Source: Pelagomonas calceolata (Eukaryota; Sar; Pelagophyceae; Pelagomonadales; Pelagomonadaceae). From it: a DNA stretch of 64,000 nt. The notes under the pieces were generated by a model. It worked only from the letters and a program-made list of their open reading frames with translations, did not search any database and was not told the DNA's origin. The stretch is from the NCBI GenBank assembly GCA_918797485.1, contig CAKKNE010000002.1:1268501-1332500 (forward strand), in the 5' to 3' direction. Within the stretch, counting starts at the first letter, position 1. Every line of letters begins with the position of its first letter. The position numbers and the translations under genes are program-made. Positions 1 to 64,000 of this stretch are shown here, one piece after another.

Positions 1-1
1 C

Positions 2-556
2 TCGATCATGATTATTTCGGGAGGGACCGCAGTAGCTGTGAGGGGGGAAGTGGAGCTTTCCTTGATCGGCGTCGCCTACATGCTCGCGTCCGAATTTTTC
101 GAGGCCGTCAAGCTCGTCATGACGCAAATACTGTTGGTAGATCGGAAATTTGGTTCCGTGGAAGGACTAGCAGTTGTAGGACCGGCAGCAATGGCGGCGT
201 TGTGCGTCTGCACGATTCTGGGAGAGGACTGGCGGGACGCGATGGAGAAGGTCGGGGAACGGCCGCTGCTGTTCCTGGCAGCTTCATTAGGTGGTGTGGT
301 CGTAAACTTGGCCACAAACATGATGGTCGCGGCGACGTCGGCGCTGACTTTGAGGGTTACGTCGCTACTGCGGAACATCGGCATCGTCTTCGTCTCTACC
401 GCTATTCTGAGAGATTCGACCCTCACATTGCTGGAAGGCGTCGGTTTTTGTATTGCGTTGACAGGATTCGTTTTGTATCAGCACGCGCGGCGGAACCCGA
501 CGCACTCCTTCGCCGACATCTGGAGAGATCTCACGACGTTCTGCGGGGGACGGTAA
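2..556 (+). CDS. Nucleotide-sugar/triose-phosphate-type transporter, 3' part (DMT superfamily)
   Basis: The frame is open from the left edge, so the gene starts outside the window. About 184 residues remain. They are strongly hydrophobic with several membrane spans, and the last part (TLRVTSLLRNIGIVFVSTAI, then a GVGFCIALTGFVLYQHAR-like span) resembles the end of the EamA/TPT fold. These proteins exchange phosphorylated sugars, nucleotide sugars or similar solutes across plastid, Golgi or ER membranes; the substrate cannot be read here. The stop lies 16 bp from the stop of the convergent MORN gene. The family call is by general resemblance only. Confidence 0.6.
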   Translation, partial: SIMIISGGTAVAVRGEVELSLIGVAYMLASEFFEAVKLVMTQILLVDRKFGSVEGLAVVGPAAMAALCVCTILGEDWRDAMEKVGERPLLFLAASLGGVVVNLATNMMVAATSALTLRVTSLLRNIGIVFVSTAILRDSTLTLLEGVGFCIALTGFVLYQHARRNPTHSFADIWRDLTTFCGGR

Positions 557-572
557 CCTTACGCAACATAGC

Positions 573-1277
573 CTATTTCACGGGCACGCCGACCCACTTC
601 CGGGGCGGCAGCTCCGCCTCCTCGCCCTCGGCGGCCTCGGGCACCTCGCCGTCCGGCTCGTACGCGCCCTCCTGCGTGATCAAGTCGCCGGTGGCCGTCA
701 GGAAGTTGTACTTGCCCGGCCCGATGGGCTGGCCGTCCTTGGCGAAGGTGCCGACGTAGGACCCGGCGTCCTTGAACTGCCACTCGCCCTCCTTGAACGT
801 GCCGCCCTCCCACGTCCCGTCGAGCTTCGACTTGCACTTGCCGAACTCGTACGTGCCCGCGCCCTCCTTCAAGCCTTCGACGTAGGCGCCCGAATAAATA
901 TCGTCCGAGGCCTTGTACTTGTACGTGCCGACCCCATGCATCTTCGACTCCTTCCACTCGCCCGTATACACATCACCATTAGGATAGGTCATGGTCCCGA
1001 CGCCGTCGCGCTTCCCGTCCTTGTACTCGCCCTCATACGTCGCGGAGACGACCTGTTCTTCCACACCTTCTTCCTCGCTGGCCGCCATCCACGTGTACTT
1101 GCCCTGGCCGTGCTTCATCTTCTCATCATTAAACTCTCCTTCATACACGGCGCCGGAGTTGTACGTCACTCGGGCCTTGCCCGCGCGCGCGATCCAGGTG
1201 AAGACGCGCTCCTCCTCGGGCGCGTCCTCGGCGCAGTCGAGGTACTCGACCTTGTAATTGGACTCCTCGTCGGCCAT
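573..1277 (-). CDS. MORN-repeat protein (234 aa)
   Basis: The protein consists mostly of MORN repeats of the form YxGExxxGxxxGxGxxxxxxG, for example YEGEYKDGKRDGVGTM and YTGEWKESKMHGVGTY. At least five copies lie between residues about 42 and 190. MORN repeats form elongated beta sheets used as membrane-linked or cytoskeletal scaffolds; in algae many are basal-body or radial-spoke components. The start is the first ATG, with an acidic leader (MADEESNYKVEYLDCAEDAP). The tail is acidic and ends in PPRKWVGVPVK. No catalytic domain is attached, so a structural role is inferred and the partner is unknown. Confidence 0.75.
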   Translation of the reverse strand: MADEESNYKVEYLDCAEDAPEEERVFTWIARAGKARVTYNSGAVYEGEFNDEKMKHGQGKYTWMAASEEEGVEEQVVSATYEGEYKDGKRDGVGTMTYPNGDVYTGEWKESKMHGVGTYKYKASDDIYSGAYVEGLKEGAGTYEFGKCKSKLDGTWEGGTFKEGEWQFKDAGSYVGTFAKDGQPIGPGKYNFLTATGDLITQEGAYEPDGEVPEAAEGEEAELPPRKWVGVPVK

Positions 1278-1565
1278 GGCTGCCTCTCCCTTTGGCCCTT
1301 TGGAACTGGTTGGAGCCGTGCGTCCGGGCTGCCCCGGGTGCCTCTTTTGGCCGCCCTTTTCGGCTGCCTTTTGAGCGCGCCGGACAGGCCGCTGTCCATG
1401 TACGCTAGTTACATCTAGGCCTTGTGGCGGGCCTCAGAGGCGCCGATTTGCCCGTCATCTAGTCCTCCAGAGCTCTCGGCGGCGAGTCCGGCCGCTGGAG
1501 TCGGAGACGAGCCCGCGCGCGGCACGCGGGGTGCGCAGGCGTACTAGAGGACAGACAACACACAC

Positions 1566-2780
1566 TTAGACACGCGCTCGCTTCGCCGGGACGTCTTCGC
1601 CCTCGTCGGCAAGCGCCAATAGCCGCTGGCGCAACCGCAGGGACGCGGCGTCGCCCGCGTCGGCTAAAGACGCCGCCACCGCGTCGACGTTCGAGCCGTC
1701 CACGAAATTCGTCGCGATGCCGACCGTCACGCCGTCGTTGTCGACGGCGTGCGGGCAGTCCGACGGCACAAATACAATATCACCAGGTTTCTGGCAGACG
1801 ACCCAGCGCGGTTGCGCCGCGCCCGCCCTCGCGGCGTCGAACAGCACATCATCGGCGGACACAGCGAACCGTGGGTAGAGGAAGGCCGCGTCCTCGCGCC
1901 GCCAGACGCGCCACTTCTTCGCGCCGCCGTGGACGAGGGCCATGGCGAAGTGCAGCGACCCGCTGTCGACGTGGCACGTCGACCGCGTGCCCGGCGCGCC
2001 CACGAACAGCGACGGCCACGCGCCGGCGTAGGGCACGTCGTCGCCGCAGCGGCGCAATAAGTCGCCGCGCAGCCACCGCGGCGTCCTCAGTTCGTCGAGG
2101 AGCGCCTCCGGCGCGTTCCGCGGCAGCGACCAGTCGTGGAGGTACAGTCCTTCGTCGGGCCGCTCCAGGAAGGCGCCGAGCGGCAGCTGCCCCTTCGTGC
2201 CGAGCCCGGCCCAGGACTCGCCGCTCGACGGCGCGTCGGCGGCCTTGAGCGGAGCGCTCTTGGCGCCGAGCGATGCAGCGAGGGCCGCCGGCGCCCAGGC
2301 GCCGCGGGCCGCGACGCAGGCGTCGGCGCCGCCCTCGACAAGCACAGGCTCGCCGCGCGCGAGGAACGCGGCGACGGCGGCGGCTGACGCGTCTTTTTCT
2401 AGCCGCGGCACTTCCTCGGTCGCGGCTGCCTCGGGCATAGGAGCCGTCGCGCAGTCGCGCAGGTAGCAGGTCCGCCGCCGCCATCGTCGTAAATCGTCGA
2501 GGCCGTCGTACTGGTCGCGGCGCTCGGCTATAACCGTGGCGCGGGTCAGCAAGTCGGCGGCCTCCTCAAGCGCATCGCGGCGATCGGCATCGTTCCGTGT
2601 CGCGTGTTCGAGCCACAGCGCCAGCGACGCGTCGCGGTCGATGGACGGGCGCTGGCCGCGCAGTTGTTCGATCTCGCTGCGGCAGAGGTCACTCGTGTCC
2701 GGATCCTGGCTCGCAGCGATTCGTCCTTCACGGATCTCGCGACGCTTCCAGCGAGCTATGACGGCTTGTGGCAAGTCCAT
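1566..2780 (-). CDS. JmjC-domain Fe(II)/2-oxoglutarate dioxygenase
   Basis: A 404-residue protein. The first 125 residues are charged and helical. A JmjC/cupin-8 core follows from about residue 130. The metal triad is visible as H270-x-D272 (STCHVDSGSLHFAM) and H344 (VPSDCPHAVDN). K289 in the GGAKKWRVW stretch is the likely 2-oxoglutarate lysine. The family hydroxylates or demethylates proteins or tRNA; the short form without other domains is closest to the JMJD4/5/6/TYW5 type, so a protein or tRNA hydroxylase is more likely than a histone demethylase. It is divergently paired with SmD2 across a promoter holding a copy of the GCTAG palindrome. Confidence 0.75.
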   Translation of the reverse strand: MDLPQAVIARWKRREIREGRIAASQDPDTSDLCRSEIEQLRGQRPSIDRDASLALWLEHATRNDADRRDALEEAADLLTRATVIAERRDQYDGLDDLRRWRRRTCYLRDCATAPMPEAAATEEVPRLEKDASAAAVAAFLARGEPVLVEGGADACVAARGAWAPAALAASLGAKSAPLKAADAPSSGESWAGLGTKGQLPLGAFLERPDEGLYLHDWSLPRNAPEALLDELRTPRWLRGDLLRRCGDDVPYAGAWPSLFVGAPGTRSTCHVDSGSLHFAMALVHGGAKKWRVWRREDAAFLYPRFAVSADDVLFDAARAGAAQPRWVVCQKPGDIVFVPSDCPHAVDNDGVTVGIATNFVDGSNVDAVAASLADAGDAASLRLRQRLLALADEGEDVPAKRARV

Positions 2781-3296
2781 TTAGTTGCTCACTGCCATAT
2801 GGCCACACGGATGCTTTTCGCAGGCCCTTCTGTACAGGGCAGGAGAAGAGCTACTCAGAAGTGCCTTGCATGCGATAAATAGCTCGCATAGCCGCGAAAC
2901 GCTTGAGATCTTGGCAACGCGACCTAGCGGACTAAGACACTAGCAAGCAAGCAATAAGCCTCTGTGAAAAAAGGCCGCGTTTACGCCAACGCGTGCCCGC
3001 CGTACAGTCACTGGCAAGCAGCGTTTCCTACGCGTCGTCATTGTGCTGTAGGCCAAGCCGCGTCATCGCCGGTGAAGCACAGCCCCAGCTCTGCCGCCTC
3101 GCCGCCGCCGCGCCGCGAGCTGCCCGCGCACGAGCCGCCCGCCGCCGCGCGCCGTCCGTGCCACCCGTGTGGGCCGTTCGCCGCGCCGCGCACATTTATC
3201 CGCCGCGAGCCGCCGCGAGCCGCGCGCACACCACCCGCTTGCGAGAGCGCGCGTGGGCTGTTAAGCTCGCCGCCGTAGCGCCGCAGCGGGACCAAG
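2781..3296. other. Divergent promoter region (JmjC / SmD2)
   Basis: No gene is seen in these 516 bp. The region holds one GCTAG palindrome (2923-2945) and a GC-rich leader in front of SmD2. Confidence 0.5.
2923..2945 (-). promoter_or_regulatory. GCTAG palindromic intergenic element, copy 1
   Basis: Read on the minus strand: GCTAGTGTCTTAGTCCGCTAGG, preceded by GCTTGCTT. It lies 143 bp upstream of the JmjC start and 352 bp upstream of the SmD2 start. Confidence 0.6.
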
Positions 3297-3623
3297 ATGT
3301 CCGCGATGGAGGACAAGGAGGGCGGCGCCGAGGACGAGTTCGCGACGGGCCCCCTCTCTCTCCTATTGCACAGCATGCGCACGAACTCGCAAGTACTGAT
3401 TAATGTCCGGAACAACCACAAACTGCTCGCGCGGGTCAAGGCGTTTGATAGGCACTGCAACATGGTTTTGGAGAACGTGAAGGAGGTCTGGACCGAGGTC
3501 CCGAAGACGGGCAAGGGCAAGAAGAAGGCCAAGCCCGTGAACAAGGAGCGGTACATCTCGAAGATGTTCCTGCGGGGGGACTCCGTGATTTTGGTGTTGC
3601 GGAACCCGAACCTCGGGGCCTAA
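3297..3623 (+). CDS. SNRPD2: Small nuclear ribonucleoprotein Sm D2
   Basis: A 108-residue protein that matches SmD2 end to end: [20 protein letters not shown], then [23 protein letters not shown] (Sm motif 1), then [20 protein letters not shown] (Sm motif 2). SmD2 is a subunit of the heptameric Sm ring on U1, U2, U4 and U5 snRNAs. Its length is as expected for the family, and the acidic N-terminus ([15 protein letters not shown]) is normal. The stop codon TAA (3621-3623) overlaps the stop codon of the opposite gene (3620-3622 on the minus strand), so both transcripts must overlap at their 3' ends. Confidence 0.95.
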
Positions 3624-5563
3624 GATTTCTTACGATTATCTACCAAATTCCGCTTGCCGTCCTTCGTGTACCAGCCGATGCCGACCATTTTTCCGGAAGA
3701 CCACTTGCCCTCGTACTTCGCGCCGCTCACGAAGTCGTAGGCGCCCGGCCCGTGCTTTCGCCCGAACAACCAGTGGCCGTCGTGGACGTCGCCGTTGAAG
3801 AGCACTACTCTCTCTTTTTTCGCGGTGCGTTCCTTTTCCTCCGCCTTGGCGACGGTCTCTCCACTCATTTCGGCCAAAGCCTCCGCGGCGTCGGTTCTAT
3901 TGAGAATAGTGGACGCGACTGCCGAGCGCCCGAGTCCTAGCCGTCGACAATAGCGCTCGGGGAAGAGCTCCACCAGTAACGCCGCCAGAGATGTAGAATC
4001 GAGCGGCACGCACAGGGACGACCGGTCGGGCAGCGGCGCCCCCGGGTGCGCCCGCGCGTAGTTCTCGGCCAGGCCCAAAGCCACGACCTCGTGCAGGAAG
4101 CTACACGACGCCTGGGCCGTCGACGCGGCCACCGCGGTGAGCATGTCATCAGCGTCTGGGGCCTGGACGCGCGGCGCGAGATCTAATACATATGTCGCGT
4201 CGTCTAGTGTTGTCGAGGGTGGCGTGTCCGTCCACTCTACCTTGGCCGAGGCAGCACCAATAGAAACGCCGCCGCCGACAAACGCGGCGCCCGACTGCAT
4301 GTCCACGGCCGGCTCAAAAGGGAGCCAGCGCGGCGTCGCTGTCATTGTTGATGTACTCTCGAAGAACCTTGATAATAAAGCGTAGGGCACCAAGTCCGTG
4401 TCCCTTTTTGCTGCTAAGAGTACAGAACTGAGGGACGCGGCGCATCTCAGTAGTGACACGAAGTAGGCCATCCTATCGTGATTCTCGGGAGGCTGCCAAT
4501 GACCAAGGGGAGCTCTTGGAATGGGCACGCGCGGCAGCATCTTCTGACACAGTAACTCGCCTCGTTTCGCGACCTCTTGCGCGGCCTGTGATCCGGACCC
4601 GGCGTGGATGGCCACGCTCCACGGTATCGAGGCTCTCGCATGCAACGTCCGTCTCCCATCAGTCTCCTCGTCACAGACCTCGAGCACCTCCATCTGGGCC
4701 TTGACGTCCGCGCCCGTCGCGTCGCCGTCCCAGGTTCGTTCCCACTCGACCTTCCAGTCCCTTACCGTACTGTCGCCGAACATCTGATCCGACGTCCGGA
4801 AGGACTTGTAATTTTGTGAGATGGTCGCGAGGGGGTCCTCGGCGGGTCCTTTTAAGTGGGAAGGCCACTCGCGCTGCGCATTCGGCCCCCAGTCGTAGGT
4901 TGCGCACTCCTTCTCAAGAAACGTATCGCGTTCCTCACAATCTAGGAACAAGCCACCATGAGCCGTGCCACCCACGGCCTTCAACGCCACGTCCAATTCG
5001 AGGCAGCACCTCCCAATGAGCGTGCCGCGGTAGCACGGATGTAAGGTTGATAACCTTTTGGCGCCCCGGTCGCACGTCGACTCGAGAGATAACCAAGGCA
5101 ACGCGCCGTAGGCGTAGACGCCGCAGGCTAATTCGGACGCGACGCGATCGATATCTTCCGGTCTTGGTCGGCCGCAGTCCGCAAATGACAATTTCACCGT
5201 CGTCGGCCGCGCGTCGCCGGACCGAAATAAACCAGGTAAGGCCACGGCGCCGGTCGAGACGCCCTTGACCTCCTGGCGCATCTTCCGCACCATGGCCTCG
5301 GGCGGCATGACGACGCGCGGCGCGCGCGCGTAGGCGCCCTGGCCGTCGACCGGCAGCGCCGCGGGCCCGGGCGGCGGCGGCCGGCGCTTCGCCTGCGCGG
5401 CGTTGAGGCCCGCGCCGGCCGCGTGGCCCACGGGGTCCGTCATCTCGCGCAGCACGCGCGCTCGGAACTCCGCATCAGTCTCCGCCTCGCGCGCGGCGTC
5501 GGCGCGGCGCTGCTGGGCCTGGCGCTGCTTCAGCTTCTCGGCGAAGGACTGCTCGGACCGCAT
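3620..5563 (-). CDS. 647-aa protein with C-terminal MORN repeats
   Basis: The N-terminus is a charged helix ([23 protein letters not shown]). A region of about 500 residues follows that I do not recognise; it contains mixed alpha/beta sequence and a plausible globular core around residues 110-540. The last 70 residues hold MORN repeats ([22 protein letters not shown] and [20 protein letters not shown]). The MORN tail suggests a scaffold or membrane-contact role, but no enzyme motif is visible in the main part. The ORF is uninterrupted. It converges on SmD2 with overlapping stop codons. Confidence 0.65.
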
Positions 5564-6085
5564 CGTCGTCCTATCGGCTGCCCATTCGCATTGTCACCGG
5601 TTGGCACCGATGGCTGCCCAAGGTTGGGGCAGGAGGATGGCTCCCGGGCGCGACGTCGTCGCCGGGGGCGGGAGGCGTGTTCAAACCGACTACGCGAAGA
5701 AAAAGCGGCCAAAATCGAATAGTAGGCTAGTAGGATTACTCAAATCGAGGCCGCTGAGCGCGAGCGGGCAACAGGCATTTGTTGCCCAGAGAACGAACTA
5801 TGAGGTGAGACCGAGCATACGAAAGCATTGGTGCCCTACCCTCGACGCCGTCGCTCCGACCCCGGAAAGGCTGCCTCGCGCAACACAAGGGGCGCCGCGC
5901 GGCTGCTGCCATGGCGCCTTCTTCGCTGGAGAGGAGTGGGCCGCCGCGCGGCCGCAGCGCGCCGTACACGCCGGCCCGCTCGCACCGCGGGGTCCCAACG
6001 AGCCCCCTTGACAAAAGCGGCGGCCCCACGCCGCCTTTTTATCAAAACCACGCCCCGCGGAAAAAGGCCGACAAATCCCACACAG
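5564..6085. other. Divergent intergenic region with unresolved 5' end of the aminotransferase
   Basis: No confident gene is seen. A weak GCTAG-like half site lies near 5728 (GGCTAGTAGGATTACTC). The right end (AAATCCCACACAG, ending 6085) looks like an introner-type 3' splice site, so part of this region is probably intron. Confidence 0.35.
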
Positions 6086-7418
6086 GTGTTCCCGGTGCCT
6101 CGTCGCCCTCGCGGCGTGCGGTGATGCGCTGTCGCCCTTCCAGATCCTGAAGAGCCCGATCAAGAAGCTGCTCGGCAAGGACGCGGCGGCGCCCGCGACG
6201 GGCGCGCCGGACCCGTTCCTCAAGGACTTCTCGCGGCCCATGTCCATCCCGGAAGAGGGCATCGCGGCGGCCGTCGAGGTCATGCGCGGCGGCCGCCTCT
6301 TCCGCTACTGCGCGACGTCGGCGGAGACGTCGCACGTCGCCCAGGCCGAGAAGGAGTTCGCCGCGATGGTGAACCAGAAGTACGCGCTCGGCGTCAACTC
6401 CTGCTCGTCGGCGATCATGCTCGCGCTCATGGCCGTCGGCGTCGACCCCGGCGACCAAGTGATTACGAACGGCTTCACCTTTACGGCTTTACCGTCGACG
6501 ATCATGCGCTTGGGCGCGGAGCCGGTCCTCGTGGAAGCCACGAAGTCCTGGACCATGGATTTGGACGACCTCGAGAAGAAGATCGCCGCGTTCCCGGACG
6601 CGAAAGTCTTGCTCTTATCGCACATGCGCGGCAAGGTCTGCGACATGGACCGGGTGGTGGAGATCTGCGAGAAGAACGGCATCACGTTGGTGGAGGACTG
6701 CGCCCACTCCTGCGGCGTCACGTGGCGGGGCAAGCAGTTGGGGTACCACGCGAAGGTCACGGCCTACTCGACGCAGTCGGACAAGGTCATCAACTCTGGC
6801 GAGGGCGGCTTCATCACGACCGACGACGACGAGATCGCGGCCAAGATCATCTACCTCTCGGGCTGCTACGAGCGCCGCTACGGCAAGCACGCCGTGCGGC
6901 CGGCCGACGAGCTCTGCGAGGTCGCCATGGCCGAGATGCCGAACCTCTCCTGCCGCATGAACGAGGTCACGGCCGCCGTCATGCGCCCGCTCATCAAGAA
7001 CCTGCCCCAGCGCGTCGAGGACTACAACCGCCGCTACGACTCCGTCGTCAAAGTACTGAGGGAGGAGGCCGGCGATATTATTGTGGTGCCCACCCAGGAT
7101 GAAAGAGTGGGCACGGTCGGCGACCACCTGAACTTCTACCTCACGGGCGTCACGGACGAGCAGAACGCGCTCTTCCGGCAGACGTGCGTCGCCATGGGCG
7201 TGCCCGTGTCCTGGTTCCAGTCGCAAGTCAACGCGCGGTGGCACGTGAACTGGCGCAAGTACGGCTCGCCGACGTTCGACCTCCCGAACACGGACGAGGT
7301 GCTGCGCTTCGCCTACGACCTCAAGATGCCGCCGTACTTCGACGACGCGGACTTCCCGGCCTTCGCGCGAGTGATCGCGTACGCCGCCCGGGTGGCCGCC
7401 GGCGACGACGACCTCTGA
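6086..7418 (+). CDS. DegT/DnrJ/EryC1/StrS-type PLP aminotransferase
   Basis: The frame is continuous from a splice-acceptor-like CACACAG (6079-6085) to the stop. The internal ATG at 6240 lies inside a conserved stretch (SRPMSIPEEGIAAAVEVMRGG), so it is not the true start; the upstream ATG exon was not found. The new N-terminus reads RCLVALAACGDALSPFQ, which looks like a secretory/plastid leader. Counting from 6240, D153 (VEDCAHS) and the Schiff-base K182 (QSDKVINSGEGG) are present. Family members aminate keto sugars or act on amino-shikimate-type substrates; the substrate here is unknown. Plastid location is inferred. Confidence 0.75.
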
Positions 7419-7798
7419 GCGCGCCAGGGCGGTGCCTGAAGAATTCCTCTCCTCTTGCCGGCCGCCGCTCGCCGACGCCCCCCGTCGACGACCCCCTCTG
7501 CCGCCAACCCCGCGAAGTTTTAACATGTTCCGCTCGCAAATTTACTCTTATTATTATCGCACGGGTTTCTTCCTGCTTTTGCGGCTTTTTTGCGGTGCTT
7601 GCGTACGGCGGCGGGCGAGCTAGGCCGAAATTATTCGATCAGTGACGATAACGTGCCAGTCGCATTGGCTAGACTGCCTATCTGTGCCACAGCTTCCTGG
7701 TAGACAATCATAACCAATCAAGCCAATTGCAGCGGCGCCGAGATCGCCCGCACAATTCAGCCGCGATCGACCGCACAATTCAGCCGCGACGACGACGA
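7419..7798. other. Intergenic region
   Basis: No gene is seen. It contains a 23-bp tandem duplication (7742-7787) just before the next gene. Confidence 0.4.
7742..7787. repeat. Two 23-bp tandem copies
   Basis: The unit is GATCG(C/A)CCGCACAATTCAG followed by CCGC. The two adjacent copies differ at one base. They lie 12 bp before an ATG. Confidence 0.8.
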
Positions 7799-8471
7799 TG
7801 AGGCTCGCCGGCCTCCTGCTAGCGTTGCTGATCCACGGAGGCTCGCCGGTAGAACTCTCGCCGGTAGACAAGGATACATTCCCGCGTTAAAACTCATCGG
7901 CGGGATCCTCAACGCGAAGGATTTGGGCATTGACAAGAAGAAGACGTACAAGAAGAAGCACCACCATCATCACGAGTATCGACCTGCGTGGAAATCAACC
8001 AGTGAGTTAGTGTTTCGGAGGGAGACGACATCGCGTCGATGGCGTGCGGTGCCTAAAATTTGATTTCCACACAGGGATCCGGTCACAGCCGCGGCCCATA
8101 CGATCCAGAAATTGTTCAAAGGTAAGCAGTCGCCGGCCACGAGCCAGGTGTCCGCCGAGCTGTCGCCTTACGTCGCCTCCGAACGCTTCCGCAGCGAGGA
8201 GTCGCCGCCGCAGAACGTCGTCGTCGCCGCCGTGGCGTATCCCTTCAAGGCCGTGGCAGGGTTGTTTATGCCCGCGCCGCAGCGCCGCCAGTCCGACGGG
8301 GACCTCTCACCGATGACGGCGAGCCGACCTGTGAGCCGCGCCAACACCTCGACCACGACTATGCATTCGCCGCCGCCTGCGCCGCGGATGCTCGACGACC
8401 ACGAGCTCCCGCGGCCACCGATCGCTCGCAACGAACGCGGGCTCGGGAGCACGTGGTACGGCGAGTCCTGA
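7799..8471 (+). CDS. Small secreted or membrane-linked protein with one introner (5' end unresolved)
   Basis: The right-hand exon (8075-8471) is Ser/Pro-rich (SPPPAPRMLDDHELPRPP) and contains the hydrophobic patch VVVAAVAYPFKAVAGLFMP. The left exon reads GYIPALKLIGGILNAKDLG followed by a Lys/His-rich stretch. They join in frame through the introner at 7976-8074. The only good leader, MRLAGLLLALLIHGGS at 7799, is in a different frame from the left exon, so there is either a further splice event or a small indel between 7849 and 7872. I do not recognise the protein. Confidence 0.35.
7976..8074 (+). mobile_element. Introner element (intron of the preceding gene)
   Basis: A 99-nt intron. The TSD copy GTATCGAC (7976-7983) supplies the GT donor, and the matching 3' copy is GGATCCGG (5 of 8). 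The element itself is 7984-8074, starting CTGCGTGGAAATCAA and ending TTTGATTTCCACACAG. The CAGTGAG mark lies at the 5' end (forward orientation). Splicing restores the frame CAC GAG GAT CCG. Confidence 0.85.
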
Positions 8472-8545
8472 ACATACTGTCGTGGCGGCTGATAGTGTAT
8501 ATACTAAGTACTTCTCTTACTTGGAGGACGACGACGACAGCAGGA

Positions 8546-11500
8546 TCAAACGACCCCGAGCTCCTGGAGCAGTGCCGCGTTCGAGTCCAGCAGCTCGGAG
8601 AACGCCCCGCGCGCCCGCGGCGTCGGGTCGGCCTCGTCCGGGGACACGACCAACGTCCGCGCCGCTTCGCGCGACGATCGCAACGACGCCTTGGCCGTCG
8701 CCGACAACGGCGAGACGTCGGTGCCCCGCAGCTCGCGCGTCAGCGCGTCGCACCGCTTCGTAAGTTCATTCACAATGAGCGACTCGTCCCGCAGCCTCAT
8801 CATCAGGTCGCGGCGGTCGCTCTCGTTCTTGTCCCGGAGCGCGCCGAGCTCGAGGTTCATCGCCGCTAAAGCTTGTCTGTGTCGTTGCCTCGCTTCTTGG
8901 GCGTCGCGGCGGCAGGCGCTCAGCCGCGCCTCGAGCACGCGGATCTCCGCCGACGCGACGGTGGCGTCGCGCGGCGTCGCCTGGAGCGCCTCGGCGAGCG
9001 CCTTGTTCTGCGTCGCGAGGGCGAGCAACGCCGCCCGTTGTTTGTCCGTGTCGGCGGGCACGAGCGCCTCGTCCTCCTTCGACGACACGGTGGTGTCGTC
9101 GAAGGCGTGGCCGCCGGCCGGGCTCGCCGGCCGCGGCTCCTCGGCGAGCGCCGCGCTCCGGAGCATCTCGTCGGACGACGACCGGTCGCGCGACGACGCC
9201 GAGCTGGCCGTGGCGGCGGCGCGGCGGCCGCGCGAGGACGCCGAGTCGGCGCCGGGCGCGGCCACCTCCTCGTCGACGGAGGATACAGAAGGCGAGGCTT
9301 TGCGACCACGTGTCGGCGCCGCGGCGGGCGCGGCGCTCTCGGTAGTGGAGACGACCGGGGCCGGTGCTGCCGCCGGCACCAGCGGCGCCTTGGGCGTCTT
9401 TGGCGACTTCTTGGGCGAGGCGCGCACGGCGCCGCGGAGTTTACCCCACTTTGACTTCTTCTTCTCGGGCGTCGGCGCCTCGGCCGGGGCCGCCTCCTCT
9501 TTGACGGCGGGCGCGGCCCTGCGGCCACGCGCCGGTGGCGCGGGCGCGTCTTCGTCAACGGAGAGGGCTTCGCGACCCCGCGCCGGTGGCGCTGCGGAGG
9601 CCCGGGCCGGAGGGTCGCGCGGCCGCGGGGGGAGGCCGGTCGCGCGGCGCGCGGCGCTCTCCGCCGTCTCGGATTCGTCGTCGCCCGCGCTCTCGCGGGA
9701 CCCGCGCCACTGGCGGAGCCGCGCCTCGGAGGCCGCGTGGGCCCCCTGGCGCCCACGCGCCCGCGCGGATACGACGCCCAGGCGCGCGGCGGCGCCGAGC
9801 CCGAGCTTTGGCGCCGGCACCGTTTCGATGGCGGCAGGCGCGGGCGCGGCCCTGCGCGCCACCGGCGCGGGCGATTCATCGGACTCGACGGAGGATACAG
9901 AGGCTTTGCGACCACGCGCCGGTGACGCCGGCGTCGCCTCGTCGACGGAGGATACAGAGGGCGAGGCTCGGCGTCCACGTGTCGGCGGCGCGACCGCCTC
10001 CTCTTTGACGGCCCTGCGGCCGCGCGCCGGTGGCGCGGCCGCCTCCGCTTCGACGGCAGGCGACGGTCGGAGACGCGCCCAGCGGCCAAAAACAGCAAAC
10101 GTCGCCCGCGCGTCCGCGGCCGCCGACGCCTGGACGAGCCGGTGCAGCGCGCGGCGGCCGAGGCGCTCCTTGATCCGCGCGCACTCCGCCGCGAGCGCCG
10201 CGTGCTCGCGCGCCGGCGCCGCGCCACGCGCATCGTCGAGCGCGGCCTGGAGCTCCCGGGCCTTGGCCTCGGCGGCGTCGACGGCGCGCTTGGCGGAGGC
10301 CGCGCGCCGCGCCGCGAGGTCGTCGGCGCGCTTGCGCTCGTCGCGGAGACGCGCCTCGTCGGGCGGCGACGACGCGACGGACGCCGGCTCGCGCGGCTGC
10401 GGCCCGGCGTCCGGCGACGACGCCACCGAGGCGCGCGACGGCGGCCGCGACGGCGGCGCCGGCGGCCCGGCCTGCAGCGCGGCGGCCATGATGCGCCGCC
10501 GCTCGGCGGCCGGCGTCGCCGCCGGGCCGGCCTCGTCGCCGCGCGGCGGCGCGGCGGCGGGCGACGGCCGCGGCGCCGAGCGCGGCGGCCCCGCAATGCC
10601 CCGCGCCACGAGGACGGCTCGTGCGGCGGTCCGCAGCCGACGCGAGGCCGACGGCGCCGGGGCCGCGGGCGTCTGCGATGCGGCAGGGGGCCGCGGCGCG
10701 CCGCCGCCGGGCGCGAGGCGCCGGGCACGCGCGCCGACGGGAGCTGCGGCGCCAGGAACGACGGCCAGCGCCGCGCCGGGCGCGACGGTCGCCGCCGCGG
10801 CGATGGACCCGTCGGCGAGCGCGACGACGCGCCCGGCCGGCATGGCCTGGCCGTTCGCGAGCAGCGTGCCGGCGGGCACCTGCGAGGCCGGCGCGACGCT
10901 GCCGTCGGCGAGGGCGACGACCGGCTCCGGGGGTAAGGCCGCGCCGGCCCCGAGCCCCGGCGCTGTAGCCCTCTGCGCGCGCGCCTCGATGGCGTCGACC
11001 GCGGCCGGCACGGCCTGCTGGCCCCGGGCCCGCGCGGCCGCGGCGCCCGACGGCGGTCCGGCATCGTGGCCTCGCCCGGGGCCGAGCGTCGGTTCAGCGG
11101 CCGCCTTCCGACCGGTCGGCGCAGGCTCGACGACGGCAGGCGCCGGATCCCCGCGGCCTCGCGCCGCGGCGGCGCTCAGGCGGGCGGCGACGCCGAACCC
11201 GAGCTTCGGCCCAGTGCGTGACCGGGCGGCGCCCGGCGCCGGCGACACGCGGCCGGTGCGCCGCGGCGGCGGCGGCGGCGGCGGCCCCTCCGGCTCTTCC
11301 GGAGCGTCGCGGATCGCCCCCAGCAGGACCCCGAGGTCCTTCCCCGCCACCGGCGGCAGGCCGCAGACCGCCGCCGCGCTTCCCAAATCGCCGGAGTTGC
11401 CGCCGTCGGCCGCGACGCGGAACTGCGCGAGGGCGATGCGCCGCGCGTGGCGCGCGCCGGGGTCCGACGCCTCGTCGCACGCATCCAATTGATCTAAGGC

Positions 11501-12727
11501 CCGCAGCACGCCCGGGACCGTGGCCTTGGCGTTCGCCAGCTCGCGCGGCACCTCGTCCTTCGTGGTGAGCCCCATGGCCGCGGCACCATCCACCACAGCG
11601 GCCCAGCGCTCTTCCAAACCGGTCTCGATACCCGTACCAGGTGCACTGGGAGGCGCCCCGAAGGCCTTCATGATGTCGCGCGACAGATTTTGCAACGCAA
11701 CGTCCATCTCACCAGGATCGCCCGCCGCCTTCAACGCCGCCTCCGCATCGCCCAACGCCGCGTCGACCTTCTGGTTCAGGATCAGTCGCGCGCGCCGCTC
11801 CGCGAGGGCCCTATGTTCATGATACTCCGCTCGATCTTCGGCAGCTCTTACCTCCGTCTCCAGCAGCACGCGCTCGTCGGGCGCCGCTTTATTACGATTC
11901 GCGAGGGCCCGCTGCTTGCGCTGCGACGATTTGAGCTCCTCGCGCAGGCGCGTCGCATCGTCGCCTAGGGCCGCTGCTCTCTCCCGGACGCCGACTAATC
12001 GTTTCCTCGTCTGGTCTAGAGCTTTGTTGCAGGACTTCTGCTGTTGCGCGTGGGCCTTTGATCGCTTCTCCAGAATTTGCTTCGCTTTGGCCGTGGTCGA
12101 AGCCGCCTGTCGCATTTCAGCCTGGAGCTCCCTCATTTTTGATTCGGCATCATCGACGCGGGCGCGCTCCCGTCGTAACTGCGCGTGCAACTCGCGCCGT
12201 TCCCTAGCAAACGTCGCCTCGACCTTTTGGATTTTCGCCTCGGCCTCTTCATGAACACGTTTGCGTTCGCTCGCGTCGTGCTCGCGCCGCCTCTTCTCAT
12301 ACTGCTCCCTTCGTACCAATTCGGTCTCGTGGGCGTGGGCCTTGACGACGGCCTTGACCAAGGCTTCTTCCAGTTGATTCCGTGACGATGAGAAGGGCTG
12401 CTTTTTCGTGACCCAGTCACAAAGTTGGGAGAGCGCGCGCGTGTGGTCGAACGCTGTGAGCACCCCCGTACTGAGCGCGAGGGCCCGGACCCGAAACTGG
12501 CGGAACCGCGTCTTCAAGCGCGCGTTGGCCACGGCATCTAAGCGGTTCAGCGCCTCGGTCCTATACAGCTTCACAGCCTCGGGGTCGACTTTGATCAACC
12601 GCGGGCTGTGGGCGTCGGGCTCGTCGTCCGCGCGCGGGCGCCGGTCCCGCGGCGCGAGGCGCTTCTTGCCGGCCGCCTTCGGCTGCTGCCCGGGGGGGCG
12701 CTTCTTGGTTTTCAGGCGCGGGCCCAT
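8546..12727 (-). CDS. Very large coiled-coil / low-complexity protein (about 1,393 aa)
   Basis: A single uninterrupted exon. The first ATG that starts a natural protein is at 12727 (MGPRLKTKKRPPGQQ); the frame is open further upstream but without ATG. Residues about 60-400 form a long charged coiled coil (EKRRREHDASERKRVHEEAE). The middle is Ala/Pro-rich and contains two copies of VVALADGS(V/I)A. A long basic stretch repeats P-x-RGR(R/K)A with SVSSVDE modules, and a second coiled coil closes the protein. At DNA level the SVSSVDE repeat contains TCGACGGAGGATACAGA near 9275, 9886 and 9941. The pattern fits a cytoskeletal or nuclear scaffold with phosphorylatable S-V-S-S repeats; no enzyme domain is seen. 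Confidence 0.6.
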   Translation of the reverse strand: MGPRLKTKKRPPGQQPKAAGKKRLAPRDRRPRADDEPDAHSPRLIKVDPEAVKLYRTEALNRLDAVANARLKTRFRQFRVRALALSTGVLTAFDHTRALSQLCDWVTKKQPFSSSRNQLEEALVKAVVKAHAHETELVRREQYEKRRREHDASERKRVHEEAEAKIQKVEATFARERRELHAQLRRERARVDDAESKMRELQAEMRQAASTTAKAKQILEKRSKAHAQQQKSCNKALDQTRKRLVGVRERAAALGDDATRLREELKSSQRKQRALANRNKAAPDERVLLETEVRAAEDRAEYHEHRALAERRARLILNQKVDAALGDAEAALKAAGDPGEMDVALQNLSRDIMKAFGAPPSAPGTGIETGLEERWAAVVDGAAAMGLTTKDEVPRELANAKATVPGVLRALDQLDACDEASDPGARHARRIALAQFRVAADGGNSGDLGSAAAVCGLPPVAGKDLGVLLGAIRDAPEEPEGPPPPPPPRRTGRVSPAPGAARSRTGPKLGFGVAARLSAAAARGRGDPAPAVVEPAPTGRKAAAEPTLGPGRGHDAGPPSGAAAARARGQQAVPAAVDAIEARAQRATAPGLGAGAALPPEPVVALADGSVAPASQVPAGTLLANGQAMPAGRVVALADGSIAAAATVAPGAALAVVPGAAAPVGARARRLAPGGGAPRPPAASQTPAAPAPSASRRLRTAARAVLVARGIAGPPRSAPRPSPAAAPPRGDEAGPAATPAAERRRIMAAALQAGPPAPPSRPPSRASVASSPDAGPQPREPASVASSPPDEARLRDERKRADDLAARRAASAKRAVDAAEAKARELQAALDDARGAAPAREHAALAAECARIKERLGRRALHRLVQASAAADARATFAVFGRWARLRPSPAVEAEAAAPPARGRRAVKEEAVAPPTRGRRASPSVSSVDEATPASPARGRKASVSSVESDESPAPVARRAAPAPAAIETVPAPKLGLGAAARLGVVSARARGRQGAHAASEARLRQWRGSRESAGDDESETAESAARRATGLPPRPRDPPARASAAPPARGREALSVDEDAPAPPARGRRAAPAVKEEAAPAEAPTPEKKKSKWGKLRGAVRASPKKSPKTPKAPLVPAAAPAPVVSTTESAAPAAAPTRGRKASPSVSSVDEEVAAPGADSASSRGRRAAATASSASSRDRSSSDEMLRSAALAEEPRPASPAGGHAFDDTTVSSKEDEALVPADTDKQRAALLALATQNKALAEALQATPRDATVASAEIRVLEARLSACRRDAQEARQRHRQALAAMNLELGALRDKNESDRRDLMMRLRDESLIVNELTKRCDALTRELRGTDVSPLSATAKASLRSSREAARTLVVSPDEADPTPRARGAFSELLDSNAALLQELGVV

Positions 12728-13257
12728 CCTGCCGCTACGAAGCCGCTTCGGCACCACTGGTAGTGCGGCACTGGGGGGCTGCCTGGGGGCCGCGCTGGGG
12801 GCTGCCGCTGCTTGCGGCGGACGTTGCGGCGTTGCTCCGTCGCTGCGGCGCGTAACAGTTGCGCACCGTCGCGCCGCGCCGCTCGTTTTTGGCACCCAGC
12901 TTCGCAATCAACTGGCAATTTTACGGGATGAACGGGCAGCCTGGGAGCGCTCGTCTGGTCCTTTGAGGGCTCGCATAGCTCTCCAGACACGTCCGTGTAG
13001 ATATACGTAATGCACTCTAGTGTCTTACAAGCCGCTAGCTACACTCAGCTCGAGACTAGCTCGAGCCGGCTTTTTTGGCCCTAACGCTGCGCTTGACAGC
13101 ATAACTGGGTTGAGGTGCGCTTATATAGCTGCCACAAATTCTGCGACCAGCTGTGCGGTCGCAACCCACTGATTTTGGACCTGTGCATTGAGACCTCCAA
13201 GGAGCCAGGCGAAGCCATCGAGCCAGCGCGCGCGGAACAATCACAGTTAATAGAGCC
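12728..13257. other. Divergent promoter region
   Basis: No gene is seen. It holds a GCTAG palindrome at 13015-13040. Confidence 0.45.
13015..13040 (+). promoter_or_regulatory. GCTAG palindromic intergenic element, copy 2
   Basis: Reads CTCTAGTGTCTTACAAGCCG then CTAGCT. It sits 288 bp from one divergent start and 218 bp from the other. Confidence 0.65.
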
Positions 13258-14397
13258 ATGGCGCCCACCCAAAAGGACCGCAAGACGCCGCAGACCGCCG
13301 ACGAGTGGAAGGCGGCCATCGAGAACGCCAAGTGGGAGAAGGGCGACCTGGCGCGGGGCTTCATGGAGAATTTGTTGGGCGAGCGGCGCGACACGAGCAA
13401 GGACGCGCCCATTCCCTTGCCGGACTTCCTGAAGAAGCCCCAACCAGACCAGCCGCCGGAGCCTCCACGACGGGACCCGGTCACGGGCAAGACTATTGGA
13501 GAGATCGCCGTCGAGAAGGCCGCTGCTTTATATGACGCGGGCCACAAGCCCCTGTTGATGGTCGGGAGGAAGGACCCCTGGCTGCAGCCCCAACCGACAC
13601 CTGCCTTGAATGACGTTTCTGCCTCCGACGGGTCCTACGAGTTCTCGCACTGTAGGGATTGTGTGGTGGGGCCGTGGGCCGGGAGCTGGGCGGCCGTCTG
13701 TCGAGGTGGTTTGTACGAGGCGATCCCGAAGGCCTGCACGCATCGGGTGGTCGTGGACCCTCGCTGTTCTCGACTTATTCTCATCCTCGTCGACGGGACG
13801 CGGTCCGAGGGCGCGCCGAGGCGGGCCGAGGCGTGCGTCCAAAAGCTTGAAGGGAGACTGGCGAAGCTCCCGTCACAGAGAGCCGAGGTCGAAGACGTGA
13901 AGGCGGCCTTCAGGGGCCTCAACAAGGACAAGTGCCGCCCGGCCTGCGTCATTATTGAGGCGTCGGGCCGCGTTTTGGTAGCACACACGGGCAAGACGCG
14001 CGCCGCTGTAAGTGTAGACGGGTCCTTTACGTTCGTCACGCCGCCGCGCGAGGAGGGCGAGCTGTCGTCGGGCGGCAACCATCATATAGATGTGGACGTG
14101 CTCGGAGGGCCCATGGGCGAGCGCATGCGCATCGCGCTGTTTTCGAGGGTGCTCGCGGAGCACGTGCCTGTAGGTGACGTGTTGCCGGCGGAGACCGAGG
14201 AGGTCGCGGCGGCTGATGTGTTGGAGGGCCGCGCGCACGACTGTTGCCGCGTCTGCGAGCACAGGTCCTGGGAAAACGATAGAGAGGACTGCGGCATGCT
14301 CGACTGCATGTCGTTGCTGCTCGTTGATATTCGAAGGAGGCGGAAGTGTGACGTCGCGCCAGCGGTGGACAGCGACTCGGATACGACGGAATCTTAA
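13258..14397 (+). CDS. 379-aa protein, possibly a degenerate PP2C/PPM-type phosphatase
   Basis: The N-terminal 100 residues are polar and Pro-rich. Between residues about 115 and 360 the order of segments resembles a PPM fold: RLILILVDGTRSEGAPRRAE in place of the FxGVxDGHGG block, ACVIIEASGRVLVAHTGKTRAA in place of the VANVGDSRA block, and a final CMSLLLVDI in place of the NMTVIVV strand. The metal-binding aspartates of the second block are missing (TGKTRA), so activity is doubtful. The C-terminal part also has a Cys-rich patch (HDCCRVCEH...DCGMLDC). The fold assignment is inference. The stop is 24 bp from the convergent kelch gene. Confidence 0.4.
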   Translation: MAPTQKDRKTPQTADEWKAAIENAKWEKGDLARGFMENLLGERRDTSKDAPIPLPDFLKKPQPDQPPEPPRRDPVTGKTIGEIAVEKAAALYDAGHKPLLMVGRKDPWLQPQPTPALNDVSASDGSYEFSHCRDCVVGPWAGSWAAVCRGGLYEAIPKACTHRVVVDPRCSRLILILVDGTRSEGAPRRAEACVQKLEGRLAKLPSQRAEVEDVKAAFRGLNKDKCRPACVIIEASGRVLVAHTGKTRAAVSVDGSFTFVTPPREEGELSSGGNHHIDVDVLGGPMGERMRIALFSRVLAEHVPVGDVLPAETEEVAAADVLEGRAHDCCRVCEHRSWENDREDCGMLDCMSLLLVDIRRRRKCDVAPAVDSDSDTTES

Positions 14398-14421
14398 TTG
14401 TTGTAATTTTTTACTCGAAAC

Positions 14422-15669
14422 CTACACAGAGAGCAGCTCGACCGTCCGGCTGATGTAGACCTCCCGCTCCCCGTTTGCGCTGCCCGAGCTGTCCTCGTGG
14501 GCCTGCAGGAACTCTGCGACGTTCGCGACGACGGCGTCCTTGCCGCTCTCATCTTGCGCGTGGAACTCAATCTCCCCCCGCGCCGGGAGGCCCTCCGCAG
14601 TGCCCCACGTATCTGTCTTCACGTCATAAGTAAAGTAAACGTCGGCGAGCTCAGTTCCTTTGTTTGTGCGTTCTTTTTCAACGTAGAACGTGCCCTGGAC
14701 GACGACGCCTTTCACTATCGCGCGGCTTTCAGGCATGTCGGCGCAGGCGCGCCACGTATCGGTCCACGCGTCGTAGAGCTCGGCCGTCGCGGTCGCGGTC
14801 GCGGGGGCAGCGGGCGCCGCGCCGGGGGCCCGGGCGTTGATACCGCCGGCGACGATCAAATAGCGGTCGTCGATCACGCCGTGGGCGGCCGTCTCGCGGT
14901 CGCGTCCCCGAGTGAGCGCATCGTCCGTGTGCGTCCAAGCCGCCCGCCGGCGGCCGAGGTAGCCCCCGCGGCCCAGGTCGGCGACGGCCAAGGTCTCCAT
15001 CGATCGGTGCCGCGGGCCCTGCAGCTCGCCGTTTTGCGAGTAGCCACCGACGGCGACGACGACGCGCGAGCCGTCGCTGCGCGTGAGCACCGCGACGATC
15101 GGGTCGCGCCGCCCATCTCGCAGGCTCGGCAACGCCTTGGGCGCCGCCCGGCCCTCACGGAGGAGCTCGGCCGACCGCAGCAGGCCGGTCCGACCCTCGC
15201 CACCGACGGCGAGGAAATGCGCGTCGCCCACGCACGCGATGCCGGCGTAGGCGCGGCCGGTCCGCAGCCGCGGCAGCACCCGCCAATCGCCCTCCGTGAG
15301 GCCGAGACCGGCTTCGATTTCGAGGCAGTCCTTACCTACCTCCGTCGCGCAGCCGGCGCGGGCGTAGACGCGGTCCCGCGCGTTCTCGTACCAGCCCGCG
15401 GCGACTGTGTCGCCCGTCATGATCGGTTGCGCGTCTGCGCGGCCGCACCCGCCGACGCAAATCAACCACGTGTGGCGCGTCTGCGCCCGCGCCCGCGCGA
15501 CCGTGACGGCGCCGGTTGAGACCAGGCGCCCGAAGCGCTTGCACACGCTCCCGGCGTTTCCGAAGCCGTCCGCCGACGACAGCGCCAAGACCGCGCACGC
15601 GACCTCGTCCGGCAGAGATGACCAGCCGGTTGGCGGCGGCGGCGCGCTGCGGTTACGACGCGTTTTCAT
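14422..15669 (-). CDS. F-box / kelch-repeat protein
   Basis: A 415-residue protein. Residues about 15-55 (GWSSLPDEVACAVLALSSAD...VCKRFGRLVS) fit an F-box. Residues about 65-370 hold kelch-like blades with the glycine pair and following Y/W: ICVGGCGRA, YAGIACVGDAHFLAVGGEGR, VVVAVGGYSQNG, YLIVAGGINAR, ATAELYDAWTDTWRACADMP, YFTYDVKTDTWGTAEGLP. F-box/kelch proteins present substrates to SCF ubiquitin ligases; the target is unknown. It is divergent from the ligand-gated channel gene. Confidence 0.75.
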   Translation of the reverse strand: MKTRRNRSAPPPPTGWSSLPDEVACAVLALSSADGFGNAGSVCKRFGRLVSTGAVTVARARAQTRHTWLICVGGCGRADAQPIMTGDTVAAGWYENARDRVYARAGCATEVGKDCLEIEAGLGLTEGDWRVLPRLRTGRAYAGIACVGDAHFLAVGGEGRTGLLRSAELLREGRAAPKALPSLRDGRRDPIVAVLTRSDGSRVVVAVGGYSQNGELQGPRHRSMETLAVADLGRGGYLGRRRAAWTHTDDALTRGRDRETAAHGVIDDRYLIVAGGINARAPGAAPAAPATATATAELYDAWTDTWRACADMPESRAIVKGVVVQGTFYVEKERTNKGTELADVYFTYDVKTDTWGTAEGLPARGEIEFHAQDESGKDAVVANVAEFLQAHEDSSGSANGEREVYISRTVELLSV

Positions 15670-16022
15670 CTTTGCTCTTCAACTGGTAGTGGACACACAG
15701 ACAGACGCTGCGCGCCGAGAATTCGTCCTGTGGCAGTGAATGCAAGCGCTGCGTACGCTCGTTTGCCGCCGTGCGTGAGCGCTGCGGCGTATTCAAGCAA
15801 AGGACAAGGCACTTTTTGACCTGCTAGCGTGCCTGTAAGACACTAGCAAGCAAGGAAAGGGCTGTTCGTAGCAAAGGGAACGCTCCCGCCGCGAGGACGA
15901 GTAGCTGCGAGCCTTTCGAGGACAGCGCGATTTCAATTCTATGCAAATCAGGTGCTGAGTAATTACTGGCGCGCGGGCTGCCTCGCATCGACACTTGAAA
16001 AGGCAGGGCTGCCTCGTCAGAG
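15670..16022. other. Divergent promoter region
   Basis: No gene is seen in 353 bp. A GCTAG palindrome lies in the middle (15823-15847). Confidence 0.45.
15823..15847 (-). promoter_or_regulatory. GCTAG palindromic intergenic element, copy 3
   Basis: On the minus strand: GCTAGTGTCTTACAGGCACG then CTAGC, preceded by TTGCTT. It is almost centred: 154 bp from one start and 176 bp from the other. Confidence 0.7.
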
Positions 16023-17441
16023 ATGGCCGCCGACTGGCAGCCCCGCAGGGCCAACGCCTGGTCTCCGAAAGATGACTACCCCCTCAAATTGCAGCTAGGA
16101 TTACCGAGAGTGGCCAAGGAGTGGAGCAACTCCTGCGCCGCCGCGGACAAGACCTGCAAGCGAGCACTCCAAGTCAGGGTCTGGGTGCGGATCACGCAGA
16201 TTTTGAATGTTGGTCGACCGATGAACACGTTTCGCTGCGCCTTCGACCTGACCCTCGAATGGGAAGATCAGACGTTCAAACCGGTCATCAGCAACGACGT
16301 GCCCTTCGACCAGGTCGACTGGGCGCGCCACTGGCGGCCGCGCTGGTCCCTGGCCAATCTGGCCTCCGAGATGCATGTAGAACCGCTGTCGTCGTCGTGC
16401 TTCACGCTGCATCCGGACCCTGACACGTTGAAGCCTCGAGTACGGCTCACACAGCGCGTGGCCGGGACGTTCTTCGAACCTTTCAGTCTGAGAAGATTTC
16501 CGTTCGACGTCCAATCGCTAACAATTGCGATCTCCTGCGACGAGCCGCAGTCCTCGGTAGCGTTCGTCGACGCGATGGAATCCACATTAGATGCGGGGCC
16601 TTTTAGTCCACGCTTGGCGGAGTGGCTCCTACTGCGAAGGGACACGGGCTTACAAGCGAACCTACCGTTGGACCAGCGGACGCCGTTCACGAAGACAATA
16701 ACCCAGATGGACGGCTCGCGGGCCTTTCCCTTTTCTGTCTTCGTGGCGCGGATGCCCGTGAAAAGAAAAACAGGATACTACCTCACGAATATCATACCCA
16801 TCTACTTCATCATTGTCGTGTACGGTTGGCTGGCCTTCGGGAACCTACCGGACCAAGACAACCAGGACCAACTGAATTTTTTAGCTTCATTGTTATTAAC
16901 GATGGTCTCATTCAAGTTTACGTACCGAGAAACGCTACCCAAAGTCCACTACCTCACGCTGATGGACTGGTACGTCTACGCTTCAGTGGTTATGCTTGGC
17001 CTACAAGGTGTTATTCATGTCTGGGCCAAACATAGTACACATAGTCAGAAGCGACCGCGGGAGCTGTATGGTTTAGTACTACTCGTGTGTCTGTGGTTCT
17101 TCATCCACGGCGGCATCATTCTCTATGCCTACCGGTTCTTCTCGTATTTGACGGAGCTCGGGCCCACGGAACTGCGCGACTACATCGACACGTTTCGCAA
17201 GTCGGACCACGGCATCGAGACGCAGAACGAGAATAACTACCGCACCCATATCGGCGGCCGCAAGCCGTCGGTGCCTTCGATAAGTTTCATGGCCGCGCCG
17301 CACCTGACCGGCGCGCGGCTCCCGACGGTGACCGCGGCGCAGATGCAGCGCGAGGGCTCGGTGCTGAACAGCCCCGAGATCGGCTCGCTCTTCTCCGGCG
17401 ATGAAGATGTGGGTTCACCTGAGACGAAGGCGGAGTGCTAA
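16023..17441 (+). CDS. Pentameric ligand-gated ion channel (Cys-loop superfamily type)
   Basis: A 472-residue protein. Residues 1-245 form the extracellular beta domain, with the diagnostic FSLRRFPFDVQSLTIAIS segment (about 154-171). TM1 (251-272, GYYLTNIIPIYFIIVVYGWL), TM2 (284-300, LNFLASLLLTMVSFKFT), TM3 (311-334) and TM4 (348-370) follow in the usual order, with YRETLPKVHYLTLMDWY linking TM2 and TM3. The first cysteine of the Cys loop is missing, as in prokaryotic pLGICs. No clear signal peptide precedes the domain, so a short 5' exon may be missed. The transmitter is unknown. The cytoplasmic tail is Ser/Glu-rich. Confidence 0.8.
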   Translation: MAADWQPRRANAWSPKDDYPLKLQLGLPRVAKEWSNSCAAADKTCKRALQVRVWVRITQILNVGRPMNTFRCAFDLTLEWEDQTFKPVISNDVPFDQVDWARHWRPRWSLANLASEMHVEPLSSSCFTLHPDPDTLKPRVRLTQRVAGTFFEPFSLRRFPFDVQSLTIAISCDEPQSSVAFVDAMESTLDAGPFSPRLAEWLLLRRDTGLQANLPLDQRTPFTKTITQMDGSRAFPFSVFVARMPVKRKTGYYLTNIIPIYFIIVVYGWLAFGNLPDQDNQDQLNFLASLLLTMVSFKFTYRETLPKVHYLTLMDWYVYASVVMLGLQGVIHVWAKHSTHSQKRPRELYGLVLLVCLWFFIHGGIILYAYRFFSYLTELGPTELRDYIDTFRKSDHGIETQNENNYRTHIGGRKPSVPSISFMAAPHLTGARLPTVTAAQMQREGSVLNSPEIGSLFSGDEDVGSPETKAEC

Positions 17442-17846
17442 GGCTTTCTAAGTCGTTTCTTTCTACTTGGTGTTAGGTCGCGCCCCGCGGCTCCCGCGCG
17501 ACGGGTCCGCGGGCGCGCGCCGTCCGGCCGGGTCGCGGCGGTGGCGTATATGAGTTCCACGCCCTCGCGGCGACGCCGCTAGTGGCCCGTAAGACACTAG
17601 AAAAACCAAAGACCTGGGGCAAGTCGCCGCGGCGGAATCTCGCGCGACACCGGCTCAACAGCGCACCGACGCGCCCAGCAGCTCTGCGGCGAGGGCCCCA
17701 AGCTGCCCCACCCACCAACAAGCAGCCCAGGCAAACAGCCCCGGACCTGTCCCAACAACAGCTCCGCCACAAGCAGCCCAAAAGCTGCCCGCAAGGCGCC
17801 CGCCCCAACAGCAGCCCCGGAGCAAGCGCCCAGTACAACAGGCCCC
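17442..17846. other. Intergenic region upstream of PMCA
   Basis: No gene is seen. It contains a GCTAG palindrome (17577-17600) and a stretch rich in GCCC/AGC words before the ATG. Confidence 0.4.
17577..17600 (-). promoter_or_regulatory. GCTAG palindromic intergenic element, copy 4
   Basis: On the minus strand: CTAGTGTCTTACGGGCCACT then AGCG. It is about 247 bp upstream of the PMCA ATG. Confidence 0.6.
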
Positions 17847-20800
17847 ATGGAAGAGGAAATGGACAAAGGGCGTATGGCGGAGGAACTCGAGATGGGCGCC
17901 GCGCCCGCGAACTGGCCGAGCCCCCGCGACTTGGACGACCTCATGGCCGACCGCGAGGTCGCGAACCTCCAATCCTTGCTCAAGGCGAACGGCCAGACGT
18001 CGATGCAGCAGTGGCTCCAAGTAGATCCGTCCCAAGGCCTCTCCAGCGATATCGAGAAGCGCCGAACAATTTATGGAAGGAACGCCTTCGACGCGAAGCC
18101 GCCCACCTCCTTCTTCGCATTCTGGTGGGACGCGATGCATGATGGGGCGATCATCGTTTTATCTGTCATGGCCGTCGTTACTATTTTAGTATGGCTCTTC
18201 GTCGAAACTCCTAAATGTGTTCCCAATGGCTATTTGGAACCCGTCGCTCTCGTGTTTTCCATCTCAGTTATTACATTAACAACAGCTGGAATAGATTTCA
18301 GCAAGGAGCGGATGTTCGCCGCCTTATCGGATCAATTGGATGCGTCCAATAAAAAATTCGTGCTGCGGAATGGACAAACGTTGGAACTGCCGGACGCGGA
18401 GATCGTCGTCGGTGACATCGTTACGTTTAATGCTCATAATGCGGCGTCGGTGCCCGCGGACGGCGTCCTCGTAGCTGGTTCGGGCGTGAAGATGGACGAG
18501 GCCGCTCTCAACGGCGAGCCCGAGCCCGCCGAGAAGAGCGCCGAGAAGCCTTTTATATTATCTGGCACGGTCTGTACGTCTGGTTCTGGCAAATTGTTAG
18601 TGTTAGCGGTAGGAACACATAGTGTATCAGGTAAGATCAAGGCCGCGGTCTACGGCGAGGCCGAGGAGGAAGGCGGGTCCCCGCTCTTCGACAAGCTCGA
18701 CAAGATGTCCCTGAAGATCGGCAAGGCGGGCATGTACCCGCGTCTCGCTATCTCGGCACCGCGGCCATGTTTTCGGCCCAAACTCGGACACGACGTCTCT
18801 CTGATACAATCGACCGAGTTGAGCGAGCAGAACTTCTCTCAGACCACGAGAGACCACGAATTGAAGGGCGCTTGAACTTTGATTTCCACACAGGCATGTT
18901 CGTCGCGACGGTCGTTTTTCTTGTGATGACGATCGTGGGTGTTTTTATCAAGGGCGGCCCGGCGCGCGAGATCGTGCACTACATCGTCCAGGCCATTACT
19001 ATTCTTGCGGTTGCGGTTCCCGAGGGTCTGCCGTTGGCCGTTACGCTGTCCCTGGCGTTTTCGTCGTCGAAGATGAGTCTGGATAATAATCTCGTGAAGA
19101 CCTTGAAGGCCTGCGAGACCATGGGTTCTGCTACGACGATCTGTTCGGATAAGACGGGAACATTGACCGCGAACCGGATGACCGTGCGAGGTGCCGTGGT
19201 GTGCGGGGTCGTGAAGCCAGCCTTGGACCCTAGGATCGATACCGCCGAGTCGAGGAAGTCCGTCGGTCAACGACTAAGAGCAGATAAGAATATACCGAAT
19301 GAAGCGCTGGAAGAGTTGGGAAGACTCATCAGCGTGGACACGATGGACGAGAGCGCCGTGGTCTTTGAAAATGGCGACAATGCGCCGCCGGCGTTCAAGG
19401 GCAACCCCACCGAATGCGCGTTGCTCGAACTTTGCAGGACCCTATCGATCGACTGGCGTGGGATTAGGGACTCAGCAATTGGTCGGAGTGATGCCACTCG
19501 TTCGCAGGGCCACCCGTTCATGTTCTCGTCAGCGCGCAAGCTCATGAGCTGGGCCGTGCCTCGGGAGCGGGGCTATCGGGTCTACGTCAAGGGCGCGGCC
19601 GAGATTGTTTTGTCAAGATGCGCCTGGGAGGTGTCTTCCACGAACCGTGTTCAAAAACTGAAGGACGAGCGGAGGGAGTCTTTTTATGTGAACGACGTCG
19701 TCAAGTCCTTCGCCGCCAGCGCGATGCGGACCATCGCGCTGGCCTACAAAGATTTCGACCGTCTGCCCCAAGATTGGAGTCAAACGACTGATGAGGTAAA
19801 AAATGCGGACGGGACCGACGCCTTCGTGGCGGAGACGGAGCTCGTGTTGATGGGCATCGTCGGCATAGAAGACCCCTTGCGAGATGAGGTTCCTCCCGCA
19901 ATTAATCGGTGCTACGGCGCCGGGATTGATGTGCGCATGTGCACGGGCGACAACCTGGCGACGGCCGTCGCTATCGCGTCGAGATGCGGCATCCTGCGGA
20001 AGGAGCACTATAAACATGGTAGGATGTCGCCGCACGTCTCCGACTTGTTGAAGGATCGGGCCATGACGGGCAAGGAGTTTCGCAAGCGGGTCCATAATAG
20101 TGAAGGCGTCTTCGTGCAGGCGGCCTTCGACGAGATCTGGCCTCGACTCAGGGTCATGGCGCGGTGTGATCCCGACGATAAACATACATTAGCACATGGT
20201 CTCAATAAATCACTGCTCTTCCAGGACACGGAGACGTGCGCTGCCCTCAAAGAGGAGGGCATCACGATCTTTCCCGACCGCCAGGTCGTCGCCATGACCG
20301 GCGACGGGACCAACGACGCGCCGGCGCTGAAAAGAGCGGATGTTGGCTTCGCCATGGGCATCTCGGGCACGCAGATCGCCAAGGACGCGGCGGACATTAT
20401 TCTGTTAGATGACAACTTCGCGTCCATCGTCACGGCGGCCAAGTGGGGGCGCAACGTCTACGATTCGGTGTGCAAGTTCCTGCAGTTCCAGCTTACTGTC
20501 AATATTGCCGCTATCTCCGTCGCGGTCGTCGGGGCTTTTAGATACCAGGAATCGCCCATAGCGGCGGTCCAGATGCTCTGGATCAACCTGATCATGGACT
20601 CTTTGGCTTCTCTCGCATTAGCGACGGAGCCGCCCGACGACGCGTTGCTCGATCGACCGCCCGTCAATAGATCGGATTCCATCATCTCAGAACAGATGTG
20701 GTACAACATGGTCGGCCACGCGGCCTACCAAGTCGTCGTCATGATGCTCTTGTATTATGATTTAGGTGCTTCCCTATTAGATACGGAGCCGAACGGGACG

Positions 20801-21361
20801 CCCCACCACGGGAAATGTGGCGGTGTTACCGTGTACTCGAAGCACCATTCCGCATTATTCAACTGCTTCGTCATGATGACGCTGTTCAACGAGATCAACT
20901 GCCGGAAGTTGCGGGGCGAGTGGAACGTCTTTGCAGGATTGTTCAAGAACCCCTACTTTGGTTCGATATGGGTGCTTACCATGGTGATTCAGATCATTGG
21001 TGTCCAGTTTGGAGGGGCCGCAATCGCCGTGCACAAGGACGGCATCACGTCGCGCCAGTGGCTCGTCTGCGTCTGCTTCGGGGCCGGCGAGTTGGTCTGG
21101 CAGCAGGTGATAAACGTCGTGCACATGCTCACGAAGGGCGGCGACGAACAGGTCGGAGAGAAGGGTTATAGAGATGCCGGCATCCTGAAGATCGGGTCCG
21201 GGCGTGTCGCGCTGCCGGAGACGGTGCGGTCCGCCTCGTCGCGGTCGAACGAGTCGTCGCAGCGCGACTTATCATTAAGGCGCCGCGCGTCGTCGAAGAA
21301 GGGGCTGTCGGCGCGGGAGCCGTCCACTACTCCTCGCATGGTCGCGTCGGAGAAGGTCTAG
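17847..21361 (+). CDS. Plasma-membrane-type Ca2+-transporting P2B ATPase
   Basis: Two exons (17847-18729 and 18894-21361), 1,116 residues. All P-type blocks are present: M1/M2, actuator domain (VPADGVLVAGSGVKMDEAALNGE), M4 with VAVPEGLPLAVTLSLAF, phosphorylation loop CSDKTGTLTANRM, nucleotide-binding FMFSSARKLMSW and KGAAEIVLSRC, and the hinge VAMTGDGTNDAPALKRADVG. M5-M10 follow, with LWINLIMDSLASLALATE typical of PMCA/ACA pumps. The C-terminal 80 residues are Ser/Arg-rich, a possible regulatory (calmodulin/kinase) region. The pump exports Ca2+ from the cytosol. The intron is an introner inserted at KAG/M in M3. TGES is replaced by LNGE-type sequence. Confidence 0.93.
18730..18893 (+). mobile_element. 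Introner element with GC-AG splice sites (PMCA intron)
   Basis: 164 nt. The 5' copy of the duplication is GCATGTAC and the 3' copy GCATGTTC (7 of 8); the GC of the duplication is the donor. The 3' end TTTGATTTCCACACAG is canonical. The 5' TIR is eroded (CCGCGT...). Splicing gives AAG GCG GGC ATG TTC and switches the downstream frame correctly. Confidence 0.8.
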
Positions 21362-21748
21362 GTCGTTCTTGCCCCCGGCCTAAGGTTTCGCTCTATGGGA
21401 AGTAGCTATAGTCAATTCGGGTTGCGGGGGCGCGCGCCTAGAGGGGTGACGGGGGAGCTATCCCCCGCGAGCGTGTACAAGCTCTCGTGATTTTTTTGCG
21501 TCACGGGTTTTCGCCAAAGACTTCATTGATTCCTGGGTTTCGTCGGTCTGGAGCGTACGCGCGTCATCGGAGCGGTTTCTAGCAACAGTTTGACGCGACG
21601 GGGAATCGTTTGAGCGCGTGTAGTGCCCCAGGGAAAGTCAGGCACAGCTGGGATCATATAACGCTTGCGCCACGCTTGCGCCCCACAGCTTGCGCCAGAA
21701 GCACGTTGTCCGTGACCATTAATACTCTCCGCACGTTGACAGCCGACG

Positions 21749-22012
21749 ATGATCGCGCAGCTCGCCCTCGCGGCGCTCGCGACGGGAACGGCGCGCGCCG
21801 CAAGTCTGCCGAGCCCGCAGGGTGCGTTCTCCTACAACTACACGACGGAGGCGCCGAGCGCGGCGCCGACCTACGGAGAAGGTGCACGGTCCGGTCACGC
21901 GCGCGTTTTTCGCCTGGACTCAGCGCCAGTTCGCGACGCCGTGAGGCCCTTCCCCCTTCCCCCTTCCTTCCCTGTCCCGTCCCCGTCCCATCCTTCCCGT
22001 CCCGTAACATAG
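21749..22012 (+). CDS. Possible small secreted protein (first exon only)
   Basis: The ATG is followed by an excellent signal peptide (MIAQLALAALATGTARA) and then SLPSPQGAFSYNYTTEAPSA with the APT-type Ser/Thr/Pro words common in stramenopile cell-wall proteins. After about residue 45 the frame runs into a low-complexity C/T tract (PFPLPPSFPVPSPSHPS), so the last half is probably not coding; a donor GT follows GGAGAAG near 21880. No second exon was found. It may be a decayed gene. Confidence 0.3.
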   Translation: MIAQLALAALATGTARAASLPSPQGAFSYNYTTEAPSAAPTYGEGARSGHARVFRLDSAPVRDAVRPFPLPPSFPVPSPSHPSRPVT

Positions 22013-22028
22013 ATCGATCCCAAGCGGG

Positions 22029-22060
22029 GCTAGCGTCTCTAGACACTCTAGAAAGCTAGC
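22029..22060 (-). promoter_or_regulatory. GCTAG palindromic intergenic element, copy 5
   Basis: Divergent form: GCTAGCGTCTCTAGACACTC (plus strand), followed by TAGAAAGCTAGC. About 196 bp upstream of EMC3. Confidence 0.5.
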
Positions 22061-22255
22061 CGAGCAAGCGCCGCCGCGGCTTATACGCGCCGCTAGCGCA
22101 CGTATAGCCTTTTCCACGCGCGTGGGCTGCAGCCCTGTCTGATCGCTGAGCGAGCACACGCTGCGCCGCGCCGCCGCTGAAGCCACCCAAAAAGAGGTCA
22201 GCTGCGCCCTCGCGCCGCGCCGCGCACGCCGCCGACGCCGCGCGCCGCCGACGCA

Positions 22256-23104
22256 ATGGCGGCCACGGCCCCCCAAACACCGCTCCTCCTCGACCCCTCC
22301 ATCCGCGACTGGGTCGTGCTCCCGATGGTGGCCATCATGGTGCTCATGAATTTGATGCGCCACTACGCGCAGCAGGCCATGAAGGACTCGAAGCCCATCG
22401 ACGCGACGGAGATGCAGCAGAAGCAACTATTATCACGAGCTGCTAGAATAAGGACGCGGGGCTCGCGCTTGCTCCCGTCCGAATCATTTAATGCCAGAAA
22501 AGCCTACTTCGTCGACAAGGACAAAGGTTTGTTAGCAAAGAAGCCCAAGAAAGCCACAAAAAAACCGATGGACCCCATGGCCATGATGGACGGCATGAAA
22601 GGAAATATGTTATATATGGTGCCGAACATGCTGATGATGACGGTGATTAGCTTCTTCTTCTCGGGTTTCGTGCTCGTGAAGGTGCCGTTCCCCGTGACGC
22701 AGCGCTTCAAGCAGATGCTGCAGCGAGGGGTCGATCTGGCGACGCTGGATACGTCGTACGTATCATCGTTGTCGTGGTATTTTTTACTGATGTTTGGACT
22801 GCGAGGTTTTTTGCGAGTCGTATTGGGCGAGGACCCTGATGCGATGGACGCCAATAGAGAGATGCAGATGCAGATGGGCATGGGCATGGGCGGCGGCGGG
22901 CCGCAAGGGTTTGATGCTGCTCCTGCGTATAAACACGAGAGGGAGGAGCTGCAGATGGCGCAGCACTCCTGGGTCTTGGAGGATGCGGAGCTGCAGCTGT
23001 GCGGGGCCGCCGTGGCGGCGCGCGTGCAGAACGCGGCGCTGGGCGCTCGTCCCGTGAAGAAGGCGGGCGCGCGCGTGAAGAAGGTCCGGCGCGTGAAGAA
23101 GTGA
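22256..23104 (+). CDS. EMC3: ER membrane protein complex subunit 3
   Basis: A 282-residue protein matching EMC3 (DUF106): LLLDPSIRDWVVLPMVAIMV (TM1), MRHYAQQAM, the ARxxRxxxRLLPxxSFxxRKxYF block, then MDGMKGNMLYMVPNMLMMTV with the SFFFSGFVLVKVPFPVTQRF span and DTSYVSSLSWYFLLMFGLRG. EMC3 is the Oxa1/YidC-related core of the EMC insertase, which inserts tail-anchored and multi-pass proteins in the ER. The C-terminus is Met/Gly-rich and ends in Lys/Arg clusters (VKKAGARVKKVRRVKK). Single exon. Confidence 0.93.
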   Translation: MAATAPQTPLLLDPSIRDWVVLPMVAIMVLMNLMRHYAQQAMKDSKPIDATEMQQKQLLSRAARIRTRGSRLLPSESFNARKAYFVDKDKGLLAKKPKKATKKPMDPMAMMDGMKGNMLYMVPNMLMMTVISFFFSGFVLVKVPFPVTQRFKQMLQRGVDLATLDTSYVSSLSWYFLLMFGLRGFLRVVLGEDPDAMDANREMQMQMGMGMGGGGPQGFDAAPAYKHEREELQMAQHSWVLEDAELQLCGAAVAARVQNAALGARPVKKAGARVKKVRRVKK

Positions 23105-23129
23105 GGGTGTGCATAACTTATCTAGAGTA

Positions 23130-23951
23130 TTAGCTTCGCGTCGATGGCGTCGAGGGCGGCGCGACGTCTGCTTCGGCCGGCCAGAACGAGAGGACGTGCC
23201 AGGCCATCTCGTTGGGCAGACGCGCGACGGCGGCGAGCAAGGCGTCGGGTTCGGCGCGTTCGCGGAGTGCAAGCGATCGGAGCCGTAGAAATGCCCTTCG
23301 CGGCAGCATGTATCTCCGGCGCCGCTCGTCGGCGATCAGCTTCTTGCACGCGACGAACTTTTCCTTCGTTGCATCGGTCGGTGGTCTTGTGCTACTATAT
23401 GCGGCGTGGTACTCCGGAAATGCACTTGGATCCTCGATTTGTCGCAGACACTCCTCGGCGCTCCGCCCGCCCCAGCAGCCGTCCAGTTTCGCGCCACGGC
23501 GCAGGAGCAGAGAGACATAGGCGAGTCCTGTTTCTGCCATGTCAATTCTGTCGTATCGAAGCCAGTCAATCGCGTTGGAGAGAGCCGTCTCGCCGGCCAT
23601 GTAGACACCTTCAATCGTAGCCGTAGTCCGTGTGTCAATGCTTGCACCAGCGTCCAGGAGCATGGTCGCCGCTTCCAGCCCGAATTCCTCATCGGATGAG
23701 CCGATTGCAGTGTATAGTGGATGGTCCCCGTCCATGTCCCCGGGTTTATTCACGTCGGCGCCGTGGGCGATTGCAAATTTCACGGTTTCGAGGTTATCAA
23801 ATACTAAGCTCAAATTCAAGATGGTGCATCCGTCCTCGTCGACGTCGTTGATGTCTCCGCCATTTTCAAGCCAGTCTCTTATCGTTTCCACCTGGTCGCT
23901 GGCGTCGGGCTCGCGCGTCGCGGCTTCGACTATATAGCCGGGCAAGACCAT
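23130..23951 (-). CDS. Ankyrin-repeat protein (273 aa)
   Basis: Ankyrin repeats occupy residues about 25-140: GGDINDVDEDGCTILNLSLV, then NLETVKFAIAHGADVNKPGD, then a third with DAGASIDTRTTATIEGVYMA. The C-terminal part is helical and ends in a short tail (EADVAPPSTPSTRS). The DNA for that tail contains GCGTCGATGGCGTCGAG, the word found inside introners, so the last codons may derive from an old insertion. The role is unknown; ankyrin repeats bind proteins. The stop is 25 bp from the EMC3 stop. Confidence 0.7.
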   Translation of the reverse strand: MVLPGYIVEAATREPDASDQVETIRDWLENGGDINDVDEDGCTILNLSLVFDNLETVKFAIAHGADVNKPGDMDGDHPLYTAIGSSDEEFGLEAATMLLDAGASIDTRTTATIEGVYMAGETALSNAIDWLRYDRIDMAETGLAYVSLLLRRGAKLDGCWGGRSAEECLRQIEDPSAFPEYHAAYSSTRPPTDATKEKFVACKKLIADERRRRYMLPRRAFLRLRSLALRERAEPDALLAAVARLPNEMAWHVLSFWPAEADVAPPSTPSTRS

Positions 23952-24221
23952 CGTTTTATGCTGGCCCCGGGTGGGTTGTCTGGGACCCTGTAGAGATGCC
24001 CTACGGAGAGTAGTTCCACGGACTACAGCGATTGAAAGTCTTGGCGGGCGCTTGCGCTTATGAATTTTAATCGTTGGCGTGGCCGGGCGCGCAAAACTCG
24101 ACCTGTAAAACCCGTTTTGTCAGCTCAAAATACAACGAGCTGGGCAGAACAGGCACAGCTAGACGCCATCGACGCGACCCAAAAGGCCATTGCAAGATAC
24201 CCATGGCCGTTGGACTCGGAT

Positions 24222-25454
24222 CTATCTATCCACCTTACGCCGCAACACGAGGCGCGGCGTCTCCCCAGCGTCGACCGCAGCAGCAGCAACAGCACGTGCC
24301 TCAGACAGACTCTTCCGCTGGATGTGCAGCTGCCCGCACGCCGCGGTTTTATCATCCCCTCTGGTCACCCGTAACGCCACATGCACTCTAGGCTCGACTT
24401 CACGAATCGCGTCCCGGAACAGCTCCAGAGCGTCGTCCGACGGTCTCAGGAAATCAGGAGCGTGGTCCGTAGGATTCACGGGAATCAGATCCACGTTCAC
24501 TTTTTGCGCCACGTCCACGATCGGAGACACGAACGCCGCGAGCCTCCGCGCGTCTTCTGGCGAGTCGTTGACGCCCGCGATGAGCGTAGCCGCGAGCATG
24601 AGCGTGCGCTGCCGCGCCGGTCGCGGTTTCAACGCGTCGAGTAACCCGGCGCGCAGCTCGTCCACCGTATACTTCGCCGACGGAACCAACTGCTTCCGCA
24701 ACGCGTCGTCCGCGGCGTGCACGGACCAGGCGAGCATGCCGTCCGCATCTGACAATTCCCGGAAGCAGTCCGGCGACGGTCCTACGGTGCTAATCGTGAT
24801 CTTGGACCGGGCCATGCGGAACTTCTCGCCGTCGATCAACGACGTCGCCGCGAGCTTGACATTAATGGCGTTGCGGCCGGCGTCGCCCATGCCCATGAAC
24901 ACGATATTTGTTAATGGAGGCATTCTCGTGGACTGCGCCGCGACGCGGCTCGCGATGACGAACTGCGCGAGGATCTCGTCCGGCGTGAGGTTGCGCACGA
25001 GGCCCATTCTAGCTGTGGCACAGAACCTACACCCTTGGTCGCAACCGACTTGAGACGAGATGCATAATGTGGTCCTCGGGAGATGGGCATGCGGTATTAA
25101 AACAGCCTCGACGGCCAACCCGTCGGCCAGCCGCACGAGTAGCTTCGTCGTGCCGTCGGCCGCCTCGTCTTTGTGTTCTAGACAAGCTGGGACGAACGCC
25201 GTCAGGCCGCTCGCCTCCAAGACGCGTCTAGCGCCAACCGTCGTCGGCGCGTCCGCATCCAACGGCTCCTGGCCACTTCGTACGGCGTCCCAGATGGACC
25301 GCGCGCGGCCCGTGCCTCCCACTAGTTCACTGAGCTCGGCGAACGGCAGCGCTAGTGTTTGTGTTGAGGCCGTGGCCAGCTTCGGTGGCTTGAGCGTGGC
25401 GGTGCTTAGAGCGCTTGTATCGTGGAGTAATAATGCGAGGACGAGGGCACGCAT
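24222..25454 (-). CDS. RlmN/Cfr-type radical SAM RNA methyltransferase, probably organellar
   Basis: Start chosen at MRALVLALLLHDTSALSTAT, the first ATG, which gives a signal/plastid-type leader. The radical SAM cluster is CISSQVGCDQGCRFCATARM (CxxxCxxC). NIVFMGMGD follows, then the RlmN block ITISTVGPSPDCFRELSDAD with WSVHAADDALRKQLVPSAKY, then GVNDSPEDARRLAAF and VNLIPVNP-like NVDLIPVNP. RlmN methylates A2503 of 23S rRNA and A37 of some tRNAs; the leader suggests the plastid ribosome as the substrate. It is divergent from the HAD phosphatase. Confidence 0.88.
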   Translation of the reverse strand: MRALVLALLLHDTSALSTATLKPPKLATASTQTLALPFAELSELVGGTGRARSIWDAVRSGQEPLDADAPTTVGARRVLEASGLTAFVPACLEHKDEAADGTTKLLVRLADGLAVEAVLIPHAHLPRTTLCISSQVGCDQGCRFCATARMGLVRNLTPDEILAQFVIASRVAAQSTRMPPLTNIVFMGMGDAGRNAINVKLAATSLIDGEKFRMARSKITISTVGPSPDCFRELSDADGMLAWSVHAADDALRKQLVPSAKYTVDELRAGLLDALKPRPARQRTLMLAATLIAGVNDSPEDARRLAAFVSPIVDVAQKVNVDLIPVNPTDHAPDFLRPSDDALELFRDAIREVEPRVHVALRVTRGDDKTAACGQLHIQRKSLSEARAVAAAAVDAGETPRLVLRRKVDR

Positions 25455-26025
25455 GGTGGTCCTTGGTTCACTGCAGCAGCAAGTGGCAGCAGCGCTGTAT
25501 GGGCCTTTGCGCTCGTTTTCCGGCCTTGCCACTCCCGCAGCAGCAGCAGCACAGTGCGATAGTTAGCGCTTGGAGGTCTGGGGCTTATCGGCGGCGCGTG
25601 TACGGCAAGCGCTGGGACTTCAGCTGAACATGGCTGAGTGCCTGCTTGCTAGAGCCTTACAGGCCGCTAGCGCGCCGCGCGCTCTTTCTCCTTTGCACCC
25701 GTCCTTTAAGCCCTTTTACGCGTCCCAGACTCCTTCTTGGTACGTTTGCGTGGTGGACCTCGCGAGCCCGAAGGCCGTGGCGTCACAGCTTAAACCAAAG
25801 CTGATTGTCCACACCAGCGTCTACCTTTTTGCATCATCGAATCGCTTCGTGGTCGTGCGCTGTCAAACGCGTCGCAGCCGCGAAATTCTGCAGCGACGTC
25901 GCATTTTCACGGAGATCACAAGCACCGGAGAGCGCAGCCAAAGATCCAAGGCGCGACACCGATCACGAGAGCAAAGACAAGGCGCCACAGCACGCCAGCG
26001 ACGCATCCTTAACACAGGTCAAAGA
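25455..26025. other. Divergent promoter region
   Basis: No gene is seen, although one frame stays open through it. It holds a GCTAG palindrome (25644-25671). Confidence 0.45.
25644..25671 (+). promoter_or_regulatory. GCTAG palindromic intergenic element, copy 6
   Basis: Reads GCTTGCTAGAGCCTTACAGG then CCGCTAGC. It lies 190 bp from the RlmN start and 355 bp from the HAD start. Confidence 0.65.
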
Positions 26026-27408
26026 ATGGCTAAAGCCGCGACCATGTTCCTGCTGGCCGGCGCCGCGCGCGCGCTCCGCGGCCACCGCCTCCACCACTTA
26101 GCAAGACCTTCTAGAACGGTCATGTCCGCGGCGACGCTCGACCGCACGACCCCCACCAAACTCCAAGACGCCGAAAGTTTCCTCAAGGACATCGACGTCT
26201 TCATTTTTGATTGTGACGGCGTGATCTGGAAGGGCGATTCATTGATCGACAAGGTCCCGTCCGTCTTGGAATTACTGAGAAAGCTCGGAAAAAAAATCTT
26301 CTTCGTGACGAACAACTCGACCAAGTCCCGCAAGGGCTACAAGGGCAAGTTCGAGAAGCTTGGTCTTGACGTCGAGCCCGAGGAAATTTTTTCTTCTTCG
26401 TTCGCCGCGGCGGCCTACCTGGAGCAGACGGAGTTCAAGAAGACGGGCAAGAAGGTCTATATTATCGGCGAGGTCGGCATTGAAGAGGAGTTGGACCCTG
26501 CGTGGAAATCAAATTTCGGGCGTCCCGCGCTTCCGTAGCTGCGTCTGCGCGATGGCGTGGCGATTCCACGCCATCGACGCGACGTTATCCCCGTGGCCGC
26601 GTCGGCTCGATGGCGTGGAGGTCACGAAGGTCCACGCAATATTTTCTCGGGATGAACTAACTCACTGAGTGATTTCCACGCAGGCTGGACCTCATCGGCG
26701 TGCCGTACATCGGCGCCGGCAAGGACTCGGACAAGGAGCCGAACATGAAGCCCGGTGTGTGACCGGCGTCCCGTTGATGCGGCGATGGCGTGACGCGGCG
26801 ATGGTGTCGCGTCCGATGTTACGCGTCGACACCGTGACGCGTCGCTCTGATGGCGTCGCGGCGGGAGTAGTCCTACCCCGCCCGCGCGCCATCGACGCCG
26901 TCTCGGGACCGCCCCCACGCCATCGACGTCATATCACGCAGGCGGCAAGCTCGAGCCCGACGAGGACATCGGCGCCGTCGTCTGCGGCTTCGACCGCGAG
27001 ATCAACTACTTCAAGATCCAGACGGCGCAGCTCGCCATCAACGAGATGGGCGCCGAGTTCATCGCGACGAACTTGGACGCGGTCACGCATCTCACGGACG
27101 CCCAGGAGTGGGCGGGCAACGGCGCCATGGTCGGCGCGATCAAGGGCTGCACCGGGCAGGAACCTACTTTAGTAGGGAAGCCGTCGCCGCTCATGATCGA
27201 CTACATGGAGAAGAAGTTCGGCCTGGACCGGTCGCGCATCTGCATGGTCGGCGACCGCCTCGACACGGACATCCTCTTCGGCAACGACAACGGGCTCAAG
27301 TCGTGCCTCACGCTGTCGGGCGTGACGACGGAGGAGAAGCTGCTCTCGCCGGAGAACAAGGTGATCCCCGACTTCTACGTCGACTCGATCGCGGACTACC
27401 TCGGGTAG
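26026..27408 (+). CDS. PGP: Phosphoglycolate phosphatase / p-nitrophenylphosphatase-type HAD enzyme
   Basis: Three exons: 26026-26489, 26684-26754, 26942-27408; 333 residues. HAD motif I is DVFIFDCDGVIWKGD, motif II FFVTNNSTKSR, motif III the PLMIDYMEKKFGLDRSRICM lysine region and motif IV MVGDRLDTDILFGNDNGLKS. In photosynthetic cells this family removes 2-phosphoglycolate, the product of Rubisco oxygenation. The leader MAKAATMFLLAGAARALRGH suggests organelle import. Splicing is fixed by protein continuity (GIEEELDLIGVPYIGAG and NMKPGGKLEPDEDIGAVVCG). Intron 1 is a textbook introner. Confidence 0.9.
26490..26683 (+). mobile_element. Introner element, PGP intron 1
   Basis: 194 nt. TSD GTTGGACC / GCTGGACC (7 of 8) with GT as the donor. 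The TIRs are perfect over 14 bp (CTGCGTGGAAATCA / TGATTTCCACGCAG). The CAGTGAGTTAG mark lies at the 3' end, so the element is in reverse orientation. It contains a perfect 10-bp hairpin (GATGGCGTGG CGATT CCACGCCATC, 26551-26575). Confidence 0.92.
26755..26941 (+). mobile_element. Probable decayed introner, PGP intron 2
   Basis: 187-nt intron fixed by protein continuity. It begins GTGTGTGACC and ends ATCACGCAG. No convincing TSD or TIR remains, but it carries several copies of the introner core word GATGGCGT / ACGCCATCGACG. Confidence 0.55.
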
Positions 27409-27904
27409 GTTTGTATGGGGGCTAATTTGAAAAGTCTATCTCGCGGTCCCGTCTGTCGCGTCGAGGGGCCGTCGGAGGCTTCCCTATTGCGACTGGGGAT
27501 TTTTCGAGGCGTTTCGATACTCACAGGAAACCGGCCGGCATTTGCTTGTCGGCGATGTCGGTGGCTCAATCTGGAAGCAGCACTCAGAGCCATCAAAACA
27601 CTCTCGAGCCTCGCTAGCCACACGACTTAAAGTTTGCGTCCGGCGCGCTCCTGTTTTACGCTCGCCTCGCCGGCTACACGCATACGGAATCTCGCGAACT
27701 CGCACGCCGCGTGCATTGCAAACACTGGCACTCAACTTTGCTTTTGCAAATAGCGCGCGGCGCAAAAGGCCACGGGCGCGCTCGACCTGTGCCGCGCGCC
27801 GCCGCGGACGTCGCGTCGGCCACGGCGGCCAACACGCGCGCCGAGAGGACGCCCGCGCCGACGCGCGAAACCGCGAACACGTCGCGCAGGCAAAAAAAAG
27901 CACA
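27409..27904. other. Intergenic region
   Basis: No gene is seen in 496 bp. Only a GCTAGCCACACGACTTAAAG half-site-like word occurs near 27612. Confidence 0.35.
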
Positions 27905-28214
27905 ATGACCTCATACTCGACCATGCCCTCGGACCTCGAGTCCGAAGCGAGTCTGCTCAACAAGCCTAAGCCCAAGACCTCCTTCAAGACGCTCGTCGGC
28001 GGCGCGGCCATTGCCGCATTCGTCCTCGGCGCGCTCGTACGTCAAGTTCTATTATGGATATTTCACCGATGATTATGAGCTTCACCTGGAGATGGCTGAG
28101 TTCGGGCCGGACGGTTTTGTCGGATATCATTACGGGGACGGCACAGGCTTTAACGGCCAAGTGTTCACGCCTGTGACGGACGACTACGACGACGGTCGTA
28201 ATCGCGTGTGGTAG
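27905..28214 (+). CDS. Small single-span membrane protein with a reading-frame change
   Basis: The ATG is in good context and opens MTSYSTMPSDLESEASLLNK followed by a transmembrane segment (TLVGGAAIAAFVLGAL). That frame ends at 28072. From about 28035 a different frame continues with strongly protein-like sequence (SYVKFYYGYFTDDYELHLEM, then GYHYGDGTGFNGQVFTPVTD) and stops at 28214. No intron of normal size fits between the two. Either a base is missing in the assembly, or the gene is broken or frameshifted, or the second frame is spurious. I do not recognise the protein. Confidence 0.4.
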
Positions 28215-28455
28215 ACACTCGAACAACAGCAGCAGAGGAGTTGAGACGTCTCCCCCCGCTCATGAATGAAAACTGGTTGAGCGCTGCCCAAGAAGCCCCC
28301 TCCCCGATCCCCCACACCACGAACCCTTCCCCACGCATAAGATAAACCAACATCCCATCTAAATTAAGCCGCAAAGCAGGCGCCATCGCCGCGTCGCCCG
28401 GGAAAGCTATATTGTAGTCATATTACTCACAGGGATAGGGCTAGAGAAGTGGTAG

Positions 28456-30017
28456 CTAGAATTCGGCCACGGCGAGCGTCTCGAGCCGCGGCTTCCCGTA
28501 ACGGTCCGCGCCGGGCCGCGGCATGGTCGGGGCCTCGACGGCGTAGAATTGAGCCTCATCCTCATCATCCGACTCACTCTCCACCACCGCAGCAGGGGAC
28601 CGCGACGCCCACGCGCGCGGCGACGCCGTGTCGCCCGTCCGCGGGGGCGGCGGCGGCATTAGAGGTGCCGACATTGTCCGATGCACGCGCCGCCGATCCA
28701 GCGCCGTCGTCGCCTCCAGCGAACTTTCTGGAGAAGTCGTCACGCGCGACACCTCCATGGCCGGCGACGGCTCCGGAAAGAATGATTCTGAGTCGATTTC
28801 CGGGAAGGGCGGCGCTAGCAGTTGCTCGACGGCGTGCCAATCTGTCGAAGCAAACGCGGGCGCCGCCCGCACGTCGTCCGCCAAAGGTCGGGAATGGGGC
28901 TCCTTCTCGAGGAGAGCTTCGAGCGTCACCGCCAAGGACTCGTCCTCGGGCAAGGAAGGCGTATCATTGAGAATAGACGCCATGAGCTGCCGCGGCGTCT
29001 CCGCGTGGAAGGGTGTACTACCAGTGGCCAATTCGCCGACGAGGATCCCAAGGGCCCACCAGTCGACGGCGACGCCGTAGGCGTGGCCCCGCAGGATTTC
29101 CGGCGCCATGTACTCGACGGAGCCACAAAAAGACCGGCACCCTTGGAGCGGGTCCTTGCCGAGGGCCGCGAGGCCGAAGTCGGCGACGACGCAGTGGCCC
29201 TGTGTTTTGTGACGGGTGAGGGGCGCAGCGACGGCGTCGCAGCGCGTCGCGTCGATGGCGTCGACGCGATACGCCGTCGGCGTGGCCCTCAGAGACTCTA
29301 CGCGCCTCGCGAGAGAGCCGCGGCAGTTCGAGAAGGAACGGACGCCGGAAAACGGACCTGGTCGTCAATCAACACGTTCGAAGGCTTGCAGTCCCGGTGG
29401 ACGACGCCGTGCGCGTGCAAGAACGTTAAAGCAACAACTAACTCAGCAAACGCAGCCACACAACTCTCGAGGGACACCTGTCTCCTTTTCAATAAAGTCT
29501 CCAAGGAACCGCGCGAGAAGTAGTCCGTGACCAGGTAGAAGGAATCTTGCGCCTGGAAGGCGTAGCGCAGGTCGATGACGAAGGGTCCTCCTTTCGATTG
29601 CAGAAACCCGAGGATGAACGGCTCGGCCTTCGAATTGGGCGGCTTCCGCCGGTCTTTTTTGCCGGGCTCCTTCTTCTGGCAGACCTTCATGGCAAACAAG
29701 CAGCCCTCGTCCGGGGGTTGGCGCTTCCTCGCTAATACGACGGTGGAAAACGCGCCTCTGCCAATCTCCTCAAGCACTTCAAAGCGGTCCTCGGCCTCGC
29801 GCGTGTCGCTCACGGACGAGGAGGCGGTGACATCAGATCGAGAGCGACCTAACGACAAGGCTGACAACGACCGCGTCAATCGCGACGACGTCCGCGACAG
29901 CGAGCGGGACCAGCTTTTCCGGAGGGGCTCGTCGCTCTTCGCCGTGTTCGGCTCGTCCTCGTGCTGTTTCCTGCTCTTGCGCCGGGGGCTCGACCGGCCG
30001 AAGAGGGAGAGGGGCAT
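28456..30017 (-). CDS. AGC-like serine/threonine protein kinase
   Basis: Two exons on the minus strand (29358-30017, 28456-29199), 467 residues. Start at MPLSLFGRSSPRRKSRKQHE, the first ATG in the frame. The N-terminal 85 residues are basic and Ser-rich. The kinase domain has the Gly loop EEIGRGAFSTVVLARKR, VAIK-type lysine FAMKVCQKK, HRDCKPSNVLIDD, DFG (VVADFGLAALG), activation-loop GCRSFCGSVEYMAPEIL and VDWWALGILVGEL. The GS(V/P)EYMAPEIL segment and HRDxKPxN point to the AGC/S6K-type group. The C-terminal tail is Pro/Ser-rich. The intron sits just before the DFG segment. Confidence 0.88.
29200..29357 (-). other. Kinase intron, possible old introner
   Basis: 158 nt, CAG/GTCCGT donor and AAACACAG/GG acceptor. 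No clear TSD (4 of 8) or TIR, but it contains GCGTCGATGGCGTCGACGCG, the core word of the introners. Boundaries are fixed by LIDDQ/GHCVVADFG continuity. Confidence 0.6.
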
Positions 30018-30750
30018 CTTTTCCCGGAACCGCCTCGGCGTTTCCGGCCACGCGTTTCCGAGCACCGAGCGTGTCGTGCGCTCTTGCTCGGCGGCGGCGC
30101 GCTTTGGGGCCTGAAGCTCCTCCCGAGGAGTTCTGGGCTGCGCTGCGGCCCCGCGCGAGCGGCGAGGTCACGGTTATGCTAGGCTGTGTGCCTTGTTGCT
30201 GTGCTTGCTCGAGCGCGAGGCTGCGCGACGGCGCCAGCTGAGCTCACAGGTTGCCTGGAGGGCTGCGATGCCCTTCTAGCCTCACGTATCCAGCCCTACG
30301 CGCGCCGACGGCGGTAGCGCCACCACGCTCGACTTTGCGCGGCGGGCCGAGCCGCGACGAAAAATCCGACGGCCGTCCGAAGAGATACGCCTCGCGCCCA
30401 AGCATACTTGATATCCACCACAAAAAAGCAGGGCGACCAAGAGGGCCAATAATACACCGGCCCAATGACCGGCATAGCACGTACCACAGACCGCAACAAA
30501 GCCTCGACGCAGCCACACCGAGTCGCAAACGAAGCGAGCGAAGGACTTATAGTGCGGGTTCGCATTAATTCCAAAAATTAATTGCCTGAACACAAAGGCT
30601 TTTGGAAGCTGCATCTGACACGCACGCACAGTCAGCACTGCTGCTCGTCGTCCAGCGCCGCCCGCAGCGCAACAAGTTCCAAGGGCTGCCCGCAGACCGA
30701 AGCAAAAAGAGTACCATAAAGCTACATAGGGCAGCCTAGATCATTAAGCA
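30018..30750. other. Divergent promoter region
   Basis: No gene is seen in 733 bp, and no full GCTAG palindrome. A run AAGGGCTGCCCGCAG near 30680 resembles the leader word of the paralogue pair at 35-36 kb. Confidence 0.35.
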
Positions 30751-31761
30751 ATGGTGAACGCGACGCGCCGCCGCTCCTACCTCGGCACGCAGGAGTTCAT
30801 CCCCGGCGACGTCTGGCGCGGCACGATGACGAACTGCCAGCAGACGGAGCTGCATGTGAAGAAGAGGCGGCTGCGCTACGTGCCCATTGAATTGTCCATC
30901 GACCACGTCAGTGGACATGAAATTACGGCGACGTTCGTCACGCACTACGACCGCTCGTTCTACGAGATGACGGGGAGGTATGAGTCTGAAGGGAGGAGGT
31001 TGTACCTCGAACCGAAACGCGGGAAGTTGGGAAAGCACTGGATCGCCTGTGACGCCGAAGCCTTTGTCTCTCCAGATTTTAGTAGTATGTCGGGATTGAC
31101 CTACAACTGCTTCGCAGATCAAGACAAGGAGTGCGATCCGGGCGGGGGCGAGTTCATGCTGCGGCACGATCGTACTAGATTCGTGGTGGAGGGTGCTGGC
31201 GACGCTAGAGTAAATGGCGAGTACGCGGCGCAACCGCGCCTCGGCAAGGCGAAGGCCGACGTCTTGTATGAAGGCGCGCCCGTCTATTTGCAGGAGGGCG
31301 GCCCCTTCGCGCTCGTTCACGAAGTGATCGGCCAGTACGGTTTTTGGAGGATTACGCAGGCCGTGAACCTCGAGTATCGGGTACCCGATAGTAGTGATGG
31401 CGCGTTGTACAGCGCGTGGAGCGAGGACGTCTACCCGCCGGAGAACGGCTGGCGGCCCCTACTGAATAAGAGGCGCGGCGCGCCGGCGCCGACGGTGCGC
31501 CCTGCTGTTAGAAGTATGTATGTTGGCCTGGCCATTCCCCGCAATTTGCGCGCGGGCGCCGACGACGACTCTGGTTTTTATGGCGATGCGTCGCTCTTGG
31601 TGGCCATGATCCTGGTCATCGGGTTGCTGCTGTGGTGCGTCGTCCTGAGGTGTGGGCGGCGCGTGCGCCTCAAGGGGGGGAACCGCACGAGGAGGCGGTC
31701 GCTCTCGGGGTCGAGCCCGTCGCCCTCCATGTCCGCGCGCAAGGCGTACGCGATCCCCTAA
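30751..31761 (+). CDS. Type I membrane protein of unknown function
   Basis: A 336-residue protein. The first 260 residues form a soluble domain rich in beta-type sequence with paired Tyr/Trp and two possible Cys pairs (YNCFADQDKEC). A single transmembrane helix follows (about 273-293, SLLVAMILVIGLLLWCVVL) and then a basic cytoplasmic tail (RLKGGNRTRRRSLSGSSPSP). No signal peptide is visible, so topology is uncertain. I do not recognise the domain. The last 21 bases, including the stop codon, are repeated 96 bp downstream. Confidence 0.6.
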   Translation: MVNATRRRSYLGTQEFIPGDVWRGTMTNCQQTELHVKKRRLRYVPIELSIDHVSGHEITATFVTHYDRSFYEMTGRYESEGRRLYLEPKRGKLGKHWIACDAEAFVSPDFSSMSGLTYNCFADQDKECDPGGGEFMLRHDRTRFVVEGAGDARVNGEYAAQPRLGKAKADVLYEGAPVYLQEGGPFALVHEVIGQYGFWRITQAVNLEYRVPDSSDGALYSAWSEDVYPPENGWRPLLNKRRGAPAPTVRPAVRSMYVGLAIPRNLRAGADDDSGFYGDASLLVAMILVIGLLLWCVVLRCGRRVRLKGGNRTRRRSLSGSSPSPSMSARKAYAIP

Positions 31762-31877
31762 CTTGTAGCTTCTGCTCGTTGGCGTCGGGGGGCTACTCCT
31801 GCCACAGTGAGCATCACGCAGCGCTTCCCCCGCCTCGAAGGCGGCGGTCGCCGCACAAGGCGTACGCGATCCCCTAA
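31741..31877. repeat. 21-bp direct repeat flanking the gene end
   Basis: AAGGCGTACGCGATCCCCTA then A occurs at 31741-31761 (encoding KAYAIP-stop) and again, identical, at 31857-31877. It resembles a footprint of a local duplication or a long target-site duplication; nothing recognisable lies between the copies. Confidence 0.85.
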
Positions 31878-31884
31878 GTAGTAC

Positions 31885-32652
31885 TTAGCCAGCTGACTCG
31901 TCAAGTACCGGCTCTATCTCGAAGAGCGCGTCCTCCTCGAAGGCTGCCGCCGCCGCGTCGGTACGCGCCGAACTCAACAGTTCGCGCGCGACGTCCGGCG
32001 AGAAGGTCGCGTCACTTCCCCAACTTAAAACATCAAAAACCGTCGACGCGGACCGAAGAGACGCGACGAGCAATCGCGTCGGCGACCGGCAGCCGTCGAG
32101 ACACCCCTGGATGCGCTGGCACTCGGCGGCGCCGTCCAAACCGGCGTCGCTCATCCGCCCCAAATACGGCGCCAGATACGACGCCTTGAGCGCGTTCGCA
32201 ATCAACGCCTGCTCCCGCCCGTAGCACGCCGTCATGCACAGATGGGCCTCGTCCCGTAACCGGTGTGCCGCGACGACGCCATCTTTCGTAAGAGGTAGTT
32301 TGATCACGAGATGGTCCGCGGCGCCGACCGCATCGAGTAAATCCAGGGAGCACTTCTCGTAGGCGTCGACGGAGCCGCCCCAGGCCTGCACCATCACTTC
32401 CTGGCAGCCCGCGCCCAGAGCTGTTCTCGCGAGTTTCGCGACGTCCGGCACGGTACAAGGCACGCCGTCTCTCTTTAAAATTGTGGGGTTCGTCGTGACG
32501 CCGTAAAACAAGCCCGTCGGCAGGAGCTCGCGCCAGGCGTCGACGGACGCGCTGTCGAGAAATAACCGGCCGCGGCCCGCGTTCGGGGCGATGGCCGTCG
32601 CCGTGTATATGAGTAGGGCGGCGCGCAGCGGGCGGCCGCGGCGGCGGCGCAT
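31885..32652 (-). CDS. Transaldolase / fructose-6-phosphate aldolase-type enzyme, probably plastid
   Basis: A 255-residue protein of the short TAL/FSA class. It has LFLDSASVDAWRELLPTGLF followed by GVTTNPTILKRDG, the Schiff-base lysine segment LVIKLPLTKDGVVAA, the MTACYGREQALIA segment and APYLGRMSDAGLDG. The enzyme moves a dihydroxyacetone unit between sugar phosphates. The leader (MRRRRGRPLRAALLIYTATA then IAPNAG) looks like a signal plus transit peptide, so pentose-phosphate/Calvin-cycle use in the plastid is inferred. Length is as expected for the short class. Confidence 0.85.
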   Translation of the reverse strand: MRRRRGRPLRAALLIYTATAIAPNAGRGRLFLDSASVDAWRELLPTGLFYGVTTNPTILKRDGVPCTVPDVAKLARTALGAGCQEVMVQAWGGSVDAYEKCSLDLLDAVGAADHLVIKLPLTKDGVVAAHRLRDEAHLCMTACYGREQALIANALKASYLAPYLGRMSDAGLDGAAECQRIQGCLDGCRSPTRLLVASLRSASTVFDVLSWGSDATFSPDVARELLSSARTDAAAAAFEEDALFEIEPVLDESAG

Positions 32653-33030
32653 GGCTGCTTTTGGACCTCGCCTCGGTGCGCTATTTTGGCCTCGCGTCGG
32701 CGCGTCGAGACCTTAAGACTGCCTAGCTGCAGCTCTGCCGATCTGAGGCCTACAGCGGGCGCGTCACAAGCCGCCGAGGCAAGAAACGCTGTCGGAGCAG
32801 AGTCGAGACGCGAACCTACCTTCGTGCCGGTCTACACGTGTCGGCGTCGCTTCTGTTGAGCCGCTGGGCAGGGAGAGCTTGAGGCTCTGCACACAGAGCG
32901 CTGCAAAAAAACGGCGCCTGGCGACGCGGACGGACTGCTAAAGCGATAGGACACGGTCTCAGGACCAGACCAGTGCTGCCAAACGCTTGCTGACGCTTGT
33001 AGTCACCTCGCGCCGAGGCACAGGGAGCAA
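32653..33030. other. Divergent promoter region
   Basis: No gene is seen. A very degenerate GCTAG-like word (ACTGCTAAAGCGATAGGACA) lies near 32935. Confidence 0.3.
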
Positions 33031-34278
33031 ATGTTGCAGCATGGTTTCTGGCATGGTACGGCGCCTCGTCGAGATCGAGGCCGGGTCGAACGCGACGGAG
33101 AGTCAGTTCTTCATCGACATGGAACGCCGCACGAGCCTGCAGATCTCGGTCGCCTTCACGCTGGCCGTCGCGGCGGTCGTCGCGTGCTGCGGCCTGCGGC
33201 GCTCGTAGCCCTCCTTTGCTTCGCACCGGCGGCGGCGCGGAAGCCAAAAGGCGTGCGCGCGAAGAAAAGCGGCGTCGACGCAAAAGCGCTGGCCGTCAAG
33301 GCCTGCTGCGAGGACGCGACGACCGCCGAGCTGATCGTCGCGATGCGCGGCGGCAGCGACGAGCGCACGGCCGCGGACCACGCGCTCGCCGCGCGCGACG
33401 GCGCCGACAAGACGATGGCCGTCGAGATCCAGGAAGTTTTGGACTTGAGGGGCTCGGACACGGCGTGCCTGCTCGCCCTGGGCGCCGAGTGGTGCGGGCC
33501 CTGCAAGGTGCTCAAGCCGTTGCTACGGAAGGCCGCCGAGGCGTCTCAAGGGACACTCATACTGAAGGAAATTGACGTCGACAAAGAAAGACCGATCGCG
33601 GAGGCGCTGGAAGCGACGCAGCTGCCCTGCGTCTACAGCGTGAGGGACGGCAAGTTGCGAGACGTCATCGTCGGCCTGCCGCGGTCGCACCAGGACCTCG
33701 CGGCCTTCGTCATGCGCGCCATGGATGGGGAGGGCGGTGCTTCCACAGTTCCGGGCAGCCGGACCGTCAATTTGGCGCGCGTCGCGGGCTCGGCCGCCCT
33801 GGGCGCGGGCGGCCGCGAGGCCCTGGCGGCCAAGTGCCGCGGCGCGCTCGACGCGTGTAGGGAGCTTGCGGCGTCCGACAAGGATACGGTGATGGAGGCG
33901 CTCAAGACGACGAAAGCGTACCTAGAGCGGGCCTACGGCGGCAAGCCGGTCTATCGCGACAACGCCGTGTTTGTGGAGAACTGTGTGGAAATCAAACAGT
34001 GAGTTAGGTTATCCTGAGATTTGTTGCGGGACGACGTCGCGTCGATGGCGTGGGGCGCCCGAAATTTGATTTCCACACAGGTGGAGAAGGTGGCCCCCTG
34101 CGCGCCGGCTTTGGACTTGTTTGCGGCGGCTGGGTACGTGGAGATTCCCGGCGACCCTGAGGGTTCAGATGACGAGAAAAGAGACGCCTTACACCCGACG
34201 CATCGCAATCTAGCCGTCTTCGAGCTCTGCTGCGCCGAGATCGACAAGGCAAGAGATGAGCTGCGCGTGATGACGTGA
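33031..34278 (+). CDS. Thioredoxin-domain protein
   Basis: Exons 33031-33972 and 34081-34278. The thioredoxin core is clear: LLALGAEWCGPCKVLKPLLR with the CGPC active site, then KEIDVDKERPIAEALEATQL followed by PCVYSVRDGK (cis-Pro). A C-terminal helical extension follows and may be TPR-like. The start is doubtful: the leader VLRPAALVALLCFAPAAARK fits a signal peptide but has no nearby in-frame ATG; the ATG at 33031 gives an unlikely Arg/His-rich stretch. A separate 55-codon ORF overlaps this region. The intron is an introner with a perfect TSD. Confidence 0.75.
33041..33208 (+). CDS. Overlapping 55-codon ORF, possible tail-anchored microprotein or uORF
   Basis: MVSGMVRRLVEIEAGSNATE then a C-terminal membrane helix (LQISVAFTLAVAAVVACCGL) and RRS-stop. 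It lies in another frame over the 5' end of the thioredoxin ORF. Its composition is more protein-like than the thioredoxin frame in the same stretch, so it may be the true coding frame here, either as a uORF or as a separate small gene. Confidence 0.4.
   Translation: MVSGMVRRLVEIEAGSNATESQFFIDMERRTSLQISVAFTLAVAAVVACCGLRRS
33973..34080 (+). mobile_element. Introner element with perfect 8-bp TSD (thioredoxin gene)
   Basis: 108 nt. GTGGAGAA occurs at 33973-33980 (used as GT donor) and again at 34081-34088. The element is 33981-34080, CTGTGTGGAAATCAAA ... TTTGATTTCCACACAG, forward orientation (CAGTGAGTTAGG next to the 5' TIR). An in-frame TGA inside shows it must be spliced. Confidence 0.95.
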
Positions 34279-34301
34279 AGTACACCTAACAATATCTTAC
34301 A

Positions 34302-34883
34302 CTACAACTCAGCGCGCCGCCACTCGATGTCCAGCGCGCAGCCCGAGGCGACCACCATGTTCGCGACCGGGCAGCGCTCGTGCACGATGCGACCGATCTG
34401 CTCGATTGTCGCGTCGTCGTCGGCGTCAATGCTAACGTGCGCGACGCCCCAGATGCGCGTCAGGCGGCTGACGGCCGGCGCCGGCGCGTCCACCGGCAGG
34501 TGCGCGGCGCCTTGCGGATCTCGCGACGCTTCCAGCTCGAAATCGATGCTGCGTATCTTCGTGCGCAGCATTCTTGCAACAAAATCGGCCGTCGCGCCCT
34601 CGCACCCTATCAAGGCCGCCAGCAGCGTCTCGACCGGCTGCGGCGCGGTGTCCTTGCCGCCGCCGGAGGGCGGCGTGTCCGTATGGAGAATGTGACCGCG
34701 GGTCTGCGACGTCGACGCCGTGCCTTGGGTGGTGCCGGTGATGCTGTAGAGCTTTTCACGCGGTTTGCGCGTTGATAGCGTTCGTTGTCTCGCTGTGAGA
34801 GCTCGTGTCGTGCGTTGGCTCACTGTGAGAGCTCGTGCCACTGTGAGAGCCTGCACTCGTTTTGCGAGCGTGGCGGCCAGCAT
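34302..34883 (-). CDS. OsmC-family peroxiredoxin-like protein, probably mitochondrial
   Basis: Start at MLAATLAKRVQALTVARALT, the first ATG in the frame. Residues about 45-193 follow the OsmC fold: GHILHTDTPPSGGGKDTAPQ then PVETLLAALIGCEGATADFV with the resolving-type Cys, and ERCPVANMVVASGCALDIEW with a second Cys (motif CP). OsmC/Ohr proteins reduce organic hydroperoxides. The first 45 residues are basic and built from repeated RALTV/RALTA words, consistent with a mitochondrial presequence; the DNA repeats GTGAGAGCTCGTG three times. The stop is 23 bp from the thioredoxin gene stop. Confidence 0.82.
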   Translation of the reverse strand: MLAATLAKRVQALTVARALTVSQRTTRALTARQRTLSTRKPREKLYSITGTTQGTASTSQTRGHILHTDTPPSGGGKDTAPQPVETLLAALIGCEGATADFVARMLRTKIRSIDFELEASRDPQGAAHLPVDAPAPAVSRLTRIWGVAHVSIDADDDATIEQIGRIVHERCPVANMVVASGCALDIEWRRAEL

Positions 34884-34987
34884 TGCTCTTCTACTGCTCT
34901 GGAGCGCACCGGAAGTCTCCCGTAAGATGTTCAATGATACCCAGTGGCAGTTCTAAGGGTTATTCACCAGCGCTGCGGGCAGACAGA

Positions 34988-35011
34988 GCTAGCGTAGATA
35001 AAGACACTAGC
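34988..35011 (-). promoter_or_regulatory. GCTAG palindromic intergenic element, copy 7
   Basis: On the minus strand: GCTAGTGTCTTTATCTACGC then TAGC. It is centred between the divergent OsmC (105 bp) and paralogue A (88 bp) starts. Confidence 0.65.
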
Positions 35012-35098
35012 TCACAGTGCACTCGACCCAAAACGTGCTACAAAGGCTGCCCACGCGCAACGTACGCACCAATAAGTGCGATCAGGCGGCACAGGACA

Positions 35099-36073
35099 AT
35101 GCTGGATGGTAATCATAGCAAGAAGCATCGCGTGAGGACGACGCCGGTGAGTCTTCTGCCGGGGGACCGCAAGGAGCGGCTCTGCGCCATGGCCGCCGAG
35201 GCCAGGGAGAAGCTTCGACCATGGGCGCTGCAACCGGCATCGGGCGTGAGCACGTTCAACCGGCTTTACATGGCGCTCGGCGAGCAGGAGAGCGTGGGCG
35301 GACTGCTGCACATCGCATCACTTGGCGCGGACGGAGGCGATGTGACGGAGGAGCACATCGACGCGTTCCTTGAGGAGAGCAATGCGTTCTTCGATGGCGT
35401 CTTCCACACGGTGAACCAATTCGCGATCGTCGCTGCCCTCACTTTTACCATCTCCGTGCCGCTAGCCGTGTACAACCTGGACGGCATCGAGACGTTCGGG
35501 ACGCGGGACGCGGCCCTGGGCGGCGACGGGAGCCCGGCGTGGTATCGGGCCTGGCACGGGCCGCGGGCGCAGCACGCCTGCCACTGGGCGTCGTGCTGTC
35601 TGATCTCCCTGTCGGTGTACTGCAGCTGGGAGGCCATCTCGCGGTGCTTCATGCTCATTCCCACCTATAGCCTCTACATGCCGGACATGGAGGCGAGGCT
35701 TCGATTCTTTATGCTCGCCCCGGCGTCCTGGCGTCTTCCGCTTGGACGGGTCGCGGCGACGACGTCGGCGCGTCGTCTCGAGACCCACGCACGCCATCGC
35801 CGCAAACGCAGGCTTCACTACGATCAAATCATGTGGGTCTGGCCCTACACGTGGGGGAGCGGGTGTCTCCTGCTGTTGGCGTTGCCGTTCCTCGGTGCCC
35901 GAATTAGTCCGGTCGTGTCTATGTGTACAGCCATGCCCGCGGTCGGTGCCATTCGCATGATCAAGTCGACGTGCTGGAAATGGGGGAATATGTCGGGAGA
36001 TTTCCAACACGAGCTCGCGAAGCAGCTGCTCGCCGCTGACGACAGTTCGGGCGGGGAAAAGGCCGTAAGCTAA
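35099..36073 (+). CDS. Multi-pass membrane protein, tandem paralogue A
   Basis: Opens MLDGNHSKKHRVRTTPVSLL then PGDRKERLCAMAAEAREKLR, shared with the next gene. A degenerate EF-hand-like loop (ADGGDVTEEH) precedes a hydrophobic span (FAIVAALTFTISVPLAVYNL). Two further membrane regions follow (ASCCLISLSVYCSWEAI and GSGCLLLLALPFLGARISPV). Unspliced it is 324 residues, but relative to paralogue B it has a basic insertion of 33 residues (LAPASWRLPLGRVAATTSAR and on), encoded by 35713-35811, which looks like an intron. Spliced length would be 291, against 287 for B. The family is unknown to me. Confidence 0.6.
   Translation: MLDGNHSKKHRVRTTPVSLLPGDRKERLCAMAAEAREKLRPWALQPASGVSTFNRLYMALGEQESVGGLLHIASLGADGGDVTEEHIDAFLEESNAFFDGVFHTVNQFAIVAALTFTISVPLAVYNLDGIETFGTRDAALGGDGSPAWYRAWHGPRAQHACHWASCCLISLSVYCSWEAISRCFMLIPTYSLYMPDMEARLRFFMLAPASWRLPLGRVAATTSARRLETHARHRRKRRLHYDQIMWVWPYTWGSGCLLLLALPFLGARISPVVSMCTAMPAVGAIRMIKSTCWKWGNMSGDFQHELAKQLLAADDSSGGEKAVS
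35713..35811 (+). mobile_element. Candidate in-frame introner (GC-AG) in paralogue A
   Basis: 99 nt with no counterpart in paralogue B. It starts GCTCGCCC and is followed at the 3' side by GCTTCACT (4 of 8 matches), ends AACGCAG, and contains ACGCCATCG. It has no stop codon in frame, so both spliced and retained forms are translatable. Confidence 0.5.
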
Positions 36074-36074
36074 T

Positions 36075-36095
36075 CTAGCGTATCGACACACTAGC
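36075..36095 (-). promoter_or_regulatory. GCTAG palindromic intergenic element, copy 8
   Basis: On the minus strand: GCTAGTGTGTCGATACGCTA then G. It is 148 bp upstream of paralogue B and directly after the stop of A. Confidence 0.6.
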
Positions 36096-36242
36096 TGCAG
36101 CGCCGGGTCGACTCAAACAGCGCGGTGTGCTGTTGCTGCTGCCGAAGCGCAACGAACGCGACGCAGGGATACTCGCACGGTCTAAAAACGCGCGGCCAAG
36201 GCTGCCCGCGAGCAATACGTGCGATCAGGCGGCTATCACACC

Positions 36243-37106
36243 ATGCTGGACCAAGGCAAAAGACACCGCGTGCGACCGACGCCAGCGAGCTTGCTGCCTG
36301 GGGATCGGAATGCGCGGCTCTGCGCCATGGCTGCAGAGGCCAGGGAGAAGCTGCGGCATTGGTCTAGTCAGGAGAAGACGAACACGTTCGATTCCCTGTA
36401 CGACGGGGTCGGGGCGCATGAAGGCTGCGGCGGGTTACTCCGCATCGCAGCGCTCGACCCGACCGGCTCCGGGCATTTGACGGAGGCGGAGGCGGATCGA
36501 TTCCTGTGGGAAAGCAGCCAGTTATTTGAGGAATTGATTCACTTTCTGAACCTCGCAGCCCTCGTCGCGGCGCTAGCGTTCACTGTCGCCGTTCCACTCG
36601 CCGTGCTCAATCTCGACGGACTCTCGACGTTCGACGCGATTGACCCGTCCCTCGGCGGCGCCCAGAGTCTGGGTTGGTACAAGCGGTGGCGCGGACCGAG
36701 GCTGCTGCATGCGATGCATTGGACGGGGAATGGTTTGATCGCGCTCTCCGTCTACGCTTCTTTCAAGGCCATCGCTTTGTGCTTCGTGATGATACCTAGC
36801 TATAGCTTCTACCTGCCGGACGTCGAGTCGCGGTTGCGATTCTTCATGCAGGACCACAAGGAGATCCAGTACGTCTGGGCCTATACCTACGGGAGCGTGG
36901 CGTTGCTGCTTCTATCGCTCCCCTTCCTCGCGGCGCGAATCTCACCGGTCGCGTCCACGTGCGCCCTCATCCCGGCGGCCAGCGCCTTCTCGGTGTTTCG
37001 GGCCCTCTTGTTTCGAGCCGATCACATGGCGAACTTCCAGCTCGACATCGCGCGGCGACTCATGGCGGACGGCGGCGAAATATTTCGGGGGGAGGTCGTA
37101 AGCTAG
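36243..37106 (+). CDS. EF-hand multi-pass membrane protein, tandem paralogue B
   Basis: 287 residues. Shares the N-terminal HRVRPTPASLLPGDRNARLC block with paralogue A. A canonical EF-hand loop DPTGSGHLTEAE lies at about residues 71-82, so Ca2+ binding is likely here while A has lost key residues. Membrane spans: LNLAALVAALAFTVAVPLAV, GNGLIALSVYASFKAIALCF and YGSVALLLLSLPFLAARISP plus a following helix. The two genes arose by tandem duplication including the 5' leader: TGCGATCAGGCGG ends 10 bp before both ATGs. The function is unknown; a Ca2+-responsive membrane role is inferred. Confidence 0.6.
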   Translation: MLDQGKRHRVRPTPASLLPGDRNARLCAMAAEAREKLRHWSSQEKTNTFDSLYDGVGAHEGCGGLLRIAALDPTGSGHLTEAEADRFLWESSQLFEELIHFLNLAALVAALAFTVAVPLAVLNLDGLSTFDAIDPSLGGAQSLGWYKRWRGPRLLHAMHWTGNGLIALSVYASFKAIALCFVMIPSYSFYLPDVESRLRFFMQDHKEIQYVWAYTYGSVALLLLSLPFLAARISPVASTCALIPAASAFSVFRALLFRADHMANFQLDIARRLMADGGEIFRGEVVS

Positions 37107-37173
37107 TGCTGATTGAGGCGTTCCAATCGTGGGTAAGGGTGTCGCGAGCCCTCACCAACGCGTCCACAGGCTT

Positions 37174-37196
37174 CACTAGCGCGCGCAGGCACTAGC
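37174..37196 (-). promoter_or_regulatory. GCTAG palindromic intergenic element, copy 9
   Basis: On the minus strand: TGCTAGTGCCTGCGCGCGCT then AGT. It is 200 bp upstream of the next gene. Confidence 0.55.
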
Positions 37197-37395
37197 ACAA
37201 CGCCAATCTGCTCTCACAGCGGCGCGTCGAAAAACGCCTCGTGCGGCAGCCCGCAGGTGCCACAAGCGCGCCCTCCGGCAGCCTCCGTGCCCCTACGCTG
37301 CGGCGCAGGCAGCCCCGCCGCGACAGCGCGCCACAACGGCCTAGCGCCCCCAGCGAAGCGCAGCGCAGCTCACACCGACGCAGCAGCGAAGCCCC

Positions 37396-38322
37396 ATGGC
37401 TTCGAGCTGGCAGCGCCCGCCCGACACGGGTTGTGATGCGGACGGCATCCCCCACGGCTTCCGGAAGGTCATGGGCGACATGGCCGCCGAGATGGGTGAT
37501 GATGAGCTCATGCGGGCGTCGCAGGGGAGCATCCACGACCCGCGCCACACCTCAAAGACCTTCTCGGACATCCACCAGAAGTTCTTCGGCGCGGCCAAGA
37601 AGGCGGGCCATATGGCGCTCGCTGCACAGGGGTTCCGAGAAGCGGGGGAGCGGCGCGTCATGCGTGGGGTGGATGCTCATGGGAATAGTATGGACTACTC
37701 CGGTGGAAAGTACGCGCGGGGCGCAAAATTGATGCTCTCGGCCCGGGCGGGCGGCCCGCCGCAGTGGGACCCGCGGCCCCAGCACATCCGGCAGGAGTAC
37801 CGCGAGACGCGCGAATTGCGGAAGGAGGGCTTCGAGACGCGCCAGGAGCGCGACGCGGCGGTCCGGTCCCAGTGGGGCCTCGAAGGTGATAGAAGGAACC
37901 AGTTCCAGCGGGTCATGGTCCACAAGCAGGACCGCTACGGGAATTCCTACGGCCAGCCCAAGGAACACGGCCCGGGCATTCGGGACCGCTACGGGAATGA
38001 TGCCGACTACGCGGGCGGCCGGTACGCGCGCGGGGCCCAGGCCATGGGCATGGGCGGCGACGGCCTTCCCGCGCCGCTCACGCCGCGCGGCGGCCAGGGG
38101 CGCGTGCCGCAGGACCAGGGCATGCTCTCCGTCGCGAACGCGCAGGCCGTCGAGATCCCGCGGCCGGCGGACTGGGACGCGCGCAGACGCCGAGACTACG
38201 CGGCGGGCCGGCACCCGCTGCCCCAGGGCGACGGGCCGCACTGGCACCCGTTCCACCAGTCGCAGAGCGAGGTCGACCGCAAGTTCCTCCAGCACGTCTG
38301 GCGCAAGAGCCGGAACCAGTAG
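37396..38322 (+). CDS. Unrecognised 308-aa basic protein with internal repeats
   Basis: Soluble, rich in Gly, Arg, Gln and Tyr. A motif of about 20 residues occurs twice: DAHGNSMDYSGGKYARGAKL and DRYGNDADYAGGRYARGAQA, with a third partial copy (DRYGNSYGQPKEHG). The C-terminus is His/Gln-rich (PHWHPFHQSQSEVDRKFLQH). No transmembrane span, leader or enzyme motif is visible. The repeated YGN-DY-GG-YARGA unit suggests a repeat fold or a disordered scaffold. The ATG is preceded by AGCCCC. It converges on the EEP gene with a 38-bp gap. Confidence 0.55.
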   Translation: MASSWQRPPDTGCDADGIPHGFRKVMGDMAAEMGDDELMRASQGSIHDPRHTSKTFSDIHQKFFGAAKKAGHMALAAQGFREAGERRVMRGVDAHGNSMDYSGGKYARGAKLMLSARAGGPPQWDPRPQHIRQEYRETRELRKEGFETRQERDAAVRSQWGLEGDRRNQFQRVMVHKQDRYGNSYGQPKEHGPGIRDRYGNDADYAGGRYARGAQAMGMGGDGLPAPLTPRGGQGRVPQDQGMLSVANAQAVEIPRPADWDARRRRDYAAGRHPLPQGDGPHWHPFHQSQSEVDRKFLQHVWRKSRNQ

Positions 38323-38360
38323 CTGTAGAAGGCGTAAAGTCCAAAGAATCACAGTAATAG

Positions 38361-39804
38361 TTAAGAAAACCGGAACGTGCACGCGAGCGGCAGGTGGTCC
38401 GACGGGTGCACGAGGTCCGGGATCGCGCCGGCCGGCGCCGAGACGTCGCTCCGGTCCAGGGGCTCCAGGGACTCGTCGTAGAAGACATAATCGATCCAGA
38501 GTGACCGGTCGCCGTTCTTCGACGTGCACACGCCCTCGCAATCCGCCCAGCCGTGCACGGGCGCGAAGGCGTCCCGTAAGGTCCGCTCGCCCCAGAAAAA
38601 CGCGCCGTCGCCGCCCCACCCGGTGGCGTGCTTGAAGCCCACGTCGCCGCTCCAGACGTGCGTTTCCGACGGCGGCGTGTTGAAATCCCCACACAGCACG
38701 ACCGCGTCGTCGTCGTCCGCTCTCTCGGCGACTATGTTCTTTATTGTGGCGAGCTCTCCGGCGCGCACCTCGCCGGGAAAGCGGGTCACGCCGGGCCCGT
38801 CGCCTGTGTGGAATCAACCAGTGAGTCGGGTGCACACCGCTACGCCATCGAGCAGGCATCGCGTGCAGGTCCTGATTTCCACACAGCCCGTCGCGCGACG
38901 TCGTCATGAGGTGCACGGCCACGACACACACAATGCGACCCGACGCCTTGTGGCGCAGCCGCGCCACGGCGGCCTGGCGCCGGTCCGCCGCCGGCAGGTC
39001 CGTGGCCGTGACGCCGCCGCCCTCCGTCGGCGGCACGACGAGCGGGTGCCACTTCTCCAGCAGGTCGTGGTTCGACAAGGACACAGTCGTAGTGTTGCAG
39101 GCGATTATTCGATCGCTCTGCTCTTCGACGAGCTCGAACACATCGGAGCGCCAGAAGACGCCGAGGCCCGCCGGCGGCGTCCGGCCGATCAGCGGGTCCG
39201 TGAAGAAGGCGCCGTCGTAGCCTTGGGACGCCATGGCCGCGTGGAAGGGCTGGTCCCCGTTCTTGTACGAAGCGTGTACATTATGGATGTCGTACTCGCA
39301 CAGCGCCACGATGTCGGCGCATGTACAGACGTCAAACACGCGCGGGCCGCGCGCGGCCCAGTCGTAGACCGTCGCGTCCTGCTCGGAGACCTCCGCGAAG
39401 AGCCGGAGGCCCTCGGCCTCGCCCAAGGAGCGCCGCAGGACGCCTCGCAAAGTGGTGGCCACGGTAGGCAGGCCTCCCTTGACGTACAGCACCTTGTCCT
39501 CACTCTCAAACTTCAGACCGCTCAGCTTCTCAGGAATGTCGCTATCGGACCTAAGCACCCTACACCCCCACAACGCGCGCATCGCCGCGTAGTCGCCGCT
39601 ATGGAAGTTCTTGTGCCAGTGGCGCTTGTACTCGTCATCCACATTCGTGCGCCGCCAGGTGCCAAAGGCCTCGCCCGTCTTGTCCTCGATCCGCGCTCGC
39701 GTCTGCGGCGAGACGTTGAGCACCCACGGGATCGTGTTGCTGCCGAGGGACCGCGCCAAGATGTTGTAGGTCAGCACTCGGAAGGAGTGGCCGTCCGGTT
39801 GCAT
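38361..39804 (-). CDS. Endonuclease/exonuclease/phosphatase-family enzyme (CCR4/Angel/PDE12-like)
   Basis: Exons 38895-39804 and 38361-38803, 450 residues. EEP motifs: FRVLTYNILARSLGSNTIPW at the N-terminus, DIVALCEYDIHN for the metal-binding Glu block, GLGVFWRSDVFELVE, VVAVHLMTTSR, then after the intron VVLCGDFNTPPSE, LWIDYVFYDESLEPL and HPSDHLPLACTF (catalytic His). The spacing fits CCR4-type deadenylases and 2'-phosphodiesterases, but E replaces the usual QE pair (CEYD). Substrate, poly(A) or other RNA, is inferred from the family. The first ATG in frame is at 39804. A single introner interrupts the gene after HLMTTSR. Confidence 0.85.
38804..38894 (-). mobile_element. Introner element with GC-AG splice sites and perfect TSD
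   Basis: 91 nt. Duplication GCGACGGG (minus strand) at 38894-38887 and 38803-38796, identical; its GC is the donor. Element 38804-38886, with TIRs CTGTGTGGAAATCA and TTGATTCCACACAG (minus strand; one base missing on one side). The CAGTGAG mark is at the sense 3' end, so reverse orientation. Splicing restores TSRDGPGVTRF. Confidence 0.93.
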
Positions 39805-40178
39805 CGTGTGGTGTGAGGTCAAATGACTCCTCCAAGGCCCCTGAGCCTCTGTGCCACACCACAGCGCGCACAGCTCACGTGGCTGGCTGCGTCGCTAAGA
39901 GACGGCCAGAACCGAACGACCGATGCCCAACTGGGCCCCCAGCGGCCGCGCTAGCTCAGCTGCAGAGTCGGAGCTTGCTAGTGTCCTATTACGCTAGCTT
40001 CCTGCTTTGGGGAAGAGCCCAGCAACGCGACCAACCAGCCCGTCGAAGCTGCGCAGCTTCGCCCGGAGGTCCAGTGCACTCGTGCTGCATCGCTGTCGCT
40101 GAGTCGAACGGCTAGTTGAGCAGCAGCGCCGACGCATTGCCAGCAGGTCGCATTGCCAGCAGCAGCGCTGTCGCATTG
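39805..40178. other. Divergent promoter region
   Basis: No gene is seen. A GCTAG palindrome sits in the middle (39973-40000). Confidence 0.45.
39973..40000 (+). promoter_or_regulatory. GCTAG palindromic intergenic element, copy 10
   Basis: GCTTGCTAGTGTCCTATTAC then GCTAGCTT. It lies 169 and 179 bp from the two divergent starts. Confidence 0.7.
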
Positions 40179-41219
40179 ATGGGCCGCCGCGGCGGCAGCG
40201 GCAGCCAATCCGTAGCGAAGGTCGTCGCAGTGTTCCTGGCAGCGTTCGTCGCCGTACACCCGCCGCTCAAGCTCTGGGTGCCGTGGGCCGCTGAATCATT
40301 CGTCGCATCGATCATCGGGCGGCCGTGGGGCTGGCGCCAACATCCGTGGCAACCTCTGGCAGACGTTCCGGTGCCACCGACTCGTGTGAACACCATCAAT
40401 GCCACCGAACTCGCCGCCGGCGCGACGGTGGACCTCACGCGGCCGCTGCTCGTGCGTGGAGCCGCGACGGCCGAGGCGCTCGAGCTGTTCTCGGTCGAGG
40501 CGCTGCAGAGGCCACCGCTGGGCGACGTTGTGATTGACTACTTCGTCGACGCGACCCGGTCGGGACACCTCGTGCCCGACGGCCGCGCGAGACTTGGCGA
40601 CGTCGTGCGAAACATCACGCTGGGCGCACCGCACAAGATCGGGTCCCAGTACGTTGTGTCGCGGCACGGCTGTTGTCCGGATAGAGCGGAGCGCGCAAAA
40701 ACCCTCGAAGCGCTGCTCCCGCGGCCGCTCGCGCGCGCGCTCGGAGGAGAACGGCGCTTCTCGACGACGGCGCTGGATCTAAGCCTCCTCACCGTACCAT
40801 TATTCGTCGCGGGCACGCCCGTCGGCGCCCGGCCGCGCACGGACCTGCATTCCGAGCCGATCGCGTCGGTGGCCGTGCAGCTCCGCGGGTCGAAGCGCTG
40901 GACGCTCGTCGACGCGGGTCGAAGCGCGGTCGTGCGGCCCAGGCCGTCGCCGGACGGCCGAGCTTATTTTCGAAGCGCCTTGCACGACTCGGAGGTCGAC
41001 CGCATCGAGGGCCGCTACGAGGTCGAGACGGCGGCGGGGGACATGCTGTACGTGCCCCCCTGGACCTGGCACGCCGTCGCCTACGACTCCACGGACGTCT
41101 CCGTCGCCGCGTCGCTCTTCCACTTCGTGCCGTCCTCCTTTATCAGGAACCAGCCAGCCTTCGCGGCGGCCATCCTGCCGAACCTCGCGAAAGAGCTAGT
41201 GGGCGTAAAGACGCAGTGA
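40179..41219 (+). CDS. JmjC/cupin-8-type oxygenase with N-terminal membrane anchor
   Basis: 346 residues from the first ATG in the frame. An N-terminal hydrophobic segment (VAKVVAVFLAAFVAVHPPLK) could be a signal anchor. The cupin core has TDLHSEPIASVAVQLRGSKR followed by WTLVD (HxE in place of HxD) and GDMLYVPPWTWHAVAYDSTD with the distal His. The HxE variant keeps an Fe ligand, so activity is possible. Location in the secretory pathway is inferred from the anchor. Substrate unknown. It converges on the plastid protein gene with a 38-bp gap. Confidence 0.7.
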   Translation: MGRRGGSGSQSVAKVVAVFLAAFVAVHPPLKLWVPWAAESFVASIIGRPWGWRQHPWQPLADVPVPPTRVNTINATELAAGATVDLTRPLLVRGAATAEALELFSVEALQRPPLGDVVIDYFVDATRSGHLVPDGRARLGDVVRNITLGAPHKIGSQYVVSRHGCCPDRAERAKTLEALLPRPLARALGGERRFSTTALDLSLLTVPLFVAGTPVGARPRTDLHSEPIASVAVQLRGSKRWTLVDAGRSAVVRPRPSPDGRAYFRSALHDSEVDRIEGRYEVETAAGDMLYVPPWTWHAVAYDSTDVSVAASLFHFVPSSFIRNQPAFAAAILPNLAKELVGVKTQ

Positions 41220-41257
41220 GTAGGACCGAGAAAATTACGACGGGAGAGGGAGGGGAG

Positions 41258-42157
41258 CTAGGGCTTCCCGAAGAACCAGGCGGCAGCAGCGGTCGCGGCC
41301 GCAACCGCGAGCTTCTTCGCCTTGGAGGACTTCTTCACGCCAGCTTCCGCGGCGACGACGTCCTTGACGGCCGCCTCGGCCTCCTCGGCGGCCTGGGCCG
41401 CCGCCGCGAAGGCGTCCTCCTCCTTCTTCTTGGCCACCGCGTCCTTCTTGAGCAGCGTCTGCGCGGGCGCGGAGATCGTCGGCATCGTCGGCGGGCGCGC
41501 GGCAACAGGTTTTGATGGTGTGATCACGGGCGCGGGCTTGCGCGCCGGCAGGGGGTCCGCGGGCGCCGGCGCCGGCGCGGGCGCCGGGGCGGGCTCGGCC
41601 TTCGCGGGCGCGGGCGCCGGTGCCGGCGCCGGGGCGGGCTCGGCCTCCGCGGGTCCATCCTCCCGGGCGTCCGCGTCGGCGTCCGCTGATACCTTGGGCC
41701 GCAGGAACGACAGGAACTTCTTCGGCGCCGGCTCGGCCGCCGCCGCATCCGCGGCCTCCGCGGCCTCCTCGGCGTCCGTTTGATTTTTGCGCCAGGCGGC
41801 GAGACCGCCGCCGAGCGCCAAGACGACCGCGTAGGGCGTGATGTCAGGGGCCGCGCCGCTGCTGGTCGCGACGGGCCGCGAGACCGGTCGCGCGACGGGC
41901 GCCGGCGCCGGCCGGCGCGCCGGGGCGGCCGGCCGCGACACGGGCGCCGGCGCCGGCCGGTTCGGCGCCTTTTCCGCCATGGCGTCGGACGTGTCGTCCG
42001 GCGCCCAAGCCTTGAGCTCGTCGCGCATGGTCGTCGGGTTCTGGTACACGGGGAAGTCGCCTCCTCTATAGACCTTGACGCTCTCGCGCGTGAAGGAGCC
42101 GGGCAGCTGGAAGGCGTGCGCCGCGGCGGCCGCCCAGAGAAGGGCGCGCGTCGACAT
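41258..42157 (-). CDS. Plastid-targeted Pro/Ala-rich membrane protein
   Basis: Start at MSTRALLWAAAAAHAFQLPG. The signal peptide ends at an AHA/F site, the same pattern as the ASA/FAP motif of secondary-plastid proteins in stramenopiles, so plastid import is likely. Conserved-looking segments: VYRGGDFPVYQNPTTMRDEL, one transmembrane helix (DITPYAVVLALGGGLAAW), two long PAPAPAPA tracts and a C-terminal Lys/Ala-rich end with a final hydrophobic stretch (KLAVAAATAAAAWFFGKP). 299 residues, no known domain. A thylakoid or envelope linker role is speculative. Confidence 0.6.
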   Translation of the reverse strand: MSTRALLWAAAAAHAFQLPGSFTRESVKVYRGGDFPVYQNPTTMRDELKAWAPDDTSDAMAEKAPNRPAPAPVSRPAAPARRPAPAPVARPVSRPVATSSGAAPDITPYAVVLALGGGLAAWRKNQTDAEEAAEAADAAAAEPAPKKFLSFLRPKVSADADADAREDGPAEAEPAPAPAPAPAPAKAEPAPAPAPAPAPADPLPARKPAPVITPSKPVAARPPTMPTISAPAQTLLKKDAVAKKKEEDAFAAAAQAAEEAEAAVKDVVAAEAGVKKSSKAKKLAVAAATAAAAWFFGKP

Positions 42158-42570
42158 GGCGTTCGTGCTCTGAGGCCTGTTGCTCGAGCTGCACGTCAAG
42201 GAGCGTCCAGACGAGAACGTGTGGATGCGTGCGGCTGAGTCCTGTATCAGGGCTTCCAGCTTTAACGCTTCGGCAGTGCGAGACTCCGCGGTGGGGATCT
42301 ATGAAGCCGATTTGACTCCAGATTGGGCAATCTTTGAGTTATTTTTTTGTGGCTAGACGCCAGTAAGACACTAGCATCCGTTTTGTTTGCGCAAAATGGC
42401 TTTGAGACGATCTCTCTCTCCCGATTGATCGGACATTTTGCCCAGGCGGCTCTACAGAACGGGAGTAGAGCTATGCTAGAATATGAAATGCCGCGGCCCG
42501 CCACAGGACCTAGAACCGCAAAGATAGAATACGACACTCGATTATACCTATACAAAAACACAGCAGAAGA
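42158..42570. other. Intergenic region
   Basis: No gene is seen. A GCTAG palindrome lies at 42352-42375; the right half is AT-richer and probably is the 3' UTR of the NT5DC gene. Confidence 0.4.
42352..42375 (-). promoter_or_regulatory. GCTAG palindromic intergenic element, copy 11
   Basis: On the minus strand: GCTAGTGTCTTACTGGCGTC then TAGC. 195 bp upstream of the plastid protein start. Confidence 0.65.
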
Positions 42571-44016
42571 CTATGGATCGTGCGGCAGCAGCCGGCACCG
42601 CGTCGGGTAGAACCGCGTGCTGTCCGCGCAGGCGAGCAGGTGCTCGAGCCGCGACGTGTAGATGTCGGCGTGCTGTTTTAGGGCAAATGCGTACGCCGTC
42701 GCGTCCGCTCTATGGCGGAAGACCGACCCGAAATTCTCGTTGAAGGACCGGCGCATCTGCACGCGTATGGCTTCTCTCTCATCTTCCAACGCGTCGAGGC
42801 CCCTGACGTCGCCCAACGCCTGTACCCGCGTGAGAAGTTGGTCCGCCTCCACGGACCGCTCGTGGAGTGCTTTGTATTCGGCCGTGTTCACGACGTCCAG
42901 TTCTCTTTCCAGTTCCCGCACGATCGCCGCCGTGGCCCAGCCCTGCCGCCGCGGTTCCCTGAGGTCGGCGTGGACGTGGTCGCCCACATACAGGACTTCA
43001 CTCCCCCATCCTGTGAGCCGCGACAGCTCCGCCAGCGAGCCGCCGAGCAGCACTCTATTTTTCTCCAAATCCCTACCAGAAGCCCGCGACCACTTGACGT
43101 AGCCGTGTGTTGACACAGCTCGGAACGGCTGGTCCCGCCTCCAGAACTTGGGCTTCCGCGCCGACGCGACGACGACGTCAAACGCGTCGCGCCAGGTATC
43201 ACCGAGCAAGTATTTCATCCCGGTTTCGAGCATCGGTACCGGAGAGTTCGTAAGCACGAATAACTCCTTGCCCGACGCGCGGAGCGACGCCAGGAGTGAT
43301 TCGAACCCCTCGATCGGGTGCAAATACGTCGCCGGGTCGCCGCGGACGGCGTCATGTAAGGCGCCCGATATATGCACGTGACTAATGGCTCTAGCGACGT
43401 CCTCGGCGAGCGCTGAAGCGTCGAAGGCGATGCCTCTATCGACTGCTAACTGGACCACGTCGGCCAACAGACATACTTCACTCAGCGCGAAGAGGTCGTT
43501 GAATTGGCTCATGTCGTCCGCGACCCTATGCGGGTCGCAGTGGAGGGCGGGCCCGTAGGCTCTTCTCAATTCCTCGGGCGCGAGCCGTCGCCGGCCCAGG
43601 AAGGCGGCGTCCTGGGCCACCGCGCGAGCATACGACAGCTTGACGAGGTAGCCCGTCCGTCTGTCAAACAACAAGCCTCGGATCGCGAAACTCGGGTCGT
43701 AGCTCGTATCAATGGCGGGGTAGTGGCTCCGCTCCATGAGGTGGTCCTTCGCTCGGTCATAAATAAATGCATTCAATGCGTTCGTGTAGGACGCCAGGGT
43801 ATAATCATAATCAAACCCAATAGCTTTCACGTCCGCCATCCTTAATTCCCGGTTCGCGAAGACCTTCTCCGGCGGCGGCGTCGTACCGAGGAGGTTGCGC
43901 ACGTGGGTCGGGAGCAGTGCTTCGAGGGGGCGGCTGGCCAGGCATCGATGCGCGCCGCGAGGCTGCAGGAGGCGACCGGAGCGCTGGAGGGCAGATCGCA
44001 GCCGGAGCGCCATCAT
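42571..44016 (-). CDS. HAD-family 5'-nucleotidase domain protein (NT5DC/cN-II type)
   Basis: Start at MMALRLRSALQRSGRLLQPR, the first ATG, giving a basic mitochondrial-type leader. HAD motif I IGFDYDYTLASYTNALNAFI, motif II ELFVLTNSPVPMLETGMKYL, motif III lysine in the DVVVASARKPKFWRRDQPFR region and motif IV VLYVGDHVHADLREPRRQGW. YDxDYT and the order of blocks match NT5DC2/3-type proteins, which are cN-II relatives of uncertain activity. 481 residues, the usual length. Divergent from the acidic Tudor-like protein gene. Confidence 0.85.
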   Translation of the reverse strand: MMALRLRSALQRSGRLLQPRGAHRCLASRPLEALLPTHVRNLLGTTPPPEKVFANRELRMADVKAIGFDYDYTLASYTNALNAFIYDRAKDHLMERSHYPAIDTSYDPSFAIRGLLFDRRTGYLVKLSYARAVAQDAAFLGRRRLAPEELRRAYGPALHCDPHRVADDMSQFNDLFALSEVCLLADVVQLAVDRGIAFDASALAEDVARAISHVHISGALHDAVRGDPATYLHPIEGFESLLASLRASGKELFVLTNSPVPMLETGMKYLLGDTWRDAFDVVVASARKPKFWRRDQPFRAVSTHGYVKWSRASGRDLEKNRVLLGGSLAELSRLTGWGSEVLYVGDHVHADLREPRRQGWATAAIVRELERELDVVNTAEYKALHERSVEADQLLTRVQALGDVRGLDALEDEREAIRVQMRRSFNENFGSVFRHRADATAYAFALKQHADIYTSRLEHLLACADSTRFYPTRCRLLPHDP

Positions 44017-44374
44017 GCCGCTGCAAACTTTTGTCACGGCAAGCCACGGATGTTATTAGGTTCTCCGTCAGCTGTGGCCCTGCACGGTCAAGCTAGTGTA
44101 GCTGTAGAGCTGCAAAAGGCCGGCTGCAGAGGTTTCCTAGTGTCTTACAGGACGCTAGCCTCGCATTTTGAAAGTTGCAGCGTTTTCAGCGCTTGCAGGA
44201 CGTATTGCGACGAACAGGATGCAGCAGCAGTGCAACTGATCCGTCGTTATTGGACGACGCCAGCAAAAGCGGCTCAAAACGAGCGTATAGCCGTGTTGTA
44301 GGACTGCACCCTTCTTGCGGGCGTGCCGAGGCAGCGCTGGGCGTCGCATCGGTGGAACGCAATAGCTAGAAGCA
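44017..44374. other. Divergent promoter region
   Basis: No gene is seen. One full GCTAG palindrome (44136-44159) and a separate half site GCTAGTGTAGCTGTAG starting at 44092. Confidence 0.45.
44136..44159 (+). promoter_or_regulatory. GCTAG palindromic intergenic element, copy 12
   Basis: CCTAGTGTCTTACAGGACGC then TAGC; close to the consensus. 120 bp and 216 bp from the two starts. Confidence 0.7.
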
Positions 44375-45526
44375 ATGGCGTCCGCCGCACAAATCGCCGC
44401 CGCACAGAAACTCGCCGACGAGATGGCGGCGGCGGCCGAGGCCGAGGACTCGGACGACGCGCCGCTCGAGTCGCTCGTAACCGTGACGAACAACGGCGCC
44501 GCCGACCGCGATGCGAGCGACGACGAGGTCATGCCGACGCCGAAGCGCCGCGGCCCGCCGACCGACGAGGATCTAGCAGAGGCCCTCGACACGGACCTCG
44601 CGGCCAGAAAACCGCTGCCGGACTTTAGGAGAGACGGTCCGAGGGTGGGCGAGACCATCCGACGCAAGGTCGAGCGCCCCACGGGCCCGGCCTGGGCCGA
44701 GGGCAAAATCATCGGTTATTTGGGACCGGACGAGAGCGATTTTGTGGACGCGAACGGCGCCAGAGCCGCGTTGTATCGCGTCCGCTACGAGAGCGGTTTA
44801 CGGGAGTTGGTGGGCGACGAGGAGGACTTGGAGGAGTGGGAGGTCAACGACTCGTCGGCCGACCGGTCGCCGCTCGACGAGTTCGGAAGGCCCGCGAATT
44901 GTAGTGACGGCGACGACGGCGAGGCCCTGAGCAACTGGGCGCCCTTCACGCCGCGCGCCGCGCCGGCGCGGGCGCCAACATCAATGCCGCCGCGCCGGGC
45001 CGTGCCCGCGTGGGCGCCGCTCGACGCGCCGCCGCCGCCGCCGCGGCCCGAGCCGCTGTCGCCGGGCCGGCGGAAGAAGAAGCGGCCCCTGTTTGATGAT
45101 GACGACGCCTCCGCCGGCTCGCTCGAGGCGGAGCTCGCGGAGCGGGGCCGCCGGATCGTCGAGCGGACTCGGCCGACGGTGCGCGACGCGGGGAGCGACT
45201 CCGAGGAGGACTTCGTGCCCGGCGCGCTCGACGTGGAAACGCTCCGCGCGATGGGCCTCATAGCCGGCGCCGCCCCGCCGGTAGCGCCGGCCTATGCCGT
45301 CGTGGTGCCCGCGCCGCCGCCGCCGCCGCCGCCGCCCGACGAGGCGCGGCGCCTCGCTGCGGACCCTTCCATAGACCTCCGGGAGGCGTATCGCCGCGAG
45401 CAGGCGTCGCGAGCGCCGGCCGTCGCGGCGCCGGCCGTTGACGAGGACTCGGACGATAGTGACGACGCGCCGCTCGAGTCGCTTATCACCGTGAGGCGGC
45501 GCGACGACTCTAGTGACGACGACTAA
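44375..45526 (+). CDS. Acidic protein with a Tudor/Agenet-like domain
   Basis: 383 residues. A compact domain at about residues 90-150 (VGETIRRKVERPTGPAWAEG, then GKIIGYLGPDES, YRVRYESGLRELVGDEEDLE) looks like a Tudor/PWWP-type beta barrel. The rest is acidic, Pro-rich and disordered. The motif SDDAPLESL(V/I)TV appears at residues about 28-40 and again near the C-terminus (DDSDDAPLESLITVRRRDDS), so the same peptide brackets the protein. A chromatin-binding role is inferred. The stop is separated by one base from the stop of the convergent ANTH gene. Confidence 0.6.
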   Translation: MASAAQIAAAQKLADEMAAAAEAEDSDDAPLESLVTVTNNGAADRDASDDEVMPTPKRRGPPTDEDLAEALDTDLAARKPLPDFRRDGPRVGETIRRKVERPTGPAWAEGKIIGYLGPDESDFVDANGARAALYRVRYESGLRELVGDEEDLEEWEVNDSSADRSPLDEFGRPANCSDGDDGEALSNWAPFTPRAAPARAPTSMPPRRAVPAWAPLDAPPPPPRPEPLSPGRRKKKRPLFDDDDASAGSLEAELAERGRRIVERTRPTVRDAGSDSEEDFVPGALDVETLRAMGLIAGAAPPVAPAYAVVVPAPPPPPPPPDEARRLAADPSIDLREAYRREQASRAPAVAAPAVDEDSDDSDDAPLESLITVRRRDDSSDDD

Positions 45527-45527
45527 A

Positions 45528-46343
45528 CTAGCTAGTGTTACCCCAGGCCAGCGCTGCCACGAGCAGCGCCGCCGCGTAGCCGTGCGCGTCGGCCTGGAGA
45601 CGCCGCGCAACGGCCGCGACGAGCGGGTTCTCGCGCGGCGGCGCCGGCAGCGCGCGCATCGTCTCGGCCGCGCGCCGCGAGAGATCTAATGAAACCTCGC
45701 AGGCCTCGCGCGCGGATTCCGGCGGTTCTAGGCCCGCGAAGCGCCAGCAGCCGTCGACGAAGCCGAAGTACCTTTCTAAGAATTTGCGCCATTTTTTCGC
45801 GGAGTAGGACACGTCTTTTTGGGGAGCGAGCGTTCTAAGAACTGCTTTGCGGTCGAAATAGTGCGTGTGAGTTTTTTTGGAGACCTGGCCGCACAACTCC
45901 CGGTAGGCATTCGCCAAACCGGCAAACTCCTTCTCGCCGCAACACACGGGCGACGAGGCCAGTCGATGCAAGACGTAGATCGCTTTGGTTGTGGAGCGCG
46001 CGTCGGTTTCCGCACATCTAGACCACGCTTTGTGTAATAACGACCCGTAGGGGTCGCAGGACGGCGACGTGTAGGCCTCGAAGGCGCCGATGCTCAGGGC
46101 GATGGACTCGACGTGTTTGGGTTTCGGGGCCTGGCTGTCCGGTCTCGTCGCCTTCAGAAACGCCTGTTCAAAGTCCGACGACATGGAGGCTTTCAACTCG
46201 CGCATCCAGTTCTTTACCTTCTTGCGGGCGCGGTAGCGCAGGGCGCCCTCGCCGCCCATCGATGCTGGCTTGATCACGCTGCTGCTCTGCTGCTTTGCTG
46301 CGGCAGCGAGGGCGCAGAGGCAGCCTAGGTGCAGGGGGTGCAT
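45528..46343 (-). CDS. ANTH/ENTH-domain protein (AP180/CALM-like)
   Basis: Two in-frame starts: 46343, or 46259 (MGGEGALRYRARKKVKNWMR), which begins right at the domain. The core shows FEQAFLKATRPDSQAPKPKH then VESIALSIGAF, as in the ANTH KAT...PKxKHV block, followed by GSLLHKAWSRCAETDARSTT and KAIYVLHRLAS. ANTH domains bind PI(4,5)P2 and clathrin adaptors at endocytic sites. Length about 243-271 residues: domain only, without the long clathrin-binding tail. A hydrophobic C-terminal stretch (GYAAALLVAALAWGNTS) could be a tail anchor, which would be unusual. Confidence 0.65.
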   Translation of the reverse strand: MHPLHLGCLCALAAAAKQQSSSVIKPASMGGEGALRYRARKKVKNWMRELKASMSSDFEQAFLKATRPDSQAPKPKHVESIALSIGAFEAYTSPSCDPYGSLLHKAWSRCAETDARSTTKAIYVLHRLASSPVCCGEKEFAGLANAYRELCGQVSKKTHTHYFDRKAVLRTLAPQKDVSYSAKKWRKFLERYFGFVDGCWRFAGLEPPESAREACEVSLDLSRRAAETMRALPAPPRENPLVAAVARRLQADAHGYAAALLVAALAWGNTS

Positions 46344-46672
46344 TTTTGGGGGTCGCAGCTAGAAAAGCGATGCGTCTTTACGGAGGGCAAGGTCGCAGCG
46401 ATGCGTCCTTAAGGGCGAGCGCTTCCGGTCACCGCTGCGCGCGCCAATTTGGCAGCTGCAGCCCAGGCTGGCATGGGTTGCTAGTGTGTTACAGGACGCT
46501 AGCACGGCGTCGCGCTGGCGTGGATATTTTTGCGGGCTGCGGGCGTCTGGAGTCCAATGACTCATCCAATGCCACTCGCTGGCTTAGGCTATTATAGTTT
46601 CATAATTAGCACAGCTAGGGAAGGCCGCCGTCCCCCAGCGCGTGGCGTCTAGGCCATCGGCGCGTCGCCGTT
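46344..46672. other. Intergenic region
   Basis: No gene is seen. Holds a GCTAG palindrome (46480-46503). Confidence 0.4.
46480..46503 (+). promoter_or_regulatory. GCTAG palindromic intergenic element, copy 13
   Basis: GCTAGTGTGTTACAGGACGC then TAGC, preceded by GGTT. 137 bp upstream of the first ANTH ATG. Confidence 0.7.
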
Positions 46673-49639
46673 CTACTCCTCCTCGTCCTCCTCGTCCTCC
46701 TCGGCATCCCCCGCCGTCGGCTGGTAGTCCTCGTCTACGTTGCCGGACCGGCGCGGCCGCTTGCTACTAGTAGGCTTGCTGCTGGTGGGCGCCTTGCGCT
46801 TCTCGCCGCGGCCTTGGGGCACCGACCGCGACTCCTCCACTGGTAGCAGCTGCTCTGCCCGGAACCACTCGTCGCGGTCGTCGTCGAGCTTGACCCAGAC
46901 CTTGTCGCCGTCGATCTTGGTCACGACGCCCTCGAGCGCGTCGAGGGCCAACGCGACGGACTGGCCGACGACCAGGTGCGGCGGCGGCGTCTCGTCGTCC
47001 TCCTCAGACTCCGCGTACGAAACAGCCGCACGGGACCGCCGCACGTCGGGCACGGGCTCGACCTCGGCATCGGAACCGACGTCGTCCTCAACCACGTCAT
47101 CAGAAACGACGAATGACCCAGTGGATGGCGCCGGCGCTGGCGAAGGCGCCGGCGCCCGCGCCGGCCGTCGAGGCGGCGGCGGCGGCGCCGCCGCCGGTCC
47201 GACATCCCGGCGCTGCGTCGTCCAGAAACGGCACGCCGTGGCCGCATTGACGACGTCGTCGAGCACCGCGCCGGGCAGCGCGATGAGCGCCGTCAGGCAC
47301 GCGACCGCGAACGCGAAGAAGGCCACGACCGGATCCGACACCGTGCAGGAGCTCTCCACTAATTCTATGTGCGGCTCTATCATCCCCGCGATCTTCTCGG
47401 GCAGCTGGTCGAGCGTGCAGAAGGAATGGTCGATCTCATCTTGTAGGTCTTCAGGAAGTTCTGATCGACAGTCCCAGCAGTTATGTTCGGTGGTCGCGTG
47501 GACGTCCGCGAAGACCTTCTCCAGGACGGCCGTGCATTGAAAACCGTCGCATAGCTTCTGGTTGAGTGCCTTATTCGTCGTCGGCAGCAACGAGAAAATG
47601 ACGTTGCGTCCGCCCTTGATCCAGATACGATGCCTTTCGACGCCGTTCTCACGGTCGCCGTTCTCGTACAAAACGTCGTACGTCGTAGCAATAGAATTTC
47701 CGTTGCCGATGTTGACCATGACCACGTGCCCGTCGAAGATGCGCCCGTCGGCCAGTCGCTCGACATCGACGTGATCGCCAACCTTACAGCTATTGACGAG
47801 GCAGTGTGCGATACAAGAAGCGTGCCTGACGACGATCGCTTTCATGTTCTGTTTAGTCTTCTGTCCTTTTTCCTTCGCTGCTTCAATAGCAACTGAAAAA
47901 TCAGGAGCCCTATCGAACCCGTAATTCCTCCCAGCAATAATAACAGACACGCTGCGCGTCGCTCCGAATATACCCGCCCCCACAGCAAGTAGACCACAAA
48001 CTAAAACGGCGACCGACGACTCGACGCCGGCAAACAGCCCACATGAAGAAGCTATTCCTAATGAATCGAAGCCGGCAAATAATAGAGAAGCGGCCACGAG
48101 AGCGACGAGCACGGCCACGTAAAACGCAAGCAGCGGACCGCGCCGGTACTTGACCGTCACCGAGTGCTTGGCTTCCGACAGCATGTCCACCGACGCCCCC
48201 ATAATCCTAGGGAGGCACAGGCCTAGCGTGACGACGCATACACAGGCCGTCAGGACGCCGGCTCCCAGTCCACACCACGAGGCCACGACAGCAGAGCAGA
48301 AAAACGCTAGAGCGACGCCGATGAGGCGACACAACGCGGCACGCGCACCCGCCTTCCTTAACGACCGCAACATTTCGTCGACGCCGTGCTGATGCACCTG
48401 CCGTTTTGGATCGTCCCTCACCTCGTAATGCGCTTTCCTAAACGTTGTCGGCGTGCGCTTTTTCCAGGGCACGCCAGGGGGGAACTCCTTGACCGCATTG
48501 GCCGCCGCGACGACCTTCAGCGCGGCATCAGCAACATCGGTCGCCGGGACTCGGACGATCGTGTCCTTTGGAAGGACGTCAAAGCCCATGAGCGTCTCGA
48601 GCTGGGGTACTGAGATGGTTACAATTTCATGAGTCGAAGCTAGGAGTTGCCAACGACGATGGTTGTTAAGCTGGGAGGGCGCCGGTTTCACGTACACCTG
48701 CCACCCAGTCGTGTGATAAACAATTACCCCATTCTTTGTAGTGCTACTAGATGTCGGGTCGCACGGAACAAGGTAATAGTCCGGGTAGTCATTCCAACTT
48801 TCACCTGTCTTCAACTTAGGTGGCGGCTTATCTAGGACTTTTAACGTAGAGCTCCGTTTCCCATGCTTCCCACCCGCAGCAAAAAGCGCACCAATGTTAC
48901 TTGCAACGCTCAATGCCTCTGCCGAGACGACAAAGACCTCCGGGACGCCGTACTGCTCGCGACCAAATCTAACAAAACCCACGACTCCTCCAAAAATAGC
49001 CCCAGCTAAACCACATCTATAGCCACCACCGACGATGAAATAGTCCAAAACGATGCCCAACGCACCAAACAACACCAATAATAACGCAACCATCAAGGGA
49101 CAAGCCGGTCGCGGTTCTAGAAGCGTCCCGCGGGGCACGTGGCCGACCGCTATGAAATCCGCTTCGTCCTCCCGTACCTTTCCTTTATCATTTAACCTTA
49201 ACCTTCCAGTTGAATCCGTCTTCACCTCTCCGACAACCCCCACATCATCCTCACTATACGAGGACCGAGCCGCCCTCGTCCAATCGTAAATGGGCATCGT
49301 CCAGCGGAATAAAGCGACAGCAGCGGCCACAACTAGCAGAACCACGACCACATCTTTCGTCGGCAGGTGGAATTGATACGCAAATCCACCGCAAATCGCC
49401 ACCACAGCCAATAACACGGCCACGATCCGCCACCACGAAGACCTCACTTTCACCCAGACGTCGTGCATCACTTTCTCTGAGAGGCGGTAGAGCCCAAAAC
49501 AAGGCTCGTAGGGCGCGATCGCGAAAAGATTGTCCTCCACAAAGGCCTTTCCGCCGCCGCCGATCGGCCGGCCTCCGTTGCCCGGGTCCATCGCCGCGAG
49601 CACTAATTCCGCGACGGACCCGGGCGCCCCGCCGCCCAT
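46673..49639 (-). CDS. 988-aa multi-pass membrane protein with two Tudor-like segments
   Basis: At least eight hydrophobic spans occur, for example IVAVLLAVVAICGGFAYQF, VVVVLLVVAAAVALFRW, CPLMVALLLVLFGALGIVLD, VLTACVCVVTLGLCLP, LLAFYVAVLVALVAASLLF and VVAFFAFAVACLTALIALPG. Between the spans lies a Tudor/Agenet-like segment (CKVGDHVDVERLADGRIFDG, YDVLYENGDRENGVERHRIW), and a second near the C-terminus (VGQSVALALDALEGVVTKID, DKVWVKLDDDRDEWF). The tail is basic then acidic (KRKAPTSSKPTSSKRPRRSG then EEDEEDEEE), like a nuclear-targeted tail. A nuclear-envelope chromatin tether is a reasonable inference, not a family assignment. An introner-type 3' splice site lies just before the ATG, so a 5' exon may exist. 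Confidence 0.6.
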   Translation of the reverse strand: MGGGAPGSVAELVLAAMDPGNGGRPIGGGGKAFVEDNLFAIAPYEPCFGLYRLSEKVMHDVWVKVRSSWWRIVAVLLAVVAICGGFAYQFHLPTKDVVVVLLVVAAAVALFRWTMPIYDWTRAARSSYSEDDVGVVGEVKTDSTGRLRLNDKGKVREDEADFIAVGHVPRGTLLEPRPACPLMVALLLVLFGALGIVLDYFIVGGGYRCGLAGAIFGGVVGFVRFGREQYGVPEVFVVSAEALSVASNIGALFAAGGKHGKRSSTLKVLDKPPPKLKTGESWNDYPDYYLVPCDPTSSSTTKNGVIVYHTTGWQVYVKPAPSQLNNHRRWQLLASTHEIVTISVPQLETLMGFDVLPKDTIVRVPATDVADAALKVVAAANAVKEFPPGVPWKKRTPTTFRKAHYEVRDDPKRQVHQHGVDEMLRSLRKAGARAALCRLIGVALAFFCSAVVASWCGLGAGVLTACVCVVTLGLCLPRIMGASVDMLSEAKHSVTVKYRRGPLLAFYVAVLVALVAASLLFAGFDSLGIASSCGLFAGVESSVAVLVCGLLAVGAGIFGATRSVSVIIAGRNYGFDRAPDFSVAIEAAKEKGQKTKQNMKAIVVRHASCIAHCLVNSCKVGDHVDVERLADGRIFDGHVVMVNIGNGNSIATTYDVLYENGDRENGVERHRIWIKGGRNVIFSLLPTTNKALNQKLCDGFQCTAVLEKVFADVHATTEHNCWDCRSELPEDLQDEIDHSFCTLDQLPEKIAGMIEPHIELVESSCTVSDPVVAFFAFAVACLTALIALPGAVLDDVVNAATACRFWTTQRRDVGPAAAPPPPPRRPARAPAPSPAPAPSTGSFVVSDDVVEDDVGSDAEVEPVPDVRRSRAAVSYAESEEDDETPPPHLVVGQSVALALDALEGVVTKIDGDKVWVKLDDDRDEWFRAEQLLPVEESRSVPQGRGEKRKAPTSSKPTSSKRPRRSGNVDEDYQPTAGDAEEDEEDEEE

Positions 49640-49640
49640 C

Positions 49641-49800
49641 CTGTGTGGAAATCAACACTGAGGCGGGTGAAGTCACGCGTAGCCTCTCTCGCGCTCGTGT
49701 CGAGTTCGCTCGACGCGGTCCGAATGGCCTCAAAATCGAAAAAGAAACCACCAACTTCATCAGAAGATGGAGACGACGCGCGCCGATGGCGTGAAGGCAC
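49641..49800 (-). mobile_element. Introner with only one recognisable end
   Basis: The TIR CTGTGTGGAAATCAACACTG starts at 49641, giving on the minus strand a perfect acceptor TTGATTTCCACACAG directly before GATG of the large gene. The core word GATGGCGTG is present near 49785. The opposite TIR and a matching TSD were not found, so the left boundary given is approximate. Confidence 0.6.
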
Positions 49801-49837
49801 CGCGGCCGTCGTGAAGGTTTTTTTTCTGCGCCGCGCC

Positions 49838-50444
49838 CTACAACGCATCCTGGAAGCCCAGGTACGTCGAGATCCAAAGCCAGTAGACGCCAAAGTACCA
49901 CACTACACCTAACCACCCGAGCAGGCCCGAGTACGGGATGTCGAACTCGGCCGCGATGATGGAGTCTGGCGCCGTCGGGCCGTCGCGCGCCTCCTCCAGG
50001 ACTTCTGGGGGCGTCGGCGCCCACTTCTCCCGTAAGTCGAGAGAGACGAGCGGCAGGATCGCGTTGATGCCTTTCTCGTACCTTTGTGGAAATCAAACAG
50101 TGAGATAGGTCGCATCGATGACGTAGAATCTCCACGCCATCGAGCAGACGAAGTCGCAATGTTGCGTCGATGGCGTGAGGCGCTTGATTTGATTTCCACA
50201 CAGCCAAGTGCAGCGACAGGAACGTTACCTCTACCGCGACGTCTACGTCGTCCGCGCTCGCGGCGCCTACCTTGCGGTAGTAGCGGCCCTTGACATAGCC
50301 CTTGAGCCACACCCGTCCTTCCTTCCACCAGTTGTGGAAGGTGGCGAAGCACACCCAATTGACGACGACGACGAGCCGCTTCGCCTTGGTCACTGGGTTC
50401 AGGATGATGGCCCAATTTATGAGAATCAGCCAGTTGAACGACAT
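49838..50444 (-). CDS. Small membrane protein (158 aa) of unknown function
   Basis: Exons 50212-50444 and 49838-50081. The N-terminus is hydrophobic (MSFNWLILINWAIILNPVTK, then VVVVNWVCFATFHNWW), with GYVKGRYYRKVG in between, and the C-terminus has an aromatic span (YSGLLGWLGVVWYFGVYWLW). The middle is acidic (EVLEEARDGPTAPDSIIAAE). Splicing joins VTFLSL to YEKGINAILPLVSL. I do not recognise the family. It lies 198 bp upstream of the large membrane protein on the same strand; the two could be parts of one transcript. Confidence 0.6.
50082..50211 (-). mobile_element. Introner element with GC donor
   Basis: 130 nt. The donor GC belongs to GCACTTGG; the 3' copy GTACGAGA is diverged (4 of 8). 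TIRs: CTGTGTGGAAATCAAATC and GTTTGATTTCCACAAAG (minus strand). Reverse orientation. The inner inverted repeat ACGCCATCGA (50134) / TCGATGGCGT (50167) is perfect. Confidence 0.85.
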
Positions 50445-51141
50445 CTTGCGTGGAGGCGTTCAGCGCGAGCGTTGCGCGCGGTGGCGCAGATGTGTGTCGC
50501 GGCGTCGCCCGCCGCGGTCTCGTAACGCGACTGCGTCCGCAATGCGGCGCAGCGCGCGGCGATGCCCGTCGTCCCGGCGCGGCACGTAGCAGAGGAGCTC
50601 TCCGTCTCGCGGTGCGAGCGGTCGCCGCGTCCCAGCGCCGCAGCAAGGGCGATACTGCTCGGCGCCGCTGCTTCGGCCCCGGTTTTGCAGCGCAGCGCGT
50701 CGCTGTGCCGTTAAGTGCCCGTTCGAAGCTGAGAGGTGCTTTGCACAGCGCGTCGCTGGCTCTGGTGAGTCCAGCGCCGCGTTTGACCAATCCACGCTTC
50801 GATAGCAAGGCCAATAGCAGTACCAGTGCGCTCCATGGCGCAAAGCGGTGTTTGCTGCTACGCATTTTTGAGGAGAAGTACAAAACACTAAAGCATCACT
50901 ATTAACAGTTCAGATTTGTTCACGCGCGTATGTACGCGCAGCAAATTCACTCGGTGCGTCGGTGAAACTGGCTGGACACAACCCGCACGCCCGGTGCGTC
51001 GTGCTTGAGTGCTAAAACGAGGAATGGCGTGCTAGCAGGTACTTTGCGAGAAATCCTTGCGCCCACTAGCCTCGGCTTGCCGCTCGACATCGATAGATTG
51101 CAAGCTGGTTTTTTTGCATCGATCGTGTCCCCCACACCGCC
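50445..51141. other. Divergent intergenic region
   Basis: No gene is supported in 697 bp. A widely spaced GCTAGC ... CACTAGC pair occurs at 51031-51070, which may be a degenerate copy of the palindrome. Confidence 0.35.
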
Positions 51142-51678
51142 ATGTCGGGGCTTAAAATCACCAACAACATAACGAACCTCGACGGCCCGGGCCCGCCGGT
51201 AGTCCAAACCGACTTCGAGCCGCAGGGCGACACCGAGATTAGGCCGTCCTCGATGCCGTGACCATGAGAGTGAGCGCGGAGGCGCGCCCCGACGGTACAC
51301 CCACAGGAATACGACACGGACAAGGGCGACGGCAAGCTCACGATGAACGCCGCGCGCCGCCTGATCGGCGGTCTACGCCGCGGATACAGCCTGGCTGAGC
51401 TCGAGGTCGCGGCCGACCGCGCGATGAAGGACGGCGTCCGCTACGCGTACTGGCTCGCGCAGCCGTACCGCCGCGGCCTCTCGGACTCGCGGCCCACGAT
51501 CCGCGCCTACCGCGAGGCCTACGCGACGCTGAAGGACTTGCCCGGCCACGCGCGCGCGGGCCAGTTCGGTGCCGTGAACCGCGTCGTGGGCGCCTGGGAC
51601 GTTTACCGGCGCTACCCCTTCACGATCTGCGGCGGTGTCCTCATCGCGGCGGCCCCCTTCCTGTCGAAGGGGAATTGA
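51142..51678 (+). CDS. Small protein (about 142 aa), two proposed exons
   Basis: The right exon (51307-51678) encodes EYDTDKGDGKLTMNAARRLI then basic helical sequence (YAYWLAQPYRRGLSDSRPTI) and a C-terminal membrane-like segment (YPFTICGGVLIAAAPFLSKG). The upstream ATG at 51142 (MSGLKITNNITNLDGPGPP) joins it in frame if the 108-nt piece 51199-51306 (GTAGTC...CCCACAG) is an intron. Without it the protein would start at 51343. The size and C-terminal span are like an accessory subunit of a respiratory complex, but I cannot name it. Confidence 0.5.
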
Positions 51679-51729
51679 GGTGGGCGAGGCGGCACCCGCG
51701 GACTAGACTTTGATAATATACTGGTTAGC

Positions 51730-53050
51730 CTAATGATAATAGAAGTCCTCGAAGATGTGCAAGTCCGGGTGTTCTTGGGCGAGCCAGCTCCACGAGAAGC
51801 CCTGGCCGCACGTTTCCGTGCCGAGGTCGAGGATCCGGAGCGTCGTGATCGCCGCGATGGCGGGCGGGAGAGAGACGACGTCCGCGTTGCCCGCGACGAC
51901 GAGCAGCACGAGGGCCCGGAGCTCCGCGAGCCACGCGGGAAGACCTTGGAGGCCCGCGTCGCGGAGCGTCAGCTCGCGCAAATGGACGAGGCCGCGGACC
52001 GCTTCGGGAAACGGGGCGAGCGGGTAGCCCTGGAGGTCGAGGGCCCGGAGCGCCCGTGGGTCCGCGAGCGCGCGGTCCAGCGCCCGGTTGTTCTCGATCG
52101 CGTCGCCCTCGAGGCCCGATTGCGGCGGCGGCACCTGTGTGGAATACAAATTCCAAGGCCATAGCCTAACTCACTGGTTGAGTTCCACACGGGCGGAACG
52201 GCGCGCACGAGCTTGAGCCGGATCAGCGGCATGCCGCGCAGGGCCTCGGCGAAGGCCGGGATCGAGACGTTCGTCGCCGCGAAGGCGCGGAGGCGCAGCT
52301 CGTCGAGCCACATCGGGCACGGCCGCCAGCGGTGGTCCCCTATGTCGAGCTCCGCCAGGTGCGGCAGCCCGCGGACGTGGTCGAGATTTGAAGGCCCGTA
52401 AACGTGGCGAGCGATGCGCAGCGTCGCTGGGAGCGGCGGAATATCTCCGACCGGCCGCGCGAGCTCGAGCTCGACGAGGCGCGAGAACCCCGCGAGCCAG
52501 GGCGGCGTCCGCACCGTCGGTCCCAGCGAGAGCGCCCGCAGGTTCGGCAGCGCGCGGACCGCGTCGGGCACGGCGTCGGCGTCGCGCGATGCGTAGATAG
52601 ATAGGACCTCGCAGGTCCGGAACCGGTCGGCGGCGTCCACCGGTGGCGACCTGTGTGGCACCGTCGCGTCGATGAAGCGCCGTCAAACGTCGCTTTCCGC
52701 GCCGGCGGCGACCAGTGGGCGAGGAGCGTGAGGTCCTGAACGTCGTAGTTAAGTGCGGCCCGAAAGGCCCGCGCCACCGCCCGCAGCGTGCCGATCGCCT
52801 TGAGGCGTTCCTGCGTCCGTCGCGACTTCGCGCCCGCCGGATCGTGACTCCCGCTGTTGCTCCCGTCCAAGTCCCACGTCCCGCTCACGCACAGGGCCTC
52901 CTCGACGTCGTACCCCCGGGCCGCCGCGTCCAGGCGATGCTCGAGCGGGACGGTGTGGTTCAGGGTGAGGGGGATCGCGGCCGTGCGCGTGAGGTACTTC
53001 ACGAGGAGCGGGACGATCTTCTCGGCACGCTCGACCAAGACATCGCTCAT
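51730..53050 (-). CDS. Leucine-rich-repeat protein (397 aa)
   Basis: Three exons: 52713-53050, 52200-52650, 51730-52134. The start is the first ATG (MSDVLVERAEKIVPLLVKYL). Residues 1-110 are helical; LRRs follow, for example ALPNLRALSLGPTVRTPPWL, GLPHLAELDIGDHRWRPCPM, LVHLRELTLRDAGLQGLPAW and TTLRILDLGTETCGQG. The proportions L..L.L......LP fit the plant-type short LRR. No kinase or membrane domain is present. Both introns are short introners (62 and 65 nt). LRRs usually mediate protein binding; the partner is unknown. Confidence 0.75.
52135..52199 (-). mobile_element. Short introner element, LRR intron 2
   Basis: 65 nt. TSD GTTCCGCC / GTGCCGCC (7 of 8), donor GT in the TSD. Ends CGTGTGGAACTCAACCAGTG and TTTGTATTCCACACAG. 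Forward orientation (CCAGTGAGTTAGG). Joins LVRA to VPPPQSG. Confidence 0.88.
52651..52712 (-). mobile_element. Short introner element, LRR intron 1
   Basis: 62 nt, the shortest intron seen here. TSD GTCGCCGC / GTCGCCAC (7 of 8), GT donor from the TSD; the 3' end is GTGCCACACAG. The 5' TIR is mostly lost. Joins LLAHW to SPPVDAAD. Confidence 0.8.
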
Positions 53051-53462
53051 GGTGCGCGTTGGGAAACACGGGTTCTCCACCGCCGAAGTATCCTCGCGCC
53101 GCAAGATTATCAACTCACTTTCAGCTGCAGACTGCTGGCGCTGACGATCCTCCTGGGTGTTAAGTGCGAACCAACGATGAGTTTGGCGCAGTGATCAATG
53201 GCTAGGCGCGTATATCTGGTCTGTGGCTTGTGAGCTCTCGCAATATTTTGGAGCCCTAGGCGACGTTTGGCTGCACAATCGCGGGCCGGGCGCGCTGCGA
53301 CTTGCGGCCCCCGGCCTCAAGCTCCTAGAATCACACAGCAAACGCAGCCTGCGGCCGCGCAGAGGCACTCACAAATGCCCTTGTTGGTCACCCCGGGGAG
53401 CCGATGAAGCCAACATCCCCTTGAATTGAAGCCGCCGGCTCGACGCAATCACAACAAAAAAC
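53051..53462. other. Intergenic region
   Basis: No gene is supported in 412 bp. No full GCTAG palindrome. Confidence 0.35.
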
Positions 53463-55453
53463 TTAGTCTGAACCAGAAACGACGTCGAGGCGGCAGCGCC
53501 CGTCCAACCCCAGCGAGTAGCGGAGCCGCGGCCCGGCGTCGAAGCGCACGAGGCACCGGCTTTCGGAGCCCTCGAAGCCGTCCTCATAACGAACGACGAG
53601 GCCGACCGCGTCGGCCGCGCAGCTCAGCGACACCTCGCCCTCGATGGCCCGGGCCGGGAACCCGTCGGACAACTTGAATTCCACTATCTCGCGCTCCGCG
53701 ACGACGTCGCACTCGTACTCATCTAAATCAATGGGAACGAGCTCCCGCCGCGCCGCGCGCCACGCCGCGGCCGCCGCTTTTTGATCAACCCCGCAGATCC
53801 GGTCCGGCAGCGGCGCGTACGCCTTTGACAGATCAGAGGACCGGATCGCGACGGCGACGACGACCGCGCGACCCGGCGCGACGCGCACGCGCCGCCCCGC
53901 GAAGAGCTCCCTCAGTAAAGCGCATCGCCGCCAGAAGCGCAACGCGCAAGCGACGGGGTGGCCCTCGAGGTCGTGGTAGAACGGCTCGCCCGTCAGAACA
54001 ATAACTTCAGCGTCGGTCGAGGGCGCCTCACTCAAATCAGAATATATGGAGAGGGCCACTTCGAAGCGCCTCGCCACATTTGATGCGTGCAGCGCGTCGC
54101 GCGCGTCGGCGCACCAGGCCACCGCATTATCACAGCCCGCGCGCAGGCACGCGAGCGCGCAGATGGCCCCGTCGCCGACGTCCCAGACTTCTGCGGTGTC
54201 GTCGCCCCTCAAACAAGACGCCGCGAGGGCCCGGTGGTCGCTTGGTAACGACGCGAGGCGTCCTGTGGAATATCCCACATGTAATCCGCAAGCACATAAA
54301 GCAGCCGCCGACGTCACGAAGCCGGCGTCGAAGAAGACGTCGAAGACGATGTCCGTGTCCGTGTGCGTCGCCTTCAGGCTGAAGGGCACGCCGGGGCCGA
54401 TGTCGAAGGGCGCGTCCAAAGGTTGGGCCATCTGCCACCAGTGGTCCTGGAAGTCGTCCGCGTCCTCCCAATTCGACACGCCCTCGCCGAAGCCCAGGTC
54501 CATGCGCCAGCGGTAGCCGACGGCGTCGACGCGGCCCCGTTTTTGGACTTGTAGATCGACCTTCGCGCCGGCATGCGCGCCGCGCGCCGGCGGGCTCGAG
54601 AAGCTCAGGTCGAGGACGCGCACGTAGGGCGTGAGCCGCCTTGCGTTACCCAGCCGCGCCGGCGCACACGCCGCGCCGCCCCGGCACCGCTGCCGCCTGT
54701 AGTTGTCCGGGCCCCGCCGTTTCGCGAGCGACGCGTCCTCGAAGAGCGCCGCCTCGACGTACGCACCGCACGGTATGATTGTAGCGTCTTTTGATGCAGT
54801 GCCGCTCGCGAGGACCTCGCGCAGCGTCGGCAACAGGCCCTCTCCTAACAAGCCGTGGTCCGCGAGCTCGCAAACCTGTGCGCAAATCGAGCGGTGACCA
54901 CGCCATCGAGATGAGCGCCGCGACATTTGATTTATGCACTGTCGCCCACCACGAGCGACGCCGGCGTCGGAAGGCTAATAGCGTCGGACCGCGCATTTAC
55001 AATTGTACACCGCTCCTCTTCAAAACCTCCGGCGCGGACGCACGCCGTCGCGACTTTTGACAGAGCGGGCTCCATCTCGCACGCGACCACATGACCTATT
55101 CGGTCCTCTTTGCACAGGAGCTGGGTTAATAATCCAGTGCCGGCGCCGATTTCCAGCGCGACGCAGCCCTCCGGCGCAGCCTCGGCTGCTTGTTTAATCG
55201 CGCGCGCGTAGGCTCGATTACGTTCCGAGTCGTGGAGCATCGCCGCGAGCCACGGCTTGCGCGCGAAGTGCGCCACCGCGTCGTCGCGGTCGTCTTCGAG
55301 CCATCCTAATTCACAATCCTCGTCGAGCGCGCCTCTTAGTGATTGCTCGCGGCCCTCGGCGGCGACGCGGAGGCCGTCCCAGATGGACGTGGCGGTTACT
55401 AGCTTTTCTGGCTGGTGCTCGGTTTTGGTCTTTTTTGTGGGGGATTCGGCCAT
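53463..55453 (-). CDS. PRMT7: Protein arginine methyltransferase 7
   Basis: Exons 54950-55453 and 53463-54875, 638 residues. First methyltransferase module: HDSERNRAYARAIKQAAEAA, motif I VALEIGAGTGLLTQLL, VVACEMEPALSKVA, then across the intron ASLV/VCELADHGLLGEGLLPTL, which is the double-E region of PRMT7. The second module shows VRVLDLSFSSPPARG, DHWWQMAQPLDAPFDIGPGV, then VWDVGDGAICALACLRAGCD and FEGSESRCLVRFDAG at the end. PRMT7 monomethylates arginine and has two tandem modules. The second module keeps only a degraded SAM-binding site, as is normal. The intron is an eroded introner. Confidence 0.88.
54876..54949 (-). mobile_element. Eroded introner element in PRMT7
   Basis: 74 nt. TSD GTGGGCGA / GTTTGCGA (6 of 8). 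The 5' end CAGTGCATAAATCAAA matches 12 of 16 TIR positions, the 3' end GATTTGCGCACAG 11 of 13. Core word CTCGATGGCGTGG present. A stop codon inside explains why the two halves appear as separate ORFs. Confidence 0.85.
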
Positions 55454-56082
55454 GTTTTTTTAGGCTGTCGTTTGCCGCGCGTCGCTCTAGCACTGCTGCA
55501 GCACAGCAGAGATAGCAGCTGATTGATGCAAGCTGAGCCGTGCCGATGCAACCCGGCGTCAACGTCGATCCGTGCGTGCAAGCGAATGTGTCAGGTTCCT
55601 GCGTGCGCTCTGGCAGCAATGCGGCTGCGACGGCTGCACGGCCGCCTTGGGCCCTTGCTAGTGTCTATAGCTAGCGACGCATTTCACTTTTACTCTTGTA
55701 TTGCTGTAAGCCAGCCTTGTCACCGATCCGTCGACTCCTCTCAAGCAACGGGCGAGATTTCTGGAGGCTTGCTATTGACCTTGTATGCATGAAGCTCGGT
55801 GGAGGATAAGACGCAGTCAGCAGCGTCTGGTGCAGCGTCCAAGGACATTTGAGCGCGAGGGCAAAGCTGATGCTGTCGGCGCGGCATGCTGAGCCGCGCA
55901 GCAATGGATAGCGTGTCGTGTTTGAGATCGCAATCCACAGCCACATCAGGCTCCGAAAAACGCAGCCGCACGCAGCGATGAGGCACGACGCACCGCCGCG
56001 CGCCAGCCGCCGCGGCCGCCGCAGCACGCCGCTGCAATGCGGCAATTCATAACACCGCCATCCCGCCGCAGGCAACGCAACC
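55454..56082. other. Divergent promoter region (PRMT7 / HEML)
   Basis: No gene is seen in 629 bp. GCTAG element at 55657-55677. Confidence 0.4.
55657..55677 (+). promoter_or_regulatory. GCTAG palindromic intergenic element, copy 14 (short spacer)
   Basis: GCTAGTGTCTATAGCTAGCG then A, with a spacer a few bases shorter than usual; preceded by CTT. 204 bp from the PRMT7 start. Confidence 0.55.
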
Positions 56083-57441
56083 ATGCAGTCCGTAATAGTA
56101 GCGCTCGCGCTCACGGGCGCCGGCGCCTTAAGGACGCCGATGACCATGTCGACGGCCGTCAAGCACGTGACCACCAAATCCGACGCCATCATGAAGGAGG
56201 CCGCTACTTTGATGCCGGGTGGCGTCTCCTCCCCTGTCAGAGCGTTCAAGAGCGTCGGCGGCGGCCCCGTCGTCTTTGAGAAAGTCAAGGGCGCCTACGC
56301 CTACGATGTCGACGGGAACCAGTATGTGGATTACGTGGGCACGTGGGGCCCGGCCATCTGCGGCCACGCCAATGATGAGGTCAACGAGGCCCTCCGGGCC
56401 GCCCTCGAGAAGGGCACGAGCTTCGGCGCGCCCAGCGAGAACGAGAACGTCCTGGCCAAGATGGTCTGCGACGCCGTGCCGTCGGTGGAGATGGTGCGCT
56501 TCACGAATTCCGGTACGGAAGCGTGCATGGGTATGTTGCGATTGGTGCGGGCCTACACGGGCCGCGAGAAGATTATTAAATTTGAGGGCTGCTACCACGG
56601 CCACGCCGACGGGTTTCTGGTCCAGGCGGGCTCCGGCGTCGCCACGTTAGGTCTGCCCGACTCGCCGGGCGTGCCGCCGGGCGCGACGCAAGGTACGCTC
56701 GTGGCCGAGTACAACAACTTGGAGTCGGTCGAAGCTTTGCTGAAGGAGCACGAGTGCGCCGCGGTCGTCTTAGAACCGGTCGTCGGCAACAGCGGCTTCA
56801 TCCCCCCCACCCAGGAGTTCCTCGAGGGCCTTAGAGCGATGACGACGAAGTACGGCGCCCTCTTAGTGTTTGACGAGGTCATGACGGGTTTCCGCATTGA
56901 CTACGGCTGCGCGCAGAAACATTTTGGCGTGACGCCCGACGTGACGACGATGGGGAAAGTGATTGGCGGTGGCTTACCGGTGGGCGCCTACGGCGGCCGC
57001 AGGGACATCATGGAGCAGGTCGCGCCGGCGGGGCCCATGTACCAGGCCGGCACGCTGTCGGGCAACCCCCTGGCCATGACGGCGGGCATCAAGACGCTCG
57101 AGATCCTCTCGCGGCCGGGCCAGTACGAGAAGCTGACGAAGCTTACGGAACGCCTCGTGGAAGGCATCTTGCGGGAGGGCAAGGCCGCGGGCCACGCCAT
57201 CTCCGGCGGCTCCATCAGCGGCATGTTCGGCTTCTTCTTCTGCGAAGGACCGGTCACCTGCTTCCGGGAAGCGACGGCCTCGGACACGGACAAGTTCGCG
57301 CGCTGGCACCGGGGCATGCTCGAGCGGGGCGTCTACCTCGCGCCGTCGCAGTACGAGGCCGGCTTCATGTCGCTGGCCCACACGGAGGCGGACGTGGACA
57401 AGACGATCGCGGCGGCCAAGGAGGTCTTCGCGACGATCTAG
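56083..57441 (+). CDS. HEML: Glutamate-1-semialdehyde 2,1-aminomutase, plastid
   Basis: 452 residues, single exon. The leader [20 protein letters not shown] is a signal-type sequence before the mature start ([20 protein letters not shown]). All family blocks are present: [70 protein letters not shown], and the PLP lysine in [18 protein letters not shown]. The enzyme makes 5-aminolevulinate from glutamate-1-semialdehyde, the entry to chlorophyll and haem synthesis in the plastid. Confidence 0.96.
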
Positions 57442-57497
57442 GTCCCTTGTCCCGGTTCATAACGTTTACGTGCGAGTCGCTTCGTCGACGGCGTATG

Positions 57498-57519
57498 GCT
57501 AGTGTCTTTCGGCCGCTAG
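57498..57519 (+). promoter_or_regulatory. GCTAG palindromic intergenic element, copy 15 (not upstream of a known start)
   Basis: GCTAGTGTCTTTCGGCCGCT then AG. It lies 57 bp after the HEML stop, the only good copy not placed 5' of a gene I could identify. Confidence 0.5.
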
Positions 57520-57659
57520 GGTAAAATTAAACATTGGTGCACCGAAGTACTTATTCTCTCTCTATCATACAGGGCAGCGTCGCGTGGCGGGGTGGACCGA
57601 GGAACAGCGCTCCGGTGGCCGTCGGCGGCGTCTCCAACGGCGTCTGGCGTTCGCGTCGA

Positions 57660-57998
57660 TCATCGCGGAAAGGGGACCCGCTCTTCTTGGGCGCGGGTTG
57701 CGGCGACTGCGCGGTCGGGCTGTAGACCATTTACTTCCCTCTGGAGGTGTTGTAGCTCCGGGACTTCGAGCGGCACGGCGCGCACGATCCAAAGCGAAAC
57801 TGGCCCGCGAAGCGTCTCCGCACCGGCGGATGCCGGCGCCGCGGCCGGCGGGGGGGCGTCGCGCGTGCGCTGGCGCTTCTGGCGGGGTTCCGTCGACGAG
57901 TTCTTCTGGGTGAGCGGCGCGGCGCGCTTCTTGCTTCGGGCCGGCCCCCAAAAGGTTTCTAATGTGCTCTTCTGCTTTTGCTCTTCTTTTTTGGCCAT
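57660..57998 (-). CDS. Small basic protein with a PIP-box-like N-terminus
   Basis: MAKKEEQKQKSTLETFWGPA: the KSTLETFW segment fits the PCNA-interacting pattern (Q)xx(L)xx(F)(F/W) except that K replaces Q. A basic Ser/Thr-rich stretch (RSKKRAAPLTQKNSSTEPRQ then KRQRTRD) looks like a nuclear signal. The last 60 residues are less protein-like (PAAAPASAGAETLRGPVSLW), and a second frame is open alongside, so the 3' end may be mis-set or spliced. A small PCNA-binding or DNA-repair accessory protein is only a guess. Confidence 0.4.
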   Translation of the reverse strand: MAKKEEQKQKSTLETFWGPARSKKRAAPLTQKNSSTEPRQKRQRTRDAPPPAAAPASAGAETLRGPVSLWIVRAVPLEVPELQHLQREVNGLQPDRAVAATRAQEERVPFPR

Positions 57999-58239
57999 CG
58001 CGACTCGCGAGGAGCGGCGGCGCGCGCGCGTCTGTGTCTCGGTGGCGCGCGGCGCGACTTCAGGGATCTGTCGCGGCGCGTCCCGCGCGACGCTCGCGTT
58101 TTCCAGCCTATTGATGGCCAGTACTCGGCGCGTTTAAAGCCCCCGCAAATTGGGGCAGTGCACGTCGAAAGCGGAAGGGTGGAGGTATCGTTCTAGGCTG
58201 CCCGGACCGATGGGATGAGTATTACTGTGGACTCTCTGG

Positions 58240-58267
58240 CTTGCTAGTAACCATGTTACGCTAGCTT
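58240..58267 (+). promoter_or_regulatory. GCTAG palindromic intergenic element, copy 16
   Basis: CTTGCTAGTAACCATGTTAC then GCTAGCTT, a more symmetric variant (GTAAC-CATG-GTTAC-like centre). 242 bp upstream of the small PIP-box gene start. Confidence 0.65.
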
Positions 58268-58770
58268 GGGTCAGATTTTATTTTTGGTGCAAGCAGCTAC
58301 TGAGGCATTATTCGCAACCGCTGGCCAACGCTGCGCTTCTACAAAGCGCAGCTGGACCGCCTGCAAGCGGCGATTGCACGCGTGGCGATTTGTACGCACA
58401 GATGCACGCTGCACCACAGAGCAGCCTCTGCAACAACAAATGCGAAAACGCGACGGCTGACGATGAGCGTGCTCAGAGCGAGCGCAGCGGTGGCGCGTGT
58501 CAGCAAGCCCGCGCCGGGCCGCGAGCTGCACCGGCCGGCGTGAACTTCGCTCCGTCGTCGCTGGGCGCGGCTGGCGGTCTACAAGGGAGAGTTTCTAGGC
58601 CACCAAGCCATGCGCAGAGGTCGGCGCCGCGAGTGCGCCTCGTGGAAGTATCGCGTCCTAGCTTGGTCGTCCTTGGACCAGGTGTTGCTTCGAGAACGGG
58701 ACCGCTGATGCACGCCGCAGACTTCTGCTCCTGCGCGTGACGTGCACGATGTCCTTATTTTCTGCCTCGG

Positions 58771-58864
58771 AAGTGCACATCAAGTCGACGACGTCGCCAC
58801 AACGCCATCGAGACGGAAAGGTGTCTGTAACAGCGTCTGCTCGATGGCGTGGAAGTTTTAGCAG
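58771..58864 (+). mobile_element. Introner-like remnant
   Basis: Starts AAGTGCACATCAAG (weak match to GTGGAAATCAA) and ends TTTTAGCAG. It keeps the inner inverted repeat CGCCATCGAG (58803-58812) / CTCGATGGCG (58840-58849), the mark of introners. No TSD. Confidence 0.4.
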
Positions 58865-59474
58865 TTCTGAATATCGTCGATCAAGATCCGCGTCCTGTAT
58901 GTCTTCGCGGCGGCGTCGTCTCGAGGACTGCGTCCGCTCTAAAGGTGGAAGTTGTGCGAGCTTCGTGTCGCGATCTGGTGCCGCCGGGCCGGCTTGTGAC
59001 GTCCTATTTCGACAGCTGAAAGGTCGACGTGCTTAAGGGCGCGCCCGGGTCACGGGCCGGTGGTAAGGCCCGAGGTCCAGTGCATCCTCGGCGACATCGC
59101 GTCCTCGGTCGCCGGGCGAGACGCTCGCGGTTCATGGGAGCGCGCACTCGGCGTACACCTCGGGCCGCGGGACGGCGGCGAAGCTCGTGGAGACAGATGA
59201 CCGCCGCCGCGGGCCGCATCGCTCCACGTCGATGGCCCTGGCCAGCTGGAGCTCCCGCCTTTGTGCGGGTTTCTCTGCGTTTCTCTAGTTCTATGTAAGC
59301 GAAGGCTGCTATTTAGTATGTAGCACTCGCTGGCGTCGTTTGGGTGGGGGATGTACGGTTCCCAAAACGCGGCCGTCTCCCAGGCCACTGAGCCTCGACT
59401 CGCGTCGCGCAGGAGCAGCCCCGGCCGCGCAGCGCATCAATTGGACGCAGAGCGAAGTCGCAGCATTTCACGCC

Positions 59475-62182
59475 ATGGAATATCTCAGCGCCGAACTCCT
59501 TAATGGCGCGCCAGTCAAGCTGTTCGAGGTGGAGCATGTGAGAGGTGACTTGGGCGTTGATGCCGTCGCGCGGCTGGTCACGCCGCCATACGTGCTCGCC
59601 TGGCCGAACCAAGGAAAGTGCTCCTTCTACGCCGGCGGCGCGAAGCGCCTCGATTTAGCTCGCGCGCGCGTGATAGCTCATACCATGAAGTCGTACAGCG
59701 ACGTCGGCTGGAACATAAGCGATCCTGCGGCCGAGACATTCTCGTTTATTGTAAGAGTTACAGACATGGAGGAGGGGCTCACCGCAGACGGGCACAGGAG
59801 CCTGAAGAGCGGGGAGGAGACTGCCAAGCGCGAGTGGTTGGCGGGCACCTTCGCAAGGTTCGGAACGAACAACAAGAACGTCTGTGGTGACGCCGTCTAC
59901 AAGGACCACGACGGTTCGGTGTGTTACTACGGCGTCGCCGCGAGCCTGGCCGGCCTCCAAGAACCCCGGAACCGGCGCCGAGCAGCGATTATCGCCGGCC
60001 AGCTGCAGCCGCCGCCCCGTTGCAAAATGTGGCCGGACGACGAACTCGATATTCTTTTTGCCCACGCCGAGGCCAACTTCCCGTTCCGCAACTGGAAGCT
60101 CTGCGTCGAGACGCTCGTCGAATTCGGCCACGCTAGCCGCTCGGTAGCCGCATGTTCTCGCATGTTCTCTAGATATGCGGACGACTTCGGCGTAAAGAGG
60201 GTAACGCGAGAAGATATCAACGAGGCGCGCAGAGCGAACATGATGGGTCGCGAGTTGGTATTGCAAACCCAATTCCGTGCTGAGGCGAAAGACCGGCTCG
60301 CGACGGCGGTCGTCGCCGTGGGCGCCGAGGTCGATGCTATTGTAGAATACGACGCGGAATTCTTTGTTCAGTTCACAAAGGAAAAGATCGCCGAGGAGAT
60401 CGAGCGGCTGCGCGACGATCGCCCCGAGGTCTATGCAAGGGCGGGGCAGGGGCTCATGCAGGAGCCACAGCCGGTGTCTTCTGCGTCGGCGTTGTCTTCT
60501 GGGTGGAGACGACCGGCCGACGCCACGTGGCCGCCGACCGCGGTCGCGCACCTCGCGGGCCGGACTTTAGTGTTTAGTGGGAAATGTCACGAGCCGCGCC
60601 GAAATCAATAGTACAAGAGAGAGAGAGTCGGCTCGATGGCGTGGCGGTCGAATACATCGGTCTCACTGGTTGATTCCACATAGGCCTCGAGGTGCGGGGC
60701 GGTGCGTCGCAGCGCGACCTCCTGCACGCGTTGCGAAATGTGGATGGTGTGGACGACGTGAAGACGAGCCCTCGCCTTACCCACGACTGCATCGTGGTCT
60801 ACGCGCCGGACGTCGCAAATCCGCCGCGCGGCAAGTACGGCGAAGCGATGAAGCGCGGCGGCTACGACACGATCGAGCTCGGGACGCTATTACAGATGCT
60901 GCCTGATGACGCCGTCCCGAGAGGCTTGCAGGCGGACGTGGCCCGCCTACGCGCGGCTCGCGCGGCTCGCCCTTCTTCCGAGCGGCCCCAGAAGCCGAAG
61001 AATGCCGACGATCTCGTGACGCACCACGTCGCATTAACGGGCAATGCTCCTGGAGGTATCATCCAGATCGACCTCGCCGAGAAGCTGAGCCCGCACGTGT
61101 CGTCGATTCATCTCGGTGGCATGAATCAGCGGACGACGCTCCTCCTCGTCGGTGACCTTAGTCGTGTCGTCGGTGGCGAATCCACGAACCTTAGAAAGGC
61201 GGAGAATGCCAACATACCGACGATCACGTACTCGGAGCTCTTTAGACTACTGCCTGCGCTCGCACCATCCTCTGGGCCGGCATCCTCTAGGCTGGCGTTG
61301 CCTCGGGCGCGATCGACTGTTGTGGCGCCGGGGGGGCTTCCCTGCGCGATCTGCGAGACTTCTTGCGATGCAAGGTTCGCGTTCTGTGGCCAGTGCTGGC
61401 GCTCGCCGCTCAAAGCCCGCCAGGCGGCCTACTGCGACGCTCTGGCCGCCCAGCGGGACGCACAACGGGAGATTATTGTCCGGGCGGCACCTTCTCTGAG
61501 GCGTTACGGTGATATTGATCAGCCACCCGCTTCGACGTTACCGACCAACATCGAGCAGCTCAAGTCCCGCGTCGAGTCGGCGGAGAGACTCTTGGGGCGC
61601 GAGTGGTGTCTGTCTCCACCGGAGCGGCCGGAGCCGCCCCCCCAGATACGACGCGAGCCGGGGGCGGCGGCTGCAGGCGCGCCGCACCCGTCCACGCCGG
61701 CACCGCCGCGGGCGCCCCCAGTCGCGCCGCCTCGGCCGCCGACCACGCGCCGCCCGTCCGCGCAAGCGCTGGTCGTCGATGCGGGACCGGCGAGCGGTCC
61801 GGTCGTGCGTGCTCGTAGTGGTCGAGGTGGTGCGAGCGGTCCGGTCGTGCGTGCTCGTAGTGGTCGAGGTGGTGCGAGCGGTCCGGTCGTGCGTGCTCGA
61901 AGTGGTCTAGGTGGTGCGACGAGGACTCAGTCTGGCCACTTGTCGGCGAGCGCCCCTGACGTCGACATGACGAACGTGAACACGCCCCAAGATGTCGAGC
62001 AATTTCGGGATTTCGGTGTGACTAAACTCAGGAAGCTCGGGCTGTCCGCCATGCGCACGATCCTCAGAGCGGTACGTGAGCCAGTGGAAACAACAGCCAC
62101 AAACGGGGGGGCGGTGCAAAAGGAACTGGCCGATCGTATCCAGAAGTATTTCGACACGCACGACCCCCCCCCCCGCGCCTAA
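59475..62182 (+). CDS. Tandem-BRCT protein with zinc-finger-like and SAP-like regions
   Basis: Exons 59475-60585 and 60684-62182; 869 residues from the first ATG (MEYLSAELLNGAPVKLFEVE). A globular N-terminal part of about 280 residues is unknown. BRCT 1 is split by the intron: LAGRTLVFSGKCLEVRGGAS, then HDCIVVYAPDVANPPRGKYG. BRCT 2: HHVALTGNAPGGIIQIDLAE, TLLLVGDLSRVVGGESTNLR, NIPTITYSELFRLL. A CxxC...CxxC cluster follows (CAICETSCDARFAFCGQCWR). Then three copies of a 14-residue repeat and a C-terminal SAP-like helix pair (TKLRKLGLSAMRTILRAVRE). BRCT domains bind phosphopeptides in DNA-damage signalling or replication; a nuclear role is inferred. Confidence 0.75.
60586..60683 (+). mobile_element. 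Introner element inside BRCT 1
   Basis: 98 nt. TSD GTCACGAG / GCCTCGAG (6 of 8), GT donor within the TSD. 5' end CCGCGCCGAAATCAA (eroded TIR), 3' end CACTGGTTGATTCCACATAG; reverse orientation. The 5' TSD copy and start are inside what reads as a BRCT exon; splicing gives FSGKCLEVRGG. Confidence 0.85.
61790..61915 (+). repeat. Three 42-bp tandem repeats
   Basis: The unit begins GCGAGCGGTCCGGTCGTGCG at 61790, 61832 and 61874 and encodes ASGPVVRARSGRGG. Near-identical copies suggest recent expansion. Confidence 0.9.
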
Positions 62183-62230
62183 GGCCACCTCCTACGCCGT
62201 CGCCCCGAATGATCGAGTGTATAAACAGTT

Positions 62231-64000
62231 CTATGTTAATTGATAGTTCGGTCCACCCCCTCCTTCCGGCACCGTCCACTTGATATACTCGAGCGGCATC
62301 TTGATCGAGCAGCACTTGCAGTGCACGCAGTTCTGGGCGTTAATGACCAATTCGTCGTCCGGGTACTCGTAGACGCCCGCGGGACAAAAATTCGCCTCCG
62401 GGGCCCCGTATTCCCGCAGCGACCGCGCCGTCTTGCCCACCATGGAATCCCGAAACTCGTCCTTCACGACTAAATGGGAAGGCTGCGTGTCCGCGTGGTC
62501 GACCACGGCCCGCGCGACGTTCTCCAACAGAGGGAACGAGAGCTTGCCGTCGGGTTTTGGATATTGTATAGGTTTGGCCCGCGGGTCGTCGACCTTCGCC
62601 GTCGTCGAGGAGTCGACGGAGTCGTGGCGGAAGGTCCAGGGCTCCTTGCCCTTCATCACATAAGCTGAGGCACCCGCATAAGCTACCCCGCCGAAGAGCC
62701 CCCACTTCTTAAACGCGGGCTTGTAGTTCCTCACACCATATAACTCGTCGTAGACCCAGGACGCCTCGAAGGCCTCCTGGTAGCCGACGGCTTCCCGTTC
62801 CTCGGTCTGGATACTCTCAAACACCTGTGTGGAAATCAAAATTTTACGGCGCGTTCACGCCATCGACGCGACGCCTGCTCGATGGCGTAGTGATGCCGGC
62901 TCCTCATCGCTCGACCGAGCCAGTACGGCCGCGTCATCGCCGAGAAATGACTTAGTGAAGAATTGTCGGGTGCACCCGACGCACTGGTTGATTTCCACAC
63001 AGACAAACACGTTCTCCGCGGCGAGCATGCCGCTCTTCATCGCCGTATGCGTGCCCTTGATCTTGGGCACGTTCAGGAAGCCCGCCGAGCAACCGATTAA
63101 GACACCACCGGGGAACGTGAGCTTGGGCACCGATTGCAACCCTCCTTCATTAATCACGCGAGCCGCGTAAGCGACACAATCGCCGCCCTCCAAGTGTTTG
63201 GCCATGGCCGGGTGGTGTTTGAGTCGTTGAAATTCTTTATATGGACTGAGATGAGGGTTCGCGTAGTCCAATCCAACAACTAATCCCACATGTACTAGAT
63301 TAGGAGCCATATGATATAAGAAGGACCCACCGTACGTGTCAGACGCCAGGGGCCAGCCGATCGTATGTTGGACCAGGCCCGGTTGGCACTTCTCTTCGGG
63401 AATTTCCCAGACCTCCTTGACCCCTAGTCCGAACTGCTGCGGGTCGCAGTGCTTCCTCAAGTCGAAGATGGCCATGACCTCCTCGCTGCAGGAGCCGCGC
63501 GCGCCCTCGGCCAACAACGTCTGCTTGGCCAGGAGCTCCATGCCCGGCTCGTAATTTTCTCCCTTCGAACCGTCCTTGTTCAGGCCCACATCCCTTGTAG
63601 CGACGCCGCGCACACCACCACGATCGTCGTACAACACTTCGGCGGCCGAGAAGCCGGGGTAGACCTCCACACCTAGAGCTTCGGCCTTCTCGCCGAGCCA
63701 ACGGACGACCTGACTTAATGAAGCCACGTAATTGCCGTCGTTGTGCAACGATGGAGGGCAAGGTAAGGGTATGGCGCCCGTCTCTGAATGCAAGTAAGAG
63801 AAGGTGTCCGCCTCGACCTTCGTTTGTAAAGGGGCATCGGCGTCTTCGCGCCAATCCGGGAGGAGCTCGTCCAGCGCTCGCGGCTCAAACACATTACCGG
63901 AGACAACATGAGCGCCTACTTCACTTGCCTTCTCGAGCAAGCAGACGGAAATTTCATTTCCTGTCGTCTCCTCCAGCTGCTTGAGGCGGATTGCGGCGGC
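62231..64000 (-). CDS. ETFDH: Electron-transfer-flavoprotein:ubiquinone oxidoreductase, N-terminus outside window
   Basis: Exons >64000-63011 and 62824-62231. The frame is open at the right edge (AAIRLKQLEE). Segments: VCLLEKASEVGAHVVSGNVF, EVYPGFSAAEVLYDDRGGVR, QTLLAEGARGSCSEEVMAIF, GLGVKEVWEIPEEKCQPGLV, VHVGLVVGLDYANPHLSPYK, GVLIGCSAGFLNVPKIKGTH. After the intron: FCPAGVYEYPDDELVINAQN followed by CVHCKCCSIKMPLEYIKWTV, the 4Fe-4S cluster of ETF-QO, and VPEGGGGPNYQLT at the end. The enzyme passes electrons from fatty-acid and amino-acid oxidation to ubiquinone in the inner mitochondrial membrane. Confidence 0.95.
62825..63010 (-). mobile_element. Introner element in ETFDH
   Basis: 186 nt. 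TSD GTGTTTGT / GTGTTTGA (minus strand, 7 of 8), GT donor in the TSD. Perfect TIRs CTGTGTGGAAATCAA / TTGATTTCCACACAG within 62825-63002. Forward orientation (CCAGTG next to the sense 5' TIR). Joins AAEN to VFESIQTEER. Confidence 0.93.

Follow-up and report, generated by a model that had tools for sequence, protein, structure and literature searches.

The window, the 64,000-nucleotide stretch of the Pelagomonas calceolata genome analysed here, carries repeated copies of an element of approximately 24 letters with near mirror symmetry, which recurs elsewhere in the same genome. Copies were scored with a gapped position matrix, a strong site being one of at least 12 bits, and gene positions were taken from home-made gene models. 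The motif was present at all 16 places listed in a preliminary description of this DNA, in each case within 4 bp of where it had been reported. Of these supposedly good copies 14 are strong (15.7-34.1 bits), while those at 37175 and 55657 are weak and fall below the cut. The reported balance of orientations was reproduced, with seven strong copies on each strand, or eight on each when the two weak copies are included. All 14 strong sites lie between genes according to our gene models, as had been proposed, and seven of them occupy divergent gaps, again in agreement with the earlier count. Fifteen copies had been placed no more than about 410 bp before a start codon. This holds, within 260 bp, for 12 of the 14 strong sites, but not for those at 57498 and 58243, whose next modelled starts are 1.97 and 1.22 kb away; these two share one 1,979-bp gap, and a 112-aa ORF starts at 58402. 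A tRNA scan of the 64-kb window returned none.

Table 1. Copies of the element in the window, with the spacing between CTAG cores, matrix score and genomic setting of each.
Feature	Position	Strand	CTAG-CTAG spacing (bp)	Score (bits)	Setting
Element	2923..2944	-	16	29.9	Divergent gap, 153 bp from nearer ATG
Element	13016..13039	+	18	34.0	Divergent gap, ATGs at 230 and 300 bp
Element	15823..15847	-	19	29.4	Divergent gap, ATGs at 166 and 188 bp
Element	17578..17601	-	18	30.8	Tandem gap, 257 bp upstream of ATG
Element	22029..22052	-	18	24.9	Tandem gap, 215 bp upstream
Element	25648..25671	+	18	28.2	Divergent gap, 205 and 366 bp
Element	34988..35011	-	18	32.8	Divergent gap, 99 and 242 bp
Element, minor form CTAGTGTGTCGATA	36074..36095	-	16	19.4	Tandem gap, 158 bp upstream
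Weak copy	37175..37196	-	16	7.8	Below 12-bit cut
Element	39977..39998	+	16	28.3	Divergent gap, 183 and 191 bp
Element	42352..42375	-	18	24.8	Same-strand gap, 89 bp from gene's modelled upstream end
Element	44136..44159	+	18	34.1	Divergent gap, 218 and 227 bp
Element	46480..46503	+	18	33.9	Tandem gap, 148 bp upstream
Weak, shorter copy	55657..55679	+		5.0	Below 12-bit cut; leftward and rightward coding segments either side
Element	57498..57520	+	17	29.6	57 bp past stop codon; 1.97 kb to the next modelled start
Element, divergent left half	58243..58265	+	17	15.7	Next modelled start 1.22 kb off; 112-aa ORF from 58402

Architecture and abundance of the element

In structure the element is an imperfect palindrome in two parts, TTGCTAGTGTCTTAC and CGCTAGCT, separated by a few variable bases, with an information content of about 27 bits. 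Its two GCTAG[T/C]G half-sites point towards one another, the left one having an additional TCTTAC, and the distance between the CTAG cores is mainly 16-18 bp, changing in steps of single bases from copy to copy. The asymmetric conservation of the inner TCTTA was confirmed: the left positions carry 1.35, 0.58, 1.74, 1.17 and 1.24 bits, against 0.61 and 0.19 bits on the right side, where two inner positions were modelled. The outer flank also proved genuine: T is present in 59% and 69% of sites at the two bases that precede the left arm, and in 59% at the base that follows the right arm (n = 71). A+T content is 45% adjoining the element and approximately 34% from 160 bp outward. Apart from the adjoining GCAAGC flank, a search turned up no other word that convincingly kept a constant distance from the element.

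Allowing at most three mismatches, the 24-mer consensus matched four times in the window and never in 100 shuffles. The exact 19-base form CTAGTGTCTTACNNNNCGCTAGC is present in 1,187 copies (595 + 592) in the 32.4-Mb genome, where the reversed pattern gave 0 + 0 and base composition predicts 0.00015. In a 304-kb sample, 73 sites were found versus 2 in the reversed control. A matrix built solely from the window's 14 sites recovered 61 sites of at least 12 bits in 240 kb of other sequence, versus 4 when that sequence was reversed. The 14 strong window copies, together with the genome-wide and out-of-sample counts, establish the recurrent element as real; extrapolation gives some 7,800 copies in the genome.

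Position relative to genes

Coding sequence makes up 75% of the DNA but houses only 5 of the 73 sites in the 304-kb sample. The gaps between coding segments hold 67, only six of which lie in ambiguous same-strand gaps that could be introns. A strong site was carried by 38 of the 61 divergent, 18 of the 41 tandem, 6 of the 49 ambiguous same-strand and 2 of the 63 convergent gaps, leaving 23 divergent gaps without one. When gaps were matched for length (150-600 bp), a site was present in 35 of 48 divergent gaps versus 1 of 20 convergent gaps. Calculated per non-coding base, the excess in divergent gaps was moderate (39 sites, 27.5 expected, p 0.003) and tandem gaps showed none (20 sites, 18.1 expected); the depletion from convergent gaps was clearer than the divergent excess (2 sites, 11.0 expected, p 0.0005).

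A site lay within 450 bp upstream of 77 of 143 gene starts, compared with 17 of 143 gene ends having one within 450 bp downstream, and the median distance from element to ATG was 202 bp. The middle third of divergent gaps contained 25 of 36 sites, a modest centring relative to a uniform distribution (KS p 0.04). At single-gene promoters the element had no preferred orientation (12 with the gene, 14 opposed to it). In L035, a contig from a near relative, all four strong sites were situated 144-240 bp upstream of a gene.

Avoidance of ATG, a mark of 5' UTRs, switches strand at the element. Across 36 divergent promoters the ATG:CAT counts were 91:55 to its left and 34:102 to its right (p 2.8e-10), and a switch placed at the element fitted better than one placed at the gap midpoint (log-likelihood -175.8 versus -182.1). 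In 21 same-strand cases the sequence upstream of the element (5,095 bp) contained 52 ATGs, and the stretch from the element to the gene (4,237 bp) contained 26. The switch was also seen in divergent gaps of 150-700 bp without a strong site, in a weaker form (40:28 and 28:49).

The gap classes, the length-matched gaps, the start and end counts, the ATG switch and the L035 sites together strongly support the earlier proposal that the element marks promoters. The earlier interpretation was sustained in part: the element is frequent in divergent gaps but is not specific to bidirectional promoters, as it also occurs in 18 of the 41 tandem gaps.

A candidate docking site for a promoter-organising factor

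Because its copies lie mostly in short control regions before genes, the element is probably the docking site of a gene-activating protein. Among the candidate roles compared, the site of a promoter-organising factor fits best. We propose, with a probability of roughly 0.6, that it is a promoter cis-regulatory site recognised in duplex form by an abundant factor, sequence-specific and probably dimeric, that works in the manner of the yeast general regulatory factors. Beyond the observed sequence, number, spacing, position and orientation of the copies and the ATG switch, we infer how such a factor might act. It is probably a dimer, because the half-sites face each other, and would contact both GCTAG[T/C]G half-sites, TCTTAC providing an extra contact on the left one; a flexible link between its two units would tolerate the differing CTAG-CTAG spacings. 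Bound near the middle of an intergenic gap of approximately 400 bp, the factor would exclude nucleosomes, and the element may also phase them. Transcription would then begin to one side of the site or to both, beyond its borders and some 200 bp ahead of the start codons. A bolder version is doubtful: that a single lineage-specific factor, through this palindrome of about 27 bits, defines around half of the promoters of Pelagomonas, and perhaps of pelagophytes, often for two divergent genes, so that promoter identity resides mainly in one long word.

It is unlikely, in our estimation, that the element is instead an ordinary activator or repressor site co-regulating a large regulon, for example of growth, light or cell-cycle genes. 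Such a regulon would accommodate the 66 of 143 gene starts lacking a strong site in the 450 bp before them, and a specificity of 27 bits would be unusual for a general factor. However, the window genes that bear the element look mixed (JmjC, F-box/Kelch, EMC3, 5'-nucleotidase, aminotransferase), and the extrapolated copy number is large for a regulon. A boundary, an insulator or a replication origin that simply happens to lie in intergenic DNA poor in nucleosomes is improbable; a location near the middle of divergent gaps and a symmetric orientation would suit it, but it is at odds with the near absence from convergent gaps, also when these are matched for length, and with copies about 200 bp before tandem genes.

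We regard a signal acting in RNA, either a hairpin in the 5' UTR or something akin to a splice signal (CTTACAG / CTGTAAG), as very improbable. The consensus arms do pair on the motif strand, one of the pairs being a G-U wobble, and CTTACAG is similar to splice signals; against this, orientation is unbiased relative to the gene, the ATG pattern indicates that the transcribed region begins at the element or downstream of it, and no Rfam match was obtained at gathering score in the window, L035 or L003. Least probable of all is a short mobile element (MITE-like) or introner end with a promoter preference: the terminal inverted arms and thousands of extrapolated copies are as expected, but this reading is unsupported because the internal spacing varies by single bases, the position is confined to promoters and the flanks are nearly unrelated, an all-against-all BLAST of the flanks of 71 sites giving only three pairs of distinct loci with short similarity (21, 32 and 75 bp). 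Introners of pelagophytes and other algae are multi-copy and in some families have inverted ends (PMC9860276), and introner-like introns, of introner length, are reported from P. calceolata (PMC9481584). Introners are introns inside genes, whereas the element is 24 bp long, intergenic and unrelated in sequence. The intron-like gaps, when compared with each other, carry other repeated sequences unrelated to the element, and the introner reading was not supported.

Related systems and wider occurrence

Returning to the promoter-organising factor, its closest parallels are the general regulatory factors of yeast. Their sites differ in sequence from the element and are much shorter. Like the element, the sites of Reb1, Abf1 and Rap1 are sequence-specific and lie within promoters, and Reb1 positions nucleosomes symmetrically and independently of motif orientation, bidirectional promoters included (PMC8163841). 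The element shares with such sites its presence in many promoters at a preferred distance upstream and, judged by position only, its occurrence in either orientation. The TCTCGCGAGA element of vertebrate promoters is likewise a palindrome to which a single factor, BANP, binds (PMC10206803, PMC9363121). Unlike the element it is shorter, perfectly palindromic and without internal variable spacing, its sequence is unrelated and its factor is a BEN-domain protein; the TCTCGCGAGA palindrome does not occur in the element, whose consensus is TTGCTAGTGTCTTAC-N-CGCTAGCT. Another promoter motif from a pelagophyte system is AAAAATGA, which the Aureococcus virus AaV uses in its early promoters (PMC5917014); it is viral, A+T-rich and unrelated in sequence. 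Our literature searches found no description of the element.

A prokaryote collection yielded four matches (L033, L034, L035 and L036). L034 and L035 look pelagophyte, and L033 is a mixture of bacterial-looking and eukaryote-looking genes. The L036 contig looks bacterial and has its site approximately 105 bp from one end; this may be a chance match, since about 1.2 are expected in this collection by our own scaling of the chance probability. Two patterns gave no match in a viral collection; a 16-mer gave one, which lacked the right arm and was taken as chance.

A long, nearly invariant promoter word would permit direct promoter prediction in the P. calceolata genome and in metagenomes. It would also offer a natural bidirectional promoter for transformation vectors and a means of capturing the factor, which may organise roughly half of the promoters in this major ocean alga. 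Whether eukaryotic lineages have each evolved promoter-organising factors of their own becomes a testable question.

Besides the element, GGCTGCC/GGCAGCC and AGCGCTG were seen to be enriched in promoters.

Architecture and copy number of the element

The architecture of the element was determined in a 304-kb sample comprising the window (C2:1268501-1332500), C1:1,000,001-1,200,000 and positions 500,001-520,000 of both C3 and C6 (contigs of the P. calceolata assembly). The most frequent distance between CTAG words was 18 (38 pairs), and distances of 16 (16 pairs) and 17 (12 pairs) formed shoulders. The reversed sample contained nearly twice as many CTAG words, yet its distance profile was roughly flat, with 12 pairs at 18 and no distance exceeding 12. 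When the sites of this sample were used to train a gapped matrix, it returned 73 sites of at least 12 bits compared with 2 in reversed sequence; six sites of 9-12 bits were left out of the set. Spacing among the 73 was 18 in 43 cases, 17 in 13 and 16 in 11, with two each at 15, 19 and 20. The left module, GCTAGTGTCTTA, carries 16.6 bits; nnCGCTAGC, on the right, contributes 10.5. The outer flanks (71 sites) show TT before the arms and T after them. A minor form, CTAGTGTGTCGATA, is present at window position 36074 and at L007:2200, a P. calceolata genomic locus. A+T content is 45% in the adjoining 20 bp, compared with about 34% at distances of 160 bp and more.

The element is neither a product of chance nor of circular model building. 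Across the assembly (32,445,274 bases, 8 contigs), a 19-base form has 1,187 copies versus none for the reversed pattern, with 0.00015 expected. A matrix built only from the window's 14 strong sites and run on the other 240 kb found 61 sites compared with 4 in the control, six of the 61 lying inside coding segments. Sites were found in 30/49 divergent, 13/30 tandem, 5/36 ambiguous same-strand and 3/50 convergent gaps. Density in the four samples was 219, 230, 400 and 250 per Mb, which extrapolates to approximately 7,800 copies genome-wide from samples of C1, C2, C3 and C6 that cover <1% of the genome.

Position relative to genes and direction of transcription

Gene models based on codon bias in open frames gave 218 coding segments, or 75% of the 304 kb. 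Sixty-seven of the 73 sites fell in gaps between segments, one lay outside any bounded gap and five were in coding segments (four of these scoring ≤16.1 bits). A site was present in 38/61 divergent, 18/41 tandem, 6/49 ambiguous same-strand and 2/63 convergent gaps; for gaps of 150-600 bp the figures were 35/48 divergent versus 1/20 convergent. Measured per non-coding base, divergent gaps showed a moderate excess (39 sites, 27.5 expected), tandem gaps none (20, 18.1 expected) and convergent gaps a strong depletion (2, 11.0 expected). Sites lay within 450 bp upstream of 77/143 gene starts and within 450 bp downstream of 17/143 gene ends, with a median element-to-start distance of 202 bp (interquartile 167-271). 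The middle third of divergent gaps of 150-700 bp held 25 of 36 sites (12 if uniform; KS p 0.04). At six of eight exact-match loci from a genome search the site occupied a divergent gap; at the other two it preceded a leftward gene by 195 and 179 bp.

As a sequence-only proxy for transcription starts, we used the avoidance of sense-strand ATG in 5′ UTRs. In 36 divergent promoters the ATG:CAT ratio was 91:55 on the left side of the element and 34:102 on the right side (p 2.8e-10). A strand switch fitted better at the element (log-likelihood -175.8) than at the gap midpoint (-182.1); the optimum lay 25 bp to the left of the element's centre (-175.1). Among 21 same-strand cases, 52 ATGs were counted in the 5,095 bp upstream of the element and 26 in the 4,237 bp separating it from the gene, with the opposite trend for CAT (36 and 50). 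Eighteen divergent promoters of 150-700 bp without a strong site showed a weaker ATG switch (40:28 and 28:49), and some of them contain weak copies. Because the ATG/CAT balance switches at the element, the element appears, judged by this proxy, to sit where the two directions part and to lie outside the UTR.

A putative two-unit reader protein

Since the element has no orientation bias, it would be read as double-stranded DNA by a putative protein. Such a protein would carry two similar DNA-binding units with a flexible join, because the half-sites face each other at a spacing of mainly 16-18. Once bound, it might hold open the middle of the compact intergenic region, and this is the simplest account. 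Beyond the observed sequence, number, position, orientation and ATG switch, we infer a factor, its dimeric nature, chromatin opening and initiation. Yeast Reb1 offers the closest working parallel, with nucleosomes reportedly positioned symmetrically around its sites, whatever the site orientation (PMC8163841); by position, the element would work like a general-regulatory-factor site.

The promoter element is real and very strong and, as far as our literature searches reach, undescribed. In term searches, the words motif, promoter and palindrom were absent from the main text of the P. calceolata genome paper, which reports 16,667 genes (PMC9481584), and motif and promoter from two later papers on P. 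calceolata, PMC13284251 and PMC12054182.

Related DNA and other sequence features

A pattern scan of a prokaryote genome collection gave four matches (contigs L033-L036), every one in a marine metagenome-assembled genome; neither of two element patterns was matched exactly in the viral collection. The Spirochaeta-labelled contig L035 is eukaryotic judging from its proteins, one of which shares 94% identity with P. calceolata protein P0002. It contains four elements that score 23.9-32.4 bits, and each precedes a plus-strand gene by 144-240 bp; a weak copy of 11.9 bits stands 250 bp before a minus-strand gene. The L034 element occupies a divergent gap whose two coding segments are 162 bp and 118 bp away from it; for L033 and L036 the origin is mixed or doubtful. 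Of these contigs, which are filed under bacterial marine metagenome bins (Spirochaeta or proteobacterium), at least L034 and L035 resemble Pelagomonas-type algal DNA, and L033 mixes algal-looking and bacterial-looking genes; the public bins behind L033-L036 thus seem contaminated or chimeric.

A GC-rich repeat of about 80-150 bp, GTTACGGTGCTAGGACTAGTGGGCGG...CCGCCTCGGCAAACCC, is shared by L035 and P. calceolata at roughly 82-92% similarity. In L035 it follows stop codons and closely precedes two of the elements. Rfam gave no match to it in L035 or L003 (a P. calceolata locus), and no compensatory changes were seen in a three-copy consensus fold. Short repeats resembling introner ends, CGCCATCGACGCG and GGTTGATTTCCAC among them, are shared between intron-like gaps.

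Coordinates of additional features
Feature	Location	Strand	Remark
GC-rich repeat	L035:295-440 and 2048-2185		
GC-rich repeat	L003:2210-2360	minus	
GC-rich repeat	C1 sample offsets 107977-108062, 126260-126384; C3 sample offset 108-186		
Intron-like gaps with shared repeats	window near 29298, 38804, 50080, 60476, 62827; also C1, C6 samples		
472-aa ORF	window 16023-17441	+	weak neurotransmitter-gated ion-channel ligand-binding domain match

The domain match of the 472-aa ORF (E 1.2e-5, 25.3 bits) is slightly under the curated cut-off of 26. Further words enriched in promoters of the 304-kb sample, relative to coding and convergent sequence, are GGCTGCC/GGCAGCC and AGCGCTG.
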